Shown: positions 1 to 64,000 of the stretch, in pieces | Layout of the letters: the number at the start of each line of letters is the position of its first letter | Numbering within the stretch: the first letter of the stretch is position 1 | DNA from: Clostridiales bacterium | GTDB lineage: Bacteria > Bacillota > Clostridia > Christensenellales > Aristaeellaceae | Length of the DNA: 64,000 nucleotides | Assembly (NCBI GenBank): GCA_015056325.1 | Contig: SVGL01000003.1 | Span: 1-64,000 of the forward strand | Reading direction: 5' to 3' | The notes under the pieces: generated by a model | What the model was told of the DNA's origin: nothing | The model's input: the letters and a program-made list of their open reading frames with translations, nothing else | Database searches by the model: none | Made by a program: the position numbers and the translations under genes

Positions 1-193
1 CTCCGCCGTGCCCCACGCTGAGAAGTCCTGGGCTGTGGCCAACACCCTGAACCACGACCTGACCAACCTGGTGCCCGGCACCATGCTGAAGACCCATAAG
101 AACTTCCAGCTGTTCGTGGACGCCAACTCCTACGCTGAGGCCGACGAGATCGTCACCCTGGTGGGCGAGACCACGGTGGAGGACTACCGTTAA
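1..193 (+). CDS. C-terminal fragment of an unidentified protein (cut by window edge)
   Basis: An open frame enters from the left edge (codon phase starts at base 2) and ends with TAA at 191-193, leaving about 63 residues. A GTG at base 8 could be read as a start, but no ribosome binding site is visible and the frame is open upstream, so this is almost certainly the end of a longer gene. The visible part reads as a soluble, folded C-terminus ending in VGETTVEDYR. I do not recognise the family. It is on the same strand as the following catabolic cluster but is separated from it by a strong hairpin. Confidence 0.6.
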   Translation, partial: SAVPHAEKSWAVANTLNHDLTNLVPGTMLKTHKNFQLFVDANSYAEADEIVTLVGETTVEDYR

Positions 194-245
194 TTGAGGA
201 ACATCCTCCGTTGACGCGCTATCCGCCTACTAATTGAATGAAGAT

Positions 246-307
246 GAGGCCGGTTCGGTCATACGGTAGGGAAGACCTGTAACCGTGTGTACCGAACCGG
301 CCTTTCT
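246..307 (+). terminator. Long inverted repeat, terminator or leader hairpin before the larA-like gene
   Basis: The arms AGGCCGGTTCGGT and ACCGAACCGGCCT pair perfectly over 13 bp, with inner pairing CATACGG/CCGTGTG, and are followed by a short T-rich stretch (TTTCTGT). It most likely terminates the upstream gene. A weak promoter-like pair, TTGACG (211-216) and TTGAAT (234-239) with a 17-bp spacer, lies just upstream, so the hairpin could instead be in the leader of the next transcript. Confidence 0.6.
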
Positions 308-342
308 GTAAGTTGATACGTTGTATTAAGGGAGAAATAATT

Positions 343-1620
343 ATGAGGATCGAGATTCCCTACGGCAAGGGGACGCAGCCGCTGAATGTTGAGGACAGCC
401 GCGTGCGCGGTGTGCTGACGCCCACCCATACGGAACACGTTGACGCCGATCAGCAGGAGCTGGTGCGTGCAGCCCTGGCAAGCCCCATCGGCTCTGCGCC
501 CCTGCATGAGATTGCCAAGGGCAAGGACAAGGTCGTTGTCATCACCAGCGATCACACCCGCCCCCTGCCAAGCAGCCTCACCCTGCCCCTGTATCTGGCA
601 GAGATCCGCAAGGGGAATCCGGATGCGGACATCACCATCCTCATCGCCACCGGCGTGCACCGCTCCCCTACGAGGGAGGAGATGTTCGCCAAGTACGGCC
701 CTGCCATCGTGGAGAATGAGAAGCTCCTTGTGCACAACGCGGGTGACGATGCCTCCCTGGTACGCATGGCGACGCTGCCCTCCGGCGGCGAACTGTGGCT
801 GAACAAGCTGGTCGCCGAGGCGGACCTGGTGGTCTCCGAGGGCTTTGTGGAGCCCCACTTCTTCGCGGGCTTCTCCGGCGGACGCAAGTCCATCCTGCCC
901 GGCGTCGCTGGCCGGAGGACCGTGCTGTACAACCACAACGCGTCCTTCATCCACGCCCGCGAGTCCCGCCAGGGCAACCTCCAGGGCAACCCCATCCACC
1001 GGGATATGGCCTTTGCGGCGGAAACCGCGAAGCTCGCCTTCATCCTGAACGTGCTGCTGGACGGCGACAAGCGGATCATCGCGGCCTTCGCGGGTGATTC
1101 CGTCAAGGCCCATGAGGCCGCCTGTGCGCTATGCCTGCAGCAGACCCGCGTCCCCGTGGTGGAGGCGGACATCGTCGTCACTTCCAACGGCGGCTACCCG
1201 CTGGATCAGAACATCTACCAGTGCGTCAAGGGCCTGACCGCCGCGGAAGCCTGCGTGCGTGAGGGCGGCGTGATTATCCTCAGCGCGGGCCTGGGCGACG
1301 GCCACGGCGGCGAGGCGTTCTATCATTGGTTCGCCGACCGCAAGGACGCAGACGAGGTCATGCGGGACATCGTCAACGTGCCCGCCGGCGAGACCCACAT
1401 GGATCAGTGGCAGGCGCAGATTCTGGCCCGTGTTCAGCAAAAGGCCTTCTGCATCTTCGTGACGGAGGAAGTCAACCGCGCGATGCTGGAGGACATGCAC
1501 ATGGGCTGGGCGCCCGACATGGACGCAGCCATGGCGATGGCCAGCGCCCGCATCGGCGAAGCGGCCAGCGTGACGGTCATCCCCGATGGCGTGGGCGTGA
1601 TCGTCAGCGCGGAAAAGTGA
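343..1620 (+). CDS. LarA-like (lactate racemase superfamily) protein
   Basis: The 425-residue product matches the LarA fold, the family of nickel-pincer-cofactor 2-hydroxyacid racemases. Visible motifs are DHTRP near residue 68, GVHRSPTREE near 105, EPHFFAGFSGGRKSILPG near 170-190 and NHNASF near 200. Their His and Lys residues match the positions that bind the Ni-pincer cofactor in LarA. I chose the ATG at 343 over the one at 313 because AAGGGAG at 328-334 fits it. Many LarA homologues act on 2-hydroxyacids other than lactate. With a neighbouring glycerate kinase, two sugar dehydrogenases and a polygalacturonase, a sugar-acid or other hydroxyacid substrate is as likely as lactate. No larB, larC or larE is in view. 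Confidence 0.85.
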   Translation: MRIEIPYGKGTQPLNVEDSRVRGVLTPTHTEHVDADQQELVRAALASPIGSAPLHEIAKGKDKVVVITSDHTRPLPSSLTLPLYLAEIRKGNPDADITILIATGVHRSPTREEMFAKYGPAIVENEKLLVHNAGDDASLVRMATLPSGGELWLNKLVAEADLVVSEGFVEPHFFAGFSGGRKSILPGVAGRRTVLYNHNASFIHARESRQGNLQGNPIHRDMAFAAETAKLAFILNVLLDGDKRIIAAFAGDSVKAHEAACALCLQQTRVPVVEADIVVTSNGGYPLDQNIYQCVKGLTAAEACVREGGVIILSAGLGDGHGGEAFYHWFADRKDADEVMRDIVNVPAGETHMDQWQAQILARVQQKAFCIFVTEEVNRAMLEDMHMGWAPDMDAAMAMASARIGEAASVTVIPDGVGVIVSAEK

Positions 1621-1636
1621 TAAGGAGGGTATGAAC

Positions 1637-2764
1637 ATGGAAGAGATCAAAGTTGCGCTCTTTGGCGTGGGCGGCTATGCTGCCAACTACCCCTATACCA
1701 TCGGCGTGCATCCCGAGGCCAACGTAAAGCTGGTGGCCGCTGTGGATCCCTTCAACAAGAACTGCGACATGTGCCCCGTCTATGACACGGCTGAGGAGCT
1801 CTTTGCCAACCACCAGCCCGACCTGGTGTGCGTGGCCACGCCCATCCACCTGCATGTGGAGCAGGTGGTGGAGGCCTTCCGCCACGGCTGCCACGTGGCG
1901 ATGGAGAAGCCCATTGCCGGCGATATGGATGGTGTGCGCAAGATTCTCGCTGCCCGGGACGAAGCGGGCAAAATGCTCTCCGTGGGCTTCAACATGTGCG
2001 CCGATCCCGCCATCCGTGCCGCCCGCGCGGACGCCCAGGCCGGCCTCTTCGGCAAGCCGGTGTCCTTCAAGACCATCGTGCTGTGGCCCCGCGGCCATGC
2101 CTACTACACCCGCGGCGGCGGCTGGGCCGGCAAGAAGTATGCCAAGAACGGCGCGCCCCTCTTTGACAGCGTGTTGTCCAACGCCACCGCTCATTACCTG
2201 ATGAACATGCTCTTCTTCCTGGGCGAGCCCCTTGAGACGCTGGATTGCCGCACCTACCGCGCCAACCCCATTGAGACCTACGATACGGCCATCGTCAAGG
2301 GCAAGACGGCTTCCGGTGTGGACGCGTTCATCGCCGTCAGCCATGCCGGCGATCCGGACAAGAAGCAGAATCCCTACTTCATCTATGAATACGAGAACGC
2401 CACCCTTGTTGGCGGCGACGTTGGCAAGGAAGAAGCCTACCTGGTCGCTCATTTCAAGGATGGTACCGTCAAAGAGTACGGCCGCGAGGGGCAGCGTCAC
2501 ATGGGCCCCTTCTGGTCGATGATCGGCGCGCTGCGCGGTACGGACGAAATCGCCTGCACCGGCGAGCAGGGCATGCTCCACGTGGACGCCATCGAGAAGA
2601 TGCGCGGTATTGAGCCCGATTCCACGCCCTTCCCCGCTGCCTGGCTGGCGGAGAAGAACGAGTACACCTGGGTGCCCGGCCTGGCGGAAGCCCTGTGGGA
2701 CTGCTTCGACAAGGCGGAGCTGCCCGATTGGGATCTGACCGCTGACAAGCTGGGCGAGGGCTGA
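1637..2764 (+). CDS. Gfo/Idh/MocA family NAD(P)-dependent oxidoreductase
   Basis: A 375-residue protein with an N-terminal Rossmann fold (VALFGVGGYAANY near residue 6) and the family EKP motif (MEKPIAGD near residue 95), which supplies the catalytic lysine. The C-terminal alpha/beta domain is the usual substrate-binding half. The family oxidises or reduces sugars, inositols and sugar acids. I prefer the ATG at 1637 over 1631 because AAGGAGG (1622-1628) is only two bases from 1631. It follows the larA-like gene by 16 bases and nearly abuts the next gene, so they are probably co-transcribed. Substrate unknown; the cluster suggests a uronate- or aldonate-derived compound. Confidence 0.85.
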   Translation: MEEIKVALFGVGGYAANYPYTIGVHPEANVKLVAAVDPFNKNCDMCPVYDTAEELFANHQPDLVCVATPIHLHVEQVVEAFRHGCHVAMEKPIAGDMDGVRKILAARDEAGKMLSVGFNMCADPAIRAARADAQAGLFGKPVSFKTIVLWPRGHAYYTRGGGWAGKKYAKNGAPLFDSVLSNATAHYLMNMLFFLGEPLETLDCRTYRANPIETYDTAIVKGKTASGVDAFIAVSHAGDPDKKQNPYFIYEYENATLVGGDVGKEEAYLVAHFKDGTVKEYGREGQRHMGPFWSMIGALRGTDEIACTGEQGMLHVDAIEKMRGIEPDSTPFPAAWLAEKNEYTWVPGLAEALWDCFDKAELPDWDLTADKLGEG

Positions 2765-2765
2765 T

Positions 2766-4253
2766 ATGGACGTATCCCGCAACGGCGGCGACGTCGCCTT
2801 CCGCACGGCTTTCTCCGATGAATACGATCTGGTGCAGGTGATGTGCGGCCTTTCCTCCATCCCGGAGAAGAACTGCCCGGTGGATTTCCGCCTGGCGGCC
2901 CTGCAGCGCAAGGGCTGCGGCGACATCTGGCACATGGATCAGGTGCTGGCCTTCTCCACCGACGAGTGCTCGCCCATGGTCATCCATGGGGAGGACATCG
3001 GCGGCAATCACGGCCACCCCTGCGCCATCCGGGTGACGGCTCCCGGCCACGGCAAGACCGTGCGGGATGTGGGCACCCTCTGGCATGACGAGGGCGGCAT
3101 GGGCTTCACCCTGCTGCGGGTGGAGCATGCAGACAAGCTGCTTTTCCTGTCGGAGAACGTGGGCGCTTCTAAGCTGGACTACGCCTTCGCCGATCATATC
3201 ACCGGCGCACTGACCTGCACGGACACCGGGGAGAAACTCTGCCCCAAAGCCCAGCAGGGCGGCGTGCAGCTGACCCCCGCCATCCGCCATGTCCGTCGGG
3301 AAGCGGTCTGCCTCAAGGACGGCGTGTGGCGGCCCATTGACTATGTTGAGGGCTGCGACTGCGCCGAGATCCGCGAGGAATACGAGATCATCAACCCGGC
3401 TACGGTGGCGCGGGCCATCCGTGACGAGCGGCCCGAGGGCGGCTATACCGTGCAGCCCACTCTGGCGGCAGGGGAGGCCATGTTTATCCACCGCATGACT
3501 TACCGCGTTGAAAACGACGGCGCCATCCTGTGCTCCTTCGACCACGAATGCCTGCAGGACGTGCCCATGCCCTACTATCTGGGCATCATGCACCAGCTCA
3601 AATGCGATGTGTACGGCGGCGGCGTGCGGCGCTACATGCCCAAAGTGCGGCCCTTCGAGGCCAAGGGCATCCGGGTGGATTTCACCCGTCTCCACCCCAC
3701 CACGGCGGAGACCATGCCGGATTACGTTCCCCTGACCCCCGATTTATGGACGAACCCCACCTCCCCGCCGGAGAGGCAAATTGATTTCATCTGCCGCCCG
3801 GACGGCACTCCGGCGGTGGGCTTTGCCTCCGGCTTCCTGCCGGTGGACGACGGAGAACCTGCCCGGCGCGCAGCCAATATCACCGATGCGGGCACGCTGG
3901 TCAAGTCCTGCAAGACCTATCCGACCTTCGCCGGCGGTCTGGCAAGCGTCCGCCATCCCAAGGAACCTCACCCCACCTTCCCCCGCCTCAAGGGCACGGC
4001 GTACAAGAAGTACTTCCTGCCGGAGGCTGCGGGCGCGTGCTGCTACACCGTGCCCCACGCCGGGGACACCTATGTCTATATGGACTTTTTCTCTGACGAA
4101 CCCCATCAACTGACCTACACGAAAGTCCCCGGGAAGGTAGCCCTGCTGCTGGAAGCCGATGTTTCCTGCCGCATGGATGACACCGCCCTCACCGCCCAGG
4201 GGACGGCGGGCTTTGCAGCCTTCTGCGTCACCGCCCCCGCGAAGAAAGGATGA
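2766..4253 (+). CDS. Unrecognised 495-residue protein in the catabolic cluster
   Basis: The frame begins one base after the preceding stop and ends in an overlap with the transporter gene, so it belongs to the same operon. No signal peptide or membrane segment is visible, so it should be cytoplasmic. I do not recognise a family. Notable features are His/Cys/Gly-rich stretches such as GEDIGGNHGHPC near residue 80, several WHMD/WHDE segments and many acidic and histidine residues, which would suit a metal-dependent enzyme made mostly of beta strands. Its place between two dehydrogenases and a transporter argues for a catalytic role on a small sugar acid, but this is inference. Confidence 0.6.
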   Translation: MDVSRNGGDVAFRTAFSDEYDLVQVMCGLSSIPEKNCPVDFRLAALQRKGCGDIWHMDQVLAFSTDECSPMVIHGEDIGGNHGHPCAIRVTAPGHGKTVRDVGTLWHDEGGMGFTLLRVEHADKLLFLSENVGASKLDYAFADHITGALTCTDTGEKLCPKAQQGGVQLTPAIRHVRREAVCLKDGVWRPIDYVEGCDCAEIREEYEIINPATVARAIRDERPEGGYTVQPTLAAGEAMFIHRMTYRVENDGAILCSFDHECLQDVPMPYYLGIMHQLKCDVYGGGVRRYMPKVRPFEAKGIRVDFTRLHPTTAETMPDYVPLTPDLWTNPTSPPERQIDFICRPDGTPAVGFASGFLPVDDGEPARRAANITDAGTLVKSCKTYPTFAGGLASVRHPKEPHPTFPRLKGTAYKKYFLPEAAGACCYTVPHAGDTYVYMDFFSDEPHQLTYTKVPGKVALLLEADVSCRMDDTALTAQGTAGFAAFCVTAPAKKG

Positions 4254-4258
4254 ATACC

Positions 4259-5212
4259 ATGGTGCTTGTCGGCCTTGTGTCGCTGATGATTCTGTTTTTT
4301 TCTTTCCAGTCGCTCTTTACGCGCCTGTACTCCGCCAATTACGCCGGTCCTGACGCCGGCAAGGCCACGCCGGTGTTCTCCGTGTGCTACGGTGTGTTCA
4401 TTGCGGCGGCGTCCTTCTTCCTGGGCGGGATGAGCTTCTCTCCCTCCTGGCAGACGATCCTGCTGGGCCTGCTCAACGCGGTCATGCTGGTCCTGTACAA
4501 CACCTCCATCATCGAGGCCGGCAACCGCGGCTCCTACTCCTTCCTGATGGTGGCGAGCATGTTCGGCGGCATCCTGGTGCCCATGGCCATCGGCCTGATC
4601 TTCCTGGGCGAGAGCCTCAACTACCTGCAGATTATCGCGGTGCTGATGATGCTGGTCTCCCTGGTGCTGATGAACGCCCGCAGCATCTCCTTCAAGGGCG
4701 CCTCCAAGAGCTACTACCTGTGGTGCATCGCGCTGTTCTTTGCCAACGGCCTCTACGGCGCCATCAACAACCTGCAGACCCAGGTCATGGACGGCGCTGA
4801 GCGCACCGAGATGCTCACCATCCTGTACCTGTGCTCTGCGCTGGCGGCCATCGGCATGGAGGTCTTCAAGGGACAGGGCAAGGGCCTGGTGAAGGGCTTC
4901 AAGATGGGCAAGAAGTCCGCGTTGTTCATGGTCATCACCTGCCTCTCCGCCACTGCGGCGGCGAACCTGCTGCTCTATATCCTCACCCTGATGTCCTCCA
5001 GCGTGCTGTATACCATCGACTCCGGCGCGGTGCTGGTGCTGTCCATCCTGTATTCCCTCGTTCTTTTCAAGGAGAAGCCCACCTGGGAGGTGGTCATCGG
5101 CATGGTGATCGCCGTGGCCAGCATCGTGCTCATCAACGTGCCTGTCGGCCAGGAGGCGGCGCAGGAAGTCACCGAAGTGGCCCGCGTGCTGCTCCAGGGC
5201 GTGCCTGTGTAA
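4259..5212 (+). CDS. EamA/DMT-family transporter
   Basis: A hydrophobic protein of about 317 residues with roughly ten predicted membrane helices, as expected for the drug/metabolite transporter superfamily. EamA-like helix pairs recur, for example VLMMLVSLVLMNARSISF near residue 140 and VIGMVIAVASIVLINVP near 288. The ATG at 4259 is preferred over 4250, since AAAGGA at 4244-4249 is nine bases upstream. The upstream gene stops at 4253. The likely role is uptake or export of the metabolite handled by this cluster. Confidence 0.85.
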   Translation: MVLVGLVSLMILFFSFQSLFTRLYSANYAGPDAGKATPVFSVCYGVFIAAASFFLGGMSFSPSWQTILLGLLNAVMLVLYNTSIIEAGNRGSYSFLMVASMFGGILVPMAIGLIFLGESLNYLQIIAVLMMLVSLVLMNARSISFKGASKSYYLWCIALFFANGLYGAINNLQTQVMDGAERTEMLTILYLCSALAAIGMEVFKGQGKGLVKGFKMGKKSALFMVITCLSATAAANLLLYILTLMSSSVLYTIDSGAVLVLSILYSLVLFKEKPTWEVVIGMVIAVASIVLINVPVGQEAAQEVTEVARVLLQGVPV

Positions 5213-5230
5213 CAGGGGAGGAAGACAAAT

Positions 5231-6046
5231 ATGCTGCAAAAGACCGTCATGGTGCCCACCACGCAGGACTGCAACGTCCCGGTGGACCTGTATGTGCCCG
5301 ATACCTGCCGCTTTGTGAATCCTGACATCCGCCGCCCTGCGGTGGTGGTGGTGCCCGGCGGCGGCTACAGCCACCTGGGCGAGCGCGAGATGGAGACCAT
5401 CGCCATGCGCTTCATGGCCCACGGCTACAATGCCTTCGTGGTGCGCTACCGCTTTGCGCCCTATCGCTTCCCCGCACCCCAGCAGGACGTGGCGGCGGCT
5501 ATGGGCTACATCCGCGCCCATGCGGCGGAGCTGCACACCAACCCCGACCGCATCGCCATGATCGGCTTCTCCGCCGGCGGACACCTGGCGGGCTACATAG
5601 GCGTGCAGTGGCAGAATGCGGAGCTCTGGGAGCCCCTGGGCCTCACCCCGGAGGACGTGCGCCCCAACGCCCTGGTGCTGTGCTACGGCGTGCTGACCTA
5701 CGGCGAGTTCGCCGAAACCAGCAGCTACGAGCACCTCACCGGCAGCAGCGATCCTAAGGTGCACGAGGAAGTCTCCGTGGTGAAGCACGTGTCGGAGAAG
5801 TGCCCGCCGACCTTTATGTGGGCGCCCTTTGACGATACCGTCGTCCCCGTGGAGAACACCCTGGAAATGGCCATGGCCCTTTCCCGCCACAAGATCCACA
5901 CCGAGGTGCACATCTTCCCCGAAGGCCTTCACGGCGCGGCGCTGTGCAACGAGCAGTGCGCGGGCGTGGTGAACCCCCAGTACGATCTGCCGGAGCTGGC
6001 CCACTGGCCGGAGCTGGCGGTCAAGTTCCTGAAGAAGTACATGTAA
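5231..6046 (+). CDS. Alpha/beta hydrolase, carbohydrate esterase-like
   Basis: A 271-residue alpha/beta hydrolase. The oxyanion-hole region VVVPGGGYSHLGERE (near residue 38) resembles the HGGG-type motif of BD-FAE/acetyl-xylan esterase-like enzymes. The nucleophile elbow is GFSAGG near residue 115, and a late His in EGLHG near residue 237 completes the triad with an Asp from the FDDTVVP segment. No signal peptide, so it is intracellular and would act on imported acetylated or feruloylated oligosaccharides or on a lactone. A strong site (GGGGAGGAAG) precedes the ATG, and the gene lies between a transporter and a dehydrogenase in one operon. Confidence 0.8.
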   Translation: MLQKTVMVPTTQDCNVPVDLYVPDTCRFVNPDIRRPAVVVVPGGGYSHLGEREMETIAMRFMAHGYNAFVVRYRFAPYRFPAPQQDVAAAMGYIRAHAAELHTNPDRIAMIGFSAGGHLAGYIGVQWQNAELWEPLGLTPEDVRPNALVLCYGVLTYGEFAETSSYEHLTGSSDPKVHEEVSVVKHVSEKCPPTFMWAPFDDTVVPVENTLEMAMALSRHKIHTEVHIFPEGLHGAALCNEQCAGVVNPQYDLPELAHWPELAVKFLKKYM

Positions 6047-6061
6047 TTGAGGTGCAGGGAG

Positions 6062-7321
6062 ATGAAGCTTGGTAATGCAGGCCGCACAATTCGAGTGGGC
6101 GTGATTGGCCTGGGCAACCGCAGCAGGGAGCAGATCCGCTGCCTGGTCTCCATGAAGGACGTGGAGATCGCCGCGGTGTGCGACGTATACGCTGACCGCG
6201 TGGAGCGTGCCCAGAACAATATTGAGCAGCAGTGCGGCGTCCGTCCTGAGGGTACCCTCGACTACCGCGAGGTCAACGCCCGCGATGACATCGAGGCGGT
6301 GTTCATCTTCTCCAGCTGGCAGACCCATCTTCCCATTGCGGTGGACGCCATGAAGCATGGCAAGACCCCGGCGATGGAGGTGGGCGGCGCGTCCTCCCTG
6401 GAGGAGTGCTGGGAGCTGGTGCGTACCAGCGAATCCACCGGCATCCCCGTGATGCTGCTGGAGAACTGCTGTTACAACAAGGAAGAGATGGCCCTGCTGC
6501 GGATGGTCCGCGAGGGCGTCTTCGGCGAGATCGTGCACTGCCGCGGCGGCTATCAGCACGACCTGCGGGAGGAGATCGGCAACGGCGACATCAATCGCCA
6601 CTACCGCCAGGATCACTTCATGCACCGCTGCGCCGAGCTCTACCCAACCCACGAGCTGGGGCCCATCGCCCAGTATCTGAATCTCAACCGCGGCAACCGC
6701 ATGCTGACGCTGGTCTCCATGGCCACCAAGGCCGTCGGGCAGCACCTGTGGATGCAGGAAAACCGCGCCGATTCCCCGCTCTCCCAGGCGAAGTTCAACC
6801 AGGGCGACGTGGTCACCACCATGATCAAGTGCGCCAACGGCGAGACCATCGTCCTCACTCACGACTGCACGCTGGCCCGGCCCTATTCCCGGGGCGGATA
6901 CCTGCAGGGCACCAAGGGCCTGTGGCAGGAGGACGGCCGCCTGATCTACCTGGAGGGCCGCACCAAGCTTGGTCCCCACGGCGAGCACAACTTTGTGCCC
7001 GATACGGACATCATGGCGCAGTATCAGCATCCTCTGTGGAAGGAGTACGAGGAGTACGGCCTTCGCGGCGGCCACGGCGGGATGGATTTCCTGTGCCTGC
7101 GCGCCTTTATCGAGTCGCTGCAGAAGGGCGTTGCCTTCCCCATTGACGTATACGACGCGGCGGCCTGGATGGCCATCACCTGCCTGAGCGAGCAATCCAT
7201 TGCCCTGGGCTCCATGCCCGTGGCGGTGCCGGACTTCACCGGCGGCCGCTGGATCAAGCGCGAATCCCGCCCGGGGGACATCTTCTCCCTGGATGCGGTC
7301 TGCCCCGAAGCCTTCGAATGA
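6062..7321 (+). CDS. Second Gfo/Idh/MocA family oxidoreductase
   Basis: A 419-residue protein with a Rossmann start (RVGVIGLGNRSREQ) and, at the EKP position, MEVGGASS (near residue 107). That position lacks the usual catalytic lysine, so it may be a variant with altered chemistry, as seen in glycosidase-like or isomerase-like members of the fold. The C-terminal half has DFTGGRWIKRESRPGD. I chose the ATG at 6062 rather than the TTG at 6047, with GAGGTG at 6049-6054 as binding site. It shares the operon with the esterase and glycerate kinase. Confidence 0.8.
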   Translation: MKLGNAGRTIRVGVIGLGNRSREQIRCLVSMKDVEIAAVCDVYADRVERAQNNIEQQCGVRPEGTLDYREVNARDDIEAVFIFSSWQTHLPIAVDAMKHGKTPAMEVGGASSLEECWELVRTSESTGIPVMLLENCCYNKEEMALLRMVREGVFGEIVHCRGGYQHDLREEIGNGDINRHYRQDHFMHRCAELYPTHELGPIAQYLNLNRGNRMLTLVSMATKAVGQHLWMQENRADSPLSQAKFNQGDVVTTMIKCANGETIVLTHDCTLARPYSRGGYLQGTKGLWQEDGRLIYLEGRTKLGPHGEHNFVPDTDIMAQYQHPLWKEYEEYGLRGGHGGMDFLCLRAFIESLQKGVAFPIDVYDAAAWMAITCLSEQSIALGSMPVAVPDFTGGRWIKRESRPGDIFSLDAVCPEAFE

Positions 7322-7330
7322 GGTGAAAAT

Positions 7331-8563
7331 ATGAACCATGACCTGCGCAGGGACGCAGACGCGATCATCCGCGAGGCCATTACGGCGGTGCTGCCGGATG
7401 CCGCGGTGCGCCGCGCCCTGGAAAACCGGGAATTCACCGGCAGGGTGCTGCTGGTGGCTGCGGGCAAGGCGGCCTGGCAGATGGCCAAAACCGCTGCCGA
7501 CTGCCTGGGCGACCGGATCGACAGCGGCGTTGTCGTGACCAAATATGACCATGTGAAGGGGGATATCCCCCATTGCGCCTGCGTGGAGGCGGGCCATCCT
7601 GTGCCGGATGAGAACTCCTTCCGTGGGACGCAGCTGGCGCTGGACCTTGTTACCGGATTGACGGAGAAGGACACGGTGCTGTTCCTGCTCTCCGGCGGCG
7701 GCTCGGCGCTGTTTGAGAAGCCCCTCATCCCCGGCGCGGAGCTGCAGGATATCACGTCCCAGCTGCTGGCCAGCGGCGCGGATATTGTGGAGATGAACAC
7801 CATCCGCAAGCGGCTTTCCGCCGTCAAGGGCGGACGCTTCGCCCAGCTGTGCGCTCCGGCGCAGGTGATCACCGTGGTGCTCTCCGACATCATCGGCGAC
7901 CCGCTGGACATGATCGCCTCCGGCCCGGCCTACCCGGATTCCTCCACCTGCGAGCAAGCCCTCGCCATCGCGGAGAAGTACGGATTGCGCCTGTCCGATG
8001 CGGCCTGGGCGCTGCTGCGTCAGGAGACCCCCAAGGCGCTGAGCAACGTCACCACCCTGGTGAACGGCTCCGTGCGGGAGCTGTGCGCGGCGGCGGCGAA
8101 GGCGTGCGAGGGCCTCGGCTACACCCCGGTACTGCTGACGGACTGCCTCAGCTGCCAGGCGAAGGAAGCCGGCTCGTTCCTGGCATCCATCGTGCGCAGC
8201 CACGCCGGCAGCGGCGAGGCGCTGGCCTTCATCGCCGGCGGCGAAACGGTGGTGAAGCTCACCGGCAAAGGCCTGGGCGGGCGCAATCAGGAGCTGGCCC
8301 TGGCGGCCGCGGCGGGCATCGACGGCATCGCAAACGCGGCGGTGTTCTCCGTGGGCTCGGACGGCACCGACGGCCCCACCGATGCAGCCGGCGGCTATGC
8401 GGACGGCGACACGGCGGCGGAGCTCCGAGCACAGGGCGTTATGATCGACGCTGTGCTCCGGGACAACGACGCTTACCACGCCCTGCAGAAGACCGGCGGC
8501 CTCATTATCACTGGCGCGACGGGCACCAACGTCAACGACGTGGCCGTGGCGCTGCTGCGCTGA
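7331..8563 (+). CDS. Glycerate 2-kinase, MOFRL (GckA/TtuD) family
   Basis: A 410-residue protein that follows the GckA/TtuD pattern: VAAGKAAWQMAK near residue 40, LLSGGGSALFEKP near 118, and the C-terminal MOFRL domain with GKGLGGRNQELALAAA near 315 and SVGSDGTDGPTDAAGG near 340. This family phosphorylates D-glycerate to 2-phosphoglycerate, the last step in catabolism of several sugar acids (glucarate, galactarate, tartronate) and hydroxypyruvate. Its presence after two dehydrogenases and a LarA homologue suggests the pathway yields glycerate. It is the last gene before a structured repeat element. Confidence 0.9.
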   Translation: MNHDLRRDADAIIREAITAVLPDAAVRRALENREFTGRVLLVAAGKAAWQMAKTAADCLGDRIDSGVVVTKYDHVKGDIPHCACVEAGHPVPDENSFRGTQLALDLVTGLTEKDTVLFLLSGGGSALFEKPLIPGAELQDITSQLLASGADIVEMNTIRKRLSAVKGGRFAQLCAPAQVITVVLSDIIGDPLDMIASGPAYPDSSTCEQALAIAEKYGLRLSDAAWALLRQETPKALSNVTTLVNGSVRELCAAAAKACEGLGYTPVLLTDCLSCQAKEAGSFLASIVRSHAGSGEALAFIAGGETVVKLTGKGLGGRNQELALAAAAGIDGIANAAVFSVGSDGTDGPTDAAGGYADGDTAAELRAQGVMIDAVLRDNDAYHALQKTGGLIITGATGTNVNDVAVALLR

Positions 8564-8576
8564 ACATCAACGCAAC

Positions 8577-8668
8577 GAGGTCGGCCTCCAGGCCGACTAA
8601 CGACAGCGATTGCTTGCAATCGCGGAGTGTAGCCAGCGCTGAGCCTTGTGCTCAGTGATGGCCGAAGA
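8577..8668 (+). repeat. Structured intergenic repeat, family 1, copy 1
   Basis: This 92-bp spacer element has three hairpins: P1 GTCGGCC-TCCA-GGCCGAC, P2 GCGATTGC-TT-GCAATCGC and P3 TGAGC-CTTGT-GCTCA. It ends in GATGGCCGAA, just before the ribosome binding site of the GH3 gene. A second copy at 18064-18152 keeps P2, the linkers and the P3 loop almost unchanged, while P1 and P3 differ in sequence but still pair. This points to selection on structure, as either a folded RNA or a REP-like palindromic element. Confidence 0.75.
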
Positions 8669-8682
8669 AAGGAGATACGATC

Positions 8683-10686
8683 ATGACTGTGAAGGAAATC
8701 CTCTCCCAGATGACCCTGGAAGAAAAGGCTGCGATCCTTACCGGCGCCGAGAGCATGCTGACCACCGGCGTGCCGCGCCTGGGCATTGACGGCAAGAACC
8801 TGGCAGACGGTCCCCACGGCGTGCGCAGCTACGTCCCCGGCACCAACTGTACCACTCTGCCCTCCATGTGTGCCATCGGCGCTACCTGGTCCAAGGAGGC
8901 GGCTGAGCTGGCCGGCAAGACCATGGGTCTGGACTGCATCCACCACAACAAGCAGATGATCCTGGGCCCTGGCCTGAACATCAAGCGCAATGCCCTGGGC
9001 GGCCGCAATTTTGAGTATGTGTCCGAGGATCCCATCCTGACGGGCGAGATCGCCGGCCATGTGACCAAGGGCATCGAGGATCTGGGCATCGGCACCTCCA
9101 TGAAACACTTTGCCCTGAATTCCCACGAGACCTACCGCACCGAGACCAGCGTGGAAATTGACGAGCGCACCATGCGCGAAATCTATCTGCGCGGCTTCGA
9201 GAAGGCCATCCAGATCGGCCATCCCACCAGCCTGATGTGCGCGTACAACAAGATCCACTCCCTGTGGTGCTCCGAGAACCGCAACTTGCTGACGGAGATC
9301 CTGCGCGGCGACTGGGGCTATGACGGCATGGTCGTGTCCGACTGGGGCGCGGTGCATCATGGCGCCAAGGCCGTCAAGGCCGGCCTGGATCTGCGCATGC
9401 CCGGCAACCCTGACACCATCCGTGACGTCAAGGAAGCCGTTGCCACCGGCTACATGACCATGGAAGAGGTCGACACCGCCGCCGAGCGCGTGCTGCACTT
9501 CCTGCTCAAGCCCATTCCCCAGGAGGAAAGCTACGACCGCGACGCCCAGCATGAGGCCGCCCGCAATGTTGCCCGCGAGGCCATCTGCCTCCTGCGCAAC
9601 GACCGCGACCTGCTGCCCATCACCCCCAAGAAGTACAAGCGCATCTGCGTCACCGGTGAGTACGCTGTGATGCCCTACATTAACGGCCAGGGCAGTGCCG
9701 AGGTCTTCACTGAGCCTGAGTACGTGGACACCCCCCTGGACTGCCTGCGCCGCATGCTGCCCGATGTGCAGATCGACTACTTCGATTACCTGCCCCGCAA
9801 GAAGCCAGACAAGATGCTCTGGCACTACTTCCGTGAGAAGATGCCCAATATTGAGTCCTACGACCTGGTGCTGGTGTTCACCGGCGTCGCGCCCTCGGAC
9901 GACTCCGAGCAGTTTGACCGCTCTGGCAACCAGCTGGCCGGTTATATCGAGGACGTCATGCGCAATGTCGTCTTCCACAACCCCAACTGCTGCCTGATCC
10001 TGTGCAGCGGCTCCTCCACCTTCAAGAGCCCCAAGGCGGATCTGTTCCCCGCCATCGTGCAGATGTGGCCCACCGGCGAAGGTGCGGGCCAGGCCATCGC
10101 CGATGTGCTGACCGGTGCGGTGAATCCCTCCGGCAAGCTGTCTGAGACCTTCCCCACGAAGATGCGCTCCGACATCGAGCTCTACGGCAACGGCCTGTTC
10201 CTGGAGTACACCGAGAAGTGGCGCGTGGGCTACCGCTACTACGACATGCACACGGATGAAATCTGGTTCCCCTTCGGTCACGGTCTTCACTACACCACCT
10301 TCGACTATACCAATGCCGCCGCTGTCAAGAATGACAAGGGCTGGGAGCTCTCCTTTGACCTGACCAACGCAGGCGGCATGGATGGCGCCGAGGCCGTGCA
10401 GCTCTACGTGGGCGATCCGGTGTCTACCGTGTCCAAGCCCATCAAGGAGCTCAGGCAGTTCGAGAAGGTCTTCCTCAAGGCCGGCGAGACCAAGCGCGTT
10501 GCCTTCCAGATCACCGACGAGGATCTGAGCTACTACAACGTGGCAATGCACCAGTGGGTGGTGGAGAACGGCGTGTACGACCTGTACCTGTGCGCCTCCT
10601 CCCAGGATATCCGCCTGAAGGTCTCCATTGAGTACAACGATCCCAACTCCTACTCCATGCAGAATCTGGACGCCATGATCGGCTGA
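8683..10686 (+). CDS. GH3 family beta-glucosidase
   Basis: A 667-residue glycoside hydrolase family 3 protein. The N-terminal TIM barrel shows LADGPHGVR, the substrate-binding KHFALNSHE (near residue 141) and the nucleophile Asp in VVSDWGAVHHG (near 222). The middle alpha/beta sandwich and C-terminal fibronectin-like domain (GAEAVQLYVGDP near 568) follow. It has no signal peptide and would cleave imported beta-linked oligosaccharides or glycosides in the cytoplasm. An AAAGGAG site precedes the ATG. It begins the second half of the carbohydrate cluster, followed closely by an esterase and a polygalacturonase. Confidence 0.92.
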   Translation: MTVKEILSQMTLEEKAAILTGAESMLTTGVPRLGIDGKNLADGPHGVRSYVPGTNCTTLPSMCAIGATWSKEAAELAGKTMGLDCIHHNKQMILGPGLNIKRNALGGRNFEYVSEDPILTGEIAGHVTKGIEDLGIGTSMKHFALNSHETYRTETSVEIDERTMREIYLRGFEKAIQIGHPTSLMCAYNKIHSLWCSENRNLLTEILRGDWGYDGMVVSDWGAVHHGAKAVKAGLDLRMPGNPDTIRDVKEAVATGYMTMEEVDTAAERVLHFLLKPIPQEESYDRDAQHEAARNVAREAICLLRNDRDLLPITPKKYKRICVTGEYAVMPYINGQGSAEVFTEPEYVDTPLDCLRRMLPDVQIDYFDYLPRKKPDKMLWHYFREKMPNIESYDLVLVFTGVAPSDDSEQFDRSGNQLAGYIEDVMRNVVFHNPNCCLILCSGSSTFKSPKADLFPAIVQMWPTGEGAGQAIADVLTGAVNPSGKLSETFPTKMRSDIELYGNGLFLEYTEKWRVGYRYYDMHTDEIWFPFGHGLHYTTFDYTNAAAVKNDKGWELSFDLTNAGGMDGAEAVQLYVGDPVSTVSKPIKELRQFEKVFLKAGETKRVAFQITDEDLSYYNVAMHQWVVENGVYDLYLCASSQDIRLKVSIEYNDPNSYSMQNLDAMIG

Positions 10687-10702
10687 TAAGGAGCGAAATG
10701 CT

Positions 10703-11710
10703 ATGGCAATTGATCCCCGCGTGAAGCATCAGCAGATGATGCAGGAAATCGTCCCCTCTATGCGCTGGCAGGAGGGGGAGGACGTTGCCGCCTGGCAGGA
10801 GAAGGCCCGCGCGAAGCTCCGCGAGGTGCTGGGGCTGCCCTTTGCGTCCAAGGCGGAGAACTTCCGCATTGAATGGACGAAGGAAGACGATCCCAAGTGG
10901 AATGAAATCCGCTTTGCCTTTGAATCCGAGCCCGGGCAGGACGTGGTCTGCCACCTGGTGTTGCCAAAGGCCTATGAGGGCAAGCTCCCCCTGGCCATCT
11001 GCATGCAGGGCCACGGCACGGGCATGCACATCTCCTTGGGTCGGGTGAAGTTCCCCGGTGACGAGGGGGATTTCGACGGCGACCGCGACTTTGCCGTCCA
11101 GGCGGTTGCCAAGGGCTTTGCGGCCCTGGCCATCGAGCAGCGCGCCATGGGCGAGGGAAGCCCCAACGCCAACGGCTCCCCCAACTGCAATCATCCCGCC
11201 TATCAGGCGATCCTGCTGGGCCGCACCATCATCGGCGAGCGCTGCCATGACGTGTCCTGCACCATCGATGTGGTGGAGCAGCACTTCCCCATGATCGACA
11301 TGGAGCGCATCTTCATGACCGGCAACTCCGGTGGCGGCACTACCACCATCTACGCCACCGCCCTGGATACCCGCATCAAGGCTGCCATGCCCTCCTGCGC
11401 GCTGTGCGGCTACTACGCCTCCATCGGCGCGATGCAGCACTGCCCCTGCAACTACATCCCCGGCATCATGAAGTACTTCGATATGGCTGACCTGGTTGCC
11501 ATGGCCGCGCCCCGTCCCTATGTGGCGGTGAATGGCGTGACCGACGCGTCCTTCCCCATTGAGAGCGCCAAGCAGCAGGTGAGCGACGCCCGCAAGGTCT
11601 ACGCGGCCCTGGGGGCGGAGGACAAGCTGCGCCACGTCATCGGCCCGGAAGGCCACCGCTTCTACAAGGCCCTGGCCTGGCCGGTCTTTGACGAGATCAC
11701 CGGCTGGTAA
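10703..11710 (+). CDS. Alpha/beta hydrolase (abhydrolase_7 / glucuronoyl- or acetyl-esterase-like)
   Basis: A 335-residue alpha/beta hydrolase. It has an oxyanion segment AICMQGHGTG near residue 98, a nucleophile elbow TGNSGGGTTT near residue 212, and a late His in GPEGHRFYKAL near residue 318. The long N-terminal region before the core resembles proteins annotated as acetyl-xylan esterase or dienelactone-hydrolase-like in plant-degrading bacteria. No signal peptide. AAGGAG at 10688-10693 supports the start. The 16-base gap after the GH3 gene and 18-base gap before the GH28 gene indicate co-transcription; it probably removes ester groups from imported pectin or xylan fragments. Confidence 0.8.
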   Translation: MAIDPRVKHQQMMQEIVPSMRWQEGEDVAAWQEKARAKLREVLGLPFASKAENFRIEWTKEDDPKWNEIRFAFESEPGQDVVCHLVLPKAYEGKLPLAICMQGHGTGMHISLGRVKFPGDEGDFDGDRDFAVQAVAKGFAALAIEQRAMGEGSPNANGSPNCNHPAYQAILLGRTIIGERCHDVSCTIDVVEQHFPMIDMERIFMTGNSGGGTTTIYATALDTRIKAAMPSCALCGYYASIGAMQHCPCNYIPGIMKYFDMADLVAMAAPRPYVAVNGVTDASFPIESAKQQVSDARKVYAALGAEDKLRHVIGPEGHRFYKALAWPVFDEITGW

Positions 11711-11728
11711 CGAGAGGAGAAACCCCAT

Positions 11729-13021
11729 ATGAAATTCTTCAAACCCTTTGAAATGCCCACCGGCGCGTCCATCCCGGAGCGCGAGGTCAGCATCGTTGAC
11801 TTTGGCGCCGTGCCCTGCTCCCTGACCACGGAGAGCGAGGTCGTGCCCGGCTCCGTGAAGAACACCGAGGCCATCAGGGCGGCCATCGACGCTGTGGCCT
11901 CCCAGGGCGGCGGCCGCGTCGTGTTCCCCGCCGGCAATTGGCTGACCGGCCCCATCCACTTCAAGTCGGGTGTGGAAATTCACCTGGAGAAGGGCTGCGA
12001 GGTCTTCTTCTCCACCGACAAGGCGGATTACCTGCCCGCCGTGTTCACCCTTTACGAGGGCATGCGCTGCTACACCTACTCCGCCCAGCTCTACGCCCAC
12101 GAGTGCCATGACATCGCCATCACCGGCGAGGGCACCTTCAATGGTCAGGGCTTTGTGTGGTGGTATCTGATTGCCATGTACCGCGAGGGCATCGAGGACA
12201 TGTACCAGAAGGGTCAACAGCACATTCCCCCGGAGGAACGCGTGTACGATACCCCCGAGCGCGGTGTGCGTCCGGGCCTGCTGCACTTCGTGGACTGCCA
12301 GAACGTGTTGATCGAGGGCTGCACCTTCAAGTTCAGCCCCTTCTGGACCGTCCATCCCACCTGGTGCGAGAACATCATCATCCGCAACATCAAGGTGCTC
12401 AACCCCTATGACCATGCCCCCAACACCGATGGCTGCAACTTCGAGGGCTGCAAGCGCGGTCTGCTGGACGGCATCTGGGTGGATACCGGCGACGACGCAG
12501 TGTGCCTCAAGTCCGGCCGTGACGAGGATGGCCGCGTGTGCGCCCGTCCCTGCCAGGATATCATCATCCGCAACCTGACCGCCAACCGCAGCCACGGCGG
12601 CATCACCATCGGCTCGGAGATGTCCGGCGGCGTGAGCAACATCTACATCGAGAACTGCAAGTTCCTCAAGAACTTCATCGGCATCTGGATCAAGACTGCT
12701 CCCACCCGCGGCGGCTATGTGCGCAACATCGAGTACCACAATATCGAGGTCGCCAAGCTCTGGCGCGAGGGCATCTGCTTCACCATGGGCTACGCCGGCG
12801 ACGGCTACGATCCCAAGGACGCCCCCACCATGCCCGTGATCGAGAACATTCTGGTGGATGGCTTCAAGGTGGAGGGTTCCAGCGTGGCGGTGCAGATCGA
12901 GGGCATCAAGGGCTTCCCCATGCGCTCCATCTATCTCAAGGATGTGGACGCCAAGGGCGGCGTCAACGTCCAGACCGCCCATGTGTCCAACCTCTGCATG
13001 GAGAATGTCAGCTTCGAATAA
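11729..13021 (+). CDS. GH28 family polygalacturonase / exo-galacturonidase
   Basis: A 430-residue right-handed beta-helix enzyme of glycoside hydrolase family 28. The diagnostic GH28 sites are all present: NTDGCN near residue 231, the paired Asp of DTGDDAVCLKSG near 251-260, RSHGGITIGSE near 290, and IKTAPTRGG near 322 at the usual RIK position. No signal peptide is visible, so it likely acts on imported oligogalacturonides from their ends rather than on whole pectin. GAGAGGAG lies just upstream of the ATG. Together with GH3, two esterases and hydroxyacid enzymes it points to a pectin- or rhamnogalacturonan-derived substrate. Confidence 0.92.
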   Translation: MKFFKPFEMPTGASIPEREVSIVDFGAVPCSLTTESEVVPGSVKNTEAIRAAIDAVASQGGGRVVFPAGNWLTGPIHFKSGVEIHLEKGCEVFFSTDKADYLPAVFTLYEGMRCYTYSAQLYAHECHDIAITGEGTFNGQGFVWWYLIAMYREGIEDMYQKGQQHIPPEERVYDTPERGVRPGLLHFVDCQNVLIEGCTFKFSPFWTVHPTWCENIIIRNIKVLNPYDHAPNTDGCNFEGCKRGLLDGIWVDTGDDAVCLKSGRDEDGRVCARPCQDIIIRNLTANRSHGGITIGSEMSGGVSNIYIENCKFLKNFIGIWIKTAPTRGGYVRNIEYHNIEVAKLWREGICFTMGYAGDGYDPKDAPTMPVIENILVDGFKVEGSSVAVQIEGIKGFPMRSIYLKDVDAKGGVNVQTAHVSNLCMENVSFE

Positions 13022-13026
13022 ATCCT

Positions 13027-13075
13027 TCCTGCCCGGAGGCTGCCAAGCGCGGTTCTCCGGGCTGTTTGCATGTGT
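13027..13075 (+). terminator. Hairpin after the GH28 gene, weak terminator
   Basis: The arms GCCCGGAG and CTCCGGGC can pair over 8 bp around a 16-base loop, followed by TGTTTG rather than a clean U run. It may partly stop transcription between the GH28 and PHP genes, or stabilise the 3' end of the polygalacturonase message. Confidence 0.4.
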
Positions 13076-13151
13076 CGGAAGGATTCCCGGCAACGACTGT
13101 CGAATACTTCATGCAGCTTCATCCGATTACAACTGCATCAGGAGGAATACC

Positions 13152-14081
13152 ATGCGCATCCAGCAAGCCGCATTCGCCAAGGGAAAGCCCTTCCTCAAGG
13201 GCGCGCTGCACTGCCACACCACCCGCTCCGACGGCAGGGGCACGCCGGAGGAGGTCATCCGCCTTCACCATGAAAACGGCTATCACTTCATGGCCCTTAC
13301 GGATCACAACATCGTCAACCACATCAACCATTGCCCCGACGTGCCCATGACGATGCTTTCCGGTATCGAGCGGGACTTCGGACTGCCGGGCCGCGCGTTT
13401 GACAAGCCCCACTGCGTCCATGTGGTGGGCCTGGGCGTGCCCCATGACTCCGCTGCACCCGGGCAGGACTTCCGGCCTGAGTGGGCCGGACGCGGCGAAA
13501 ATGCCGCCGATGCCCAGGGGATGATCGACGAGATGCACGCCTGGAACATGAAGACCATCTACGCCCACCCGGAATGGAGCGGCACCACCTACCGGGACTA
13601 TGGCGTGCTGAAGGGCAACTTCGCCCAGGAGGTCTGGAACACCGGCTGCGTGATGGACAACAACCAGGACGTCAACGCTCCCTACTGGGACGAGGCCATC
13701 GACGACGGCCAGCGGGTCTTCGGCGTGGCGACGGACGACGGCCATTCCATGGATCAGCACTGCAAGGGCTGGGTGATGGTCAGCGCGGACAACGATGCCG
13801 CCAGCATCCTTGACGCTCTGGAGAAGGGCGAGTTCTACGCCTCCTGCGGCCCGGAGATCCGCGACTTCTACGTGGAGGACGGCGTGGTGCACATCGAGTG
13901 CAGCGAGGCAGCGTCCATCCACTTCGTGTCCCTGCGGTATCCGCTGCCCTGCTGGCGCGATCCCGAGGGAAAAATGACCCATGCGGAGTGCAAGGTGCCG
14001 GAAAACCTGAAGTACATCCGCGTCTGCGTGACGGACAAGGAAGGCCGCTTCGCCTGGACAAACCCCATCTTCTTCCGCTGA
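13152..14081 (+). CDS. PHP-domain metal-dependent hydrolase
   Basis: A 309-residue protein with the PHP metal-binding signatures: ALHCHTTRSDGRGTPEEV near residue 18, MALTDHNIVN near 45, a mid-protein YAHPEWSG and a late VATDDGHS, which supply the His/Asp set for two or three metal ions. Family members are phosphoesterases. Here the target is probably a small phosphorylated or phosphodiester metabolite, but sequence does not decide it. The true start is the ATG at 13152 with AGGAGGAA upstream; the longer open frame before it is GH28 tail and spacer. Last gene of the cluster, ahead of a bidirectional terminator. Confidence 0.8.
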   Translation: MRIQQAAFAKGKPFLKGALHCHTTRSDGRGTPEEVIRLHHENGYHFMALTDHNIVNHINHCPDVPMTMLSGIERDFGLPGRAFDKPHCVHVVGLGVPHDSAAPGQDFRPEWAGRGENAADAQGMIDEMHAWNMKTIYAHPEWSGTTYRDYGVLKGNFAQEVWNTGCVMDNNQDVNAPYWDEAIDDGQRVFGVATDDGHSMDQHCKGWVMVSADNDAASILDALEKGEFYASCGPEIRDFYVEDGVVHIECSEAASIHFVSLRYPLPCWRDPEGKMTHAECKVPENLKYIRVCVTDKEGRFAWTNPIFFR

Positions 14082-14092
14082 GCCCAAAAGAA

Positions 14093-14126
14093 AAGTCCCG
14101 GAAGGCCGTGCTGGCTTTCCGGGATT
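14093..14126. terminator. Bidirectional terminator between convergent genes
   Basis: TCCCGGAA and TTTCCGGGA pair around GGCCGTGCTGG. A T run follows on the + side and an A-rich run (AAAAGAAAA) precedes it, so it works in both directions. It separates the carbohydrate cluster from the convergent Leu T-box operon. Confidence 0.85.
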
Positions 14127-14136
14127 TTTGATTGCG

Positions 14137-16641
14137 TTATGCGTTGCAGAACTTCTTCTGCGCTTCCTCGCGCATCTTGTATTTGAGGATCTTGCCGGCG
14201 GCGTTCATGGGGAAGGAATCCACGAAGTCCACATACTTGGGCACCTTGTGCTTGGCCATGTGGGAGAGGACGTAGGCCTTCATCTCCTCGATGGTCATGG
14301 TTTCGCCGTCCTTGAGGATAATGCAGGCGCAGATCTCCTCGCCGTACTGCTTGTCAGGTACGCCGATGACCTGCACGTCCTGCACCTTGGGGTGGGTGTA
14401 GATGAACTCCTCGATCTCCTTGGGATAGATGTTCTCGCCGCCGCGGATAATCATGTCCTTGAGTCGGCCGGTGATCATGTAGTTGCCCTCGGGGGTGCGG
14501 CAGGCCAGGTCGCCGGAGTGGAGCCAGCCGTCCTTGTCGATGGCGGCGGCGGTGGCCTCGGGCATCTTGTAGTAGCCCTTCATCACGTTGTAGCCCCGGG
14601 CGACGAATTCACCGTTGACATTGTCCGGGCAGTCCAGACCGGTTTCGGGGTCGATGACCTTGCACTCCACATGGGGGAAGGCAAAGCCAACCGTGTCGCA
14701 GCGCTCGTCCAGGCTCTGGGTGACTTCGCCCATCGTGCAGCCGGGGGAGGCCTCTGTCTGGCCGTACACGGAGAGGATGCAGCGCATGTTCATCTCATCC
14801 GGGCGGGCGGCACGGCGCATGAGCTCCGGCGGGCAGCCTGCGCCGGCCATGATGCCCGTGCGCATGTGGGAGAAATCCGTCTTGCGGTAGTCCGGGTGGT
14901 TGAACATGGCGATGAACATGGTCGGCACGCCGTTGAAGCAGGTGATGCGCTCCTGATTGATGCAGGCCAGGCTGTTCTTGGCGGAGAAGTAGGGCATGGG
15001 GCAGATGGTCGCGCCGTGGGTCATGGAGGCGGTCATCGAAAGAACCATGCCGAAGCAGTGGAACATGGGCACCTGGATCATCATGCGGTCGGCGGTGGAC
15101 AGGTCAAGCCGGTCGCCGATGCACTTGCCGTTGTTGACCACGCTGTGGTGGGTCAGCATTACGCCCTTGGGGAAGCCGGTGGTGCCGGAGGTGTACTGCA
15201 TGTTGCACACATCGTGGATGTCCACCTTGGCGGCCATGCGGGTGACGGTCTCCATGGGGACGGAAGAGGCGCGGTCCATCATCTGCTCCCAGGTGAGGCA
15301 GCCGGGCATCCTGAAGCCCACAGTCACCACATTGCGCAGGAAGGGGAGCTTGCGGGCATGCAGCGGTGCGCCGGGGGTGGTGGCGGCCAGCTCCGGGCAC
15401 AGCTCCTGGATGATCTGCGCGTAGGGGGAATCCTGGCAGGACTCGATCATCACCAGGGTGTGGGTGTCGCTCTGGCGCAGCAGGTATTCTGCCTCGTGGA
15501 TCTTGTAGGCGGTGTTGACGGTGACGAGGATCGCGCCGATCTTGGTCGCCGCCCAGAAGGAAATGAACCAGGCGGGGATATTCGTCGCCCAGACGGCTAC
15601 CTTGGTGCCCGCTGTCACGCCCATGGACACAAACGCGCGGGCGCAGGCGTCCACATCATCGCGGAACTGGGCGTAGGTGCGGGTGTAATCAAGGGTAGTG
15701 TACTTGAAGGCGTACTGGTCAGGGAATTCCTCTACCATGCGGTCCAGCACCTGGGAGAAGGTCAGCGAAATCAGGCTCTCTTTTTCCCAGACGAAATTGC
15801 CGGTGTGGGCGTAGTTGTAGTACAGGGACTTCGTCTCCTCCTTCTTGCCGATGGAGGAAATGGTGTTGATGAAGTGGGACATGATGATGGTCAGGTCGTT
15901 GAGCTCGTCCAGCCAGCGGGGATCCCACTCCAGGGAGATAAAGCCGTCGTAGTTGACCGAGTGCAGTGCGTTGACCATCTGCTCCAGGGGCATGTCGCCC
16001 TCGCCGACGAGCTGGTAAACTTGGGTGCCGTCGGGGTTCTTGGCGGCGTCCTTGATGTGCACGTGGCGGATGTACGCGCCCAGGTTGGTGATGGACGTCT
16101 GGCTGGATTCACCCTGCAGCAGGTGGGTCTCATGCATGTCCCACAGGGCGGCCAGGTTGTCAGAGGCGTAGCTGTCCAGCAGGTCGCGCAGCAGGGCGGT
16201 GTCCGCATAGGAGCCCATGGTCTCGATCAGCAGCACCACATGGCTGCTTTCTGCCTTGGGCAGGGCGTAGGCCAGCACCCTGCGGACGGTCTCTTCGCAG
16301 CAAGCGTCCTTGCCCAGCGTGGTGTGCAACCGGACATAGGGGGCCTTGAGGCGCACTGCGGCCTCGATGCAGTCGTCGATCTCCGCCGTGATGCGGTCAT
16401 AGGCGGCTTCATCCGCGATATCCGCGGTGGTGTTGATGCAGGGGATGGACAGCTTGCGGTCAAACAGCGCGCGATAGGTGGCCGCGCCGGCCTGCTTGTC
16501 TGCAGGGCAGCCTTTCTCCGCCATGGCAGGGGAGAAGAGGTTGTGGATCTCGATGCCCTCAAAGGCCAGATCGGCGGCGGTATCTACGAACTCCTGCCAG
16601 GATACGCCGTGCCAGCCCTTGGTCGAAAATGAGAATCTCAT
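14137..16641 (-). CDS. Fusion of a TIM-barrel sugar-isomerase-like domain and an AMP-forming acyl-CoA synthetase
   Basis: The 834-residue product joins two complete enzymes. Residues 1 to about 270 form a xylose-isomerase-like (AP endonuclease 2 superfamily) barrel with candidate metal ligands in IETMGS, DMHETH, HVHIKD and SLEWDP. Residues about 280-834 are an acyl-adenylate-forming synthetase with the P-loop YTSGTTGFPKG, YGQTEASPG, SGDLAC, GRLKDMIIRGGENIYPKEIE and the catalytic-lysine end AAGKILKYKMREEA. The ATG overlaps the stop of the upstream LeuA-like gene (ATGA), with GAGGAG inside that gene as binding site. It sits under a Leu-type T-box, so isovalerate or another leucine-related acid is the favoured substrate by inference. 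The barrel's function is unknown. Confidence 0.88.
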   Translation of the reverse strand: MRFSFSTKGWHGVSWQEFVDTAADLAFEGIEIHNLFSPAMAEKGCPADKQAGAATYRALFDRKLSIPCINTTADIADEAAYDRITAEIDDCIEAAVRLKAPYVRLHTTLGKDACCEETVRRVLAYALPKAESSHVVLLIETMGSYADTALLRDLLDSYASDNLAALWDMHETHLLQGESSQTSITNLGAYIRHVHIKDAAKNPDGTQVYQLVGEGDMPLEQMVNALHSVNYDGFISLEWDPRWLDELNDLTIIMSHFINTISSIGKKEETKSLYYNYAHTGNFVWEKESLISLTFSQVLDRMVEEFPDQYAFKYTTLDYTRTYAQFRDDVDACARAFVSMGVTAGTKVAVWATNIPAWFISFWAATKIGAILVTVNTAYKIHEAEYLLRQSDTHTLVMIESCQDSPYAQIIQELCPELAATTPGAPLHARKLPFLRNVVTVGFRMPGCLTWEQMMDRASSVPMETVTRMAAKVDIHDVCNMQYTSGTTGFPKGVMLTHHSVVNNGKCIGDRLDLSTADRMMIQVPMFHCFGMVLSMTASMTHGATICPMPYFSAKNSLACINQERITCFNGVPTMFIAMFNHPDYRKTDFSHMRTGIMAGAGCPPELMRRAARPDEMNMRCILSVYGQTEASPGCTMGEVTQSLDERCDTVGFAFPHVECKVIDPETGLDCPDNVNGEFVARGYNVMKGYYKMPEATAAAIDKDGWLHSGDLACRTPEGNYMITGRLKDMIIRGGENIYPKEIEEFIYTHPKVQDVQVIGVPDKQYGEEICACIILKDGETMTIEEMKAYVLSHMAKHKVPKYVDFVDSFPMNAAGKILKYKMREEAQKKFCNA

Positions 16642-18038
16642 GCTTCATTCTCCTCGTAAACGATCTTGTTCATTGCGCCCAGATACGCGCGGATGGCGGC
16701 GCCGATGATGTCGGTGGATACGCCGCTGCCGGAATAGAGACGGCCGTCGTAGCGGAGCTTGACGATGGCGCGGCCGATGGCCTCCTTGCCCTCGGTGACG
16801 GCGTCGATGCGGAAGTCCTCCAGCTCATAATGGCGGCCGGTGACTTGCTCGATGGCCTTGAAGGCGGCGTCGATGGGGCCGTCGCCAAAGGAGATGCCCT
16901 CGATGGTCGCCCCGTCCTTCTCCAGCCGCACCGACGCGGTGGAGGTGATGATGTTGCCGGAGTTGATGACGAAGCTCTGTAGCTGATAGGCGGCGGGCAC
17001 CTGCATCGCACTGGCGGCGACGATGGCGTCCAGCTCCTTGGCGGTGACGGAGCGCTTGGCGGCCAGGGTCAGGAACTCCTCGTACACGCGCACCATGTCG
17101 TCATCGGTGAGCTCGTAGCCCAGCTTGCGCACGGCGTCAGCAATGGCGGTGAGGGAATCGCCTGCGTCGTAGGTCACGCCCTCGTCGGAGCTGGCGGTGC
17201 TGCCGGGGGCCTCGGGAGCCTCCGTGCCCAGCAGATTCAGGATGCGGCCCACCGTGCGCTCCAGCTCGGTGATGCGAGCGGTGGTGTACAGCCCGATGGA
17301 TTCGCCGCGAACCTTCAAAATGTGGCAGATGGTGGACAGCTTCGGGGACTGGCTGCCGATAAAGCAGGTCTTCACGCCTGCTGCGCCCAGGTTGAATGCC
17401 TTTACGGCGCTGGCGCCGGCCAGCTCCATGGCGTCGTTGCAGGAGACCTTGATGAAGGCGTCCTTCATTTCCGGCACGTTCTCATACAGCGTGGCCAGGA
17501 AGGCGGCGAACTCGTCCGGCAGCAGCACACCGGCGGTGTCGCACAGGGTAATGGCGGACGCGCCGCTGGCAATGGCAATTCGGATGGCCTCGCACAGGAA
17601 TTCGCTCTCGGCACGGGTCGCGTCCTGGAAGCTGATCTCCACGTCCCTGCACAGGGCGGCGCAGTGCTTCACCTGGGCCTCGATGGCGGCGAGCATCTGC
17701 GGAGGCTTCTTGCGGGCGATGTACTCCATCTGCACGCTGGAGATGGGCGCGTCGATCACCAGGCGGGGACGGCGGGCCTTTTCAAGGGCCTTCCAGGCGG
17801 CGTCAGCCTCCTCGGCGGTCAGGCCGGCAGGCTGGGCCAGCGTGGTGTTTGTGATTACGCTGCACAGCGTCTTGACGAAGATGCTGTCCGCCTTGCTGCC
17901 GGAGAGCACGGGCAGCTCCAGGGCGCTGATGTTGAGCTTGTCCAGGAGCTTGGCCAGCTCCACGCGCTCCTTGAAGCCCAGCAGGCGGTTCTCCGCCGCC
18001 CGGCGCAGCGTCATGTCGGTGATGCAGATCTTCTTCAT
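16638..18038 (-). CDS. LeuA-like protein lacking catalytic metal ligands, regulatory domain retained
   Basis: A 466-residue protein aligned by eye with 2-isopropylmalate synthase over its whole length. The barrel start reads TDMTLRRAAENR where LeuA has DTTLRDGEQ, so the metal-binding Asp is Arg. The HTHDDLGLA motif is replaced by VSCNDAMELA, removing both metal-binding His. The NGIGERAGN segment has become FIGSQSPKL. In contrast, the C-terminal LeuA dimer/regulatory domain is well kept (LQSFVINSGN, GDGPIDAAFKAIE, DAVTEGKEAIGRA, STDIIGAAIRAYL). It is therefore probably a leucine-sensing or regulatory pseudoenzyme rather than a synthase. A Leu T-box lies upstream, and the acyl-CoA synthetase fusion follows in a 4-base overlap. 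Confidence 0.8.
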   Translation of the reverse strand: MKKICITDMTLRRAAENRLLGFKERVELAKLLDKLNISALELPVLSGSKADSIFVKTLCSVITNTTLAQPAGLTAEEADAAWKALEKARRPRLVIDAPISSVQMEYIARKKPPQMLAAIEAQVKHCAALCRDVEISFQDATRAESEFLCEAIRIAIASGASAITLCDTAGVLLPDEFAAFLATLYENVPEMKDAFIKVSCNDAMELAGASAVKAFNLGAAGVKTCFIGSQSPKLSTICHILKVRGESIGLYTTARITELERTVGRILNLLGTEAPEAPGSTASSDEGVTYDAGDSLTAIADAVRKLGYELTDDDMVRVYEEFLTLAAKRSVTAKELDAIVAASAMQVPAAYQLQSFVINSGNIITSTASVRLEKDGATIEGISFGDGPIDAAFKAIEQVTGRHYELEDFRIDAVTEGKEAIGRAIVKLRYDGRLYSGSGVSTDIIGAAIRAYLGAMNKIVYEENEA

Positions 18039-18063
18039 GGTTCGTCCGTCCTTTCCGATATAA

Positions 18064-18152
18064 GGTCAGAGCATCGCTCTGACTAGCGACAGCGATTGCT
18101 TGCAATCGCGGAGCGTAGCCAGCGCCGGGCTTGCCCCGGAGATGGCCGAAAT
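18064..18152 (+). repeat. Structured intergenic repeat, family 1, copy 2
   Basis: Hairpins P1 GTCAGAGC-ATC-GCTCTGAC, P2 GCGATTGC-TT-GCAATCGC and P3 CCGGG-CTTGC-CCCGG sit with the same linkers as the copy at 8577-8668. P1 and P3 have entirely different bases but equal pairing. The element lies between the T-box terminator and the start of the minus-strand LeuA-like gene, so on that transcript it is read in reverse complement; relative to the downstream gene its orientation is opposite to copy 1. Confidence 0.75.
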
Positions 18153-18390
18153 AATAATAGCCCCCGCAGCCGGTTTGACTGCAGGGGCGATTTTTGCACA
18201 AAAACCGCGGTACCACCCTGATTGCTGCGGGATTCCGCAGCCGCTCAAGCCGCCGTAACGGGGCGTACCGGAAGGGCCTACTGATATTTCGGCCGTCCTG
18301 CTCGGATGGGAGACCGCCCTTCCTTCCTGCTGCCGGCTCGCACCAACCGCCGGCTCTCTGAAAACGGTGAGGAATGCGTAACATCGTCAT
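18153..18390 (-). promoter_or_regulatory. T-box leader, leucine type (specifier CUC)
   Basis: Read on the minus strand, Stem I has GATGACGATG, the AGAGAG bulge, a distal GGTGCGAGCC loop, then the specifier side GGTCTCCCATCCGAGC. The GATG/CATC helix places the specifier one base before CATC, giving CUC (bases 18312-18310), a leucine codon. The T-box bulge GGTGGTACCGCGG lies at 18205-18219. A GC-rich terminator (GCCCCTGCAG...CTGCGGGGGC) runs from about 18195 to 18160 and is followed by TATTATTATTT. It should raise expression of the LeuA-like gene and acyl-CoA synthetase fusion when uncharged tRNA-Leu accumulates. Confidence 0.92.
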
Positions 18391-18411
18391 CGCATTTGCT
18401 ATGGGAAAAAG

Positions 18412-18439
18412 GTTATCATGTTGTCCCCTCCTTTGTCAA
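18412..18439 (-). promoter_or_regulatory. Promoter of the Leu T-box operon
   Basis: On the minus strand a consensus TTGACA (18439-18434) is followed by GATAAC (18417-18412) with a 16-bp spacer. It sits just upstream of the T-box Stem I. Confidence 0.65.
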
Positions 18440-18501
18440 GCGAGGATGGGGGGAAAACAGGGAAAATACAATGCGGCGGCATATATGGTAGAAAATCGGA
18501 C

Positions 18502-18530
18502 TTGACAAGAAATGCGGAAAGGCATAAAAT
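18502..18530 (+). promoter_or_regulatory. Promoter of the Ile T-box operon
   Basis: Consensus TTGACA (18502-18507), a 17-bp spacer and TAAAAT (18525-18530) lie about 15 bases before Stem I of the T-box. It is divergent from the Leu T-box promoter; the two -35 boxes are some 60 bp apart. Confidence 0.85.
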
Positions 18531-18545
18531 AATCCCAATCGAATA

Positions 18546-18808
18546 AAAAGCTGTGACGAAGACGGCCAAGGATCTGAATCCCACAGAGAGCCTGCGGATG
18601 GTGAAAGCAGGCGGATGCAGCCGGACGCTTATCCCTTCTGAGCTGAGAAGGCAAACGCCATCGGGGCAAGTAGTTTTCTCCGTGATTGCTGCGTGAATGC
18701 ATAGCGCTTGATGGAGCGTGAGGGGCATGCGAAAGCGTGCAAATTGAGTGGTACCGCGAGTGATGTTTCACCCGTCTCAATGAATGCATTGGGACGGGGA
18801 TTTTTTAC
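18546..18808 (+). promoter_or_regulatory. T-box leader, isoleucine type (specifier AUC)
   Basis: Stem I starts GCTGTGACGAAGA, has the ACAGAGAG bulge and the GGATGGTGAAAGC distal loop, and closes with CGCTTATCCCTTCTGAGC. The basal GAAG/CTTC helix puts the specifier one base before CTTC, giving AUC at 18631-18633, an isoleucine codon. The T-box bulge TGGTACCGCGA is at 18748-18758. The terminator CCCGTCTCAATG...CATTGGGACGGG spans 18771-18799 with a T6 run after it. It controls the following XRE-cupin acyl-CoA synthetase. Confidence 0.92.
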
Positions 18809-18826
18809 GAAAGGGAGGTATTCAGT

Positions 18827-21091
18827 ATGGCAAGCACGATGGAGATGAAACTGGGCGAGGTGGCGCAGCGAATTCGGGAACTGCGCGTCATTCTGGGCAT
18901 CTCTGTGGAGGAAGCGGCGGAAAAGACCGGATTCTCCGTGGAAAAGTATCAGGAATATGAGAACGGTCAGGACGACCTGCCCTTCTCCTTTATCCATAAC
19001 TGCTCCCTGGCCTTCAATGTCGATATGATCGACCTGCTGGAGGGCAAGTCCGCCATGCTGCGGCACTACCAGGTCACCCGCAAGGGCGAGGGCCAGACCA
19101 CCGTTGACGATGAGGGCATCCTCATCAGCAACCTGGCGGCCCAGTTCCGCGACAAGCTCTGCGAGCCCTATTTCGTCCGCTATCAGTACGACGAGAAGCA
19201 GCAGCACCGCCCCATCCATACCGACGTGCACTCCGGCCAGGAGTTCGACTACGTCCTCTCCGGCAGATTGAAGGTGCAGGTGGGCGCTCACACCGAGGTG
19301 CTGGGCCCCGGCGACTCCATCCTCTACGATTCCGGCACGCCCCACGGCATGATCGCCGTCGGCGGAACCGAGTGCACCTTCCTGGCGCTGGTGCTCTCCG
19401 GCGACGGGCTGGAGAAGAAGGATCAGGCCCAGTCCATCGTCCGGGCGATGAAGCGCGAGACGCTGCTGGCGGAGAAGTTCGTCAAGTGCGTGGAGGACGA
19501 GCGCGGCGAATTGCAGTCCATCGCCTTTGAGAACGCGGACAAGTACAACTTCGCCTTCGACACCGTGGACGAGATCGCCAAGGCCTATCCCGACAAGCTG
19601 GCCATGCTGCATATCGGCGAGGACGGCACCGAGCGCCGCTTCACCTTCACCGACATGAAGCGCTTCTCCAACCAGACGGTGAATTACTTCCGCTCCCTTG
19701 GCATCAAGAAGGGCGACAAGGTCATGCTGGTGCTGCGCCGCCGCTACCAGTTCTGGCTGTGCATGCTGGCGCTGCACAAGCTGGGCGCCGTAGCCATCCC
19801 CGCCACCGATCAGCTGCTGGCCCATGACTTCGAGTACCGCTTCCAGGCGGCGGACGTGAAGGCCATCGTCTGCACCGCCTCCGGCAAGACGGTGGAAGAG
19901 GTAGAAAAGGCGGAGGCCAACACTGTCCAGCTGCCTGTCAAGGTGCTGGTGGGCGGCGAGCGCCGCGGCTGGCATGATTATGACGCCGAGTGCTCCCTGT
20001 ATTCCACTCACTACTACCGCACCGAGGAATCCCCCTGCGGTGACGACACGGCGCTGATGTTCTTCACCTCCGGCACCACCGGCTATCCCAAGATTGCCGA
20101 GCACAGCTACAAGTACGCTCTGGGCCATTTCGTCACCGCCCGCTACTGGCATCAGTGCGAGCGCGACGGATTGCACTTCACCATCTCCGATACCGGCTGG
20201 GGCAAGGCGCTGTGGGGCAAGTTCTACGGCCAGTGGCTGTGCGAGGGCGCGGTCTTCACCTACGACTTTGACCGCTTCGACGCCCATGAAATCCTGCCCA
20301 TGTTCGCCAGGTACGGCATCACCACCTTCTGCGCGCCGCCGACCATGCTGCGCATGATGGTGCGCGAGGACATCAGCATGTATGATTTCTCCTCCGTGCG
20401 CAACATCACCACTGCCGGCGAGGCCCTCAACCCCGAGGTCTTCCGCATCTTCAAGGAAGCTACCGGCCACGAGATCATGGAGGGCTTCGGCCAGACCGAA
20501 ACCACGCTGACCATCTGCAACCTCTACGGCGCGCGGGTGCGTCCCGGCTCCATGGGCAAGCCGTCCCCCATGTACGACGTGCGCGTGGTGGATGCCGACG
20601 GCAACCCCGTTCCCGTGGGCGAGACCGGCGAGATTTGCATTAGCGTGGCGGGCGGCGCCCCCTGCGGTCTCTTCAAGGGCTACTACCAGTCCCCCGAGCG
20701 CACCCGCGAGGTGCTGCATGACGGCCTCTACCATACCGGCGACACTGCCTGGATGGACGAGGACGGCTACCTGTGGTACGTCGGCCGCGTGGATGACGTG
20801 ATCAAGTCCTCCGGCTACCGCATCGGCCCGTTCGAGATCGAGAACGTCATCATGGAGCTGCCCTATGTGCTGGAGTGCGGCGTGTCCGCTGCGCCCGACC
20901 CCATCCGCGGCCAGGTGGTCAAGGCGTCGATCGTGCTGACCAAGGGCACCGAGGGCACCGAGGAGCTCAAGAAGGAAATCCAGGCTTACGTCAAGAGCCA
21001 CACCGCGCCCTACAAGTATCCGCGCATCGTGGTCTTCCGCGACAGCCTGCCCAAGACCATCTCCGGCAAGATCCAGCGCAACAAGCTCTGA
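18827..21091 (+). CDS. XRE-cupin-acyl-CoA synthetase fusion (Ile T-box unit)
   Basis: The 754-residue protein has three parts. Residues about 5-75 are a helix-turn-helix of the XRE type (IRELRVILGISVEEAAEKTG). Residues about 110-190 are a cupin (HSGQEFDYVLSGRLKVQVG, GDSILYDSGTPHGM). Residues about 230-754 are an AMP-forming synthetase with FFTSGTTGYPK, GFGQTETT, TGDTAWMDEDGY, DDVIKSSGYRIGPFEIE and SGKIQRNKL. The first two parts match small-molecule-sensing XRE-cupin regulators, so the enzyme may also bind DNA or be allosterically gated. The class includes medium- and branched-chain fatty acid ligases. An Ile T-box suggests 2-methylbutyrate. AGGGAGG at 18812-18818 supports the start. Confidence 0.9.
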   Translation: MASTMEMKLGEVAQRIRELRVILGISVEEAAEKTGFSVEKYQEYENGQDDLPFSFIHNCSLAFNVDMIDLLEGKSAMLRHYQVTRKGEGQTTVDDEGILISNLAAQFRDKLCEPYFVRYQYDEKQQHRPIHTDVHSGQEFDYVLSGRLKVQVGAHTEVLGPGDSILYDSGTPHGMIAVGGTECTFLALVLSGDGLEKKDQAQSIVRAMKRETLLAEKFVKCVEDERGELQSIAFENADKYNFAFDTVDEIAKAYPDKLAMLHIGEDGTERRFTFTDMKRFSNQTVNYFRSLGIKKGDKVMLVLRRRYQFWLCMLALHKLGAVAIPATDQLLAHDFEYRFQAADVKAIVCTASGKTVEEVEKAEANTVQLPVKVLVGGERRGWHDYDAECSLYSTHYYRTEESPCGDDTALMFFTSGTTGYPKIAEHSYKYALGHFVTARYWHQCERDGLHFTISDTGWGKALWGKFYGQWLCEGAVFTYDFDRFDAHEILPMFARYGITTFCAPPTMLRMMVREDISMYDFSSVRNITTAGEALNPEVFRIFKEATGHEIMEGFGQTETTLTICNLYGARVRPGSMGKPSPMYDVRVVDADGNPVPVGETGEICISVAGGAPCGLFKGYYQSPERTREVLHDGLYHTGDTAWMDEDGYLWYVGRVDDVIKSSGYRIGPFEIENVIMELPYVLECGVSAAPDPIRGQVVKASIVLTKGTEGTEELKKEIQAYVKSHTAPYKYPRIVVFRDSLPKTISGKIQRNKL

Positions 21092-21117
21092 TAATGGCGG
21101 GCGTCAGCCCGGATTTT

Positions 21118-21349
21118 CTGCCGAGGGATGGCAGAGCAGCGCGATGGGAAGCCGCTTTCGCGCGTCGAAGGGTCATCGACCCGCGCGCACAAACCGCCGG
21201 GGCATTCACATGCCACGTCTCCCCAGTGGGGAGTTCGCCAACGGCGAAAGTGGCAGGTGAATGTTAAAACGAAACAGAGTTGCCCCCGGCCCCCCTCTTG
21301 CCCCCTATGAGGCTCGAAAAGCGGCTGCATATGCGGGGCGGCTCTGGTT
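21118..21349 (-). repeat. Dispersed structured repeat, family 2, distal half (inverted)
   Basis: Read on the minus strand it matches the 62.7-62.85 kb element: CCAGAGCCGCCCCGC, GCAGCCGCT, GGGGGCCGGGGG and finally TTCGACGCGCGAAAGCGG with CCCATC. The middle has diverged and includes extra sequence with hairpins (GGGTCATCGACCC; CTCCCCAGTGGGGAG). The match stops at about 21349, just after GGCTCTGGTT. The adjoining part of the element appears 1.17 kb downstream at 22519-22590. Confidence 0.7.
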
Positions 21350-21360
21350 CGAGTTTTTTG

Positions 21361-21555
21361 TCAAGGGTGGTTTTCACGCTTTATCACGAACGTGTGCATG
21401 AAAACACAACCATTGACCATGTGCCCCTCTGTAATGTAGCATCTCATGTTGCTGAGTATTATCAGCAGGAAGTAAACGGCGTTTCATGGTCATATGTTAA
21501 CTCCTATTATGGCTGTGGCTGGGTCAAGAGCGAATTCATTGGGTTGTGGAATTAA
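21361..21555 (+). pseudogene. Remnant of a secreted SH3-like protein
   Basis: About 64 residues of open frame end in TAA at 21553-21555. The last 45 (from DHVPLCNVASHVAEYY to GCGWVKSEFIGLWN) look like the end of a bacterial SH3-type domain, with a VNGVSWSYV segment typical of those domains. The upstream part runs into the repeat element, and no start with a binding site is present, so this is a 5'-truncated gene. Base composition is far poorer in GC than its neighbours. It probably arrived with the next gene. Confidence 0.55.
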
Positions 21556-21579
21556 CTATCGATTATGGAGGGACTATGA

Positions 21580-22338
21580 ATGAGAAGCAAGCAAATGGTT
21601 AGCCGCTGTCTTATGCTTGTCTGTTGTATATGTATCTTATTCGAATTTTCGATTTCTGCATTTGCTGAAGATCCTATGATGGATGCATGGGTATGGAACA
21701 GCGAAAGTTACCGTGTTATGCTGTATGAAACGCCCGATTTAACTAACAGCAGTATTTACTACCATCCGTATTTGCTCAACGGTTTCCGGGTTAGGATACA
21801 GGGCGGGAGCGACAGTGGAGATAGTGTATGTATTTCTTTCCTGGAGCATACTTTTTGGGTTGACCGCAAATATGTATGCATGTCTCTACCAGAAAATGAA
21901 AAAGGTTACGTATTTCGCAGCACGACAGAAGATATCAGTCTATCTTCATCGAGCAAGGATATTATTCCATCAGGTACTCGAATTGATGTTCGAGGCTATC
22001 TCTATGATGCTGTTATCATTTGCTACAACGATGAGATCCTGGAAATTCATCCAGCAAGCGTACAGCTAAGGGAAATCGCAACTGAAGCTCCCGAATACCT
22101 GATTCCAGTAGCTGATGTTATTCCGTTATGCAAACAAGAACTCATAAATACATATGGGCTTTCTGAATCCGACATAGAGTCTATGCGAATAGAGTTTGTC
22201 AGCTATTCAACCCTCGCTTCTCCAGCTCTATATATCATCCGGTTTTATACAGAGACCGAGGAAATATATACGTTGCATTGCAATGGAGAATTTGGTGTCA
22301 TCATTTATACCCATTATTCTCCCCAAGTTGTAGGATAA
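21580..22338 (+). CDS. Low-GC secreted protein, function unknown
   Basis: A 252-residue protein with a signal peptide (hydrophobic residues 10-28, cleavage near AFAED). The mature part has SH3-like strand patterns (YRVMLYETPDLTNSSIYY, GFRVRIQGGSDSGDSVCI) and a C-terminal region beginning PVADVIPLCKQELINTYG that resembles a small domain in secreted Firmicutes proteins. GGAGGG at 21567-21572 fits the ATG at 21580. The coding sequence is AT-rich compared with the rest of the window, and it sits between two operons in an island bounded by repeat fragments, suggesting acquisition by transfer. Confidence 0.65.
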   Translation: MRSKQMVSRCLMLVCCICILFEFSISAFAEDPMMDAWVWNSESYRVMLYETPDLTNSSIYYHPYLLNGFRVRIQGGSDSGDSVCISFLEHTFWVDRKYVCMSLPENEKGYVFRSTTEDISLSSSSKDIIPSGTRIDVRGYLYDAVIICYNDEILEIHPASVQLREIATEAPEYLIPVADVIPLCKQELINTYGLSESDIESMRIEFVSYSTLASPALYIIRFYTETEEIYTLHCNGEFGVIIYTHYSPQVVG

Positions 22339-22518
22339 ATTCATAAGTGTGCATGCCTACGGGCCATCCGGCTTTTAACCGAACCAGTAAAAACGGACAA
22401 TAGACAAAAGGCCCCCTTATGTACTTGAAGGTTTCCCTTCAAGCCATAACTGCTTGGATTATTTGTAGTTCCTGCGACTCATGACGAGGAGGGGTAAACC
22501 TTCCTCTACGTAATAACA

Positions 22519-22590
22519 CGTTGCTGCGGATTGCCTGAATTTCCGCCTTGCAGCGGAAGCAATCCTTGCAAAGTCGCCGCATTGCTCCTT
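22519..22590 (-). repeat. Dispersed structured repeat, family 2, proximal half (inverted)
   Basis: On the minus strand this reads AATGCGGCGACTTTGCA followed by a hairpin GGATTGC...GCAATCC with inner CCGC/GCGG. The full copy at 62652-62850 has the same order with GATCGC...GCGATC, so a C-G pair is replaced by T-A on both sides of the stem. It supplies the part missing from 21118-21349. Confidence 0.65.
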
Positions 22591-22703
22591 TGTGGGTTTC
22601 GATGCAGCCGCAACGAACGCTGGGGGTACCTGGCTTATAACCGCATTGAACTAAAGCAAACCGACAAAAGTACAAACAAAATACACCCATACTTTGAGAG
22701 TTG

Positions 22704-22712
22704 TGGTATAAT
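22704..22712 (+). promoter_or_regulatory. Extended -10 promoter of the Val T-box operon
   Basis: TGG followed directly by a perfect TATAAT (22707-22712), with no good -35 box at the expected distance, fits an extended -10 promoter. Stem I of the T-box begins about 12 bases downstream. Confidence 0.7.
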
Positions 22713-22721
22713 CCATCGAGT

Positions 22722-22989
22722 AAAGGCTGTGACGAAGAGGGCATCACGATTCTTTCCCCACAGAGAGGCAGCATCTGGTGAAAGCTGCCGGGAGAGACCT
22801 GGTGTTTGTAGCTTCCGAGCCGGAAGGAAGAACGCGCGATGGCGCAAGTAGAACCTTCCCGTATGGCTGCGTGAAAGCTGAACGCTCCTGTGGAGAGCGT
22901 GAGGGACGCAAGAAATTGCGTAATTTGAGTGGTACCGCGGGTAAGTAATGCCCGTCTCAAAGAACAGTTTTCTTTGGGACGGGTTTTTG
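22722..22989 (+). promoter_or_regulatory. T-box leader, valine type (specifier GUA)
   Basis: Stem I begins GGCTGTGACGAAGAGGGC, shows ACAGAGAGGC and the CTGGTGAAAGC distal loop, and closes GTTTGTAGCTTCCGAGCC. The GAAG/CTTC helix sets the specifier as GUA at 22808-22810, followed by the usual purine, so valine. The T-box bulge TGGTACCGCGG is at 22930-22940. The terminator CCCGTCTCAAAG...CTTTGGGACGGG spans 22951-22983 with a T5 run after it. It governs the whole acyl-CoA synthetase, oxidoreductase and aminotransferase operon. Confidence 0.93.
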
Positions 22990-23010
22990 CGTCCCTGAGG
23001 GAGGATAAAG

Positions 23011-25299
23011 ATGGAAAAGCGCATCACCGGGTTGGATCTGACCATCATGGAGATGGCCAACCGAATCAAGGAACTGCGCCAGATTGAAGGCTTCACCCCT
23101 GCCCAGATGGCGCTGCGCACCGGCGTGTCCGTAGCGGATTACCTGGCCTGTGAGAGCGGCGAACGGGACCTGAACTTCGCGTTCCTGTACCGCTGCGCAC
23201 AGGTGCTGGGCGTTGACGTGACCGACCTGATCCAGGGCTCCAGCCCCACGCTGACCACCTATGACCTGACCCGTGCGGGCGAAGGTCAGCGCATCGAGAA
23301 GGCCAACGGCATGACCTACTACAACATGGCCTCGGCCTACCGCAACCGTATCGCTGAGCCGCTGTACGTCAAGGCGGAGTACGATGAGAGCGCCCAGCGG
23401 GAGGAGATCCCCCTGACAACTCATGAGGGCCAGGAGTTTGACCTGGTGCTCAAGGGCCACCTGAAGGTGCAGATTGGCACTCATTACGAGATCCTCGGCC
23501 CCGGCGATACGATCTATTACGATTCCAACACCCCCCACGGCCTGCTGGCGGTGGGCGGCGAGGACTGCGAGTTCTACGCTATCGTGCTGAATCCCGCGGA
23601 TTATATCGCCCACACCGGCACCCAGCTGGCGGCGCCTGTCGCCCCCAAGCGGGAAAAGGACAGCGAGAAGCGCGTGTGGGAGGATTACATCATCCCCGTG
23701 GAGGACGAGACCGGCGCCCTCAAGAGTCTGACCTACAAGAACACCGAGAAGTTCAACTTCGCCTTTGACGTGGTGGACGCCATCGCCGACAAGGAGCCGG
23801 AGAAGACCGCTCTCATGCACGTCTCCGAGGACGGCACCGAACGCCGCATCACCTTCAAGGACGTCAAGCGCAAGTCCAACCAGGCCTGCAACTACTTCCG
23901 CTCCATCGGCATCAAGCGGGGCGACAAGGTGATGCTCATCCTCAAGCGTCACTACCAGTTCTGGTACATCATCAATGCCCTGCACAAGCTGGGCGCGGTG
24001 GTCATCCTGGCCCCCAACCAGCTGCTGGAGAAGGACATCGCCTACCGCTTCCAGGCGGCGGGCGTGAAGGCCATCATCTGCACGGCGGAAGGCAACGTGG
24101 CCTCCGAGGCGGAATCTGCCGCGATGCATTCCCCCACGGTGGAGCACAAGATCATCGTCAACGGCGAAAAGGAAGGCTGGCGCAATTTCGACGAGGAGCA
24201 CCTGGCCTATTCCACCCATTACAACCGCCCGGAGGACGCCCCCGGCGGCGATGACCTGATGCTCATGTTCTTCACCTCCGGCACCTCCGGCTATCCCAAG
24301 ATCGCGGCGCATAACTACAAGTACCCTCTGGGCCACTTCGTCACCGCCCGCTACTGGCACCAGGTCGATCCGGACGGTCTGCACTTCTCTATCTCCGATA
24401 CCGGCTGGGCCAAGAGCATGTGGGGCAAGCTCTACGGCCAGTGGCTGTGCGAGGCTGGCATCTTCGTGTATGACTTCGAGCGCTTCCGCGAGGAGCAGAT
24501 CCTGCCCTTGTTCGCCAAGCACAAGATCACGACCTTCTGTGCGCCGCCCACCATGCTGCGCATGATGATCCGCGAGGATCTCTCCAAGTACGACCTGTCC
24601 TCCGTCAAGCACATGACCACCGCCGGCGAGGCCCTCAATCCCGAGGTGTTCCGCCGCTTCCTGGAGGCGACCGGCCTTTCCATCATGGAGGGCTTCGGCC
24701 AGTCCGAGAGCACGGTGCTGGTAGCCAATACCGTGGGAATGACGCCCCGCCTGGGTTCCATGGGCAAGCCCGTTGCGTCCTATGACATCGACATCTTCGA
24801 TGCGGACGGCAAGCCCTGCGCGGTCGGCGACAGCGGCGAGATCTGCATCCGGATGGACAAGGGCCACCCCTGCGGATTGGTGCAGGAATACTACCTCAAC
24901 CAGGAGAAGACCGACGAGGCCTTCCGCGGAGGGCTCTACCACACCGGCGACGTGGCCTACAAGGACGAGGAAGGCTACTTCTGGTACGTCAGCCGCATTG
25001 ATGACGTGATCAAGTCCTCCGGCTACCGCATCGGCCCGTTCGAGATCGAGAACGTCATCATGGAGCTGCCCTATGTGCTGGAGTGCGGCGTCTCAGCCGA
25101 GCCCGATCCCCTGCGCGGCCAGGTCGTCAAGGCCTCTATCGTGCTGACCAAGGGCACCGAGGGCACCGAGGAGCTCAAGAAGGAGATCCAGAACTACGTC
25201 AAGACCCACACCGCACCTTACAAGTACCCCCGCATCGTGGTGTTCCGTGACAGCCTGCCCAAGACGACCTCCGGCAAGATTCAGCGCAACAAGCTGTGA
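23011..25299 (+). CDS. XRE-cupin-acyl-CoA synthetase fusion (Val T-box unit)
   Basis: A 762-residue paralogue of the 18.8-kb protein with the same order: XRE helix-turn-helix (IKELRQIEGFTPAQMALRTG near residue 12), cupin (HEGQEFDLVLKGHLKVQIG near 135; GDTIYYDSNTPHGL) and AMP-forming synthetase (FFTSGTSGYPK, GFGQSEST, TGDVAYKDEEGY, SGKIQRNKL). The C-terminal subdomain is nearly identical to its paralogue, including 92 identical bases, while the rest has diverged more. Being first in a Val-regulated operon with a 2-oxoacid:ferredoxin oxidoreductase suggests it makes isobutyryl-CoA from isobutyrate. A GGGAGGA site precedes the ATG. Confidence 0.9.
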   Translation: MEKRITGLDLTIMEMANRIKELRQIEGFTPAQMALRTGVSVADYLACESGERDLNFAFLYRCAQVLGVDVTDLIQGSSPTLTTYDLTRAGEGQRIEKANGMTYYNMASAYRNRIAEPLYVKAEYDESAQREEIPLTTHEGQEFDLVLKGHLKVQIGTHYEILGPGDTIYYDSNTPHGLLAVGGEDCEFYAIVLNPADYIAHTGTQLAAPVAPKREKDSEKRVWEDYIIPVEDETGALKSLTYKNTEKFNFAFDVVDAIADKEPEKTALMHVSEDGTERRITFKDVKRKSNQACNYFRSIGIKRGDKVMLILKRHYQFWYIINALHKLGAVVILAPNQLLEKDIAYRFQAAGVKAIICTAEGNVASEAESAAMHSPTVEHKIIVNGEKEGWRNFDEEHLAYSTHYNRPEDAPGGDDLMLMFFTSGTSGYPKIAAHNYKYPLGHFVTARYWHQVDPDGLHFSISDTGWAKSMWGKLYGQWLCEAGIFVYDFERFREEQILPLFAKHKITTFCAPPTMLRMMIREDLSKYDLSSVKHMTTAGEALNPEVFRRFLEATGLSIMEGFGQSESTVLVANTVGMTPRLGSMGKPVASYDIDIFDADGKPCAVGDSGEICIRMDKGHPCGLVQEYYLNQEKTDEAFRGGLYHTGDVAYKDEEGYFWYVSRIDDVIKSSGYRIGPFEIENVIMELPYVLECGVSAEPDPLRGQVVKASIVLTKGTEGTEELKKEIQNYVKTHTAPYKYPRIVVFRDSLPKTTSGKIQRNKL

Positions 25300-25310
25300 T
25301 GGAGGGACAT

Positions 25311-25973
25311 ATGCAAGCAAAGCGTGTCACCCTCTTTGCCGGGCATTACGGCAGCGGCAAAACCAACGTGGCGGTGAACTTTGCCCTGCATCTGGCGGGG
25401 CAGGGGAAGACCGTCGCCCTGGCGGATATGGACATCGTCAACCCCTACTACCGCTCCAAGGATTCCTCAAAAGACCTCGAAAATGCGGGCGTGAAGGTGA
25501 TTGCCTCCGCCTACGCCAACACCAATGTGGACGTGCCCGCCCTGCCCCAGGAGATGTACAGCGTGACGGAGGATACCTCCCGCTACGCCGTGCTGGACGT
25601 GGGCGGCGATGACCGGGGCGCGCTGGCGCTGGGCCGCTACGCTCCGGCCATCCTTCAGGAAAATGACTATCACATGGTCTACGTTTTCAACGCCTCCCGG
25701 CCGCTGAGCCGCACGGCGGAGGCGGCGCTGGAGATCATGCATGAGATCGAGGCGGCTGGCGGGATTCCCTTCACCGCCATCGTCAACAACACCAACCTCG
25801 GCAAGGAAACGGACTGGGAAACCGTGGCCGCATCCCACAAGGAAGCCGAGAAACTATCGCAAATCAGCGGTCTGCCGCTGCTCTTCACCTCGGTGGAGAA
25901 AAGCGTGCTTCCGCCTGAATACAGGGAGAATGAAGCTTATTTCCCCCTGACGCTTCAGAAGACCATCTGGTGA
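25311..25973 (+). CDS. P-loop ATPase (MinD/ParA/CobQ-like) of the oxidoreductase operon
   Basis: A 220-residue SIMIBI-class nucleotide-binding protein. The Walker A is AGHYGSGKTNVAVN at residues 9-22, the Walker B-like segment is ALADMDIVNP near 40, and VLDVGGDDRG near 95 is the switch II region. Proteins of this type are often found beside 2-oxoacid:ferredoxin oxidoreductase genes; their role (metal-centre insertion or assembly) is not established. I chose the ATG at 25311 because GGAGGG (25301-25306) precedes it; the in-frame GTG at 25296 has none. It overlaps no gene but is 11 bases after the synthetase stop. Confidence 0.8.
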   Translation: MQAKRVTLFAGHYGSGKTNVAVNFALHLAGQGKTVALADMDIVNPYYRSKDSSKDLENAGVKVIASAYANTNVDVPALPQEMYSVTEDTSRYAVLDVGGDDRGALALGRYAPAILQENDYHMVYVFNASRPLSRTAEAALEIMHEIEAAGGIPFTAIVNNTNLGKETDWETVAASHKEAEKLSQISGLPLLFTSVEKSVLPPEYRENEAYFPLTLQKTIW

Positions 25974-25987
25974 AAGGAGATGCCAAC

Positions 25988-26194
25988 ATGGCAAAGGTAA
26001 CTTTCAAAAAGGATCTGTGCAAGGGCTGCGGCCTGTGCATCACCGCCTGCCCCAAGAAGATTATTGCCCTGAGCAAGGATGAGATCAATCAGAAGGGTCA
26101 TCACCCTGCGGAGATCACCGACCAGGAAAAGTGCATCGGCTGCGCCTTCTGCGCGACGATGTGCCCCGACTGCGTGATCACGGTTGAGAAGTGA
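25988..26194 (+). CDS. 2-oxoacid:ferredoxin oxidoreductase, delta (ferredoxin) subunit
   Basis: A 68-residue protein with two 4Fe-4S motifs, CKGCGLCITACPKK and CIGCAFCATMCPD, separated as in the delta subunit of VOR/KOR enzymes. It carries electrons between the thiamine-diphosphate site and free ferredoxin. AAAGGAG lies before the ATG. It is directly followed by the alpha subunit, giving the common delta-alpha-beta-gamma order. Confidence 0.93.
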   Translation: MAKVTFKKDLCKGCGLCITACPKKIIALSKDEINQKGHHPAEITDQEKCIGCAFCATMCPDCVITVEK

Positions 26195-26206
26195 GGAGGG
26201 AATACC

Positions 26207-27268
26207 ATGGCTGACAAGATTCTGATGAAGGGCAATGAAGCCCTGGCGGAGGCCGCGATCATGGCGGGCTGCCGTCACTATTTCGGCTACCCCATCACCC
26301 CCCAGACGGAAGTGGCGGCCTACATGGCCAAGCGCATGCCCAAGATCGGCGGCGTGTTCCTGCAGGCGGAGAGCGAGATCGCCGCGATCAACATGGTCAT
26401 TGGCGCCGCCGCGGCCGGCAAGCGTGCCATGACCTCCTCCTCCAGCCCCGGAATTTCCCTCAAGAGCGAGGGCATTTCCTACCTGGCGGGCTGCGATCTG
26501 CCTGCGCTGATCGTCAACGTGCAGCGCGGCGGCCCGGGCCTTGGCGGCATTCAGCCCAGCCAGAGCGACTACTTCCAGGCCACCTGCGGCGGCGGTCACG
26601 GCGACTTCCACCTGCTGGTGCTGGCGCCTTCCTCCGTGCAGGAGATGGCTGACCTGGTCGCCAAGGGCTTCGACCTGGCGGAGAAGTACCGCATCCCCTG
26701 CATGCTGCTGGCGGACGGCACCATGGGCCAGATGATGGAGCCCGTGTCCCTGACCGAAACCAAGACCGAGGCGCACGACAAGTCCTGGGCGCTGACCGGC
26801 ACCAAGGGCGAGCGCAAGCCCAACATCATCAACTCCCTGGCCCTGCAGCCCCAGGAGCTGGAACAGTGGAACGAGGACCGTTTCGCACGCTACACCGTGA
26901 TCGAAGAGAACGAGCAGATGGCCGAAACCTACCTGATGGATGACGCGGAATACTGCGTGGTGGCCTTCGGCATCGCGGCTCGTGTCAGCCAGAACGCCGT
27001 GGACGCCGCCCGCGCCAAGGGCATCAAGGTCGGTATGATCCGCCCCATCACCCTGTGGCCCTTCCCCGAGAAGGTGCTCAAGGCTGCGGCGGAAAAGTGC
27101 AAGTCCTTCCTGACGGTCGAGCTGAACATGGGCCAGATGATCAAGGACGTGAAGCTGGCCATCGACTGCAAGAAGCCTGTTGACCTGTGCTACCGCACCG
27201 GCGGCATGATCCCCAGCCCCGAAGAGGTGCTGGCCGCCATCGAAAACATGCAGAAGGAGGGTAAGTAA
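26207..27268 (+). CDS. 2-oxoacid:ferredoxin oxidoreductase, alpha subunit (VOR/KOR type)
   Basis: A 353-residue alpha subunit containing the pyrimidine-binding domain: YPITPQTEVAAYMAKRMP near residue 27, QAESEIAAINMVIGAAAAGK near 52, SSPGISLKSEG near 78 and NVQRGGPGLGG near 104. These are the family signatures for 2-ketoisovalerate or 2-oxoglutarate ferredoxin oxidoreductases. The enzyme converts a 2-oxoacid and CoA to acyl-CoA and CO2 with reduction of ferredoxin, and can run in reverse. The Val T-box and adjoining aminotransferase favour branched-chain 2-oxoacids. Confidence 0.92.
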   Translation: MADKILMKGNEALAEAAIMAGCRHYFGYPITPQTEVAAYMAKRMPKIGGVFLQAESEIAAINMVIGAAAAGKRAMTSSSSPGISLKSEGISYLAGCDLPALIVNVQRGGPGLGGIQPSQSDYFQATCGGGHGDFHLLVLAPSSVQEMADLVAKGFDLAEKYRIPCMLLADGTMGQMMEPVSLTETKTEAHDKSWALTGTKGERKPNIINSLALQPQELEQWNEDRFARYTVIEENEQMAETYLMDDAEYCVVAFGIAARVSQNAVDAARAKGIKVGMIRPITLWPFPEKVLKAAAEKCKSFLTVELNMGQMIKDVKLAIDCKKPVDLCYRTGGMIPSPEEVLAAIENMQKEGK

Positions 27269-27271
27269 GCC

Positions 27272-28024
27272 ATGATCGTATTTGACAAGCCCAAGGCCCT
27301 GACGGATGCGCCCCTGCATTACTGCCCCGGCTGCACCCACGGCATCATCCACCGCCTGGTGGCAGAGGCCATTGATTCCCTCGGCATCGCCGGCGAGACC
27401 ATCGGCGTGGCCTCCGTTGGCTGCTCCGTGTTCACCTACAATTATTTCAACGTGGATATGGTGCAGGCTGCCCACGGCCGTGCCCCCGCCGTGGCGACCG
27501 GCGTGAAGCGTGCCGACCCCTCCAAGATCGTCTTCACCTACCAGGGCGACGGCGACCTGGCCTCCATCGGCATGGCCGAGACCGTTCACTCCGCTGCCCG
27601 CGGCGAGAACATCACCGTCATCTTCGTCAACAACGCCATTTACGGCATGACCGGCGGCCAGATGGCGCCCACCTCCCTGCCCGGCCAGGTGACCCAGACC
27701 AGCCCCTACGGCCGCGACACCAACACCGTGGGCTTTCCCGTGAAGGTGTGCGAGCTGCTGTCCACCCTGGACGGCGCCGGCTATATCGAGCGCGTGGCGG
27801 TCAACAACGTCAAGAACGTCAAGGCAGCCAAGAAGGCTATCGAGAAGGCCTTCCGCAACCAGGTGGAGGGCAAGGGCTTCTCCCTGATCGAGGTCGTTTC
27901 CACCTGTCCCACCAACTGGGGCAAGACGCCCCAGGGCGCGCTGGAATGGCTGGAGGAGAACATGCTGCCCTACTACCCCCTGGGCGTGTACAAGGATAAG
28001 TTTGCAGAGGAGGAAGCCAAATGA
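27272..28024 (+). CDS. 2-oxoacid:ferredoxin oxidoreductase, beta subunit (TPP-binding)
   Basis: A 250-residue thiamine-diphosphate-binding subunit. The TPP motif starts GDGDLASIG near residue 91 and ends with NNAIYGMTGGQ near 118; CPGCTHG near residue 16 and GCSVF near 50 are typical of the family. Its overlap with the gamma gene (ATGA at 28021-28024) implies translational coupling. Substrate range cannot be read from sequence alone; the operon suggests 2-ketoisovalerate and its homologues. Confidence 0.92.
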   Translation: MIVFDKPKALTDAPLHYCPGCTHGIIHRLVAEAIDSLGIAGETIGVASVGCSVFTYNYFNVDMVQAAHGRAPAVATGVKRADPSKIVFTYQGDGDLASIGMAETVHSAARGENITVIFVNNAIYGMTGGQMAPTSLPGQVTQTSPYGRDTNTVGFPVKVCELLSTLDGAGYIERVAVNNVKNVKAAKKAIEKAFRNQVEGKGFSLIEVVSTCPTNWGKTPQGALEWLEENMLPYYPLGVYKDKFAEEEAK

Positions 28025-28560
28025 GCACGACTGAAGTATTGATTGCCGGGTTCGGCGGTCAGGGCATCCTCTTTGCGGGTAAGTTCCTGGCTTACGCCGC
28101 CCTGCTGCAGAACCGCAACGTCTCCTGGCTGCCCTCCTACGGTCCGGAGATGCGCGGCGGCACCGCGAACTGCTCTATCATCCTGTCCGACGTGCAGGTG
28201 GGTTCCCCCATCGTCTCCAAGCCGGACATCCTCATCGCCATGAATCTGCCCTCCCTGGACAAGTATGAGCAGGAAGCCAAGCCCGGCGCGTCCATCTTTG
28301 TGGATACCTCCCTCATCTCCCGCAAGGTCGAGCGCACGGATGTGAACGTGTACTACATCCCCGCCACCCAGATGTCCACCGACAACGGCCTGGACACCCT
28401 GGCCAACATGATCCTGCTGGGCCATGTGATCGAGAAGACCAAGGTGATCCCGGAGGAGATGATCCGCCCGGCGCTGGAGAAGGTCGTCTCCGCCCGCCAC
28501 GCCTGGCTGCTGGAAAAGAACATTGAAGCCCTCAACCTGGGCAAGAATTATAAGGGGTGA
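28021..28560 (+). CDS. 2-oxoacid:ferredoxin oxidoreductase, gamma subunit
   Basis: A 179-residue gamma subunit with the family start IAGFGGQGILFAGKFLAYAA and the LPSYGPEMRGGTANCSIILS segment. It completes the four-subunit enzyme. It overlaps the beta gene by four bases, and its stop lies eight bases before the aminotransferase start, so the set is translated as a unit. Confidence 0.92.
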   Translation: MSTTEVLIAGFGGQGILFAGKFLAYAALLQNRNVSWLPSYGPEMRGGTANCSIILSDVQVGSPIVSKPDILIAMNLPSLDKYEQEAKPGASIFVDTSLISRKVERTDVNVYYIPATQMSTDNGLDTLANMILLGHVIEKTKVIPEEMIRPALEKVVSARHAWLLEKNIEALNLGKNYKG

Positions 28561-28565
28561 GTGAA

Positions 28566-29642
28566 ATGCTGGATATCAAGATTACCCTGACCGATCATCC
28601 GCAGCAAAAGCCTGAGGCCGGCAAGCCCCTGGGCTTTGGCAAGATCTTCACGGACCACATGTTCGTGATGAACTACACCGAGGGCAAGGGCTGGTACGAC
28701 GCCCGCATCGTGCCCTATGACAAGATCTCCCTGTATCCCTCTGCGATGGTGTTCCATTACGGCCAGGAGATGTTCGAGGGCCTGAAGGCCTACAAGGGTG
28801 AGGACGGCAAGGCCTATCTCTTCCGCCCGGACATGAACGCCAAGCGCGCCAATGAGTCCAACGACCGTCTGTGCATCCCCCGCATCCCCGAGGAGGACTT
28901 CGTGCAGGCGGTGAAGGCTGTCGTGAATGTGGACAAGGACTGGATCCCCTCCGAGCCCGGCACCAGCCTCTACGTCCGTCCCTTCGTCATCGCCACGGAT
29001 GAATTCCTGGGCGTGGCTCCCTCCAAGAACTACCTGTTCATCATCATCCTCTCTCCCTCCGGCGCTTACTACGCCAGCGGTCTGAACCCCGTAGGCATCT
29101 GGATCGAGGATGAATTCGTCCGTGCGGTGCGCGGCGGCATCGGCTTTGCCAAGACCGGCGGCAACTACGCGGCCTCCCTCAAGGCCCAGGTGAAGGCTCA
29201 CGACGCGGGCTTCAGCCAGGTGCTGTGGCTGGACGGCGTGGAGCGCAAGTACATCGAGGAAGTCGGCGCGATGAACATCTTCTTCAAGATTGCCGGCAAG
29301 ATCGTGACCCCCGCCCTGTCCGGCTCCATCCTGCCGGGCATCACCCGCAACTCCGTGCTGACGCTGTGCCGCGACTGGGGCTACGAGGTGGAGGAGCGCA
29401 AGGTCTCTGTGGATGAGCTGATCGAGGCCCAGAAGAACGGCACCCTGGAAGAGGTCTTCGGCACCGGCACTGCGGCTGTCATTTCCCCCGTCGGCAAGCT
29501 CCGCTATGTGGACGAGGTGATGACCATCGGCGACGGCGGCATTGGCGAAGTGTCCCAGAAGCTGTACGACACCGTCACCGGCATCCAGACAGGCAAGGTG
29601 GCCGATCCCTACGGCAACTGGCACGTCTGCGTGGAGGACTGA
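28566..29642 (+). CDS. ilvE: Branched-chain amino acid aminotransferase
   Basis: A 358-residue fold-type IV PLP enzyme. The PLP lysine lies in FAKTGGNYAASL near residue 198, and EEVGAMNIFF near 237 and GTGTAAVISPVG near 304 are hallmarks of BCAT enzymes. It transfers an amino group from glutamate to 2-oxoisovalerate, 3-methyl-2-oxopentanoate or 4-methyl-2-oxopentanoate. The ATG at 28566 is chosen over the GTG at 28557, with AAGGGGTG as binding site. It is the last gene of the Val T-box operon, completing an acid-to-amino-acid route. Confidence 0.93.
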   Translation: MLDIKITLTDHPQQKPEAGKPLGFGKIFTDHMFVMNYTEGKGWYDARIVPYDKISLYPSAMVFHYGQEMFEGLKAYKGEDGKAYLFRPDMNAKRANESNDRLCIPRIPEEDFVQAVKAVVNVDKDWIPSEPGTSLYVRPFVIATDEFLGVAPSKNYLFIIILSPSGAYYASGLNPVGIWIEDEFVRAVRGGIGFAKTGGNYAASLKAQVKAHDAGFSQVLWLDGVERKYIEEVGAMNIFFKIAGKIVTPALSGSILPGITRNSVLTLCRDWGYEVEERKVSVDELIEAQKNGTLEEVFGTGTAAVISPVGKLRYVDEVMTIGDGGIGEVSQKLYDTVTGIQTGKVADPYGNWHVCVED

Positions 29643-29650
29643 TTTGCATC

Positions 29651-29687
29651 AAAAAATCCCTGAGAAGCATGCTTCTCAGGGATTTTT
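29651..29687. terminator. Bidirectional terminator after ilvE
   Basis: A perfect palindrome, AAAAATCCCTGAGAAGC with its complement around the centre, has A and T runs at each end. It ends the Val T-box operon and the convergent VOC-family gene. Confidence 0.92.
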
Positions 29688-29698
29688 GTGTGCCGGGG

Positions 29699-30064
29699 TC
29701 AATCGGTCGTCTTCTGGAACTCCAGGGTATAGCCATTGGGGTCGGAGAGGAAGAAGGAATACACAGGGAAGCGCGGATGGTGGGCTGGCGGATTCTTGAG
29801 GCCGATCACAGGCTTATTGCGCAGGGCTTCATACATGGCGTCCACATCCGGGATGGAAGACAGGTTGAAGGAGATGCACTCGCCGGTGGCCATAGGACGA
29901 TCCGGTCCGTACTGCACGAAGGCCAGATACCCGCGCCCGCAGTCAAACCAGATCAGGGTATCAAGCTCCTTATACACGGGCAGGCCCAGCACGCCGGCGT
30001 AATAGGCCTTTGTTTCCTGCAGATTCCGGCAAGGGAAGAAGATCACGCTGGATTCAATGATCAT
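29699..30064 (-). CDS. VOC-family (glyoxalase/bleomycin-resistance fold) protein
   Basis: A 121-residue single-gene unit with paired beta-alpha-beta-beta-beta modules: IESSVIFFPCRNLQETKAYY at the start and SDPNGYTLEFQK at the end, whose Glu is the usual last metal ligand. These proteins bind a metal and act as lyases, isomerases, dioxygenases or binding proteins; the substrate is not evident. I use the ATG at 30064, preceded on the minus strand by AAAGGAG. A good promoter lies upstream and diverges from the amidohydrolase promoter. Confidence 0.8.
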   Translation of the reverse strand: MIIESSVIFFPCRNLQETKAYYAGVLGLPVYKELDTLIWFDCGRGYLAFVQYGPDRPMATGECISFNLSSIPDVDAMYEALRNKPVIGLKNPPAHHPRFPVYSFFLSDPNGYTLEFQKTTD

Positions 30065-30097
30065 GGGGACACTCCTTTCATGGGTCATACTGCTTCT

Positions 30098-30126
30098 ATT
30101 GTACCCCGGCACGGTAGAATTGGCAA
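30098..30126 (-). promoter_or_regulatory. Promoter of the VOC-family gene
   Basis: On the minus strand TTGCCA (30126-30121), a 17-bp spacer and TACAAT (30103-30098) lie 34 bases before the start codon. Confidence 0.75.
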
Positions 30127-30171
30127 GGCGGAAGAATACATCATTTGTACAGCCAATCAGCGCCGTCTTCC

Positions 30172-30200
30172 TTGACACGCGCGGCGGGATGCATCATAAT
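30172..30200 (+). promoter_or_regulatory. Promoter of the amidohydrolase gene
   Basis: TTGACA (30172-30177), a 17-bp spacer and CATAAT (30195-30200) lie 28 bases before the start codon of the next gene. Confidence 0.8.
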
Positions 30201-30227
30201 AGATACGTTTCAAAAGGAGGAGTCTCC

Positions 30228-31025
30228 ATGACCATCATTGATACCCACGCCCATATCTACCCGGACAAGATTGCCCTCAAAGCTGCGAAAAGCATCGGCG
30301 AATTTTATGAGATCGACATGCACCTGGACGGCACGGTGTCCTCCCTCCTCAAGGTGGGGGAGGAGGCGGGCGTCAGCCGCTGGCTGGTGCATTCCGTCGC
30401 GGTGACCTGGGAGCGATCCCGTTCCATCAACGACTTTATTGCCTCCGCCGTGGAGGCACATCCGGAGAAGTTCATCGGCTACGGCTCCATCCACCCCGAT
30501 CATCCGGAGATGGAGAAGGAGCTGGACTACATGCTCTCCCGGGGCCTGCGCGGCGTGAAGCTCCACCCGGATTTCCAGCATTTCCTGCTGGATGATCCCC
30601 AGGCCATCCGCCTGTTTGCGGCCATGGCAGAGCGTAAGCTGCCCCTGCTGGTGCACACCGGCGACACCCGCTACCCCTACAGCGAGCCGGAGCGCATGGC
30701 CCGCGCGCTGGACGCAGTACCCGGCCTGACCGCTATCTGCGCCCACTTGGGCGGCTGGTCCCGCTGGGATGCGGCCTGGCAGGTGCTCGCCGGCAGGGAG
30801 AACGTCTATGTGGACTGCTCCTCCAGCCTGTATGCCCTGGGCGCGGAGGAAGCAGCCAATGTTATCCGACGCTACGGCGCGGATCGGGTTTTCTTCGGCA
30901 CCGACTACCCCATGTGGACGCCCCAGGAGGAAATCGCCCGCTTTATGGCTCTTCCCCTCACCGACGAGGAGCGGGAGATGATCCTGCACCGGAACTTCGA
31001 ACGGTTTATCGGCGAGAATGAATGA
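30228..31025 (+). CDS. Amidohydrolase-2 (ACMSD-like) family metal hydrolase
   Basis: A 265-residue TIM-barrel hydrolase of the amidohydrolase 2 family. The metal-binding pattern is DTHAHIYPD at residues 5-13, VKLHPDFQ near 109, LVHTGD near 143, CAHLGG near 171 and the closing FGTDYP near 225. Members hydrolyse or decarboxylate small organic acids and lactones; no substrate can be named. AAAAGGAGG precedes the ATG at 30228. It is an isolated gene with its own promoter and a terminator behind it. Confidence 0.85.
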   Translation: MTIIDTHAHIYPDKIALKAAKSIGEFYEIDMHLDGTVSSLLKVGEEAGVSRWLVHSVAVTWERSRSINDFIASAVEAHPEKFIGYGSIHPDHPEMEKELDYMLSRGLRGVKLHPDFQHFLLDDPQAIRLFAAMAERKLPLLVHTGDTRYPYSEPERMARALDAVPGLTAICAHLGGWSRWDAAWQVLAGRENVYVDCSSSLYALGAEEAANVIRRYGADRVFFGTDYPMWTPQEEIARFMALPLTDEEREMILHRNFERFIGENE

Positions 31026-31099
31026 AGATATAGCTGACGCATATGGATATTTGGTGTGCAGCGGACAGCAGCAACCCGGGCCGAGTTCCCGCATACCAA

Positions 31100-31132
31100 G
31101 CAGCCGCTTCGCGATGGCGAGGCGGCTTTGTG
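31100..31132 (+). terminator. Terminator after the amidohydrolase
   Basis: GCCGCTTCGC and GCGAGGCGGC pair over 10 bp with one G-U pair, around GATG, followed by TTTGTGATT. Confidence 0.7.
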
Positions 31133-31584
31133 ATTCCTCTGAAGACGCTGCACCTGAAAAAATTGACGAATGGCTGTCACATTTTTGATTGACGTGTGTA
31201 TATACGGATGTACATCGCCGCATGTGATGCTGTCGAAAACGATGGAGAAGCATGCAGAACGGAAGTGAAAAAACAAGAAGTGTACAGAAAATGCAACAAT
31301 AAAAGCGGAAAAATGTAACCGTTACAGGTAGACTTTCGAGGCTGAATATGATATCATATTGACAAGCTGTAAATAGCGCTACTTTTGCGTGCCAACATGC
31401 GGAAGAGCCGGAAAGACGGGAGATCATAAGCATCGGGATGGTGTGTGCGGAGGCATCGACATGCGGGACTGAAAATATGCCTGCAGAGTTGAAAAACCGC
31501 AGCACAGAGGCCCTTTTCGCGCATTCCCGTCAGGCTCGATATGAGGGCATAAGTGGTATTTGCGGATTTGTCAGGGAGGAACGA
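31133..31584 (+). promoter_or_regulatory. AT-richer leader of the tubulin-like locus with palindromes
   Basis: This gene-free stretch before the 25-kb locus has lower GC than its surroundings. It holds an 11-base near-palindrome GTAACCGTTAC (31315-31325) and a perfect 16-bp palindrome AATATGATATCATATT (31345-31360), both plausible operator sites. No promoter with two good boxes was found; TTGACA at 31359-31364 overlaps the palindrome but has no matching -10 at 16-18 bp. The transcription start of the locus should lie here, as the upstream gene is closed by a terminator. The rest shows nothing recognisable. Confidence 0.45.
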
Positions 31585-34500
31585 ATGATGAAGAGACTCA
31601 TTTCCTTGGTACTGTGTGCGGTGCTGCTGCTGGGCTGCATGACCTTTGCGCAGGCAGAAACGCAGCAGACTAGCTCTGCTGTTGACATTGTGCTGCTGAT
31701 GGATCACAGCGGCTCGATGTTCAATGATAATGGCAATGACAAGGAAGGCTACCGCCTGGATGCTGCCCAGATGGTGATCGCGCTGCTGGGCAACAACGGA
31801 AGCCGTGTGGCTTTCGTGCCTTTTGCTGCCCGCGTTTATGAGGATGCGGATAAGGAGTTCACAACCATCCGCAGGCCGGAGGACTATAACGCCAAAATGA
31901 AGGAATGCGAACGCCTTCGCGCAAACACAAAAGGCGGAGCTGCGGGGGAGAACACCGGCGGCACCGACTTTGCCGAGGCGCTGGCGTATGCCTACAACCT
32001 GCTGGCGTCCCGCAGTGCCAGCGAGACCAATCAGCCCATGATTATCCTCCTGACGGACGGCGGATTGGAGATTGCGGTTAATAAGGGAACCCCCTCTGAG
32101 CAGCATTACCTGCAGAAGCGCTATTATGTGTGGAACGGGAATACCAGGATGTTTGACAGGACCGCGGAGAAGGTCAACGTTGCCCAGAACCGGACGCTGT
32201 ACAGGGCCAACCGGGCCTATTATGCAGAAGAGCTGCTGGATGAAGTGGTTCTGCGCTGCGCGGAAAGCGGATATCCGGTGTATTCTGTGGCGGTTCCGGA
32301 TGGCACGAAAACGGAGCATTTTGAGACGCTCCGTCAGATCTCCAACAATACGTATGCCGGTGAAGCGATTCTGATTACCGAAGGTCTGCAGCAGCTGCCC
32401 ACGTACTTTGGTAACATGTTCGCCGATCGAATTGGTTCCAGCGAGCTCAAGGAGCTTTATGCCAAGCCTGTTCCGGGTACTGAAAATGACTACGAAGTGG
32501 AGTTCGTGATCCCCAATGACTCCGTCATGGAAGCAAACCTCTTTGTGGCCAAGGATAGCATTGGCAGCAGCTACCTGGTGGATCCGGAGGGCAAGCGGGC
32601 GAATTCCGGCGGCGGCGTGACCATTCTGGAGTCCAAGAACTTCATTCTGTACAAGCTGACCAGCCCCAGCCCGTACGGCATTTGGAAGCTGCGCTTTACC
32701 CGTGTTGAAAAGCCCAATGCCAAGGATGCCAACGAGAACATCTCCTTTAATCTGCTCTATAACTACGATGTGGTTCTGCACGGTGCGGTGGCAAAGGCCG
32801 GCGCCTATGACAGCGACGGCACCTCTTTCGCCCGCGGCGATGAGCTGAAGTTCTCCGCCCGCTTCTGGGATAATCGCAAGAACGGCTACAGTGAAGACCG
32901 CACGCTTTATGATTATCCGGACGATCCCACTTCCAGGGCGGATGACGACTTCCAGATGAAGGCCACCTACCAGCTCTACCGCGTGGATGGCAACGGGAAC
33001 GAGTCCAGGGTGGATGGAAATAATACAAGCGGCACGCTGGCCGTCGAAGAAACGCCGCTCCAGTTCGCGGTGACCCTTGATATGAAGAAGATCAGGGAGA
33101 ACGACGGTTACAATGTCCTCCCTGAAGGCGAGTACTTCATGAAGCTGGATGTGGAAGGCTGCGGTCTGACCCGTGAAGTCAAGATCCCCTTCACACTGAC
33201 GGATACCCCCCCTTCCAACCATGTGAGCGAGATTGTTCTGGAGCATTATGTTGACCGTGAGGAAAACGACGATGTGCAGATGTTCTCGCTGGCCCAGTAC
33301 ATCATGGATGCGGATAACGACAGCCTGGTGAGCGAATTCGTCCAGACCTCTGGTACGGAGGTTGCAACGCTGACCTACAATGGTCAGACGCTGGTCTCCA
33401 CTATCCTGGCGGATGATCAGGGTATTCATCACTCCGGTACGGTGACGGGCAAGCTGAAGGTCAAGCAGACCCGGGACAATGATGAAACCTTGATTAACGT
33501 TACAGTCAATGTCATCTCTGCCAACGATGAGATGTACAACCGTTGGAACCTGCGGGCGACGGCAGACGGCAAGGCGACGGGCGCGGTGATCGACAAGGAC
33601 ACCGAGTTTGACATCAAGCTGGAGCTGCACAAGGCCCAGGAGCATGATGTTCTGGAGACGGATGCGGCAGAGCTGGCCAAGGTGGAAGCGACGATCCGCA
33701 TCATGAATGCCGACACGCATGAAAGCATTCCGAGCATCACCGTTGTGCCGGATGAAGGCGGCATCTTCACCTACACCCATACGACCGGTCTGAATGCGGG
33801 CGAATGGGATGTCACGATCGAACTGTGGCAGCGGGAACCCAAGCTGATTATCAAGACCGCAGAGACCAATTTCAAGGTGGAGAACCACGCGCCCGTTGCC
33901 CAGGCTGAGCCTGTGGAGATGACCATCAACTTCAATGCGCTGCCGGACTTCCTGTCCTTCCTGGGCACTGCTTCCACGGAGGAAGAACGCACGCTGGATA
34001 TGAGCACGTTCTTCACGGATGCGGATAACGAGACGCTCAACTATCAGATCGTGGCGGATGTGAACGAGTCGCTGCTCACGATCAATCGCGATGGCGCCAA
34101 GTGGGTGCTGAAGCAGGCCAATGGCGTGCGGTACCTCAATACGGTGAACTTCGAGGTCATTGCGTATGACAATGACGCTGCGGACTCCAACACATCGGTC
34201 AAGTTTGAGATCCATCTGGTGAGCCTGATGGATCTGTGGACCTACCGCGGCCTGCTGGGCCTGGCGGCGCTGGTGGCCTTCATCATCCTGGTCAGCATCA
34301 TCCGTCAGATCCGCAAGCCCAAGTTCCCCCGTGCGACCCTGGGTGTGCGCGAGGGCAACAGCGACTACGATACCAGCACCTACGAACTCATGCCCAGCAA
34401 GAAGCCTCTGCCCCTGGCGGCTGTCGTGATGACGGATACCGCTGCCAAGTTCGGCATCAGTGCCAATGCGCTGACCAACATCATGCTGGTGCCCGTCCGC

Positions 34501-34950
34501 TCCCTGAATGGCAGCATCGGCGTGCGCCTGAACAAGAAGATGGATGACGTGAGCGTGGCCCTGACCACCAAGAGCGTCGGCAAGGGCAAGAAGCCCGCGA
34601 TCTGGGTGCCTGGCGATTCGCTGGTCCTGAACAGCCGCAACAATACCACCGGCGCTGAGCTGAATGTCGTCCTCTTCCCGCCGGAGGCTCCCGTGCCCGG
34701 CGGCAACGTGGTGAACGAGGGTCCCTTCGACCTGGCGGGTGACGGCGACTTCGGGGGCTTCAACAGCGATGTGAACGCCTTTGGCGCCAACGATATGACC
34801 GGCTCCTTCGGCGGCCTTGCGCCCACGGATTCCTTCAGCGCCCCCGCCGCGAGTGACAGTGGCTTCGGCTCTTCCTCCAGCGACGACAACGGCTTCACCG
34901 AGAGCTTCCCGACCAGTGAGGAAAGTAAGGATGACTTCGGCGGCTTCTGA
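31585..34950 (+). CDS. Giant membrane-anchored vWA protein of the tubulin-like locus
   Basis: The product has about 1121 residues. It starts with a signal sequence (MKRLISLVLCAVLLLGC); LLGC could be a lipobox, though AQA-E just after could also be a signal peptidase I site. A vWA domain follows with an intact MIDAS, DHSGSM at residues 40-45, and LLTDGG later. The long extracellular part contains cadherin-like repeats with Asp-rich turns (MDADNDSLVSEF, FTDADNETLNYQI). A single membrane helix near residue 890 ends in IIRQIRKPKFPR, followed by a cytoplasmic domain and a low-complexity Gly/Ser/Phe tail ending DDFGGF. It probably links an outside ligand to cytosolic partners. AGGGAGG lies upstream; ATG 31588 is an equally good start. 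Confidence 0.85.
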   Translation: MMKRLISLVLCAVLLLGCMTFAQAETQQTSSAVDIVLLMDHSGSMFNDNGNDKEGYRLDAAQMVIALLGNNGSRVAFVPFAARVYEDADKEFTTIRRPEDYNAKMKECERLRANTKGGAAGENTGGTDFAEALAYAYNLLASRSASETNQPMIILLTDGGLEIAVNKGTPSEQHYLQKRYYVWNGNTRMFDRTAEKVNVAQNRTLYRANRAYYAEELLDEVVLRCAESGYPVYSVAVPDGTKTEHFETLRQISNNTYAGEAILITEGLQQLPTYFGNMFADRIGSSELKELYAKPVPGTENDYEVEFVIPNDSVMEANLFVAKDSIGSSYLVDPEGKRANSGGGVTILESKNFILYKLTSPSPYGIWKLRFTRVEKPNAKDANENISFNLLYNYDVVLHGAVAKAGAYDSDGTSFARGDELKFSARFWDNRKNGYSEDRTLYDYPDDPTSRADDDFQMKATYQLYRVDGNGNESRVDGNNTSGTLAVEETPLQFAVTLDMKKIRENDGYNVLPEGEYFMKLDVEGCGLTREVKIPFTLTDTPPSNHVSEIVLEHYVDREENDDVQMFSLAQYIMDADNDSLVSEFVQTSGTEVATLTYNGQTLVSTILADDQGIHHSGTVTGKLKVKQTRDNDETLINVTVNVISANDEMYNRWNLRATADGKATGAVIDKDTEFDIKLELHKAQEHDVLETDAAELAKVEATIRIMNADTHESIPSITVVPDEGGIFTYTHTTGLNAGEWDVTIELWQREPKLIIKTAETNFKVENHAPVAQAEPVEMTINFNALPDFLSFLGTASTEEERTLDMSTFFTDADNETLNYQIVADVNESLLTINRDGAKWVLKQANGVRYLNTVNFEVIAYDNDAADSNTSVKFEIHLVSLMDLWTYRGLLGLAALVAFIILVSIIRQIRKPKFPRATLGVREGNSDYDTSTYELMPSKKPLPLAAVVMTDTAAKFGISANALTNIMLVPVRSLNGSIGVRLNKKMDDVSVALTTKSVGKGKKPAIWVPGDSLVLNSRNNTTGAELNVVLFPPEAPVPGGNVVNEGPFDLAGDGDFGGFNSDVNAFGANDMTGSFGGLAPTDSFSAPAASDSGFGSSSSDDNGFTESFPTSEESKDDFGGF

Positions 34951-35010
34951 TGCCTGCGAAAGTCATAGGCGATAAGTGATCATATTTTCTTGAAAGGATA
35001 GGTGGAACTC

Positions 35011-38000
35011 ATGTCTCAAGTAAATGAACTGCAGAAGAACATCCAGCAGGACGAGCTGCTCGATATTTCTGTCGAGCGCGTGAAGAAGCTGCCGGTTCCT
35101 CTTCTGGTGATTGGCCTGGGCGGCACTGGTGCCGGCATCGTCAATACCATCAAGACGACTTTTGCCCAGCGTTATGTCCTGCCCAAGGATAAGAACGGCC
35201 AGAATATCCCGATCCCGGAGCATACTGCCTACCTGGTGGTGGATACCGACTCCAACGCCAAGGGATCCCTGGACAACAACGAGTTTGTCAACATCACCGT
35301 GCCCGGCCTGGCGGACATCCTGCACCCCGCCAGCCGTGACTTCAACCTCTCCCGCGCGGAGAATGAGTGGGTCAACGCCAACCTGAATGCTGCGGCTTCC
35401 GGCATGGGCGCGGGCACCTACCGTCAGTCCGCCCGCTTCATGCTGAACCGTCAGTACAATGCGGTCAGCACCGCCATCAAGGGTGCGCTGACCAAGATCA
35501 GCACCGTGCAGCATGGCGCTGCCGAGCGTCTGGGCCGTATTGAGATCGTGATCTGCACCGGCATCTGCGGCGGTACCGGCTCCGGCACCTTCATGGATAT
35601 CCCTCAGATTGTCCGTCATATCATGGCGACGGAGCCTGCGCTGTCCGGCCGTGATTACAAGATCACCGGCTACATCGTCATGCCTGACGTGTCCTTGATT
35701 CCCCTGGCGGGCAACCCTCTGGCCGACGCGCTGCGCATGAACGGCTATGCCGCCCTGAAGGAGCTGGACTTCTGGATGCAGGTGGGCGACCACAAGACCC
35801 CCTACACCATGCAGTTCACCGACGGCACCAAGGTTGACTGGACCATGCCCCCCTATGACAACTGCATCCTGATGAGCGGCCGCTCCGTGGAAGGCACCGC
35901 CTTCACCAACGCTGCCCGCGTGGTGCAGACCACCATCGCCGAGAACCTGCTGCACTACCTCGCCAATGAGATTCCTGCCAAGGATTCCAAGGGCGAAGCG
36001 CAGTACACCTACATCAGCTACGAAGATAACCTCAAGCAGACCGTGAACATCATGGCCAAGCGTCTGCCTGTGAAGTACGGCTACCGTGCCATCGGCGCCT
36101 GCTCCAAGCGCATCCCCAAGAAGAAGACCCTGTACTTCGAGGGCGTGCAGCTCTTCAATACCTTCCTGCCCATGCGCGATGAGTACGGCCGTCTGGCTCC
36201 CAGCGACGCCCTGCTCAAGGACGGCCAGAGCGTTGCCCGCGCCCAGGCCATCATCGGCAATGTGCAGCAGCTCCATGCCAACTTTGCCAAGGACCTGACC
36301 CTGCCCGGCTTCTGCAATGTGACCGCGGCGGACAAGCCCCGCATTGAGGCCATGCAGCAGATGCAGCAGCGTCCCCACGATCAGGAGAACATCAAGCCCA
36401 CCATGTGGGTGGACTCCATCGTGAAGCCTGCCGCCGGCGTGACCGCAGAGAACTATCTCCAGGCCGCCTGGAAGCGCTTTGAGGACTTCTGCGCCTCCGT
36501 GATGAGCAAGCCGGAGCTGGGCCCCTATGCCCTGCGCGACTACCTGGATCACCCCGACAAGGGCCTGATCAAGGAGCTGGAGGCTCAGGTGCTGTCCTGG
36601 CAGAACCTGGCCCGTAAGTTCAAGAATGATCTGACCCCCCTCAAGCAAGCCTGTACGGCTACCTGGCCGGACTTTGAGCATCCGCCGCTGCTGGGCCGCA
36701 CCAAGGCGATCGAGGCCTATCTGCAGAACCTGAACAACTACTACTCCGGCTTGCGCAAGACCGGCTTCATGGAAGCGCATGCCCGTGCCGCCCAGCTGCT
36801 GCTGATGCGCGTCAACGAGTACCTGACCCAGGGCCTCAAGCCCATGTGCAGCGACGTGGAGCGTCTGTACGACATGTTCAACGAGACGCCCGCTGACGAT
36901 CCTACCTTGGGCTCCGACGTGCTGGATGTGGAGATCCTCAAGCCCCGCATTGAGCAGCAGTTCGCCTCCAGCAACGAGAACAAGCGCATCACGCTGGCGT
37001 TCCTGAAGGCGTTGTGCCTGGAGTCTCTGAAGAATGTGCCCAACAAGGATTCCGGCACCTCCGGCGTGACCTTCACCTATCGCAAGGAAGGCCGCGAGAA
37101 CGTGCTGGACGTCATGCGCGACACCCTCAACGAGTGCTTCGACGGCATCAACAACCAGTCCCTGGATGCGCTGATGGTGCAGGCTGTGGGCGAGGATGTA
37201 GGCCTGCAGCAGGACTTCATGAAGGACATCGCCGACTCCGTGATGACCAGCGCCCATCCCCTGTTCAGCCAGGACGGCGCCAGCGCCGGCGAGGTCAAGG
37301 CCGACTATTCCTACCTCTCCGTGCCGGATAATGCGCCTGAGCATATCAAGTACTTCAACCAGATCCTTGCCGTTGAGCATGTCCAGGCCAAGGGCAGCTC
37401 CCTGCGCGACCACATCAACTGCCTCATGGCGTGGGATGGTCTGCCCATATACCGCTACAGCATGATGCAGGAGCTGCGCCAGGCGTATGCCAACGGCCTG
37501 GTGAAGCCCGAGGTCAGCATGGGCGTCCATCTGGTGTGGAACGGCAACAGCGACGCGGAGTACACCAACAACTGGTGCCGTCTGCCCGAGCCCCGTCCCT
37601 TCTTCTTCTTCTCTTCCCATGGCGATGCTGTGGAAGAGAATGCCTGGAACGAGGCCCGCGCCATGACCGAGCGTGCCATCAAGTGCGGCATGCTGGAGGT
37701 CAACACCAATAACATCGCGCCTGTGTTCAATCTGCATGTGTTCTGGACCGACATGCACCGCAATACCCCCGTGCCCGCCAACGTGCTGGCCAACCGTGTG
37801 CAGAGCATCCTGGACCAGAAGATGGATCCCGCGACCGGCGCGACCCTGACCCCCGATCAGAAGCTGGCGATGATCAAGGCCTACGAGGCAGAGTCCGTCG
37901 TCACCACCCTGGAGCCCGGCAAGTCCTCCGAGTGCATGGCGGCTTACCTGGGCCTGGTTGGTCAGGACATCGATCCCTGGGCCACCGAGGTTGCCATTGA

Positions 38001-38664
38001 TCCCATGCGCCGTGCCAAGGCCCAGCAGAACCACAAGCAGCTGTCCGAGCTGATGGCCGCTGCGGTGCTGAGCGCCAATCCCCGCCTGCTGCTGGTGCTG
38101 AAGAACCAGCTGGAGGGCTTCGAAGTGATTGCCAAGGCGAAGGACGAAATCGAGGGCCAGACCAAGATCTGGGCGCCCCGTATCGCCTATGCCGAGACCT
38201 ATGCCAAGATGATGGTCCATGGCCTGCTGCGCTTCTCTGCGGTTGGCGCGACCTTCACCGACGACATGGGCACCATGACCCCTGTGCTCCAGGAGGTCCT
38301 GGTGAAGGACGACCTGAAGGCTCAGAGCGTGTTCACCAAGGTGGGCGCTTATCTGGCCGACCTGCCCGAGAGCAACCAGGTCCGTATGCTGCTTGATCAT
38401 CAGGTGCAGATGAAGGAAGCCGAGTTCGCGCAGAAGGACCTCACCGGTCTGCTGACCAAGGAAGACTGCACCACTGGCATCGCCATCTGCGACCGCATGA
38501 AGACCCTGGTGGAGAACGAGCTGCGCCAGAAGAAGGCTGCCCTGACCCAGCTGGGCGCCGATGTGGCCACGCTGAACAAGTGCATTGCCATGCTGACTGC
38601 CGTGACGAACTTCTTCGAGCAGCGCAAGGGCCAGCTGACCTTCGCCATGCAGATGATGATCTGA
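35011..38664 (+). CDS. Tubulin/FtsZ-like GTPase (FtsZ-like family 1 type)
   Basis: A 1217-residue cytoplasmic protein. Its N-terminal third has the tubulin-superfamily nucleotide-binding layout: a first-loop motif LLVIGLGGTGAGIVN (residues 31-45), an acidic strand YLVVDTDSN, and the glycine-rich T4 signature GICGGTGSGTFMD (near 185-197). The remaining ~850 residues are mostly helical without a recognised fold. This matches Pfam-type tubulin-like proteins and the large FtsZ-like family described by Makarova and Koonin (2010), not FtsZ itself, which is about 350-400 residues. It is expected to bind GTP and polymerise. It sits next to vWA and GTPase genes, as in that family. ATG 35011 is favoured over the GTG at 35002. 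Confidence 0.88.
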   Translation: MSQVNELQKNIQQDELLDISVERVKKLPVPLLVIGLGGTGAGIVNTIKTTFAQRYVLPKDKNGQNIPIPEHTAYLVVDTDSNAKGSLDNNEFVNITVPGLADILHPASRDFNLSRAENEWVNANLNAAASGMGAGTYRQSARFMLNRQYNAVSTAIKGALTKISTVQHGAAERLGRIEIVICTGICGGTGSGTFMDIPQIVRHIMATEPALSGRDYKITGYIVMPDVSLIPLAGNPLADALRMNGYAALKELDFWMQVGDHKTPYTMQFTDGTKVDWTMPPYDNCILMSGRSVEGTAFTNAARVVQTTIAENLLHYLANEIPAKDSKGEAQYTYISYEDNLKQTVNIMAKRLPVKYGYRAIGACSKRIPKKKTLYFEGVQLFNTFLPMRDEYGRLAPSDALLKDGQSVARAQAIIGNVQQLHANFAKDLTLPGFCNVTAADKPRIEAMQQMQQRPHDQENIKPTMWVDSIVKPAAGVTAENYLQAAWKRFEDFCASVMSKPELGPYALRDYLDHPDKGLIKELEAQVLSWQNLARKFKNDLTPLKQACTATWPDFEHPPLLGRTKAIEAYLQNLNNYYSGLRKTGFMEAHARAAQLLLMRVNEYLTQGLKPMCSDVERLYDMFNETPADDPTLGSDVLDVEILKPRIEQQFASSNENKRITLAFLKALCLESLKNVPNKDSGTSGVTFTYRKEGRENVLDVMRDTLNECFDGINNQSLDALMVQAVGEDVGLQQDFMKDIADSVMTSAHPLFSQDGASAGEVKADYSYLSVPDNAPEHIKYFNQILAVEHVQAKGSSLRDHINCLMAWDGLPIYRYSMMQELRQAYANGLVKPEVSMGVHLVWNGNSDAEYTNNWCRLPEPRPFFFFSSHGDAVEENAWNEARAMTERAIKCGMLEVNTNNIAPVFNLHVFWTDMHRNTPVPANVLANRVQSILDQKMDPATGATLTPDQKLAMIKAYEAESVVTTLEPGKSSECMAAYLGLVGQDIDPWATEVAIDPMRRAKAQQNHKQLSELMAAAVLSANPRLLLVLKNQLEGFEVIAKAKDEIEGQTKIWAPRIAYAETYAKMMVHGLLRFSAVGATFTDDMGTMTPVLQEVLVKDDLKAQSVFTKVGAYLADLPESNQVRMLLDHQVQMKEAEFAQKDLTGLLTKEDCTTGIAICDRMKTLVENELRQKKAALTQLGADVATLNKCIAMLTAVTNFFEQRKGQLTFAMQMMI

Positions 38665-38685
38665 TCCCTGTTATTTCATACGCCA

Positions 38686-38712
38686 CCCGACACAGCATTT
38701 TGCTGTGTCGGG
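38686..38712 (+). other. Intercistronic stem-loop after the tubulin-like gene
   Basis: CCCGACACAGCA and TGCTGTGTCGGG form a perfect 12-bp stem with a three-base loop. No U run follows, so it is unlikely to be a simple terminator. It may be an mRNA processing or stability element that sets the relative amounts of the tubulin-like protein and the downstream products. Confidence 0.6.
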
Positions 38713-38747
38713 GGCATTCCATTTCTTGATACAGGAGGTATCCTGCC

Positions 38748-41285
38748 TTGCCTTTCACACCGCATAACATCAGCGCCATCGTTCTGTATGGCAAGAAATC
38801 CTGTAACCGACTGCTGGAGTTTCTGAATCACTGGCAGACGATCCTGGTGGACCATGCGTGGGATCGCTATCTCTTTTTGTGCGTTACGGCCGAAAATGAA
38901 GATTGGCAGTTCCCCGGAGAGGGCGATATCACTCCTGGTACGCAGGAGCTGCTCAACAAGCAGATCGTGCGCTGCATGCACATCAAGCTCAAGGCCGATC
39001 AGCCTCAAACCTGGATGATGCCGACCAATTTCCTGGAGGATCTGGGCTTCAAGCTGAGCATCGGCAAGGTGATGGTGCATGTTCTGTGTGATGACCTGAG
39101 CACTGCGCCGCCTGCGGAAGCTGCCATTTCCCTGGCGGAATCGGCGGTGAACACGCTTGGCAGGGGCAATGTGCACTGCCTGTACTACCTGATGCTGCGG
39201 GATCATCTTGCGGCCCGCAAGCAGCAGAAGAAGCTGGTGCTGGAAATCAGCAAGCGTCAGCCCGAGGCCATTGTGTACCTGCTCAGCAACGTGGCGCAAG
39301 ATGGCGCCCGTCTGCATAAGTACGAGATCCGGCGTGCAGCCATGTGTGAGATTCTGGTGGCTTCTGACGGCAGAAGACACTACCATCCGCCAATGGTGTA
39401 TTCTCTGGGCTATACCAGCCTGAACGCCAACGACCAGGAGCTCCTCTCCCTTCGCCGCAACGCCATTGCCAACAAGCTGCGGGAGCATTATGAGGAGCCC
39501 ATTACCAAGCTGGAAGCCTGGAACATCCTGACCATGGAAACCGGTCAGGCCCCCCATGAGTTCAATGATTTCACCATCCCCAGCGCTGTGACAGCCTGGG
39601 TGGAGAGCATTGCCAACAAGTTCGTGATCAGCCCGAAGAATCGCGAATTGGAAAACCTTCGCCTTCTGTCCGGCATTACTACCCCTGAAGCTGCGGTTGG
39701 CCTGACAGAGGCATGCAAAAAGTTCTTTGATGTGAATATGACAGCCCGTACCGACATTGCCCTGCGCAGAAAGGTGGATAACCACATTGCCAATGTGGTT
39801 GCCAGGCTGCGCCAGTGCATCAACATGCAGGGCTTCCCCCTTGCGATGCTGCACAGCATGATGGACGCGCTGAAGAATATAGACAAGAAAAACGATCAGC
39901 AGATTGTTGTGGCTCTGCCCAAAAAGAAGATCTTCCAGCCCAAGGATGAGTATCTCAGCCAATGCGCACACCTGGTAGCAGAACAGGTGCGGACGGTGCA
40001 TGTGTCCCGCGCAGCAGCGAAGGTCGCGGCTTGCCTGGCCGTCGGCTTCAAGCGCGTGGAGAATATCATCGAGAAGGTGCAGAGCGGCGACAATTTCGCT
40101 CATCTGCTGACGGAGCATACGGTGCTGGCCGCTGAGGAGGTCAACCTCCAGGGCAAGTACCCCAAGTACTCCGCTGCCATTGCAGATACCATTCACGACG
40201 GCGCGCTGCACCTCTTCGGTAAGGACTGGCTGCAGAGCGCGGGTACCATCTATACCGAGGATTTCAAGGTGGATGCGGCTGCGGTCCGCAAGCTGATGGA
40301 GCAGGGCGTGAACGTGCTGCACAAGCATATGCCCAACGGCTTCAACACCACCTTCATGGATGCGCTGCACACTGAGTTTGATACGGATACCGCCATGAGC
40401 GCCTTCCTGGATCATTACCTCTTCAACAGCAGGCGCCATATGTTCAACTGTCCCTTCATCACGCCCTCTACCCTGGATGACGACATCATGTACTATGTGG
40501 ATGATGATCTGGTCAGGATGCCCTGGGTGGCGGCGCAGGGAGACAAGGCCATCGTGGCCAACAACGATAACATTGAGAAGCTGGCCTTCGTGAAGCTGAA
40601 TCAGTCGCTGGAATGGCTGGCAAATCAGTGGCCGGGCGAGAACCGCTACTTTGGTGAGCATGATGACCGAATTGGCGGTATTGGCGGCACCTGGATTGGT
40701 GACAGCGTGGGCGGCAGCAAGGCCAGTTATGCGGCCTACACGCCGGAGGCCCCCAAGGCAGCAGCCGGAACGGAGGGGAATCCCCGCAACATCCACCTGG
40801 TCCGCAACGGCGACAGGTTCCTGCTTTGCTGGAACTGGGAAGCAGGCGTCGAAGCGGTGCTGGTATCCATCAACGGCCAGCATGCTGTACCGATGGCTGC
40901 GGGCACCTACAATCTCTCGGGCGGCATGGATGTGACCGACAGCCTCAAATTTGGCCGCAATGAGTTCGAGCTGAAGCGCAAGAACCTGGCGCCCTACGGC
41001 AAAGTCAGCCTGTGCGGCAAACAGTACCCGGTCAAGTTCAAATTTGTGTCTTCCCCCAAGGGCGGAGTTCAGCTGAAGTTGGACGGCCGCATCCCCCCCA
41101 ACACATCGCTCCTGCTGGGCGAGTGCACCGCAAAGGATACCTACTGTTTCTATCCCGTGGCGGCCAGAGGTCTGACAGGCGCCGTCAACTACGATGGTCT
41201 GATGCTGATGGGCACCTATAAGCTGATGGTTTCCCCGGAGGATAAGTTCCCGCTGGTCAATCCGGTGCAGGATATCAGCCTTTGA
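38748..41285 (+). CDS. Large soluble protein of the tubulin-like locus, unknown fold
   Basis: An 845-residue protein without signal or membrane segments, so cytoplasmic. The first ~130 residues look alpha/beta (ISAIVLYGKKSCNRLLEF, KVMVHVLCDDL). The centre is a long helical region, and the last ~180 residues are strand-rich (NIHLVRNGDRFLLCWNW, YPVKFKFVSSPKGG), like an immunoglobulin or fibronectin module. I do not recognise a family. The start is a TTG at 38748, supported by AGGAGGT at 38733-38739; no ATG with a site is nearby. Its place between the tubulin-like protein and the GTPase suggests an adaptor for one of them. Confidence 0.7.
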   Translation: MPFTPHNISAIVLYGKKSCNRLLEFLNHWQTILVDHAWDRYLFLCVTAENEDWQFPGEGDITPGTQELLNKQIVRCMHIKLKADQPQTWMMPTNFLEDLGFKLSIGKVMVHVLCDDLSTAPPAEAAISLAESAVNTLGRGNVHCLYYLMLRDHLAARKQQKKLVLEISKRQPEAIVYLLSNVAQDGARLHKYEIRRAAMCEILVASDGRRHYHPPMVYSLGYTSLNANDQELLSLRRNAIANKLREHYEEPITKLEAWNILTMETGQAPHEFNDFTIPSAVTAWVESIANKFVISPKNRELENLRLLSGITTPEAAVGLTEACKKFFDVNMTARTDIALRRKVDNHIANVVARLRQCINMQGFPLAMLHSMMDALKNIDKKNDQQIVVALPKKKIFQPKDEYLSQCAHLVAEQVRTVHVSRAAAKVAACLAVGFKRVENIIEKVQSGDNFAHLLTEHTVLAAEEVNLQGKYPKYSAAIADTIHDGALHLFGKDWLQSAGTIYTEDFKVDAAAVRKLMEQGVNVLHKHMPNGFNTTFMDALHTEFDTDTAMSAFLDHYLFNSRRHMFNCPFITPSTLDDDIMYYVDDDLVRMPWVAAQGDKAIVANNDNIEKLAFVKLNQSLEWLANQWPGENRYFGEHDDRIGGIGGTWIGDSVGGSKASYAAYTPEAPKAAAGTEGNPRNIHLVRNGDRFLLCWNWEAGVEAVLVSINGQHAVPMAAGTYNLSGGMDVTDSLKFGRNEFELKRKNLAPYGKVSLCGKQYPVKFKFVSSPKGGVQLKLDGRIPPNTSLLLGECTAKDTYCFYPVAARGLTGAVNYDGLMLMGTYKLMVSPEDKFPLVNPVQDISL

Positions 41286-41318
41286 TCACAGCAGATTAAC
41301 GAAAGAGAGGCCAAGAAT

Positions 41319-42803
41319 ATGGCAGTACATGCTTTCATTTGCCCCTATTGCGGCAAAAAGATTGACGAGTCGAACATCCTCTTTGTGTACGATGGCTATC
41401 CCACCCTGTATGCGGATACGGTGCGCTTCAACTTCCTGACGAAGTGTTCCTCCCAGTGGCCTTTTGACAACGGCGATCGCTTCAGGGGTCTGTACTTCCA
41501 TCCCGTGCCGGAAAACACCAAATACGAGGACTCCAAGCACGTGCCCGTGGTGACCTATGCCCGTCTGTCTGCGGGCCTCACGCCCCGTGAGCTGGCTGAC
41601 CCGGATATGCTCAATGCCACCGGCGAAGAGAAGCCCGAGCCCAATGACGATCCTGTTGCGATTTCCAACCGTGCCTGCCCCCACTGCCACTGCCGCCTGC
41701 CCAACAACTACGGCGTATATGACACCATGTTCGTGAGCATGATGGGCGGCCGTGCTGCGGGCAAGACCGCCTTCCTGCTGGCGATGATCCATCAGCTTTC
41801 CACCCAGCTGCCCTCCCGCGCGCTGGGCAGTGCGCAGCTGCACGCGGAAAGCCAGATCTTCTACAACCTGCAGAACGAATACTACCAGTCCCACAACGGC
41901 ACCACCCTGCCTACCCCCAAGGACGAGCGCCTCTTCCCCTTCGTGTTTGAATACACCTACTTCAACAACAATGTCACGAAGAAGTGCTTTGTCGTGATTT
42001 ACGATATCGCAGGTGAAGGTATGTCCCAGCCGGACTACCTGCTGGGTCACCTGGGCATCAAGCAGGCCAAGACTGTGCTGCTGATGCTGGATCCCAACAT
42101 GCTTAACGTTGGCGGCTACGACGCTGCCATCCATTCCATCGCCAAGGACACCATCGAGCCCGCCCCCGGCATGGAGAATCAGTATGACTCCGAAGCCACG
42201 GCCGAGAGCCATGACTTCTATGATTCCCCGCTGACGGCCTTCCTGGCACAGTCGGTTGTGGCCAACCGTACCCTGGGCGTTCTGGAGGATGTGCGCAACG
42301 TCATCGCCGTGACCACCAAGATGGACCAGCCTCTGATGGTTGAGCCCAAGCACTTCGGCGGCAACTGCATCCTCAAGGAAGACCTGGGCAATGCCCACCA
42401 GGGCGGCCTGGATCTGGCGGTGATCAACAAGGTGCACAGCGATGTGAGCACCTTCTATGAGCGCTACCATCTCGGCCTGGTGGACGCCGTGCGCGCTGCC
42501 TTCTCCGGCGGCCAGCAGGAAAAGGTGAAGGTGATCGCCCTGGCGTGCAGTACCTACACCCGTGTTCCCGGCGAGAACATCAGGTTCACCAACGGCTTCC
42601 AGGAGGCCGCCCCCAAGCACCGCATTATCGAGCCCTTCCTCGTGCTGCTGCACCTGGCCGGTATGATTCCGGTGCGCGGCGCCAAGCCTGAACCTCGTCC
42701 TGATCCCAAGCCCATCAAGGATGACGGCAAGGGTGGCAAAGGCGGCAAGGGTGGCAAGAAGAAGGAAAAGGGCGGCTGGTTCGGCCGGAAAAAGGACAAG
42801 TAA
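41319..42803 (+). CDS. Zinc-ribbon TRAFAC-type GTPase of the tubulin-like locus
   Basis: A 494-residue protein. An N-terminal zinc ribbon is split around an insert: CPYC at residues 8-11 and CPHC near 117-120. The Walker A is GGRAAGKT (143-150), the switch II-like segment is YDIAGEG near residue 228, and TKMD near 332 stands in for NKxD, which favours guanine binding. The C-terminus is a Gly/Lys-rich tail (GKGGKGGKGG, then Lys-rich) that could bind membrane lipids or nucleic acid. It matches the distinct GTPase partner reported with the FtsZ-like family 1 proteins. It probably controls assembly of the complex. Confidence 0.85.
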   Translation: MAVHAFICPYCGKKIDESNILFVYDGYPTLYADTVRFNFLTKCSSQWPFDNGDRFRGLYFHPVPENTKYEDSKHVPVVTYARLSAGLTPRELADPDMLNATGEEKPEPNDDPVAISNRACPHCHCRLPNNYGVYDTMFVSMMGGRAAGKTAFLLAMIHQLSTQLPSRALGSAQLHAESQIFYNLQNEYYQSHNGTTLPTPKDERLFPFVFEYTYFNNNVTKKCFVVIYDIAGEGMSQPDYLLGHLGIKQAKTVLLMLDPNMLNVGGYDAAIHSIAKDTIEPAPGMENQYDSEATAESHDFYDSPLTAFLAQSVVANRTLGVLEDVRNVIAVTTKMDQPLMVEPKHFGGNCILKEDLGNAHQGGLDLAVINKVHSDVSTFYERYHLGLVDAVRAAFSGGQQEKVKVIALACSTYTRVPGENIRFTNGFQEAAPKHRIIEPFLVLLHLAGMIPVRGAKPEPRPDPKPIKDDGKGGKGGKGGKKKEKGGWFGRKKDK

Positions 42804-42833
42804 TAATCCCTTGATAGTATGAGGTGATCGTGT

Positions 42834-45800
42834 ATGAATGCAGCCTATCGTCTGATGGGTAACTTCCCCTCCCGAGGCTTTGGCGACAGCCTGTCCTCCG
42901 CCGACTTCAACAGCAGTGCGGCGATTGTCAGCGGCAAGGACGCCCGTCTGCCCATGAGCGGCGCGCCCCGTGTTCGTACGCCCCAGGCGCCCGGCGAGGT
43001 CACGGAAGCATATCATGCCTATGAGATTCACCCGCTGAGCTATGGCCAGCTGACGGTGATGTACTCTGCAACGGGCTCCATGATGCAGGTCAATGGTGCG
43101 GCAACCCGCCCCTGCACCTACACCAATGCCGTGACCTGGACGGGGGAGGGCGTCCCCGCGTATGTCTCCGGTGACGAGGCGATGTGCAGCATGCTGCGCT
43201 ACAACGACTTTGTCACCCTGCAGGAGCTGTGGGTGCTGCCCAAGGATGTGAGCAGCCTGCCCCCCAAGCCCTGGGTGGAGGATGCCGCTGTCAAGCTGGA
43301 TTACACCCTCACTGCGCCGGTGAGTGACGAGATGCTGCGCTCGCTGCTGGTTAACTATTGGCGCGCTGCGTCGCTGCAGTTCTTCGGCCCCTGGGATTCG
43401 GGCAAGCGTATGGCCTGCCTGTACCAGGATGATCTGCTGATGAGCCATGTTTCCAACCGCGACCGTACCTTCACCGTGTGCATCTCCCATGAGGATGACT
43501 GCCATGCCCTGGTGCCCCAGGCAAAGGGCTTCCTGTGGCAGATGATCCTTAAAAATCTGCCCGCGCAGATCCGCAATATCACCTCGGTGGCGGCGGCTGT
43601 GCCCATGCAGCATGCCCTGTCCCTGTACCGTGATGCGGCTATGTGCGTGGTCTATCCCACGGCGGACGCTACCTTTGATTTCAACACCGGCAAGTTCCCT
43701 GCGCTGGAGGTGGACGAGGATCGCTTCATGCAGCAGGTGCTCAAGGGCAACCAGGGTGCACTGCTCAAGCAGATGCATACCCGTTTTGCCTCTCTTACCG
43801 GCAAGATGCTGCTGGATGAGTGCCCCTTCATGGCAGATTTTGACCTGGCCCTGGCGCTCTACCGCATCGAGAATACGGCGGATGATTGGACGCTGCTGTC
43901 CAACTGGTATGCGGTGCATCGTCATCTGGGTCAGCGCCATGAGATCCAGGGCGATATGGCTGCCCGCGTGATGCAGGATGTGGATGAGTACGTTGCCAGC
44001 CGCCTGCGCGGCCGTGAGACGGAAGTGGCCCAGCTGCTGACCAGCCAGAAGGATCGCCTCAATGGCCTCAAGGCCGCTGGTCTGCAGTCCTTCCTGTGGG
44101 AAAAGGCGACTTATTCTGCCGGCAGCTACTGCGAGGTGCCCGCCCGGATTACCCTCGCTTGCCAGGGCATGGAAGGCGCGGTGTTCTTCACTGAGCTGCC
44201 TGCTGCCAAGGCTGTGCCGGAGAATGATGTGGCCGTGCAGCGCATGGCGGGCCTGCTTTCCTCGGTGCTGAATGCTCACTACCTGAACGGGCGGCTGACG
44301 GATCAGCAGATCAAGCAGATCAAGGTGCGCGGGCAGGAAATCTACCGTACCTGCAAGCCCTTCCACGATGCGATGGCGATGTATCTGGCCACTTATCAGA
44401 ACAGGCATCCCGAAGATCGCATTCGCCTGCTGGATCTGGCGACCCAGTATCTGGACGCGGATGAGCAGGCTGCAGAGGCCCTCAAGATGCTGGCCGGTCG
44501 TCTGGATCAGCCCGTAACGACCCAGGAGAGCGAAGCCATCAGTAGCCTCTGGGCCCGTCTGAAGCATCCTGCGGTCGTCCAGAACGAGCTGAATAACTAC
44601 ATTGCGGCGCTGTATGTGCGCTACTTTGACGACCTGAGCGTCGTCAGTCAGAGCGTCAGCAAGCTGGGTGCGAACATCACCGGCGCGCTGGTGAAGGTGT
44701 TCTCCGAGGAACCCGGCTGCAGCCTGCGTGTGAATGGAAAGAACTTTGCCAGCATCCTGGGCCAGGACGATAAGGCTGACTGCCTCCTGGCGGCGGCACG
44801 CAACCTGGCGGAGGTGGAGCCGGCGTACCGTGCGTACCTGGCATATCAGCTGAAGCTGTCCGTGCGCAGCGGCGAAAGCCTGTATCATTGGATCGTTGAT
44901 ATGATCAACCGCTCGCTGCATACCCGGATGTACCATGGCGCGGAGGTCAAGGGCGCATTCCTGGCCTGGTGCACCGAGCTGGTGATGGACTACACGCTGA
45001 ACTATGCCCTGGCAGCCAAGCGTCTGCCGGAGAAGGAAGCCTTTGGCCGTATGCTCAAGCTGGCAACGGAGAAGTCTCCTGTGTTCAGCCGCCGCATGTC
45101 CATGGTGCTCAATGTGTATGAGACGCTGCTGCAGGCAAACGCTCCCGAGGCGGAGCGCCAGGCACAGCAGCTGGCACCCTACCTGACCGGAATCCAGAGC
45201 GGCACCATGCTTCAGCAGGTGACCAGCACCTATGTTGGCGTGCTGCTGCAGAATGAGATGCAGAAGGCCAAATTCTGGGATGTGATGAACCGCAAGGACG
45301 TCATTTCCCACCTCCAGCGGACTGGTGCCCTGCCCAAGCAGATCTTCGACAAGGCGACCAGGCAGGCTGCGGCGGTTTGCATCCGGCAGGAGATGGCGGC
45401 GATTCCCCAGCCCTCGGGATACCGGGCGCTGTTCAATGACTACGCCTCTTCGGAGAATCGCTTCAAGCGCAGCTTCGGCATCGCAGACTTCCAGACCGAT
45501 GCGACCATCTCTGTGCTGTGGCATGAGGTGGCTGCCCAGACCTTCCTGGAGCGATTCGAGGGATTCTTCCAGGCCTGCACCAGCATTGATGAGGCGCGCA
45601 GCCTGCTGGAGGTCGCAGAGAACACCATCGGCGTGCGCCAGAAGGCGAACGACGCCCAGACGGGCCGCATCATCCGCCTGCTGAAGGATGTGCAGTCTGC
45701 TATTCACAACCTGCCGGATGAGCGGCAATTGTTTAACCGGATGGTGGCAATGGCGATGAGCCTGCGCGTCACCCAGTCTGACAAGGCGCTGAAGCTGGTG

Positions 45801-46181
45801 AAGCATGAGTGCGATCTGGCGCTGGAAAGAGAAAACAACTTTATCCGCCGCGCAGGGCTGTGCCTGCTGCATTCCATGCAGTTCAACGGCTATAACTGGA
45901 TCAGCTTCCTGCGCCTGATGCAGCCCGGTGCGGACGATATGATGCACAACCCCTATGCGGTGAGCAATCTGCCGCTGCTGGCAACCGTCAGCGGTGTGCT
46001 CCGGCTGCTGGAGAACACCCAGACGCCTGATAATCTGCTGCAGAGCTTCACGCATTACCTGCGGCAGGATGTGAACATGGCGACTTATACCGTGGCCGTG
46101 CGCAAGGATCAGAAGGCACTGGCACTGTATTTCCCGGGCATGGAGAACAGCGCTTCGCTCTGTGCGTGGCTGGACAACTGA
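42834..46181 (+). CDS. Giant soluble helical protein paired with the GTPase
   Basis: A 1115-residue protein with no signal peptide or membrane helix. The first ~300 residues mix strands and helices (SYGQLTVMYSATG, YNDFVTLQELWVLP); the rest is almost wholly helical and rich in Ala, Leu and Gln, like a solenoid or scaffold. It directly follows the GTPase with a GAGGTGATC site before the ATG. Placement, size and an N-terminal alpha/beta part recall the GTPase-associated protein 1 (GAP1) families from studies of NTP-dependent bacterial conflict systems, but I cannot confirm homology by eye. It could be an effector or a GTPase regulator. Confidence 0.7.
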   Translation: MNAAYRLMGNFPSRGFGDSLSSADFNSSAAIVSGKDARLPMSGAPRVRTPQAPGEVTEAYHAYEIHPLSYGQLTVMYSATGSMMQVNGAATRPCTYTNAVTWTGEGVPAYVSGDEAMCSMLRYNDFVTLQELWVLPKDVSSLPPKPWVEDAAVKLDYTLTAPVSDEMLRSLLVNYWRAASLQFFGPWDSGKRMACLYQDDLLMSHVSNRDRTFTVCISHEDDCHALVPQAKGFLWQMILKNLPAQIRNITSVAAAVPMQHALSLYRDAAMCVVYPTADATFDFNTGKFPALEVDEDRFMQQVLKGNQGALLKQMHTRFASLTGKMLLDECPFMADFDLALALYRIENTADDWTLLSNWYAVHRHLGQRHEIQGDMAARVMQDVDEYVASRLRGRETEVAQLLTSQKDRLNGLKAAGLQSFLWEKATYSAGSYCEVPARITLACQGMEGAVFFTELPAAKAVPENDVAVQRMAGLLSSVLNAHYLNGRLTDQQIKQIKVRGQEIYRTCKPFHDAMAMYLATYQNRHPEDRIRLLDLATQYLDADEQAAEALKMLAGRLDQPVTTQESEAISSLWARLKHPAVVQNELNNYIAALYVRYFDDLSVVSQSVSKLGANITGALVKVFSEEPGCSLRVNGKNFASILGQDDKADCLLAAARNLAEVEPAYRAYLAYQLKLSVRSGESLYHWIVDMINRSLHTRMYHGAEVKGAFLAWCTELVMDYTLNYALAAKRLPEKEAFGRMLKLATEKSPVFSRRMSMVLNVYETLLQANAPEAERQAQQLAPYLTGIQSGTMLQQVTSTYVGVLLQNEMQKAKFWDVMNRKDVISHLQRTGALPKQIFDKATRQAAAVCIRQEMAAIPQPSGYRALFNDYASSENRFKRSFGIADFQTDATISVLWHEVAAQTFLERFEGFFQACTSIDEARSLLEVAENTIGVRQKANDAQTGRIIRLLKDVQSAIHNLPDERQLFNRMVAMAMSLRVTQSDKALKLVKHECDLALERENNFIRRAGLCLLHSMQFNGYNWISFLRLMQPGADDMMHNPYAVSNLPLLATVSGVLRLLENTQTPDNLLQSFTHYLRQDVNMATYTVAVRKDQKALALYFPGMENSASLCAWLDN

Positions 46182-46220
46182 TCTGCTGGCGCACAAGGAT
46201 GAATGGAGGAAGAATCTGCT

Positions 46221-46673
46221 ATGTTTGACAAGGAACCCAATTGGTTTGCAGCTGGCGCAGGGGTAGCGTATGTTCTGGCCTTCCTGTTTTTGCCGCTGTA
46301 TACCTGTATCGGCCTGGTGCCCTTTACGGGCATGGCGCTGCTGGAGAGGGCGCCTGTGGTGGTGTTCCTGCTGATCTGCGGATTGCTGATGATTGCCAGC
46401 GGCCTGCTGGTGGAGTGGAGAATCAGCCTGGGCATCGGTGCAGTCAGCACGCTGCTCACTCTGATCTTCGGCTTGGTTGGCAGCAGCGTGGTATCCAACG
46501 GTTTACCCACTGAGATGGGCTATGGCGCGGTGATTTGCATCGTGCTGGGTGTTGTCTACTGCGTGCTGGAGCTGGTGATGGGCAATGTGCGCAAAAAGAA
46601 GATCCAGGCACAGCTGTGGGATTCCCAGGATGGGCAGGGCGCCCAGGAGTTCTCCTCCGTGGATTTCTTCTGA
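46221..46673 (+). CDS. Small four-helix membrane protein ending in DFF
   Basis: A 150-residue protein with about four membrane helices (WFAAGAGVAYVLAFLFLP, VVVFLLICGLLMIASGLL, ISLGIGAVSTLLTLIFGLVG, VICIVLGVVYCVLELVMG), then a short basic-to-acidic cytosolic tail ending SSVDFF. Family not recognised. ATG 46221 is preferred over 46203 because GGAGGAAGA lies 8-11 bases before it. It is the first integral membrane subunit after the soluble core and could recruit the cytosolic proteins through its tail. Confidence 0.65.
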   Translation: MFDKEPNWFAAGAGVAYVLAFLFLPLYTCIGLVPFTGMALLERAPVVVFLLICGLLMIASGLLVEWRISLGIGAVSTLLTLIFGLVGSSVVSNGLPTEMGYGAVICIVLGVVYCVLELVMGNVRKKKIQAQLWDSQDGQGAQEFSSVDFF

Positions 46674-46716
46674 TTCCCTCTCCATAGAAGCATTGTGATT
46701 GTAGGAGTTGGCTGCT

Positions 46717-49700
46717 ATGCAGAAACATTGGAAGATGATTGTTGCGCTGTTGCTGGCGCTCATGATGCTGATGTCCTCCGTTGGTATGGCGGAGGATGGC
46801 GTTGGCGTGCCTGCCGGAAATGAAACTGGCGTGACGGAAGATGCGCCTGGCGAGAAAAACGCTGAGGGAGAAGCAGCTGCGCCCGTAGTGACGGCGGCTC
46901 CTGCCGCCGGTACGGTGGAGGAAGAAGGGCAGGGAAATGCTGCCCCTCCCGCACAGGGTGATGCAGTGGAAAACCTTGAAACGACGGCGACGCCTGCCCC
47001 GGTAGTGACGGTTGTTCCTCCTGCGCAGCCCACGCCGGAAATCTCGGAGGCGCCCACGGGCGAGCCTGATAACGGCGCCGCGGAGGGAAATCCTGCTGAG
47101 GATGAAGCGACGGCAACGCCGGACGCCGACCTGGATGCCTCCATTGAGATTGATCCGGGCGAGGCGGAAACTGCCCCCACGCCTGAACCCACGAAGGCGC
47201 CGCCGGAGCGTCCCTTGGGCCGCGAGACCTGGGTGGTCATGAATACCAGCATGCGGGATATGACTGACACTCGTGTAGTGGCCGCCAACCTGATGGCGAA
47301 GTTCCTGCTGGCCCGTGCCGTGGCGGATAACGCACCGGTGGGTGTGTTCATGATGCGCAAGGCTACTCCGGAGATTTATCGTGGGCATGTCAAGAATGAG
47401 GATGATTGGGCGCAGCTTATGGAAACCTTGGCTGATGCGGGTTTCAACCGCCATGAACACGGTGCAATCTATGAACTCGCAGAGATCATGGAAGCGCTGG
47501 ATGGCCAAAGCATGAAGGATAAGGAACTGTGGCTGCTGTTCAACCAGGCGAAGGTCGAAGGTACACTGCAGCGTGCGACAACCGTAAAGCGTGTCCTGCA
47601 ATCCGAAGGCTTGAAAACAACAATCGTCCGCATTCAGAAAAGCGATGACAAGCTTGACAAGAAGGAAGCTTGGCTGGACGACAAGATTCTTGCAGACGTC
47701 GTGGGCGATATTTCAGCCCAGGCGCTGTATCATGATACGGTGATTAAGGATCCCATCACCACGGCTATGGACGTCTTCGGGCTGAACCTGCTGGCTCCGC
47801 TGACGACGATCAGCCTGAACGAAGAGGGCGTCTGCACTTGGACCCACAAGGGCATGGATACCCTGCTGGTGATTGATACCGATCAGAAGGGCGTGAAGGT
47901 CACCGCCGGCAGCGATGTGCAGGCGGGGGGCGCGTTCCCTGTTGTGATCCCGGTGAGCAATGAGCAGTGCATGGTGCTGCTGCGCGGCGCCAATCCTGGC
48001 ACCTACCTTATTGACGGCCAGGTGAATGGCCTGACCGTGGCCTACAAGATTGATCCTGCTGTGGCCAAGCCTATTGTGCAGGAAACCCGGACGGAAGGCG
48101 AGCCCTGGGTTTGGTATCTGGAGGATCAGACGCTGCGGGTCAGCGTGAATCTGCCCCAGGTTCGCCCCGGCGATCTGGGCAAGAGCGTTTGCATCGTGCG
48201 GGAGCAGGAGCCTGTGGTTGTGCCGGAGCCGATGGACGAAACGATGCCGGATATGACGACCGATGAGGAAAGCGGCGAGCTGGTTGCCAAGGAAGGCCAG
48301 CCGGCTCAGGCTGCTGAGGAAGACCTGGATCAGTCTGGCGAGGCGTTGCCGGAACAGACCGAAGAAAAGATGGTCTTTGTCACCGTGCCCCAGGATCGGA
48401 TTACGGAGATCTCCAGTGGCGAGAATGGTCATGTATGGGAGATTGTCATCCCCCGCCAGGAGCTGGGCAAGGGCAAGATCTGCTTTGAGTTCAATGTGAA
48501 GGGCTTTGTCATTCAAAGCGATGTGTACGAGTTCGAGGTCGTGGATCGTCAGCTGGAGTGCAGCGGAAGCAATGCGGCCAGTCTGAACTATTACTACAAT
48601 GTGCCTGGTCTGGAAGAAGAGCCCATCAGCGTGGAGCTGGCCCCCTATTTCTACAACCCTGACCAGCAGACGCTGAACTACAATGCCGTGTTCAATACCA
48701 CGGAGTATGTCATCGAGGATGGCGTCTTCCAGTATCACCGCGGGGAAACCACGGAGGACAAGCGCTGGTTCCTCGAGGTGGACGACGGTGTGTCCGATCC
48801 CGTTGAGTTCACCGTTGCGGTGGAGATGGTCGATTTCATGGCCGCTGCGGCCCAGTGGAAGGCTGCTCTGAATGCCGTGAACTATGAGGTGACCCTCGGT
48901 GAAAAGACGGAGATCGCCTTTGTTCTGCCGGCGGAATACGCGGCGTTCTATCAGGACGTCCGGACACAGTACCCCGAGCTGCCGGAGGAGCTGACGGAGG
49001 CGCTGAAGATCACCGCTGTGCTGACGGACGGCCGCTATGAGTCTGGCTTTCCCCAGCAGGTTGTGCTGACCAAGCAGGATGACGGCAGCGTGCTTGGCAC
49101 GGTGGTTATTCCGCCCTATGAGTCGGAGGACAGCGGCAGCGTAGTCTTCTATGTGGACGTGCTGGGCGAAAGCATTCCCGAGCAGAAGATCGTGGAGGCA
49201 TGCACCATCAAGGTGCCCAATGATAAGCCGGCCCTGGCGAATGCCGCCCTGAAGGCGCTGACGTTCAAGGTTGGCATCCATGGTGCGCCCGACGCCCGTG
49301 AACCGCTGACCTTTGCAGCCATCAACGATGCGCAGAAGGAAGACGCGGTGCTGCTGCCTGAGCCCTTTGTACCTGCGCAGCTGTTTGTCGATCTGATCCA
49401 CCTGAAGGACGGTATGACCATGACCATTGCGGTGGATCAGCCGGAGCTGGTGCGCCTGATGATCGTGAACGCGGAGGATGCCTCCGAGGAGACCGGCGCT
49501 GCCCTGGAACCGGTGGAGGCAAATGGTGCAGGCGAGTGGAAGCTTGACTGCATTGCGATCGAACAGACCTATGTGCTGCAGATTCTGGATGAGGGCACTG
49601 TGACGGTCACCATCAGCGCGAATGATGGTCAGTTTGATGGCGAAGAGTCCATCACCTGGACGTTCCAGGTGTACTCTGTTTACGACCTCATCCTGCTGAT

Positions 49701-50145
49701 CATGATCATTTCCGCATCCGTGTTGACGGTGCTGATCATTGTGCTGCTGGTGCTGCGGCAGATCAGGAAGCCCTCCTTTGCCCGCTACCACAGCGTGATG
49801 CATATGCGCATGTGCACCCAGTATTCGCCCAATGGCCCCGAAGCATGGGTGCCCATGGACGTCTATGGCAAGAAGGAGACGGATCTGGCGAAGCTGTTCA
49901 TTGCCTGCCAGCAGACGCCTGTGACCAGCCTGACGATGGATGTGCTGGCGGATGTGGCCATTCAGCCTGGCAAGCGCCGCAGCTACCGCATCGTGCTGGG
50001 CAAGCGCGCAGAGCACCTGAACATCACAGTGAATAACATGGCACAGGCCACCAATAAGCCTGTTTCCTTCGATCAGGAACAGATGGTCAATGTCTATGCG
50101 GACGGTAATGAAGTGCTCTTCTTCATGATTTCCTCGGGCAGCTGA
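46717..50145 (+). CDS. Giant membrane-anchored protein with a degenerate vWA-like domain
   Basis: A 1142-residue protein with a signal peptide (IVALLLALMMLMSSVGMAED). A Pro/Thr/Glu-rich linker of about 140 residues follows, then a domain with vWA topology in which the MIDAS site reads MNTSM instead of DxSxS, so it should not bind metal in the usual way. Long strand-rich extracellular modules come next. One membrane helix near residue 1000 ends in VLRQIRKPSFAR, almost the same juxtamembrane sequence as the 31.6-kb vWA protein, followed by a ~125-residue cytoplasmic domain. The two look like divergent paralogues, one metal-competent and one not. Start at 46717 with TAGGAG at 46702-46707. Confidence 0.75.
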   Translation: MQKHWKMIVALLLALMMLMSSVGMAEDGVGVPAGNETGVTEDAPGEKNAEGEAAAPVVTAAPAAGTVEEEGQGNAAPPAQGDAVENLETTATPAPVVTVVPPAQPTPEISEAPTGEPDNGAAEGNPAEDEATATPDADLDASIEIDPGEAETAPTPEPTKAPPERPLGRETWVVMNTSMRDMTDTRVVAANLMAKFLLARAVADNAPVGVFMMRKATPEIYRGHVKNEDDWAQLMETLADAGFNRHEHGAIYELAEIMEALDGQSMKDKELWLLFNQAKVEGTLQRATTVKRVLQSEGLKTTIVRIQKSDDKLDKKEAWLDDKILADVVGDISAQALYHDTVIKDPITTAMDVFGLNLLAPLTTISLNEEGVCTWTHKGMDTLLVIDTDQKGVKVTAGSDVQAGGAFPVVIPVSNEQCMVLLRGANPGTYLIDGQVNGLTVAYKIDPAVAKPIVQETRTEGEPWVWYLEDQTLRVSVNLPQVRPGDLGKSVCIVREQEPVVVPEPMDETMPDMTTDEESGELVAKEGQPAQAAEEDLDQSGEALPEQTEEKMVFVTVPQDRITEISSGENGHVWEIVIPRQELGKGKICFEFNVKGFVIQSDVYEFEVVDRQLECSGSNAASLNYYYNVPGLEEEPISVELAPYFYNPDQQTLNYNAVFNTTEYVIEDGVFQYHRGETTEDKRWFLEVDDGVSDPVEFTVAVEMVDFMAAAAQWKAALNAVNYEVTLGEKTEIAFVLPAEYAAFYQDVRTQYPELPEELTEALKITAVLTDGRYESGFPQQVVLTKQDDGSVLGTVVIPPYESEDSGSVVFYVDVLGESIPEQKIVEACTIKVPNDKPALANAALKALTFKVGIHGAPDAREPLTFAAINDAQKEDAVLLPEPFVPAQLFVDLIHLKDGMTMTIAVDQPELVRLMIVNAEDASEETGAALEPVEANGAGEWKLDCIAIEQTYVLQILDEGTVTVTISANDGQFDGEESITWTFQVYSVYDLILLIMIISASVLTVLIIVLLVLRQIRKPSFARYHSVMHMRMCTQYSPNGPEAWVPMDVYGKKETDLAKLFIACQQTPVTSLTMDVLADVAIQPGKRRSYRIVLGKRAEHLNITVNNMAQATNKPVSFDQEQMVNVYADGNEVLFFMISSGS

Positions 50146-50172
50146 TCAGGATGTATTACAGGAGATGATCTC

Positions 50173-51552
50173 GTGACAAATGATGAATGGAACCTGGACT
50201 CAGCCAACGATTCTGTTTCCAATGGATGGGATCTGCCTGTGCCTCAAACGCAAAACGTGCCTCAGGCGACGAATATCAACAGCGGCTTTCAGCCAGAGGC
50301 CAGGCGGGTGGAAAAACTGCGCGGCCCCTGGCACTGGGCGCTGACGCTCCTGGCGCTGCTGATCGTGGGCGGTCTGTCCTTCCTGATGGCTTACCTGACC
50401 AAGGACATCGAGAAGCGCCCGGCACTGCTGATGGGCCTGATCTTCGCGGTTCCGATGGCGGCCATGTTCCTGGCCAGTCTGCTGCTGGAGCAGCGCACCT
50501 GTGCCATGACGCCCAGCTTCCTGCGCAAAACCCAGGCGATCATTGCCCTGGTAGCCGTGGTGGCAACCTTTTGCGTGGGCACGCTCTGTGACTGGATCTA
50601 CCTGGAGAGTTACGCGACCAAGTCAGAGTACCGCACGGTTTTCGTGCTGGACAAGAGCGACTCCATGGGCGGCGGTGTCGGTTCGAATGACGAAAAGCTG
50701 ATCAAGGCCATGGAACCGGTTCTGGAAGGCATGTCGCCTACGGAGGAAGTGGGCTTGGTGCTGTTCGAGACGGAGGTGCTGGATTATACACCGATCAGGC
50801 CGCTGGGGGACAACAATCACGGCGTGAACCTGATGAAAACCATCCGGGATACAGCTCCGAGAGGCTTGACAAATTTCACTGCAGCCCTGGATCAGGCGAT
50901 TGCACTGATTGACAGCCATCAGGCCAGCCGTGCGGACGATATGCAGTATCGCATCATTTTCCTCACGGACGGCGATGATACAGTAAATATTGCCGATAAC
51001 ATCGAACGAATTACAAATACCTGCAAAAACAAACAGATTACCGTGCATGGCGTTGCATTCAGCGCGGCGGGCGATCTGAATAGGCTGAGCATGCTGATCG
51101 GTGCCACGGGCGGACAAACCGTACGCGCCGATGATATGGATCAGCTGATTGAAGTGATGACTGTCCTGACCAAGAACGATGCGGATCTTCTGCGCTCTGG
51201 TCACAAGGACGCCAACATCATGACCGCCATCATGCTGTGCCTGGAGGGCATTGTCATCGGCGTGGGCCTGTGGCTGATGCTGAGCGTGCACGGCCAGTTC
51301 CGTGTGCAGGCCATCCTGTCCCCCCTCATGGGTGTGGCTGCCCTGGTGCTGCTCAAATATGCCGGGTTTACTGCGGAGGCAGATTTCTGGTGGATCATTG
51401 AGGGCGTTGCCTTCTCCTTGCTGGGCATCGTCTTCATGACCAAGAACCGTTTGCTGAACAGGAATGAGGAGGACAAGCCGAAGCAGAATGCATCCCAGTC
51501 GCCTCAGAATCCGCAGGCACCCTCCGTGAACATCCCTGATTTCGACTTCTGA
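50173..51552 (+). CDS. Polytopic vWA membrane protein
   Basis: A 459-residue protein that starts with GTG (GGAG at 50161-50164). The N-terminal cytosolic tail holds GWDLPVPQ. Three membrane helices follow (residues ~55-150), then a vWA domain with an intact MIDAS (DKSDSM near residue 160), FLTDGDDT near 262 and a late GLTNFTAA threonine loop. Two or three more helices near 360-430 and a tail ending IPDFDF complete it. This topology recalls BatA/BatB-like vWA membrane proteins, which cooperate with MoxR ATPases, but no MoxR gene is present. It is probably the membrane hub that connects the giant single-pass proteins. Confidence 0.85.
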   Translation: MTNDEWNLDSANDSVSNGWDLPVPQTQNVPQATNINSGFQPEARRVEKLRGPWHWALTLLALLIVGGLSFLMAYLTKDIEKRPALLMGLIFAVPMAAMFLASLLLEQRTCAMTPSFLRKTQAIIALVAVVATFCVGTLCDWIYLESYATKSEYRTVFVLDKSDSMGGGVGSNDEKLIKAMEPVLEGMSPTEEVGLVLFETEVLDYTPIRPLGDNNHGVNLMKTIRDTAPRGLTNFTAALDQAIALIDSHQASRADDMQYRIIFLTDGDDTVNIADNIERITNTCKNKQITVHGVAFSAAGDLNRLSMLIGATGGQTVRADDMDQLIEVMTVLTKNDADLLRSGHKDANIMTAIMLCLEGIVIGVGLWLMLSVHGQFRVQAILSPLMGVAALVLLKYAGFTAEADFWWIIEGVAFSLLGIVFMTKNRLLNRNEEDKPKQNASQSPQNPQAPSVNIPDFDF

Positions 51553-51571
51553 CAAGATAGGCTGTGAGACA

Positions 51572-53524
51572 ATGGCCAGACGGAAAAATGATCAAAATGA
51601 CTGGGGCCTGAGCGATGATATGACCCAAAGCTCACCCAGTGCCTGGGGTGCCGGCAATCAAGCCGGGACCTCTGGCTTTGGCGGGGATGACTGGGGCTTA
51701 CCCCAGGTTCATTCCCCCGAATCCTCAAAGCCCCGGCCCGGTGCAGAAGGCATCGACTGGGCCCTTGACAAAGGCGGCCCGCCCATGAATTCCCCCTCGT
51801 TCTGGGGCAATGGCGGCGGCATCAGCCCCCGTACCGCGCGCCGCCTCACGCTGGCAGGCGTGGTGCTGGCAGTTCTGATGATTGCGCTGACGCTGGTGTT
51901 CTTTGTGTCCGGAAAGACCGATTATCTGGACGGCCAGGTGAACGTGCGGCAGCAGCAGGAAGACAGCCGTTTCAAGCTGAATGTGTCATACAAGCTGGAG
52001 CAGCTGCAGCCTTCGTTGGCGTATGCGGCAGGCTTTATGATCTCGCCAGAGGGTGAGCTGCCGGTGGCTGTCAGTGATCCGGTGTTCATCACAGGCGTGA
52101 CATCCTATCAGCTGCAGGAAGAGATTACCATCATGCAGGAGGGTAACTACCGGCTGCTGATGTACTACTATCCGCTGACTGATCCTGTCATGCGTACCAC
52201 CAAGCCCCAGCTGCTGCAGCTGCGGTACACGGTTACGCCCCAGGTGACCCCGCCGCCTGATGAGACCCAGTGGTACGATGCATCCACGCCCACACCCAGC
52301 CCCAGTCCGCCCCCGACGCCAACCCCGACACCCACGCCCACGCCGACGCCTACCCCCAGTCCTCGCCAGACGCCTAAGGTGAGCGATCTGCCCACGGTTG
52401 TGCCGGCAACGCCTACGCCGTCCCCGTCGGCGCTGCCCACGGCGCCCTCTGCTGCTCTGTTCAGCACTTACCCGCTGAACACCCGTTACTATTACTTCCA
52501 GATGACGGACAATGAGAAGCGCCTCTTCAGCGAGATGTATGACGCGATGGCAGCCTTCGCATCGAGTGTGGAGCTGAAGGGCAGCTATACGCAGGAGGAG
52601 TTCAAGCGGGCAAGCTTCGTGCTTGAATTCGATTGCCCGGAGATTCTCTACCAGGCGTCCGAGGATGGCGCACGGATCAGCTACCACTACTGGAGCTCGA
52701 CAGGGAAGCTGTCCAGTGTGGAATTCGTCTATTCGATGACCAAGGCAGAGGCGGACCGCACCTTTAACCAGGTGATGGACAAGATCCGCAGCATGCAGCG
52801 GCAGCCGGGCTTCGGTGCGACGGATTTCAGCAAGCAGTACACCATCTACAAGTACCTGATCCAGAATAACTATTACGATAAGGAGAAGGACTTCTGCGCG
52901 ATGGCCAACAGCGCCTGGCTGCTGGGTTACTCGAAGTGCTCGGGCTATACCCGCGCGCTGAACCTGGCGCTGCGCTACTATGGCATCCAGTGCTGTGAAA
53001 TCTGGGGCGATACCTACGATAATGGTGTGATATCGCCGATATCCCATCTGTGGACGGGAATCAAACTGGATGGCTCCTGGTACCATTGCGACGCTACCTG
53101 GGATGACCCGATCTCGGATGACCCGAACTATGATCCCTTTGCCCGGAGTGTGCCGGTGCTGCCCTACCTGAACCTGAATGACGACCGGATGATGCGTGCC
53201 CGTTCCATTCACCCGAATGTGATCTTCGATGTGCCCACCTGCTGGAACACCCAGTACAACTACTACAAGACCATTGGCGCGCTGATCCCTGCGGGCAGCG
53301 ACGCAAAAACCAGCGTACACAACGCACTGACGAAGGCCTATCAGAATGGGGACAACTTCTTTGCCATGTCCTTTGAGAGCGCCAGGGATTACCAGACCGT
53401 GATGGCCTCCCTTGTGGAGTATCTCAAGAGCTGGCGGTACGGTTCAACCAGGTACAACGGCTGCAGCTGGACCTACAAGGCTGAGGCCAACCTGCTGTAT
53501 GTGTACAATATTGGATTCCGGTAA
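51572..53524 (+). CDS. Membrane-anchored transglutaminase-like protein
   Basis: A 650-residue protein. The N-terminal ~85 residues are cytosolic, disordered and contain repeated short motifs (NDWGL, DDWGLPQ, IDWAL) like the WDLP of the gene before. One membrane helix (LTLAGVVLAVLMIALTLVFF) follows, then a strand-rich outside module, a Pro/Thr repeat linker near residues 230-290 and a transglutaminase-like domain. Its catalytic triad is visible as YSKCSGY (Cys ~456), ISHLW (His ~491) and CDATWDDP (Asp ~507). Such domains cross-link or cleave proteins or peptides outside the cell. It ends the core operon, before a terminator. The binding site before ATG 51572 is weak. Confidence 0.88.
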   Translation: MARRKNDQNDWGLSDDMTQSSPSAWGAGNQAGTSGFGGDDWGLPQVHSPESSKPRPGAEGIDWALDKGGPPMNSPSFWGNGGGISPRTARRLTLAGVVLAVLMIALTLVFFVSGKTDYLDGQVNVRQQQEDSRFKLNVSYKLEQLQPSLAYAAGFMISPEGELPVAVSDPVFITGVTSYQLQEEITIMQEGNYRLLMYYYPLTDPVMRTTKPQLLQLRYTVTPQVTPPPDETQWYDASTPTPSPSPPPTPTPTPTPTPTPTPSPRQTPKVSDLPTVVPATPTPSPSALPTAPSAALFSTYPLNTRYYYFQMTDNEKRLFSEMYDAMAAFASSVELKGSYTQEEFKRASFVLEFDCPEILYQASEDGARISYHYWSSTGKLSSVEFVYSMTKAEADRTFNQVMDKIRSMQRQPGFGATDFSKQYTIYKYLIQNNYYDKEKDFCAMANSAWLLGYSKCSGYTRALNLALRYYGIQCCEIWGDTYDNGVISPISHLWTGIKLDGSWYHCDATWDDPISDDPNYDPFARSVPVLPYLNLNDDRMMRARSIHPNVIFDVPTCWNTQYNYYKTIGALIPAGSDAKTSVHNALTKAYQNGDNFFAMSFESARDYQTVMASLVEYLKSWRYGSTRYNGCSWTYKAEANLLYVYNIGFR

Positions 53525-53544
53525 ACCATCGTGCAGTGATGCAC

Positions 53545-53577
53545 GGAAGGGCTGCCCGTACAGGGCAGTCCTTTTTA
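53545..53577 (+). terminator. Terminator at the end of the core tubulin-like operon
   Basis: AGGGCTGCCC and GGGCAGTCC pair around GTACA and are followed by TTTTTATG. Confidence 0.8.
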
Positions 53578-53596
53578 TGGCATAAAGAGCGAGCGC

Positions 53597-53625
53597 TTGA
53601 TTTTTTACTGCTTTTATGCTATGCT
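53597..53625 (+). promoter_or_regulatory. Promoter of the glycosidase-Lgt-RCC1 genes
   Basis: TTGATT (53597-53602), a 17-bp spacer and TATGCT (53620-53625) lie between the terminator and the next gene. This suggests a separate transcription unit. Confidence 0.6.
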
Positions 53626-53680
53626 ACAAAATGACAAACTTTGCAAACATATCACTACTGATAAGGAGTGAAGCTGCCCT

Positions 53681-54700
53681 ATGAAACTCAAGAAGATTGC
53701 TGCGCTGCTGCTGATGATGGTGCTGGCACTGACCATGACCGTCCAGGCGGAAACCGTATTGGAGCCCCTGCCGATGGATGATCTGTCCTTTGGCGCAAAG
53801 CCCAAGGATGAAAACTATATCGCCAATACGGCAGAGAAGGTCAAGAACCAGGAGTATATTTCCCACATCGGCTATGAGGATGAGTCCATCTCTGTGCGGA
53901 TCTACAAGGATCGCTATGCGGATACGGATTATGTCTACGCCCATGTGAAGATCAGCCATCCTTCCCAGCTGCGCTCTGCGCCTGCATCTATGGACAGCGA
54001 GGGGCTGAAGAATCCCAGCTTCCGCCAGAGCTCCAAGACCCGCGGCCGCCTGATTGCCGATGCGGTGAATGCGGTGGTCTCCCTCAATGGCGACTTCCAT
54101 ATCAAAACGGACGGCAAGGTTACCTTCCGCATGGGCACCCAGGTGCGCAACAATGCCGATGGCCGCTATGATCTGCTGATCATCGATAAGAATGGTGATT
54201 TCTCCCACCTCAGCGGCAACAAGGACAAGAAAAATGGCCCTCTCTTCCCGCTGAAGGCGGATTACACCGCTTACTTTGAGGCAAACCAGGAAAATATGTA
54301 TCAGGTCTTCTGCTTTGGCCCGGTGCTGGTGGAAAATGGCGTCAGCGTCATTGACGAGAAGTACCTGAACAAGTCCATCGGCTCCCAGAACGCTGCCCAG
54401 CGCGCTGCTGTTTGCCAGCTGGGCCCGCTGGAGTACATGCTGGTGGCTTCCTATGGCAACCAGACCAAGGGCAACAAGGGCATGACCATCTTTGAATTTG
54501 CCCAGGCCTGCGAGATGGCCGGCCGTGCGCTGAATCCCGAGAATGGCTGCCTGCTGGCCTTCAACCTGGATGGCGGCAACTCCACCACCCTGAACTTCAA
54601 GGGTATCCGCAACAATAAGTTCTCCTATGTCAAGGTCAACTGCCCGGATATCGAACGTCAGTTGAGCGACATTATCTACTTTGCAACGCTGGTGAAATAA
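53681..54700 (+). CDS. Secreted phosphodiester glycosidase (NAGPA domain)
   Basis: A 339-residue protein with a signal peptide (IAALLLMMVLALTMTVQAET). The phosphodiester glycosidase domain runs from about residue 110 to the end. It is marked by VVSLNGDFH near residue 125, FCFGPVLVENG near 211 and the hallmark NLDGGNSTTL near 296. The family removes N-acetylglucosamine linked by a phosphodiester, as in the mammalian uncovering enzyme, and bacterial members act on wall polymers or exopolysaccharide. It would act outside the membrane, in the same space as the transglutaminase and vWA domains. The start follows AAGGAG. Confidence 0.85.
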   Translation: MKLKKIAALLLMMVLALTMTVQAETVLEPLPMDDLSFGAKPKDENYIANTAEKVKNQEYISHIGYEDESISVRIYKDRYADTDYVYAHVKISHPSQLRSAPASMDSEGLKNPSFRQSSKTRGRLIADAVNAVVSLNGDFHIKTDGKVTFRMGTQVRNNADGRYDLLIIDKNGDFSHLSGNKDKKNGPLFPLKADYTAYFEANQENMYQVFCFGPVLVENGVSVIDEKYLNKSIGSQNAAQRAAVCQLGPLEYMLVASYGNQTKGNKGMTIFEFAQACEMAGRALNPENGCLLAFNLDGGNSTTLNFKGIRNNKFSYVKVNCPDIERQLSDIIYFATLVK

Positions 54701-54701
54701 C

Positions 54702-55613
54702 ATGTACGATAAGCCTGTATGGTACCTGGGGGATTTTGAGTTTCCCATTCATTGGCTGGCGCTGCTGGGGTGCGGCGTTGTAACGCTGATGCTTGCGCTG
54801 CATCTGAGCAGAAAGCGGGGCTTTTCTGTGCAGCAGGTCTGCCTGTATGGCCTGATCGCAGCGGCGCTGGGCTTTGTGATCGGCCGCGGCGTGTACTGCG
54901 TCATCTGCTTTGAAGATATTTTCATGGATGAAATGGGCGAGTTTGCCGGCCCGTGGCGCTTCTTTGACTCCACGGTGGGCAGCGTCAATGTGATGGGCTT
55001 TGTGGCGGGCATCCTGCTGGCGGCGCCGATCACCGCTGCGCTGACCAAGCGCAAGGCCGCCGAGTACCTGGACATGGCCGTGGCGCCCGCGCTGGTGATG
55101 TACATCCTGGCCCGGGCGGTCGAGCCCCTGTCCGGCCAGGGCGTGGGCGATTTCATTGAGATGGAGGTCTGCGTCAGCCATATCGAGGCTGTGCTGACGG
55201 CCATTCTGCTGGCCTTTGTGCCCTTCCTGCGCGGTAAGTCCCGCAAGGCCGGCACGCTGTTCCAGTATGTGCTGACGCTGTGGTGCCTGGCGCAGATTCT
55301 GCCCGAATCCCTCCGTCTGGACGACTCCCTGTCCGTGTTCGTCTTTGCCCGGGTGACCCACCTGGGCTTGGCGGTGACGGTGGGTGTGACCCTGCTGCGG
55401 CTGCTGTTTGCGGGCCGCAAGCACCTGTCAGCCAAGGCCATCGTGCTGGACGTGATCGGCCTGGCGGCGGGCCTGGGCCTGGCCATTGGCACCATCTTTG
55501 CGCTGGACAAGACCAACCTGCCCAAGCTTCTGGTGTATGCCGCAATGGTGCTCTCCTTTGTGGAGCTGGGCTTTGTCATCTGCCGCCGGATTCATAAGGA
55601 GGACGTCCGATGA
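54702..55613 (+). CDS. Lgt-like polytopic membrane protein
   Basis: A 303-residue protein with about seven membrane helices that follows the layout of prolipoprotein diacylglyceryl transferase: a PIHWLALLG start, ALGFVIGRGVYCVICFEDIF in place of the Lgt loop, VNVMGFVAGILLAAP at the HGG position and DMAVAPALVMYILARAVEPL where Lgt has its GRxGNFxN segment. The catalytic His-Gly-Gly and several Arg/Asn positions are not conserved, so it is either a divergent relative or no longer a transferase. It begins one base after the glycosidase stop and overlaps the RCC1 gene by four bases. Confidence 0.55.
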   Translation: MYDKPVWYLGDFEFPIHWLALLGCGVVTLMLALHLSRKRGFSVQQVCLYGLIAAALGFVIGRGVYCVICFEDIFMDEMGEFAGPWRFFDSTVGSVNVMGFVAGILLAAPITAALTKRKAAEYLDMAVAPALVMYILARAVEPLSGQGVGDFIEMEVCVSHIEAVLTAILLAFVPFLRGKSRKAGTLFQYVLTLWCLAQILPESLRLDDSLSVFVFARVTHLGLAVTVGVTLLRLLFAGRKHLSAKAIVLDVIGLAAGLGLAIGTIFALDKTNLPKLLVYAAMVLSFVELGFVICRRIHKEDVR

Positions 55614-56776
55614 AGAAACTGTTTGCCCTGACGATGATCCTCTGCCTTGTGCTGACCTCTGCCTCCGCCGTTACTTACGACACGGAGGACAGCAATGTCC
55701 TGCTGGGCGTGGGCGGCAGCTTCGTCTACGCGAGGGATAACAAGGGCGTCCTGCGTGTGTGGGGCGACAATCAGTTCGGCCAACTGGGCAAGGGCCATGT
55801 GAGCCAGAGCCTGAAGATAAACGAATTCAAGACCAAGAGCACGGAGCTGGATGTGTCCCAGCTGGTGGACATCGTCACCGCGTCGGACTATTCCTTCATG
55901 CTCATGGAGGATGGCTCTGTCTGGGGCGCGGGCAACAATTCCTACCTGCCCCTGACGGTGAAGAGCGGAAAGTACTCCACCCATGTGCGTACACAGCTCC
56001 CCGAGGTGCCTGTGGCGATGGCCACCGGATTCGGCCACGCGATGATGCTGACCGAGAACGGAGAGGTTTACGCCTGGGGCCGCAACAGCGAATATCAGGT
56101 GGGCAACGGCAAGCGCAAGCATGTGCAGGAGCCCTACAAGGTGGATGTGCAGAACATCGTGCAGATTGCCTGCGGCGGCAAGTTCTCCATCGCGCTGGAT
56201 GCCGAGGGCCAGCTCTGGGGCTGGGGTGATAACGAGCACTTCCAGATTTCCCCGGAGAAGAAGACGACCATCCCGACGCCCATCATGATCAACACCGGTG
56301 ATATCGACATCGCTTACATCGACGCCTGCGGCGGCAGCATCGTGCTGCTGGATACCGAGGGTACCCTCTGGACCTGGGGCCGCAACGACTTCCATCAGCT
56401 GGGTTACTACACCAAGGGGAAGCCCACCAAGGAGCCGCAAGCGGTTCCGCTGCCTCTGCCGGTGACCTATGTGGCGGCTTATTCTTCCCAGACATACGCC
56501 ATCCTGGAGGACGGCTCCATGTGGTCCTGGGGCAACAACAGCTACGGCCAGCTGGGCCAGGGCTTCCGCTCCTCCTCTACCGAGGGCGTGCTGCCCGGCA
56601 AGTGCTGGGACAGCGACGTGGTGCTGGTGCAGGGCGGCAGCCTCTTCTGCGTGGCGATGCTGGAGGACGGCACCGTGCTGACGGCCGGCATCAGCAAGTT
56701 CGGCCAGCTGGGCGAGGGGAATTCCCAGAGCAAGTATACTTTGCTGCCCAATGGTATGGATCTGATTGTGGATTAA
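55610..56776 (+). CDS. Secreted RCC1-repeat beta-propeller protein
   Basis: A 388-residue protein with a signal peptide (FALTMILCLVLTSASA) and six to seven RCC1 repeats, each carrying a WGxNxxGQLG-like core: VWGDNQFGQLGKG, AWGRNSEYQVGNG, GWGDNEHFQISP, TWGRNDFHQLGYY, SWGNNSYGQLGQG and ISKFGQLGEG. These form a single propeller, usually for protein binding. The overlapping start with the Lgt-like gene suggests coupled synthesis. Its outside location suggests a partner for the extracellular domains of the preceding locus. Confidence 0.88.
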   Translation: MKKLFALTMILCLVLTSASAVTYDTEDSNVLLGVGGSFVYARDNKGVLRVWGDNQFGQLGKGHVSQSLKINEFKTKSTELDVSQLVDIVTASDYSFMLMEDGSVWGAGNNSYLPLTVKSGKYSTHVRTQLPEVPVAMATGFGHAMMLTENGEVYAWGRNSEYQVGNGKRKHVQEPYKVDVQNIVQIACGGKFSIALDAEGQLWGWGDNEHFQISPEKKTTIPTPIMINTGDIDIAYIDACGGSIVLLDTEGTLWTWGRNDFHQLGYYTKGKPTKEPQAVPLPLPVTYVAAYSSQTYAILEDGSMWSWGNNSYGQLGQGFRSSSTEGVLPGKCWDSDVVLVQGGSLFCVAMLEDGTVLTAGISKFGQLGEGNSQSKYTLLPNGMDLIVD

Positions 56777-56787
56777 CTGTGTATGAA

Positions 56788-56816
56788 AGCTGCCGAGAGA
56801 TCGGCAGCTTTTTTGT
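56788..56816 (+). terminator. Terminator after the RCC1 gene
   Basis: AGCTGCCGA and TCGGCAGCT pair around GAGA and are followed by TTTTTTG. Confidence 0.9.
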
Positions 56817-56818
56817 AT

Positions 56819-57030
56819 GCAGAGGGCGACTTTGCAGCCCGCGCGTGTACGGTGCTGGAACGCTCAACTGCATCGCAAGCCGGGTGCAGCGTCACGCTGC
56901 CTGAGAAATCAGCGGCTTTTTTTGTGCAGAGGGCGACTTTGCAGCCCGCGCGTGTACGGTGCTGGAACGGTCAACTGCATCGCGAGCCGGGCGCAGCGTC
57001 ACGCTGCCTGAGAAATCAGCGGCTTTTTTC
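56819..57030 (+). repeat. Two tandem 107-bp repeats, each ending in a terminator-like hairpin
   Basis: Unit 1 (56819-56925) and unit 2 (56926-57030) differ at only a few bases. Each starts GCAGAGGGCGACTTTGCAGC, contains the palindrome GCAGCGTCACGCTGC, and ends with a hairpin CTGAGAAATCAG within GCTGCC...GCGGC and a run of six to eight Ts. They follow the normal terminator, so three terminators stand in a row. The GGCGACTTTGCA core also occurs in the dispersed repeat at 62652-62850. Confidence 0.9.
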
Positions 57031-57043
57031 TATTGCGGATGCA

Positions 57044-57072
57044 TTGAAATCCCTCCGAATCTATGTTACAAT
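57044..57072 (+). promoter_or_regulatory. Promoter of the GH94 gene
   Basis: TTGAAA (57044-57049), a 17-bp spacer and TACAAT (57067-57072) lie 94 bases before the start codon. Confidence 0.8.
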
Positions 57073-57166
57073 ACAAGTAAAGCACAGCGTTTTTGCCGAG
57101 GGAAGCTGTGCACCTGTCCGAAAACGTTTTAGAATATGATCCTACCATTCAAAGGAGGAAATGACC

Positions 57167-59560
57167 ATGCAGTATGGCTATTTCAACGACGCCAAGCGGG
57201 AGTATGTCATCACCGACCCCCGTACGCCCATGCCCTGGGCAAACTACCTGGGCAGCCCTGAGTACGGCGCGATTGTTACCCAGAACGCCGGCGGCTATTC
57301 CTTCGTGAAGTCCGGCGCGAATGGCCGCATCCTGCGCTACAGCTTTAACCAGTTTGATGAGCCCGGCCGCTATCTCTACCTGCGCGACGACGAGACCGGT
57401 GACTACTGGTCTGCCTCCTGGCGTCCGGTGGAGAAGCCCCTCGAAGCGTACAAGACCATCACCCGCCACGGCACCTCCTACACGGAGATTGAGTCGGAGT
57501 ACGCGGGCATCAAGTCCGAAACGCTGTATTATGTGCCCATGAATGCCACCCATGAGGTCTGGCGCGTGCGCATCACCAACAATTCCGACAAGGCGCGTAC
57601 CATCTCCGCCATGTCCTACTGCGAGCTGACCACTGAAAGCAACTACGAGCAGGATCTGGTCAACCTCCAGTACACCCAGTTCATCACCAATACCACCTTC
57701 CACGGAGACTGCATCGTGCAGCACATCAACCGCTTCTGCGGCGTGAATGAGAAGGGCGAGAACTGGCGCGAGCGTGTATTCGCCCTGGCCGGCGCTCCCG
57801 TGAAGAGCTACTGCGGCTGCCGCGAGAAGTTTACCGGCGTGAACCGCTTCCGCAATCCCCAGGCCGTCGAGAAGGGCGATCTGGGCAATGTGCTCAACTT
57901 CAACGGCAACCCCTGCGGCGCGCTGCATGCTCAGCTGGTGCTCCAACCCGGCGAGAGCAAGACCATCGCTTTCCTGCTGATGCAGAAGGCTCCTTCCTTC
58001 GCCCGCGAGGTTATCGACCGCTATGCGGACACCGAGGCCGTCGTCAATGCGGAGCTGGCGGAGCTGATCGCTTATTGGCACGGCAAGCTGTCCGGCCTGA
58101 TGGTCAATACTCCCGACGCCAAGTTCAACACCATGATCAACACCTGGAACGCCTTCCAGTGCTTCACCACCTTCGTGTGGAGCCGCGCGGCGAGCCTGAT
58201 CTACTGCGGCCAGCGCAACGGCCTGGGTTACCGCGACACTGTGCAGGATATCCAGGGCATCATCCATCTGGATCCTGAAATGGCCAAGGAGCGCCTGGTG
58301 TTCATGCTCAGCGCCCAGGTGCACCACGGCGGCGGCCTGCCCCTGGTGAAGTTTGATCACAAAGCCGGTCATGAGGACAAGCCCGAGGACGAGAGCTACG
58401 TCCGCTCTACCGGCCATCCCCACTACCGCGCTGACGACGCCCTGTGGCTGTTCCCGACCGTGTACAAGTACATCGCCGAGACAGGCAACAAAGACTTCCT
58501 CAATGAAGTCATCCCCTATGCCGACTTCGATGAGGGCACCGTGCTGGATCACCTCAAGCGCGCCATTGACTTCTCCATGAACCACCTGGGCGTGCATGGC
58601 ATGCCTGCCGGCCTCCACGCCGACTGGAACGACTGCTTGCGCCTGGGCGCTGCCGGCGAAAGCTCCTTTGTGGCCATGCAGCTGTACTACGCCACCCGCG
58701 TGCTGGACGAGCTGATGCCCGACACCCCCGAAAACGCCGAGTACCGCGCCTACCTGCGCGAGAAGGGTGAGGAGCAGAAGAAGCTGATCAACGAGCACTT
58801 CTGGGAGGACGACCGCTTCCGCCGCGGCTATTCCGAGGAAGGCTTCCTCATCGGCACCAAGGAGAACATCGAGGGCGCGATGTGGATGAATCCCCAGTGC
58901 TGGGGCGTCATCTCCCGCCTGTCTACGCCTGAGCAGGCCGAAAAGTCCATGCAGACCGTCTTTGAGAAGCTCAACACTCCCTGGGGCGTGGAACTGATGG
59001 GCCCCTGCTACAAGGAACACTACTTCGACGGTGCGCTGATGAAGCTGTTCAACCCCACCACCAAGGAGAACGGCGGCATCTTCTGCCAGGCGCAGGGCTG
59101 GGCCATCCTGGCTGAGGCATTGCTGGGCCACGGCGGCCGCGCCTTTCAGTACTTCTCCGAGAGCTGCCCCGCCTCCTACAATGACCGGGCAGAGCTGCGT
59201 GAGATCGAGCCCTATGTGCATGGCCAGTTCATCGAGGGCCACGAGTCTCCCCAGTCCGGCCGCGGCCATGTGCACTGGCTGACCGGCACCGCCTCCACCG
59301 TGATGGTGGGCTGCGTCGAGGGAATTTGCGGCCTGCGCCCCACCCCCGAAGGCCTGGTCATCCGCCCCGCCATTCCCGCCGAGTGGGACGGCTTCACCAT
59401 GGACAAGACCTTCCGCGGCAAGCGCCTGCACATCACTGTGGACAACGCCGCCCACAAGGAAGGCAACCCCTCCAAGGTGCTGGTCAATGGCGCTGAGGTC
59501 GCCGGCGTGCTGACCGACGACGTGCTGACCGACGGCTGCCAGATCACCGTGGTGATGTAA
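57167..59560 (+). CDS. GH94 family disaccharide phosphorylase
   Basis: A 797-residue protein of glycoside hydrolase family 94, the inverting phosphorylases of cellobiose, chitobiose and related sugars. The N-terminal beta-sandwich (YGAIVTQNAGGYSFVKSG) is followed by the (alpha/alpha)6 barrel with GYRDTVQDIQG near residue 351, the catalytic acid in HADWNDCLRLG near 485 and the phosphate loop GRGHVHWLTGTAST near 701. It turns an imported disaccharide plus phosphate into sugar-1-phosphate and free sugar. Which disaccharide cannot be read safely. ATG 57167 is preferred over 57161 because AAAGGAGG (57151-57158) is two bases from the latter. Single-gene unit. Confidence 0.92.
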   Translation: MQYGYFNDAKREYVITDPRTPMPWANYLGSPEYGAIVTQNAGGYSFVKSGANGRILRYSFNQFDEPGRYLYLRDDETGDYWSASWRPVEKPLEAYKTITRHGTSYTEIESEYAGIKSETLYYVPMNATHEVWRVRITNNSDKARTISAMSYCELTTESNYEQDLVNLQYTQFITNTTFHGDCIVQHINRFCGVNEKGENWRERVFALAGAPVKSYCGCREKFTGVNRFRNPQAVEKGDLGNVLNFNGNPCGALHAQLVLQPGESKTIAFLLMQKAPSFAREVIDRYADTEAVVNAELAELIAYWHGKLSGLMVNTPDAKFNTMINTWNAFQCFTTFVWSRAASLIYCGQRNGLGYRDTVQDIQGIIHLDPEMAKERLVFMLSAQVHHGGGLPLVKFDHKAGHEDKPEDESYVRSTGHPHYRADDALWLFPTVYKYIAETGNKDFLNEVIPYADFDEGTVLDHLKRAIDFSMNHLGVHGMPAGLHADWNDCLRLGAAGESSFVAMQLYYATRVLDELMPDTPENAEYRAYLREKGEEQKKLINEHFWEDDRFRRGYSEEGFLIGTKENIEGAMWMNPQCWGVISRLSTPEQAEKSMQTVFEKLNTPWGVELMGPCYKEHYFDGALMKLFNPTTKENGGIFCQAQGWAILAEALLGHGGRAFQYFSESCPASYNDRAELREIEPYVHGQFIEGHESPQSGRGHVHWLTGTASTVMVGCVEGICGLRPTPEGLVIRPAIPAEWDGFTMDKTFRGKRLHITVDNAAHKEGNPSKVLVNGAEVAGVLTDDVLTDGCQITVVM

Positions 59561-59569
59561 CTGCATTTC

Positions 59570-59602
59570 CGGAGCCTTCCCGCAGGGGGAGGCTCCTTTC
59601 CT
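59570..59602 (+). terminator. Terminator after the GH94 gene
   Basis: GGAGCCTTCCC and GGGGAGGCTCC pair around GCAG and are followed by TTTCC. Confidence 0.8.
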
Positions 59603-59707
59603 ATGCCTCGCAGCAGGAAAACCCGCGCAATCTGTCGAATACAATCCATCACACACATGTGAACACCGCCCCCCTGGGCGAATACGTTTCAAAGGAGTGA
59701 CCCATAT

Positions 59708-62581
59708 ATGTCCCTGACTGCTGGTATGAAGCTGCATGGCTTCACCGTTGACCGCGTCCGTAAGGTCGAGGAGCTCAGCGCGAATCTGGTGGAGATGTCC
59801 CACGACAAGACCGGCGCGCAGCTCGTTTGGGTGGACAACGGCGAGAGCAACAAGCTCTTCTCCATCGCCTTCAAGACCCTGCCGGAGGATTCCACCGGCG
59901 TGTTCCACATCCTGGAGCACTCTGTCCTTTGCGGCAGCGACAAGTTCCCGGTGAAGGAGCCCTTCGTGGAGCTGCTGAAGTCCTCCATGAACACCTTCCT
60001 CAACGCCATGACCTTCCCGGACAAGACCATGTACCCCGTGTCCTCCCGCAACGATCAGGACTTCATGAACCTGACGGAAGTGTATCTGGATGCGGTGTTT
60101 GCCCCTGCCATCCGCACGAACCGGAACATCTTCTACCAGGAGGGCTGGCACATCGAGATGGACGGCCCCGACGCCACCCCCACCTACAAGGGCGTTGTGT
60201 TCAACGAGATGAAGGGCGCGATGTCCTCGGTGGATGAGGTCATCATGGAAGGCATGCTGGCGGCGGCCTACCCCGACACCTGCTACGGCTTCAACTCCGG
60301 CGGCGATCCCCGCGTCATCCCCGAGCTGACCTACGAGAAGTACATGTCCATGTACAACCGCTACTACCACCCCTCCAACAGCCGCATCTGGCTGGACGGC
60401 GCGGTGCCGTTGGATCGCGTGCTCACGATGATTGATGAGTACCTCTCCCGCTTTGAGCGCTCGGATGAAAAGCACGTCATCGCCATGCAGCAGCCCCATG
60501 CCTGCGAGAAGACCCAGTACTACGAGGTTTCCGAGGCAGACGGCACGGACAACAAGGCCATGCTGACCCTGGGCAAGATCATCGGCACCTGGCAGGACGT
60601 GACCCGCTGCTATGCGGCGGACATCCTGGCGGACGCCATTGCCGGCAGCAACGAAGCGCCGCTCAAGCGCGCCGTCATGTCTGCCGGATTGTGCCAGGAC
60701 ATGCACATGGAGGCGGAGAGCTCCATCGCCCAGCCCGGCATGATGCTGACCGTCAAGAACATCGACCCCGCCAACGCTCCCGCCATCCGCGAGCTGATCC
60801 GCAAGACCTGCCTCGAATTGTGCGAGAAGGGCCTCGACAAGACCGACCTGATGGCCTCCATCAACCGCTATGAATTCCGCGTGCGCGAGCCCAACGAGCC
60901 CGCCGGCCTGATGCGCAACATCATGGCGCTCAACACCTGGCTGCACGACGGCGACCCGCTGACCTACCTGGTCTACGACGAGGCATTCGCCGAGCTGCGG
61001 GCGATGGTGGACAACGGCGGCTTCGAGAAGCTGCTGTACGAGCTGCTGGTGAAGGAAGACGACCTGGTCGTGCTGCACACGCTGCCCTCCACCACCCTGG
61101 GCGAGGAAATGCGCGCCGAGGAGGCTGCCAAGCTGGAGGCCATCTCCGCCAAGTGGACGGATGAAGACAAGGCTGCTGTCCTCAAGCTCAACGAGGAACT
61201 TCATGCCTGGCAGCAGACGGCCGATTCCCCCGAGCAGCTGGCGACGCTGCCCGTCCTTGACCTGAGCGAGGTCAGCCCAGACCCGATGCTCCTCCACACC
61301 GAGGAAACCGAGGTTGATGGCGCGACCGTCCTGTATCACAAGGCTGCCACCAACGGCATCGTCCACCTGAGCTACTACTTCCGCCTGACGGACTGCACCC
61401 TGGCAGAGCTTACTGCCCTGAAGGGCCTGGATTCCCTGCTGGGCAAGCTGCCCACAAAGAAGCACACTGCTGCGGAGCTGCAGCAGACCATCAAGCTGCA
61501 CCTGGGCCGCCTCTTCTTCACCCTGGAAAACAAGGAGAAGGCCAAGTGCCCGGACACGACCACGCCCGTGCTGCGGGTTGTATGCTCCGTCATGGCGGAC
61601 AAGATCGACCTGGCCAAGGACCTCATCCACGAGATCCTCACCGAGACCGACTTCACCCAGGTGGAAAAGATCCGCGAGATCGTGCTCCAGCAGGCCGAGC
61701 ATGCACGCCAGTTCTGCATCGGCGGCGGTCATGTCCTGGCGCTGAAGGCTGCGCTGAGCCATTACAGCGCGGCCGGTGCGGCAGAGGAAGCCATGCAGGG
61801 CTATACCTCTGTCAAGCATGGCCTTGACCTGGCGGCGAATTTCGACGAGAAGATTGGCGAAGTTGTTGCCCTGGCGGAAAGCAAGCTGGCTGCGGCGATC
61901 TGCAAGACCCGCCTGGTGCTCTCCGTGACGGCCAATGAGCCCGTCGACGTTGCCCCCATCCTGGCGGACTACCCCGCTGGTACCCCCGTTGCTCCTGCGG
62001 CAGCTTACGTCACTGATGTGCCCATGAAGCGCGGCATCCGTATCCCCGCACAGATCGGCTATGGCGTGCTGGCCTCCGACCTGGGCTGCGAGTGGGATGA
62101 ATCCGGCCGTGTGGCGGCAAACATCCTCTCCCTGGGCTACCTGTGGAATGTCATCCGCGTGCAGGGCGGCGCCTACGGCTGCGGATTGCGCCTGGGCCCG
62201 AATGCGGCTGCGGCCTACTCCTACCGCGATCCCACTCCCGCCCGGAGCCTTCAGATGTACCGCGGCGCGGCGGATTTCCTCCGCGAGTTCGTGGCGTCTG
62301 GTGAGCGCATCGACAAGTTCGTCATCTCCACCATCTCCGAGACTGAGCCGCTGATGTCTCCCCGTGACGAGGGTGCAGTGGCAGACGGCCGCTGGTTCTC
62401 CGGCCGTACGGAGGATGACCTGCGTCAGCAGCGGGCCCAGATCCTCGCCACCGATGGCGAGAAGCTGCTCTCCTGGTGCGCTTCCCTGGAACACATGGCT
62501 GCTACCGGCGCGGTGGCTGTCGTGGCCCACGACGAAGCCCTCAAGGCCTGCGAGGCAGAAGGCATCGAGATCGCTGAATAA
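59708..62581 (+). CDS. M16C family metalloprotease (presequence-protease/insulinase type)
   Basis: A 957-residue, single-chain two-half peptidase of family M16, subfamily C. The inverted zinc motif HxxEH is HILEH near residue 66, and the third ligand Glu lies about 80 residues on, in NLTEVYLDAV. The C-terminal half (GGAYGCGLRLGPNAAAA near 820) is the inactive M16 repeat. Members close around and degrade short peptides. No signal peptide, so cytoplasmic. AAAGGAG precedes the ATG; a -10-like TACAAT (59640-59645) lies upstream without a clear -35. Confidence 0.9.
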   Translation: MSLTAGMKLHGFTVDRVRKVEELSANLVEMSHDKTGAQLVWVDNGESNKLFSIAFKTLPEDSTGVFHILEHSVLCGSDKFPVKEPFVELLKSSMNTFLNAMTFPDKTMYPVSSRNDQDFMNLTEVYLDAVFAPAIRTNRNIFYQEGWHIEMDGPDATPTYKGVVFNEMKGAMSSVDEVIMEGMLAAAYPDTCYGFNSGGDPRVIPELTYEKYMSMYNRYYHPSNSRIWLDGAVPLDRVLTMIDEYLSRFERSDEKHVIAMQQPHACEKTQYYEVSEADGTDNKAMLTLGKIIGTWQDVTRCYAADILADAIAGSNEAPLKRAVMSAGLCQDMHMEAESSIAQPGMMLTVKNIDPANAPAIRELIRKTCLELCEKGLDKTDLMASINRYEFRVREPNEPAGLMRNIMALNTWLHDGDPLTYLVYDEAFAELRAMVDNGGFEKLLYELLVKEDDLVVLHTLPSTTLGEEMRAEEAAKLEAISAKWTDEDKAAVLKLNEELHAWQQTADSPEQLATLPVLDLSEVSPDPMLLHTEETEVDGATVLYHKAATNGIVHLSYYFRLTDCTLAELTALKGLDSLLGKLPTKKHTAAELQQTIKLHLGRLFFTLENKEKAKCPDTTTPVLRVVCSVMADKIDLAKDLIHEILTETDFTQVEKIREIVLQQAEHARQFCIGGGHVLALKAALSHYSAAGAAEEAMQGYTSVKHGLDLAANFDEKIGEVVALAESKLAAAICKTRLVLSVTANEPVDVAPILADYPAGTPVAPAAAYVTDVPMKRGIRIPAQIGYGVLASDLGCEWDESGRVAANILSLGYLWNVIRVQGGAYGCGLRLGPNAAAAYSYRDPTPARSLQMYRGAADFLREFVASGERIDKFVISTISETEPLMSPRDEGAVADGRWFSGRTEDDLRQQRAQILATDGEKLLSWCASLEHMAATGAVAVVAHDEALKACEAEGIEIAE

Positions 62582-62651
62582 ACCAGATAAATGGTTCACA
62601 GTACACCAGTCATCCTCGCTGCCCCTGCGGCTGCCACGTAGCTCCAAAAGG

Positions 62652-62850
62652 GACGATGCGGCGACTTTGCAGAGGATCGCTTCCGCTTTATGCGGAAGTT
62701 CAAGCGATCCTCTGCAACCAGAGCCGCCCCGCAAAGCAGCCGCTCGTCCAACCGCACTGGGGCAGGATGGGGGCCGGGGGAAAACACAGTTTTGTTTTCC
62801 CCCGGCGGCTTTGCGCCGCTTTCGACGCGCGAAAGCGGCCTCCCATCGGC
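62652..62850 (+). repeat. Dispersed structured repeat, family 2, full copy
   Basis: This gene-free stretch holds three strong hairpins: GCAGAGGATCGCTT with its complement around a CCGC/GCGG tip, GCCGGGGGAAAAC/GTTTTCCCCCGGC, and GCCGCTTTCG/CGAAAGCGGC. Inverted partial copies are at 21118-21349 and 22519-22590. The rest of the gap from 62582 to 62932 shows no gene. Confidence 0.8.
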
Positions 62851-62895
62851 TTTTACTGCTGAATAAGCCTTTAAAAAACATGAAGAACCCACGAT

Positions 62896-62928
62896 AAAAG
62901 GCTCCCCCGCGGGGGAGCCTTTTGGTTT
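62896..62928. terminator. Bidirectional terminator between the protease and flavoprotein genes
   Basis: A perfect palindrome AAAAGGCTCCCCC-GC-GGGGGAGCCTTTT serves both convergent genes. Confidence 0.92.
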
Positions 62929-62932
62929 GTCA

Positions 62933-63550
62933 TTACCTGATGAAGTTCGTCCAGGCGTGGCGTTCCTTCTCCGGCAATCCGTACTTTTCCTTGCCCAGGG
63001 CGATGGCCTTCATCAGGAAAGCCATGTTGCGTGCCAGGGTACGCATGGTCTGCATGCCCTCTTCATCCTGAGCAGCTTGGCCGGGCGCGCCGCCGTGGAC
63101 GGAGTTCCAGTACTGGCTGGAGGCAATCGGCATGCCGCTGATGCCGAAGAACTTGTTCATTTCGTCATAGGTGGCCGAGCAGCCGCCGCGGCGGGCGACG
63201 ACCACGGACGCGCCGACCTTCATCGTCTTGTCGAAATGGCTGGAGTAGAACAGCCGCTGCAGCAGCGCCATCACCGTGGCGTTGGCGCCGGCGTAATACA
63301 CCGGGCTGCCGATGACCAGGCCGTCCGCGGCTTCGAACTTGGCGGCCACCTCGTTGACCACATCGTCGAAGACGCACTTGCCCAGGCGGCCGCAGCTGCC
63401 GCAGGCCACACAGCCGCGGATGTCCTTGTTGACCACGTGGATGATCTCGGCTTCGATGCCCTCCTGGGCGAAGACAGCGGCCATTTCCTTCAGGGCGAGG
63501 GCGGTGTTGCCATTGGCCTTGGGAGAACCGTTGAGAAGCAGAACCTTCAT
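62933..63550 (-). CDS. NAD(P)H-dependent FMN reductase / iron-sulfur flavoprotein-like
   Basis: A 205-residue flavodoxin-fold protein. The FMN phosphate loop is LLNGSPKANGNTA at residues 5-17, the second FMN loop GSPVYYAGANATVMA near 81-95, and the Cys-rich segment CVACGSCGRLGKC near 47-59 could bind a 4Fe-4S cluster, as in archaeal-type iron-sulfur flavoproteins. Such enzymes reduce quinones, metals, nitro compounds or oxygen in anaerobes. It is on the minus strand with a start at 63550 following AAAGGA, and ends at a strong terminator. Confidence 0.88.
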   Translation of the reverse strand: MKVLLLNGSPKANGNTALALKEMAAVFAQEGIEAEIIHVVNKDIRGCVACGSCGRLGKCVFDDVVNEVAAKFEAADGLVIGSPVYYAGANATVMALLQRLFYSSHFDKTMKVGASVVVARRGGCSATYDEMNKFFGISGMPIASSQYWNSVHGGAPGQAAQDEEGMQTMRTLARNMAFLMKAIALGKEKYGLPEKERHAWTNFIR

Positions 63551-63619
63551 AAGCGTTTCATCCTTTCAGCAGGCGGGCGCCTGCAGTGTTGATGTCGGTG
63601 ATATACAAGCGTCGGATGA

Positions 63620-64000
63620 TTACTGCAGGGCGCTGAAAAGCAGGTAGATCCCCAGGGTGCTCATGGCGCCGTCCGCCAGCTGTGCATTCATCCAGCCTTC
63701 TTCATATACGCCAAGCATGTACTTCTCGGTGCTCCACTTGTCAGCCTCTTCCGTGGAGTAGGATTGGCCGATGGGGTTGCCGTTTGCATCCACCTCAGGA
63801 ATGTACAGATAATTGCCCCAGCCGTGGAAATCGACGAAATCAACCGTTTCCTTCGGATACTTCTCCAGGACTGCCGCAGAAGCCGGATCCTCTCTGTTTT
63901 CCAGCGCTGCCATGATCTCATTGATTTCTTCTGCATTCAAGCCGATGTCGGAGTCACTGTAGCTGTTGCCCACGACGGCGTTTGCCATCAGGGAACTGTT
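63620..64000 (-). CDS. C-terminal part of an unidentified protein (cut by window edge)
   Basis: The minus-strand frame is open from the right edge to a stop at 63620-63622, giving about 126 residues. The ATG at 63988 has no clear binding site and the frame continues beyond it, so the start lies outside. Visible parts include acidic helices (GLNAEEINEIMAALENRED), an aromatic stretch (FHGWGNYLYIPEVDANGN) and a final hydrophobic segment (TLGIYLLFSALQ). Family not recognised. Confidence 0.5.
   Translation of the reverse strand, partial: NSSLMANAVVGNSYSDSDIGLNAEEINEIMAALENREDPASAAVLEKYPKETVDFVDFHGWGNYLYIPEVDANGNPIGQSYSTEEADKWSTEKYMLGVYEEGWMNAQLADGAMSTLGIYLLFSALQ

Follow-up and report, generated by a model that had tools for sequence, protein, structure and literature searches.

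A clostridial operon joins a Tubulin_2 GTPase to a predicted pseudotubulin and resembles the firmicute tubulin theme of DO-GTPase/GAP1 systems

We analyzed a window of 64,000 nucleotides, the whole stretch of clostridial DNA at positions 1 to 64,000 of contig SVGL01000003.1, in which nine open reading frames on the forward (+) strand occupy positions 31585..53524. All nine lie where a first-pass annotation had placed nine consecutive same-strand genes, with intergenic gaps of 51, 83, 33, 30, 21, 34, 27, and 19 bp from gene 1 to gene 9 and 156 bp between gene 9 and the next gene downstream. Gene 1 starts with an ATG at 31585, preceded by GGGAGG, a ribosome-binding-like sequence.

Gene 2 (35011..38664, +) encodes a Tubulin_2 (FtsZl1-type) GTPase domain and a long C-terminal region in 1217 residues. 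Its Pfam match to Tubulin_2 (PF13809; 2.7e-47, 162 bits against a cut-off of 27) bears out both the tubulin-like character and the kinship with the FtsZl1 family of Makarova and Koonin that the annotation had claimed. The T1 and T4 loops are present in all 21 aligned tubulins of its family, and by these motifs gene 2 is a member of the Tubulin_2 (FtsZl1) family that has kept its GTP-binding loops. At T7 the family shows no conserved acidic residues, which leaves hydrolysis-driven dynamics of this tubulin unproven.

Gene 3 (38748..41285, +; 845 residues) encodes a putative pseudotubulin, modeled as a tubulin fold without the T1 and T4 GTP loops, with a large helical insert and a C-terminal beta domain. 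The annotation had counted two giant soluble proteins in this set, and for one of them, gene 3, it had overlooked the predicted tubulin fold. Prosthecobacter BtubA (2bto_A) heads the structural matches of the predicted model, and by modeled fold gene 3 is predicted to belong to the tubulin/FtsZ superfamily. The T1 (GxGGxG) and T4 (GGTGSG) loops are missing from 13 of 13 proteins in this slot, and hhalign comparison of the whole gene 3 alignment with tubulins was not significant. One slot-3 protein, that of locus L043, carries a single partial loop-like string, GAQTGA. Counterparts of gene 3 occupy the same slot in canonical loci. BtubA and BtubB are two different tubulin-fold proteins that are made together, and both bind GTP, whereas gene 3 lacks the GTP loops and contains the insert and the beta domain. 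If our assignment is right, a family without an accepted Pfam match has been identified as pseudotubulins.

Gene 4 (41319..42803, +) encodes a DO-GTPase2-type GTPase with two N-terminal zinc ribbons, in keeping with the TRAFAC-type zinc-ribbon GTPase named by the annotation. Its match to DO-GTPase2 (PF19993) lies close to the cut-off of 27 bits, at 5e-6 and 26.8 bits for the single protein and 28.8 bits in a whole-genome search, with two homologues at 24.1 and 27.7 bits. All 15 aligned family members carry two CxxC pairs, GK[ST], DxxGE, and [TNS]KxD, and both DO-GTPase2 hallmarks, the Walker B glutamate and the N-terminal zinc ribbons, are present in gene 4. The next gene, gene 5 (42834..46181, +), encodes a GAP1-slot protein of 1115 residues with an N-terminal beta domain, an alpha/beta middle domain, and a long all-helical region (AF2 model, pLDDT 84.2, pTM 0.53). 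A protein of this family lies directly 3' of the GTPase gene in all ten loci whose contig extends so far, seven found by phmmer and three more by a profile made without those three.

No GAP1 domain could be recognized in gene 5. Pfam gave no match for the window protein or the three homologues scanned, and GAP1-N2 and GAP1-M searches of 15 genomes, run to E values as high as 10, found nothing at the gene 5 loci, with the prefilter passing only 1–12 candidates per genome. An hhalign comparison of gene 5 with GAP1 gave a probability of 0.2%; its score was reached by 2 of 100 shuffles in one trial, but in a larger trial by 13 of 40. The GAP1 models also missed the protein in this slot of L088, which lies behind a clear DO-GTPase2, so that Pfam may define these domains too narrowly.

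The remaining five genes encode membrane and surface proteins. Gene 1 (31585..34950, +) is predicted to be a single-pass surface protein, with a hydrophobic segment at each end, in which a signal peptide, a vWA domain with the MIDAS motif DHSGS (VWA_2, 3.6e-9), and an Ig/cadherin-like region are joined to one transmembrane segment and a cytosolic tail of ~210 residues. Gene 8 (50173..51552, +) has its vWA domain (VWA, 1.5e-14), with a MIDAS, between the third and fourth of six transmembrane segments, on the predicted outside of the membrane map. These are the two MIDAS-bearing vWA proteins of the annotation; DxSxS is found in 11 of 12 aligned gene 1 proteins, including the window's own and two canonical ones, and in 7 of 10 aligned gene 8 proteins, and for both genes the predicted topology places the vWA domain outside and the tail inside. 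Gene 7 (46708..50145, +), a single-pass surface protein with an Ala/Pro/Glu-rich linker, had been read as a pseudo-vWA protein, which we could not substantiate: Pfam finds no vWA domain in it, and DxSxS occurs at the aligned place in none of six gene 7 proteins, the window's included, one N-terminally cut row having a gap there. It is instead paralogous to gene 1 over the membrane-proximal part, the transmembrane segment, and the start of the cytosolic tail (phmmer 5.2e-6 for the window's two proteins and 3.4e-14 for a pair of homologues).

Gene 6 (46203..46673, +) encodes the small membrane protein of the earlier reading, with four hydrophobic segments predicted by hydropathy to span the membrane; phmmer matches fill the same slot in L034, L035, L036, L039, and L041, and a hydrophobic reading frame of 152 residues fills it in L038. 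Pfam returned no match above cut-off for genes 3, 5, 6, or 7. Gene 9 (51572..53524, +) encodes an accessory, membrane-anchored transglutaminase-like protein with a Pro/Thr linker (Transglut_core, 8.8e-8), the transglutaminase of the annotation, and the Cys-His-Asp triad is kept in five of five aligned family members.

The arrangement of these genes is not a chance run of unrelated same-strand neighbors. A neighborhood survey, suggested by the annotation, recovered the operon order in 12 of 12 loci from the tubulin scan, and the order is also kept, with differences, in seven canonical-like loci having a GTPase match (L064, L071, L072, L073, L087, L088, and L092). This recurrence is beyond chance and refutes the coincidence reading, in whose favor we found nothing and to which we assign a negligible probability. 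Genes 2–4 keep a constant order across loci. Eight other Tubulin_2 loci, from more distant genomes (L033, L066, L068, L070, L089, L090, L091, and L093), have no GTPase match nearby, two of them on contigs shorter than 6.5 kb, and the tubulin by itself therefore does not imply the operon.

We propose, at roughly even confidence and with function inferred, that the operon encodes a cytoskeletal relay that spans the envelope, is regulated by GTP, and is akin to the tubulin theme described for firmicute DO-GTPase/GAP1 systems. Sequence or models supply its parts: in gene 2 a tubulin with GTP loops, in gene 3 a predicted tubulin-fold partner without them, in gene 4 a switch of the DO-GTPase2 type, and in genes 1 and 8 proteins predicted to have an outside vWA domain and an inside tail, with gene 7 sharing the stalk and tail start of gene 1. 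vWA or Ig heads outside the cell would bind a wall polymer, a peptide, or a neighbor, and the change could be relayed through transmembrane segments and cytosolic tails to a switch formed by genes 4 and 5, in which gene 5 would be a large adaptor in the role of GAP1 in canonical systems. The switch may then license a gene 2 scaffold to assemble or come apart at the membrane, and gene 3, built in as a GTP-dead partner or as a cap, would limit and localize its growth. Genes 6 and 9 would modify the surface as accessory proteins in the membrane and outside the cell, and the output could be protective cell suicide or remodeling of shape or surface. A more specific version, which we consider possible but improbable, makes genes 2 and 3 an obligate tubulin/pseudotubulin pair and has outside vWA receptors gate its assembly via the dedicated GTPase. 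A signal from outside the cell would thereby be coupled through the membrane to a tubulin cytoskeleton, in which the GTP-dead subunit would set the length or polarity of the polymer. If the relay is right, it would provide a concrete protein pair for asking whether bacteria tie outside sensing to a tubulin polymer.

Two other functions deserve weight, each of which we consider possible but improbable. An antiphage or kin-conflict system of the kind discussed by Kaur et al., sensing an invader and triggering a lethal or dormancy response via a GTPase switch, would suit the operon's kinship with systems predicted to act in conflict, the rapid divergence seen in genes 3, 5, and 7 (median identity 0.19–0.22, gene 7 being lowest of the seven genes measured at 0.19), and a patchy spread, in which none of 17 other genomes of the genus (68–96% complete) passes the Tubulin_2 cut-off and 3 of the 297 genomes searched in the order, including the window's own, have a strong gene 2 match. 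However, the nine proteins contain no enzymatic effector domain save the transglutaminase-like domain of gene 9, the sole PADLOC match is a weak REase_I (E 0.034), and a scan of ten flanking proteins showed metabolic, envelope, or repeat proteins and no defense genes. Unlike effectors, genes 1–6 are not swapped between genomes, and gene 2 has no match in the plasmids searched and a single weak, partial match in phage records.

The same patchiness would be unusual for a shape determinant and counts against the second function, a membrane or cell-surface remodeling machine (after Makarova and Koonin, 2010), in which a dedicated tubulin bends or organizes membrane and wall while vWA and transglutaminase proteins act outside, for example in attachment to gut feed particles. 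The outside domains predicted for several membrane proteins, the intact transglutaminase triad, and the structural-machine-like constancy of genes 2–4 are consistent with such a role, as is the origin of the relatives, which are Clostridia MAGs; among their 12 titles, three mention sheep rumen, sheep duodenum, and water buffalo cecum. Yet there is no direct sign of membrane activity, and gene 9 adjoins the operon in only two of five visible related loci, lying 4.3 kb off in one and on another contig in two.

The literature we found on these systems consists of predictions, with no experimental study among sources that cover subscription journals thinly. The FtsZl1/vWA/GTPase loci for which membrane remodeling was proposed (Makarova and Koonin, 2010, Biol Direct 5:33, PMC2875224) share with our operon a Tubulin_2 protein with a long C-terminal region, a vWA domain with MIDAS, transmembrane partners, and a diverged P-loop GTPase that has TxKD and, in some cases, a fused cysteine-rich domain. 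Several of those genomes have an OmpA-family partner, whereas our operon has no protein kinase and, as the annotation had remarked, no OmpA, Pfam finding no such match in the nine genes. Conversely, a pseudotubulin, a transglutaminase, and large surface proteins are absent from the available FtsZl1 description.

The annotation had also thought the extra parts undescribed together. The accessible text of Kaur et al. (2020, PMC7159879) overturns this, since its firmicute tubulin theme unites tubulins, a DO-GTPase, GAP1, and two vWA proteins within systems predicted to act in biological conflict. As in that theme, our operon has a GTPase with two zinc ribbons and a Walker B glutamate, a large protein directly 3' of it, two tubulin-domain genes (gene 3 by model), two vWA genes, one of them multi-transmembrane with its vWA domain outside, and proximity to the membrane. 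The annotation's suggestion of a GTPase/GAP1 kind was thus a good lead in gene content, while the GAP1 link of gene 5 is not proven. Kaur et al. place GAP1-N2 and GAP1-M in the protein encoded behind the GTPase in GAP1-N2-type systems, which also have an FNIII-repeat protein, and describe for the tubulin theme a YtkA domain fused to one vWA protein, C-terminal coiled coils on the tubulins, and a polar C-terminal extension on GAP1. Our operon differs in that GAP1-N2/M is undetected in gene 5 and that the GTPase and gene 5 precede genes 6–9; Pfam searches run to E values of 1 matched neither FNIII nor YtkA in any of the nine proteins, the beta-rich region of gene 1 included. Genes 6, 7, and 9 are additions, the transglutaminase-like class being a rare peptidase domain in another system of that paper, whose available text does not state that one tubulin lacks GTP loops. 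Collectively, the operon looks like a divergent branch of the bacterial system predicted in 2020, and, if this is right, it extends a large predicted system to a lineage in which divergence had concealed it.

The nine + strand genes at 31585-53524 are a unit. They lie in the window G000:C20:1-64000 of a 3.06 Mb genome of 63 contigs, separated by intergenic gaps of 19-83 bp and followed by a 156 bp gap after gene 9. Upstream stand a terminator-like hairpin (31102-31127) and a promoter-like site (31329-31357), each of a kind whose number is near chance. The first-pass annotation had read two vWA proteins, a tubulin-like protein and a transglutaminase, and Pfam bears these out with vWA in genes 1 and 8, Tubulin_2 in gene 2 and the transglutaminase core in gene 9. 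Gene 4, the GTPase, sits at the Pfam DO-GTPase2 cut-off. Genes 3, 5, 6 and 7 have no accepted Pfam match, NCBIfam returned nothing above its cut-offs and PADLOC one weak match only. Directly downstream (53681-56776, +) come three proteins: one with a phosphodiester glycosidase domain, which had no match in annotated related loci, one matching Lgt weakly and one with RCC1 repeats. Elsewhere in the window, one 834-residue ORF (14137-16641, -) joins a xylose-isomerase-like TIM barrel to an AMP-binding enzyme, and two proteins of common layout (18827-21091 and 23011-25299, +) fuse HTH, cupin and AMP-binding domains.

Six aligned tubulin sequences served as query against a named genome collection; the scan requires exact peptides, which biases the survey to close relatives. 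All 12 loci recovered carry titles of Clostridia, Clostridiales or Eubacteriales MAGs, three of which name sheep rumen, sheep duodenum and water buffalo cecum. In 12/12, a tubulin gene, a gene for an 832-856-residue protein and a GTPase gene follow one another on the same strand. The middle protein matches gene 3, the predicted pseudotubulin, in eight loci (phmmer, E 1.5e-96 to 5.9e-20) and is assigned by position alone in the remaining four. A gene 1 match lies upstream in 10 of the 12, with L045 left out and gene 8 in between in L039; the upstream protein of L044 has no Pfam vWA match but carries a DFSFS motif at the aligned place. Ten loci have a contig that extends to the gene 5 slot. In seven of them the slot protein matches gene 5 by phmmer, and a profile made from these seven and the window found slot 5 of L043-L045 (E 3.5e-20, 1.6e-4 and 3.3e-4). 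The small membrane protein, gene 6, has matches in L034, L035, L036, L039 and L041, and its L038 slot holds a hydrophobic ORF. Where genes 7 and 8 could be sought, gene 8 is present in five of five loci and gene 7 has a phmmer match in four; in L034, an unmatched protein of 1268 residues occupies the gene 7 slot. Two tubulins stand in tandem in L036 and in L041, and four gene 8 copies close the operon in the genome of L038. In L041 gene 9 comes immediately after gene 8, and in L039 it faces gene 7; L038 has it 4.3 kb off on the opposite strand, and the L034 and L036 genomes have it on a separate contig. Over the window plus seven loci (six in the case of gene 1), with L040 and L042-L045 excluded, the pairwise identities of genes 1-5 show correlations of r 0.90-0.96, and those of genes 7 and 8 lower ones of 0.42-0.88. 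Common descent alone would yield correlations of this kind.

Four of the products have predicted surface topologies. Gene 1 combines a signal peptide, a MIDAS-bearing vWA domain (DxSxS in 11/12 aligned) and one TM segment; gene 7, in which a vWA domain is undetectable, has a signal peptide and one TM segment, and its stalk, TM and tail start are homologous to those of gene 1. The vWA domain of gene 8 (MIDAS in 7/10 aligned) is predicted to lie outside because it comes after the third of six TM segments. Gene 9 has one TM segment, a Pro/Thr linker and a Cys-His-Asp triad in 5/5 aligned proteins. In L094 (G944:C5:4000-23999) the operon end is surrounded by four gene-8-like multi-TM vWA paralogues and, among them, a relative of gene 9. 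Beside gene 8 copies, at L094:12475-15204 and L096:2473-5154, are large proteins in which CarboxypepD_reg beta domains are repeated; one also has a zinc ribbon, and they may be additional surface components.

In gene 2, the T1 (G[LI]GGxG) and T4 (GxTG[SA]G) motifs are conserved in 21/21 aligned tubulins, tandem and canonical ones included. In the window's own group (window, C11 copy, L034-L041), 9 of 12 tubulins have E[DN]NL in the T7-aligned stretch, where the wider family conserves no acidic residue. Gene 4 retains two CxxC zinc ribbons, GK[ST], DxxGE and [TNS]KxD in 15/15 aligned proteins.

All distribution counts include the window's own genome. The gene 2 query matches 5/297 genomes of the order, three strongly; 10 of 60 relatives have some Tubulin_2 match (three above cut-off), and none of 17 other genomes of the genus exceeds the cut-off. 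Tubulin_2 matches occur in 11/299 genomes of the phylum (nine above cut-off) and 14/341 of the class (11 above), and GAP1-M in 7/299 phylum genomes. DO-GTPase2 exceeds its cut-off in 11/331 class genomes, four of which also have Tubulin_2 (G000, G814, G866, G894). One genome of the same order holds three DO-GTPase2 matches above cut-off inside 7 kb (G099:C1:91264-98217).

The operon setting is not common to every Tubulin_2 gene. A GTPase match lies near Tubulin_2 in seven canonical-like loci, which resemble the firmicute tubulin theme of DO-GTPase/GAP1 systems (L064, L071, L072, L073, L087, L088, L092); eight further Tubulin_2 loci (L033, L066, L068, L070, L089, L090, L091, L093), two on contigs below 6.5 kb, have no GTPase match nearby. 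A second Tubulin_2 gene in the window's genome (G000:C11:83632-86137, -; L017:13630-16174), 57% identical to gene 2 and broken into two frames, has no other operon gene matched in the surrounding 20 kb and looks like a decaying orphan. Proteins of ~620-770 residues with a weak Tubulin_2 match near the T4 loop occur in 9/60 relatives (L020:9920-11818; G002, G005, G010, G012, G017, G030, G031, G000:C24). The one scanned also matches Tubulin (4.4e-5), and these proteins may form an FtsZ-like family of their own.

The analysis shows the operon's parts, their motifs and their co-conservation, together with a fold and a topology that are predicted. The products may contact one another, switch and polymerise, and could serve either of two roles. 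Patchy spread and rapid divergence fit a role in conflict. A core of constant composition, free of effector domains and flanked by no defence genes, fits a surface machine.

Gene 5 occupies the GAP1 position. In its model (pLDDT 84.2) there is a beta domain at the N-terminus (2-103) and a helix-strand-helix-strand-strand unit (165-273), and the rest is long and helical; this predicted arrangement is consistent with that of GAP1-N, -M and -C. We nevertheless call it a GAP1-slot protein and not GAP1, because no GAP1 profile finds it and profile comparison gave no clear match: hhalign assigned a probability of 0.2%, and 2 of 100 shuffles attained the score in one trial but 13 of 40 in another, larger one. 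The power of the Pfam test is limited: in L088, where vWA, tubulin and a clear DO-GTPase2 (38.4 bits) are all matched, the GAP1 models miss the slot-5 protein too. L092 (G814:C2) is a bridging locus. Besides two Tubulin_2 genes and DO-GTPase2 it has proteins in slot 3 and in the GAP1 slot, the latter with a GAP1-M match near cut-off (21.8 and 25.2 bits versus 24).

Tubulin_2 proteins are described, in the extract of PMC9871819, as divergent FtsZ-like outliers. On the extracts of the two papers on comparable systems, the operon is nearer to those of Kaur et al. 2020 (PMC7159879), in which firmicutes bring together DO-GTPase, GAP1-N2, two tubulin genes and two vWA genes, than to the FtsZl1 loci linked to a vWA protein, a GTPase and OmpA (Makarova and Koonin 2010, PMC2875224). 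The motif set of gene 4 agrees with the features that the Kaur et al. extract gives for DO-GTPases: a glutamate in Walker B and, as a rule in those of GAP1-N2 type, a pair of zinc ribbons. The operon shares the tubulin, vWA and GTPase-motif features of that theme as extracted, but showed none of the GAP1, FNIII and YtkA features sought. We therefore place it as a divergent relative of the theme rather than a member.
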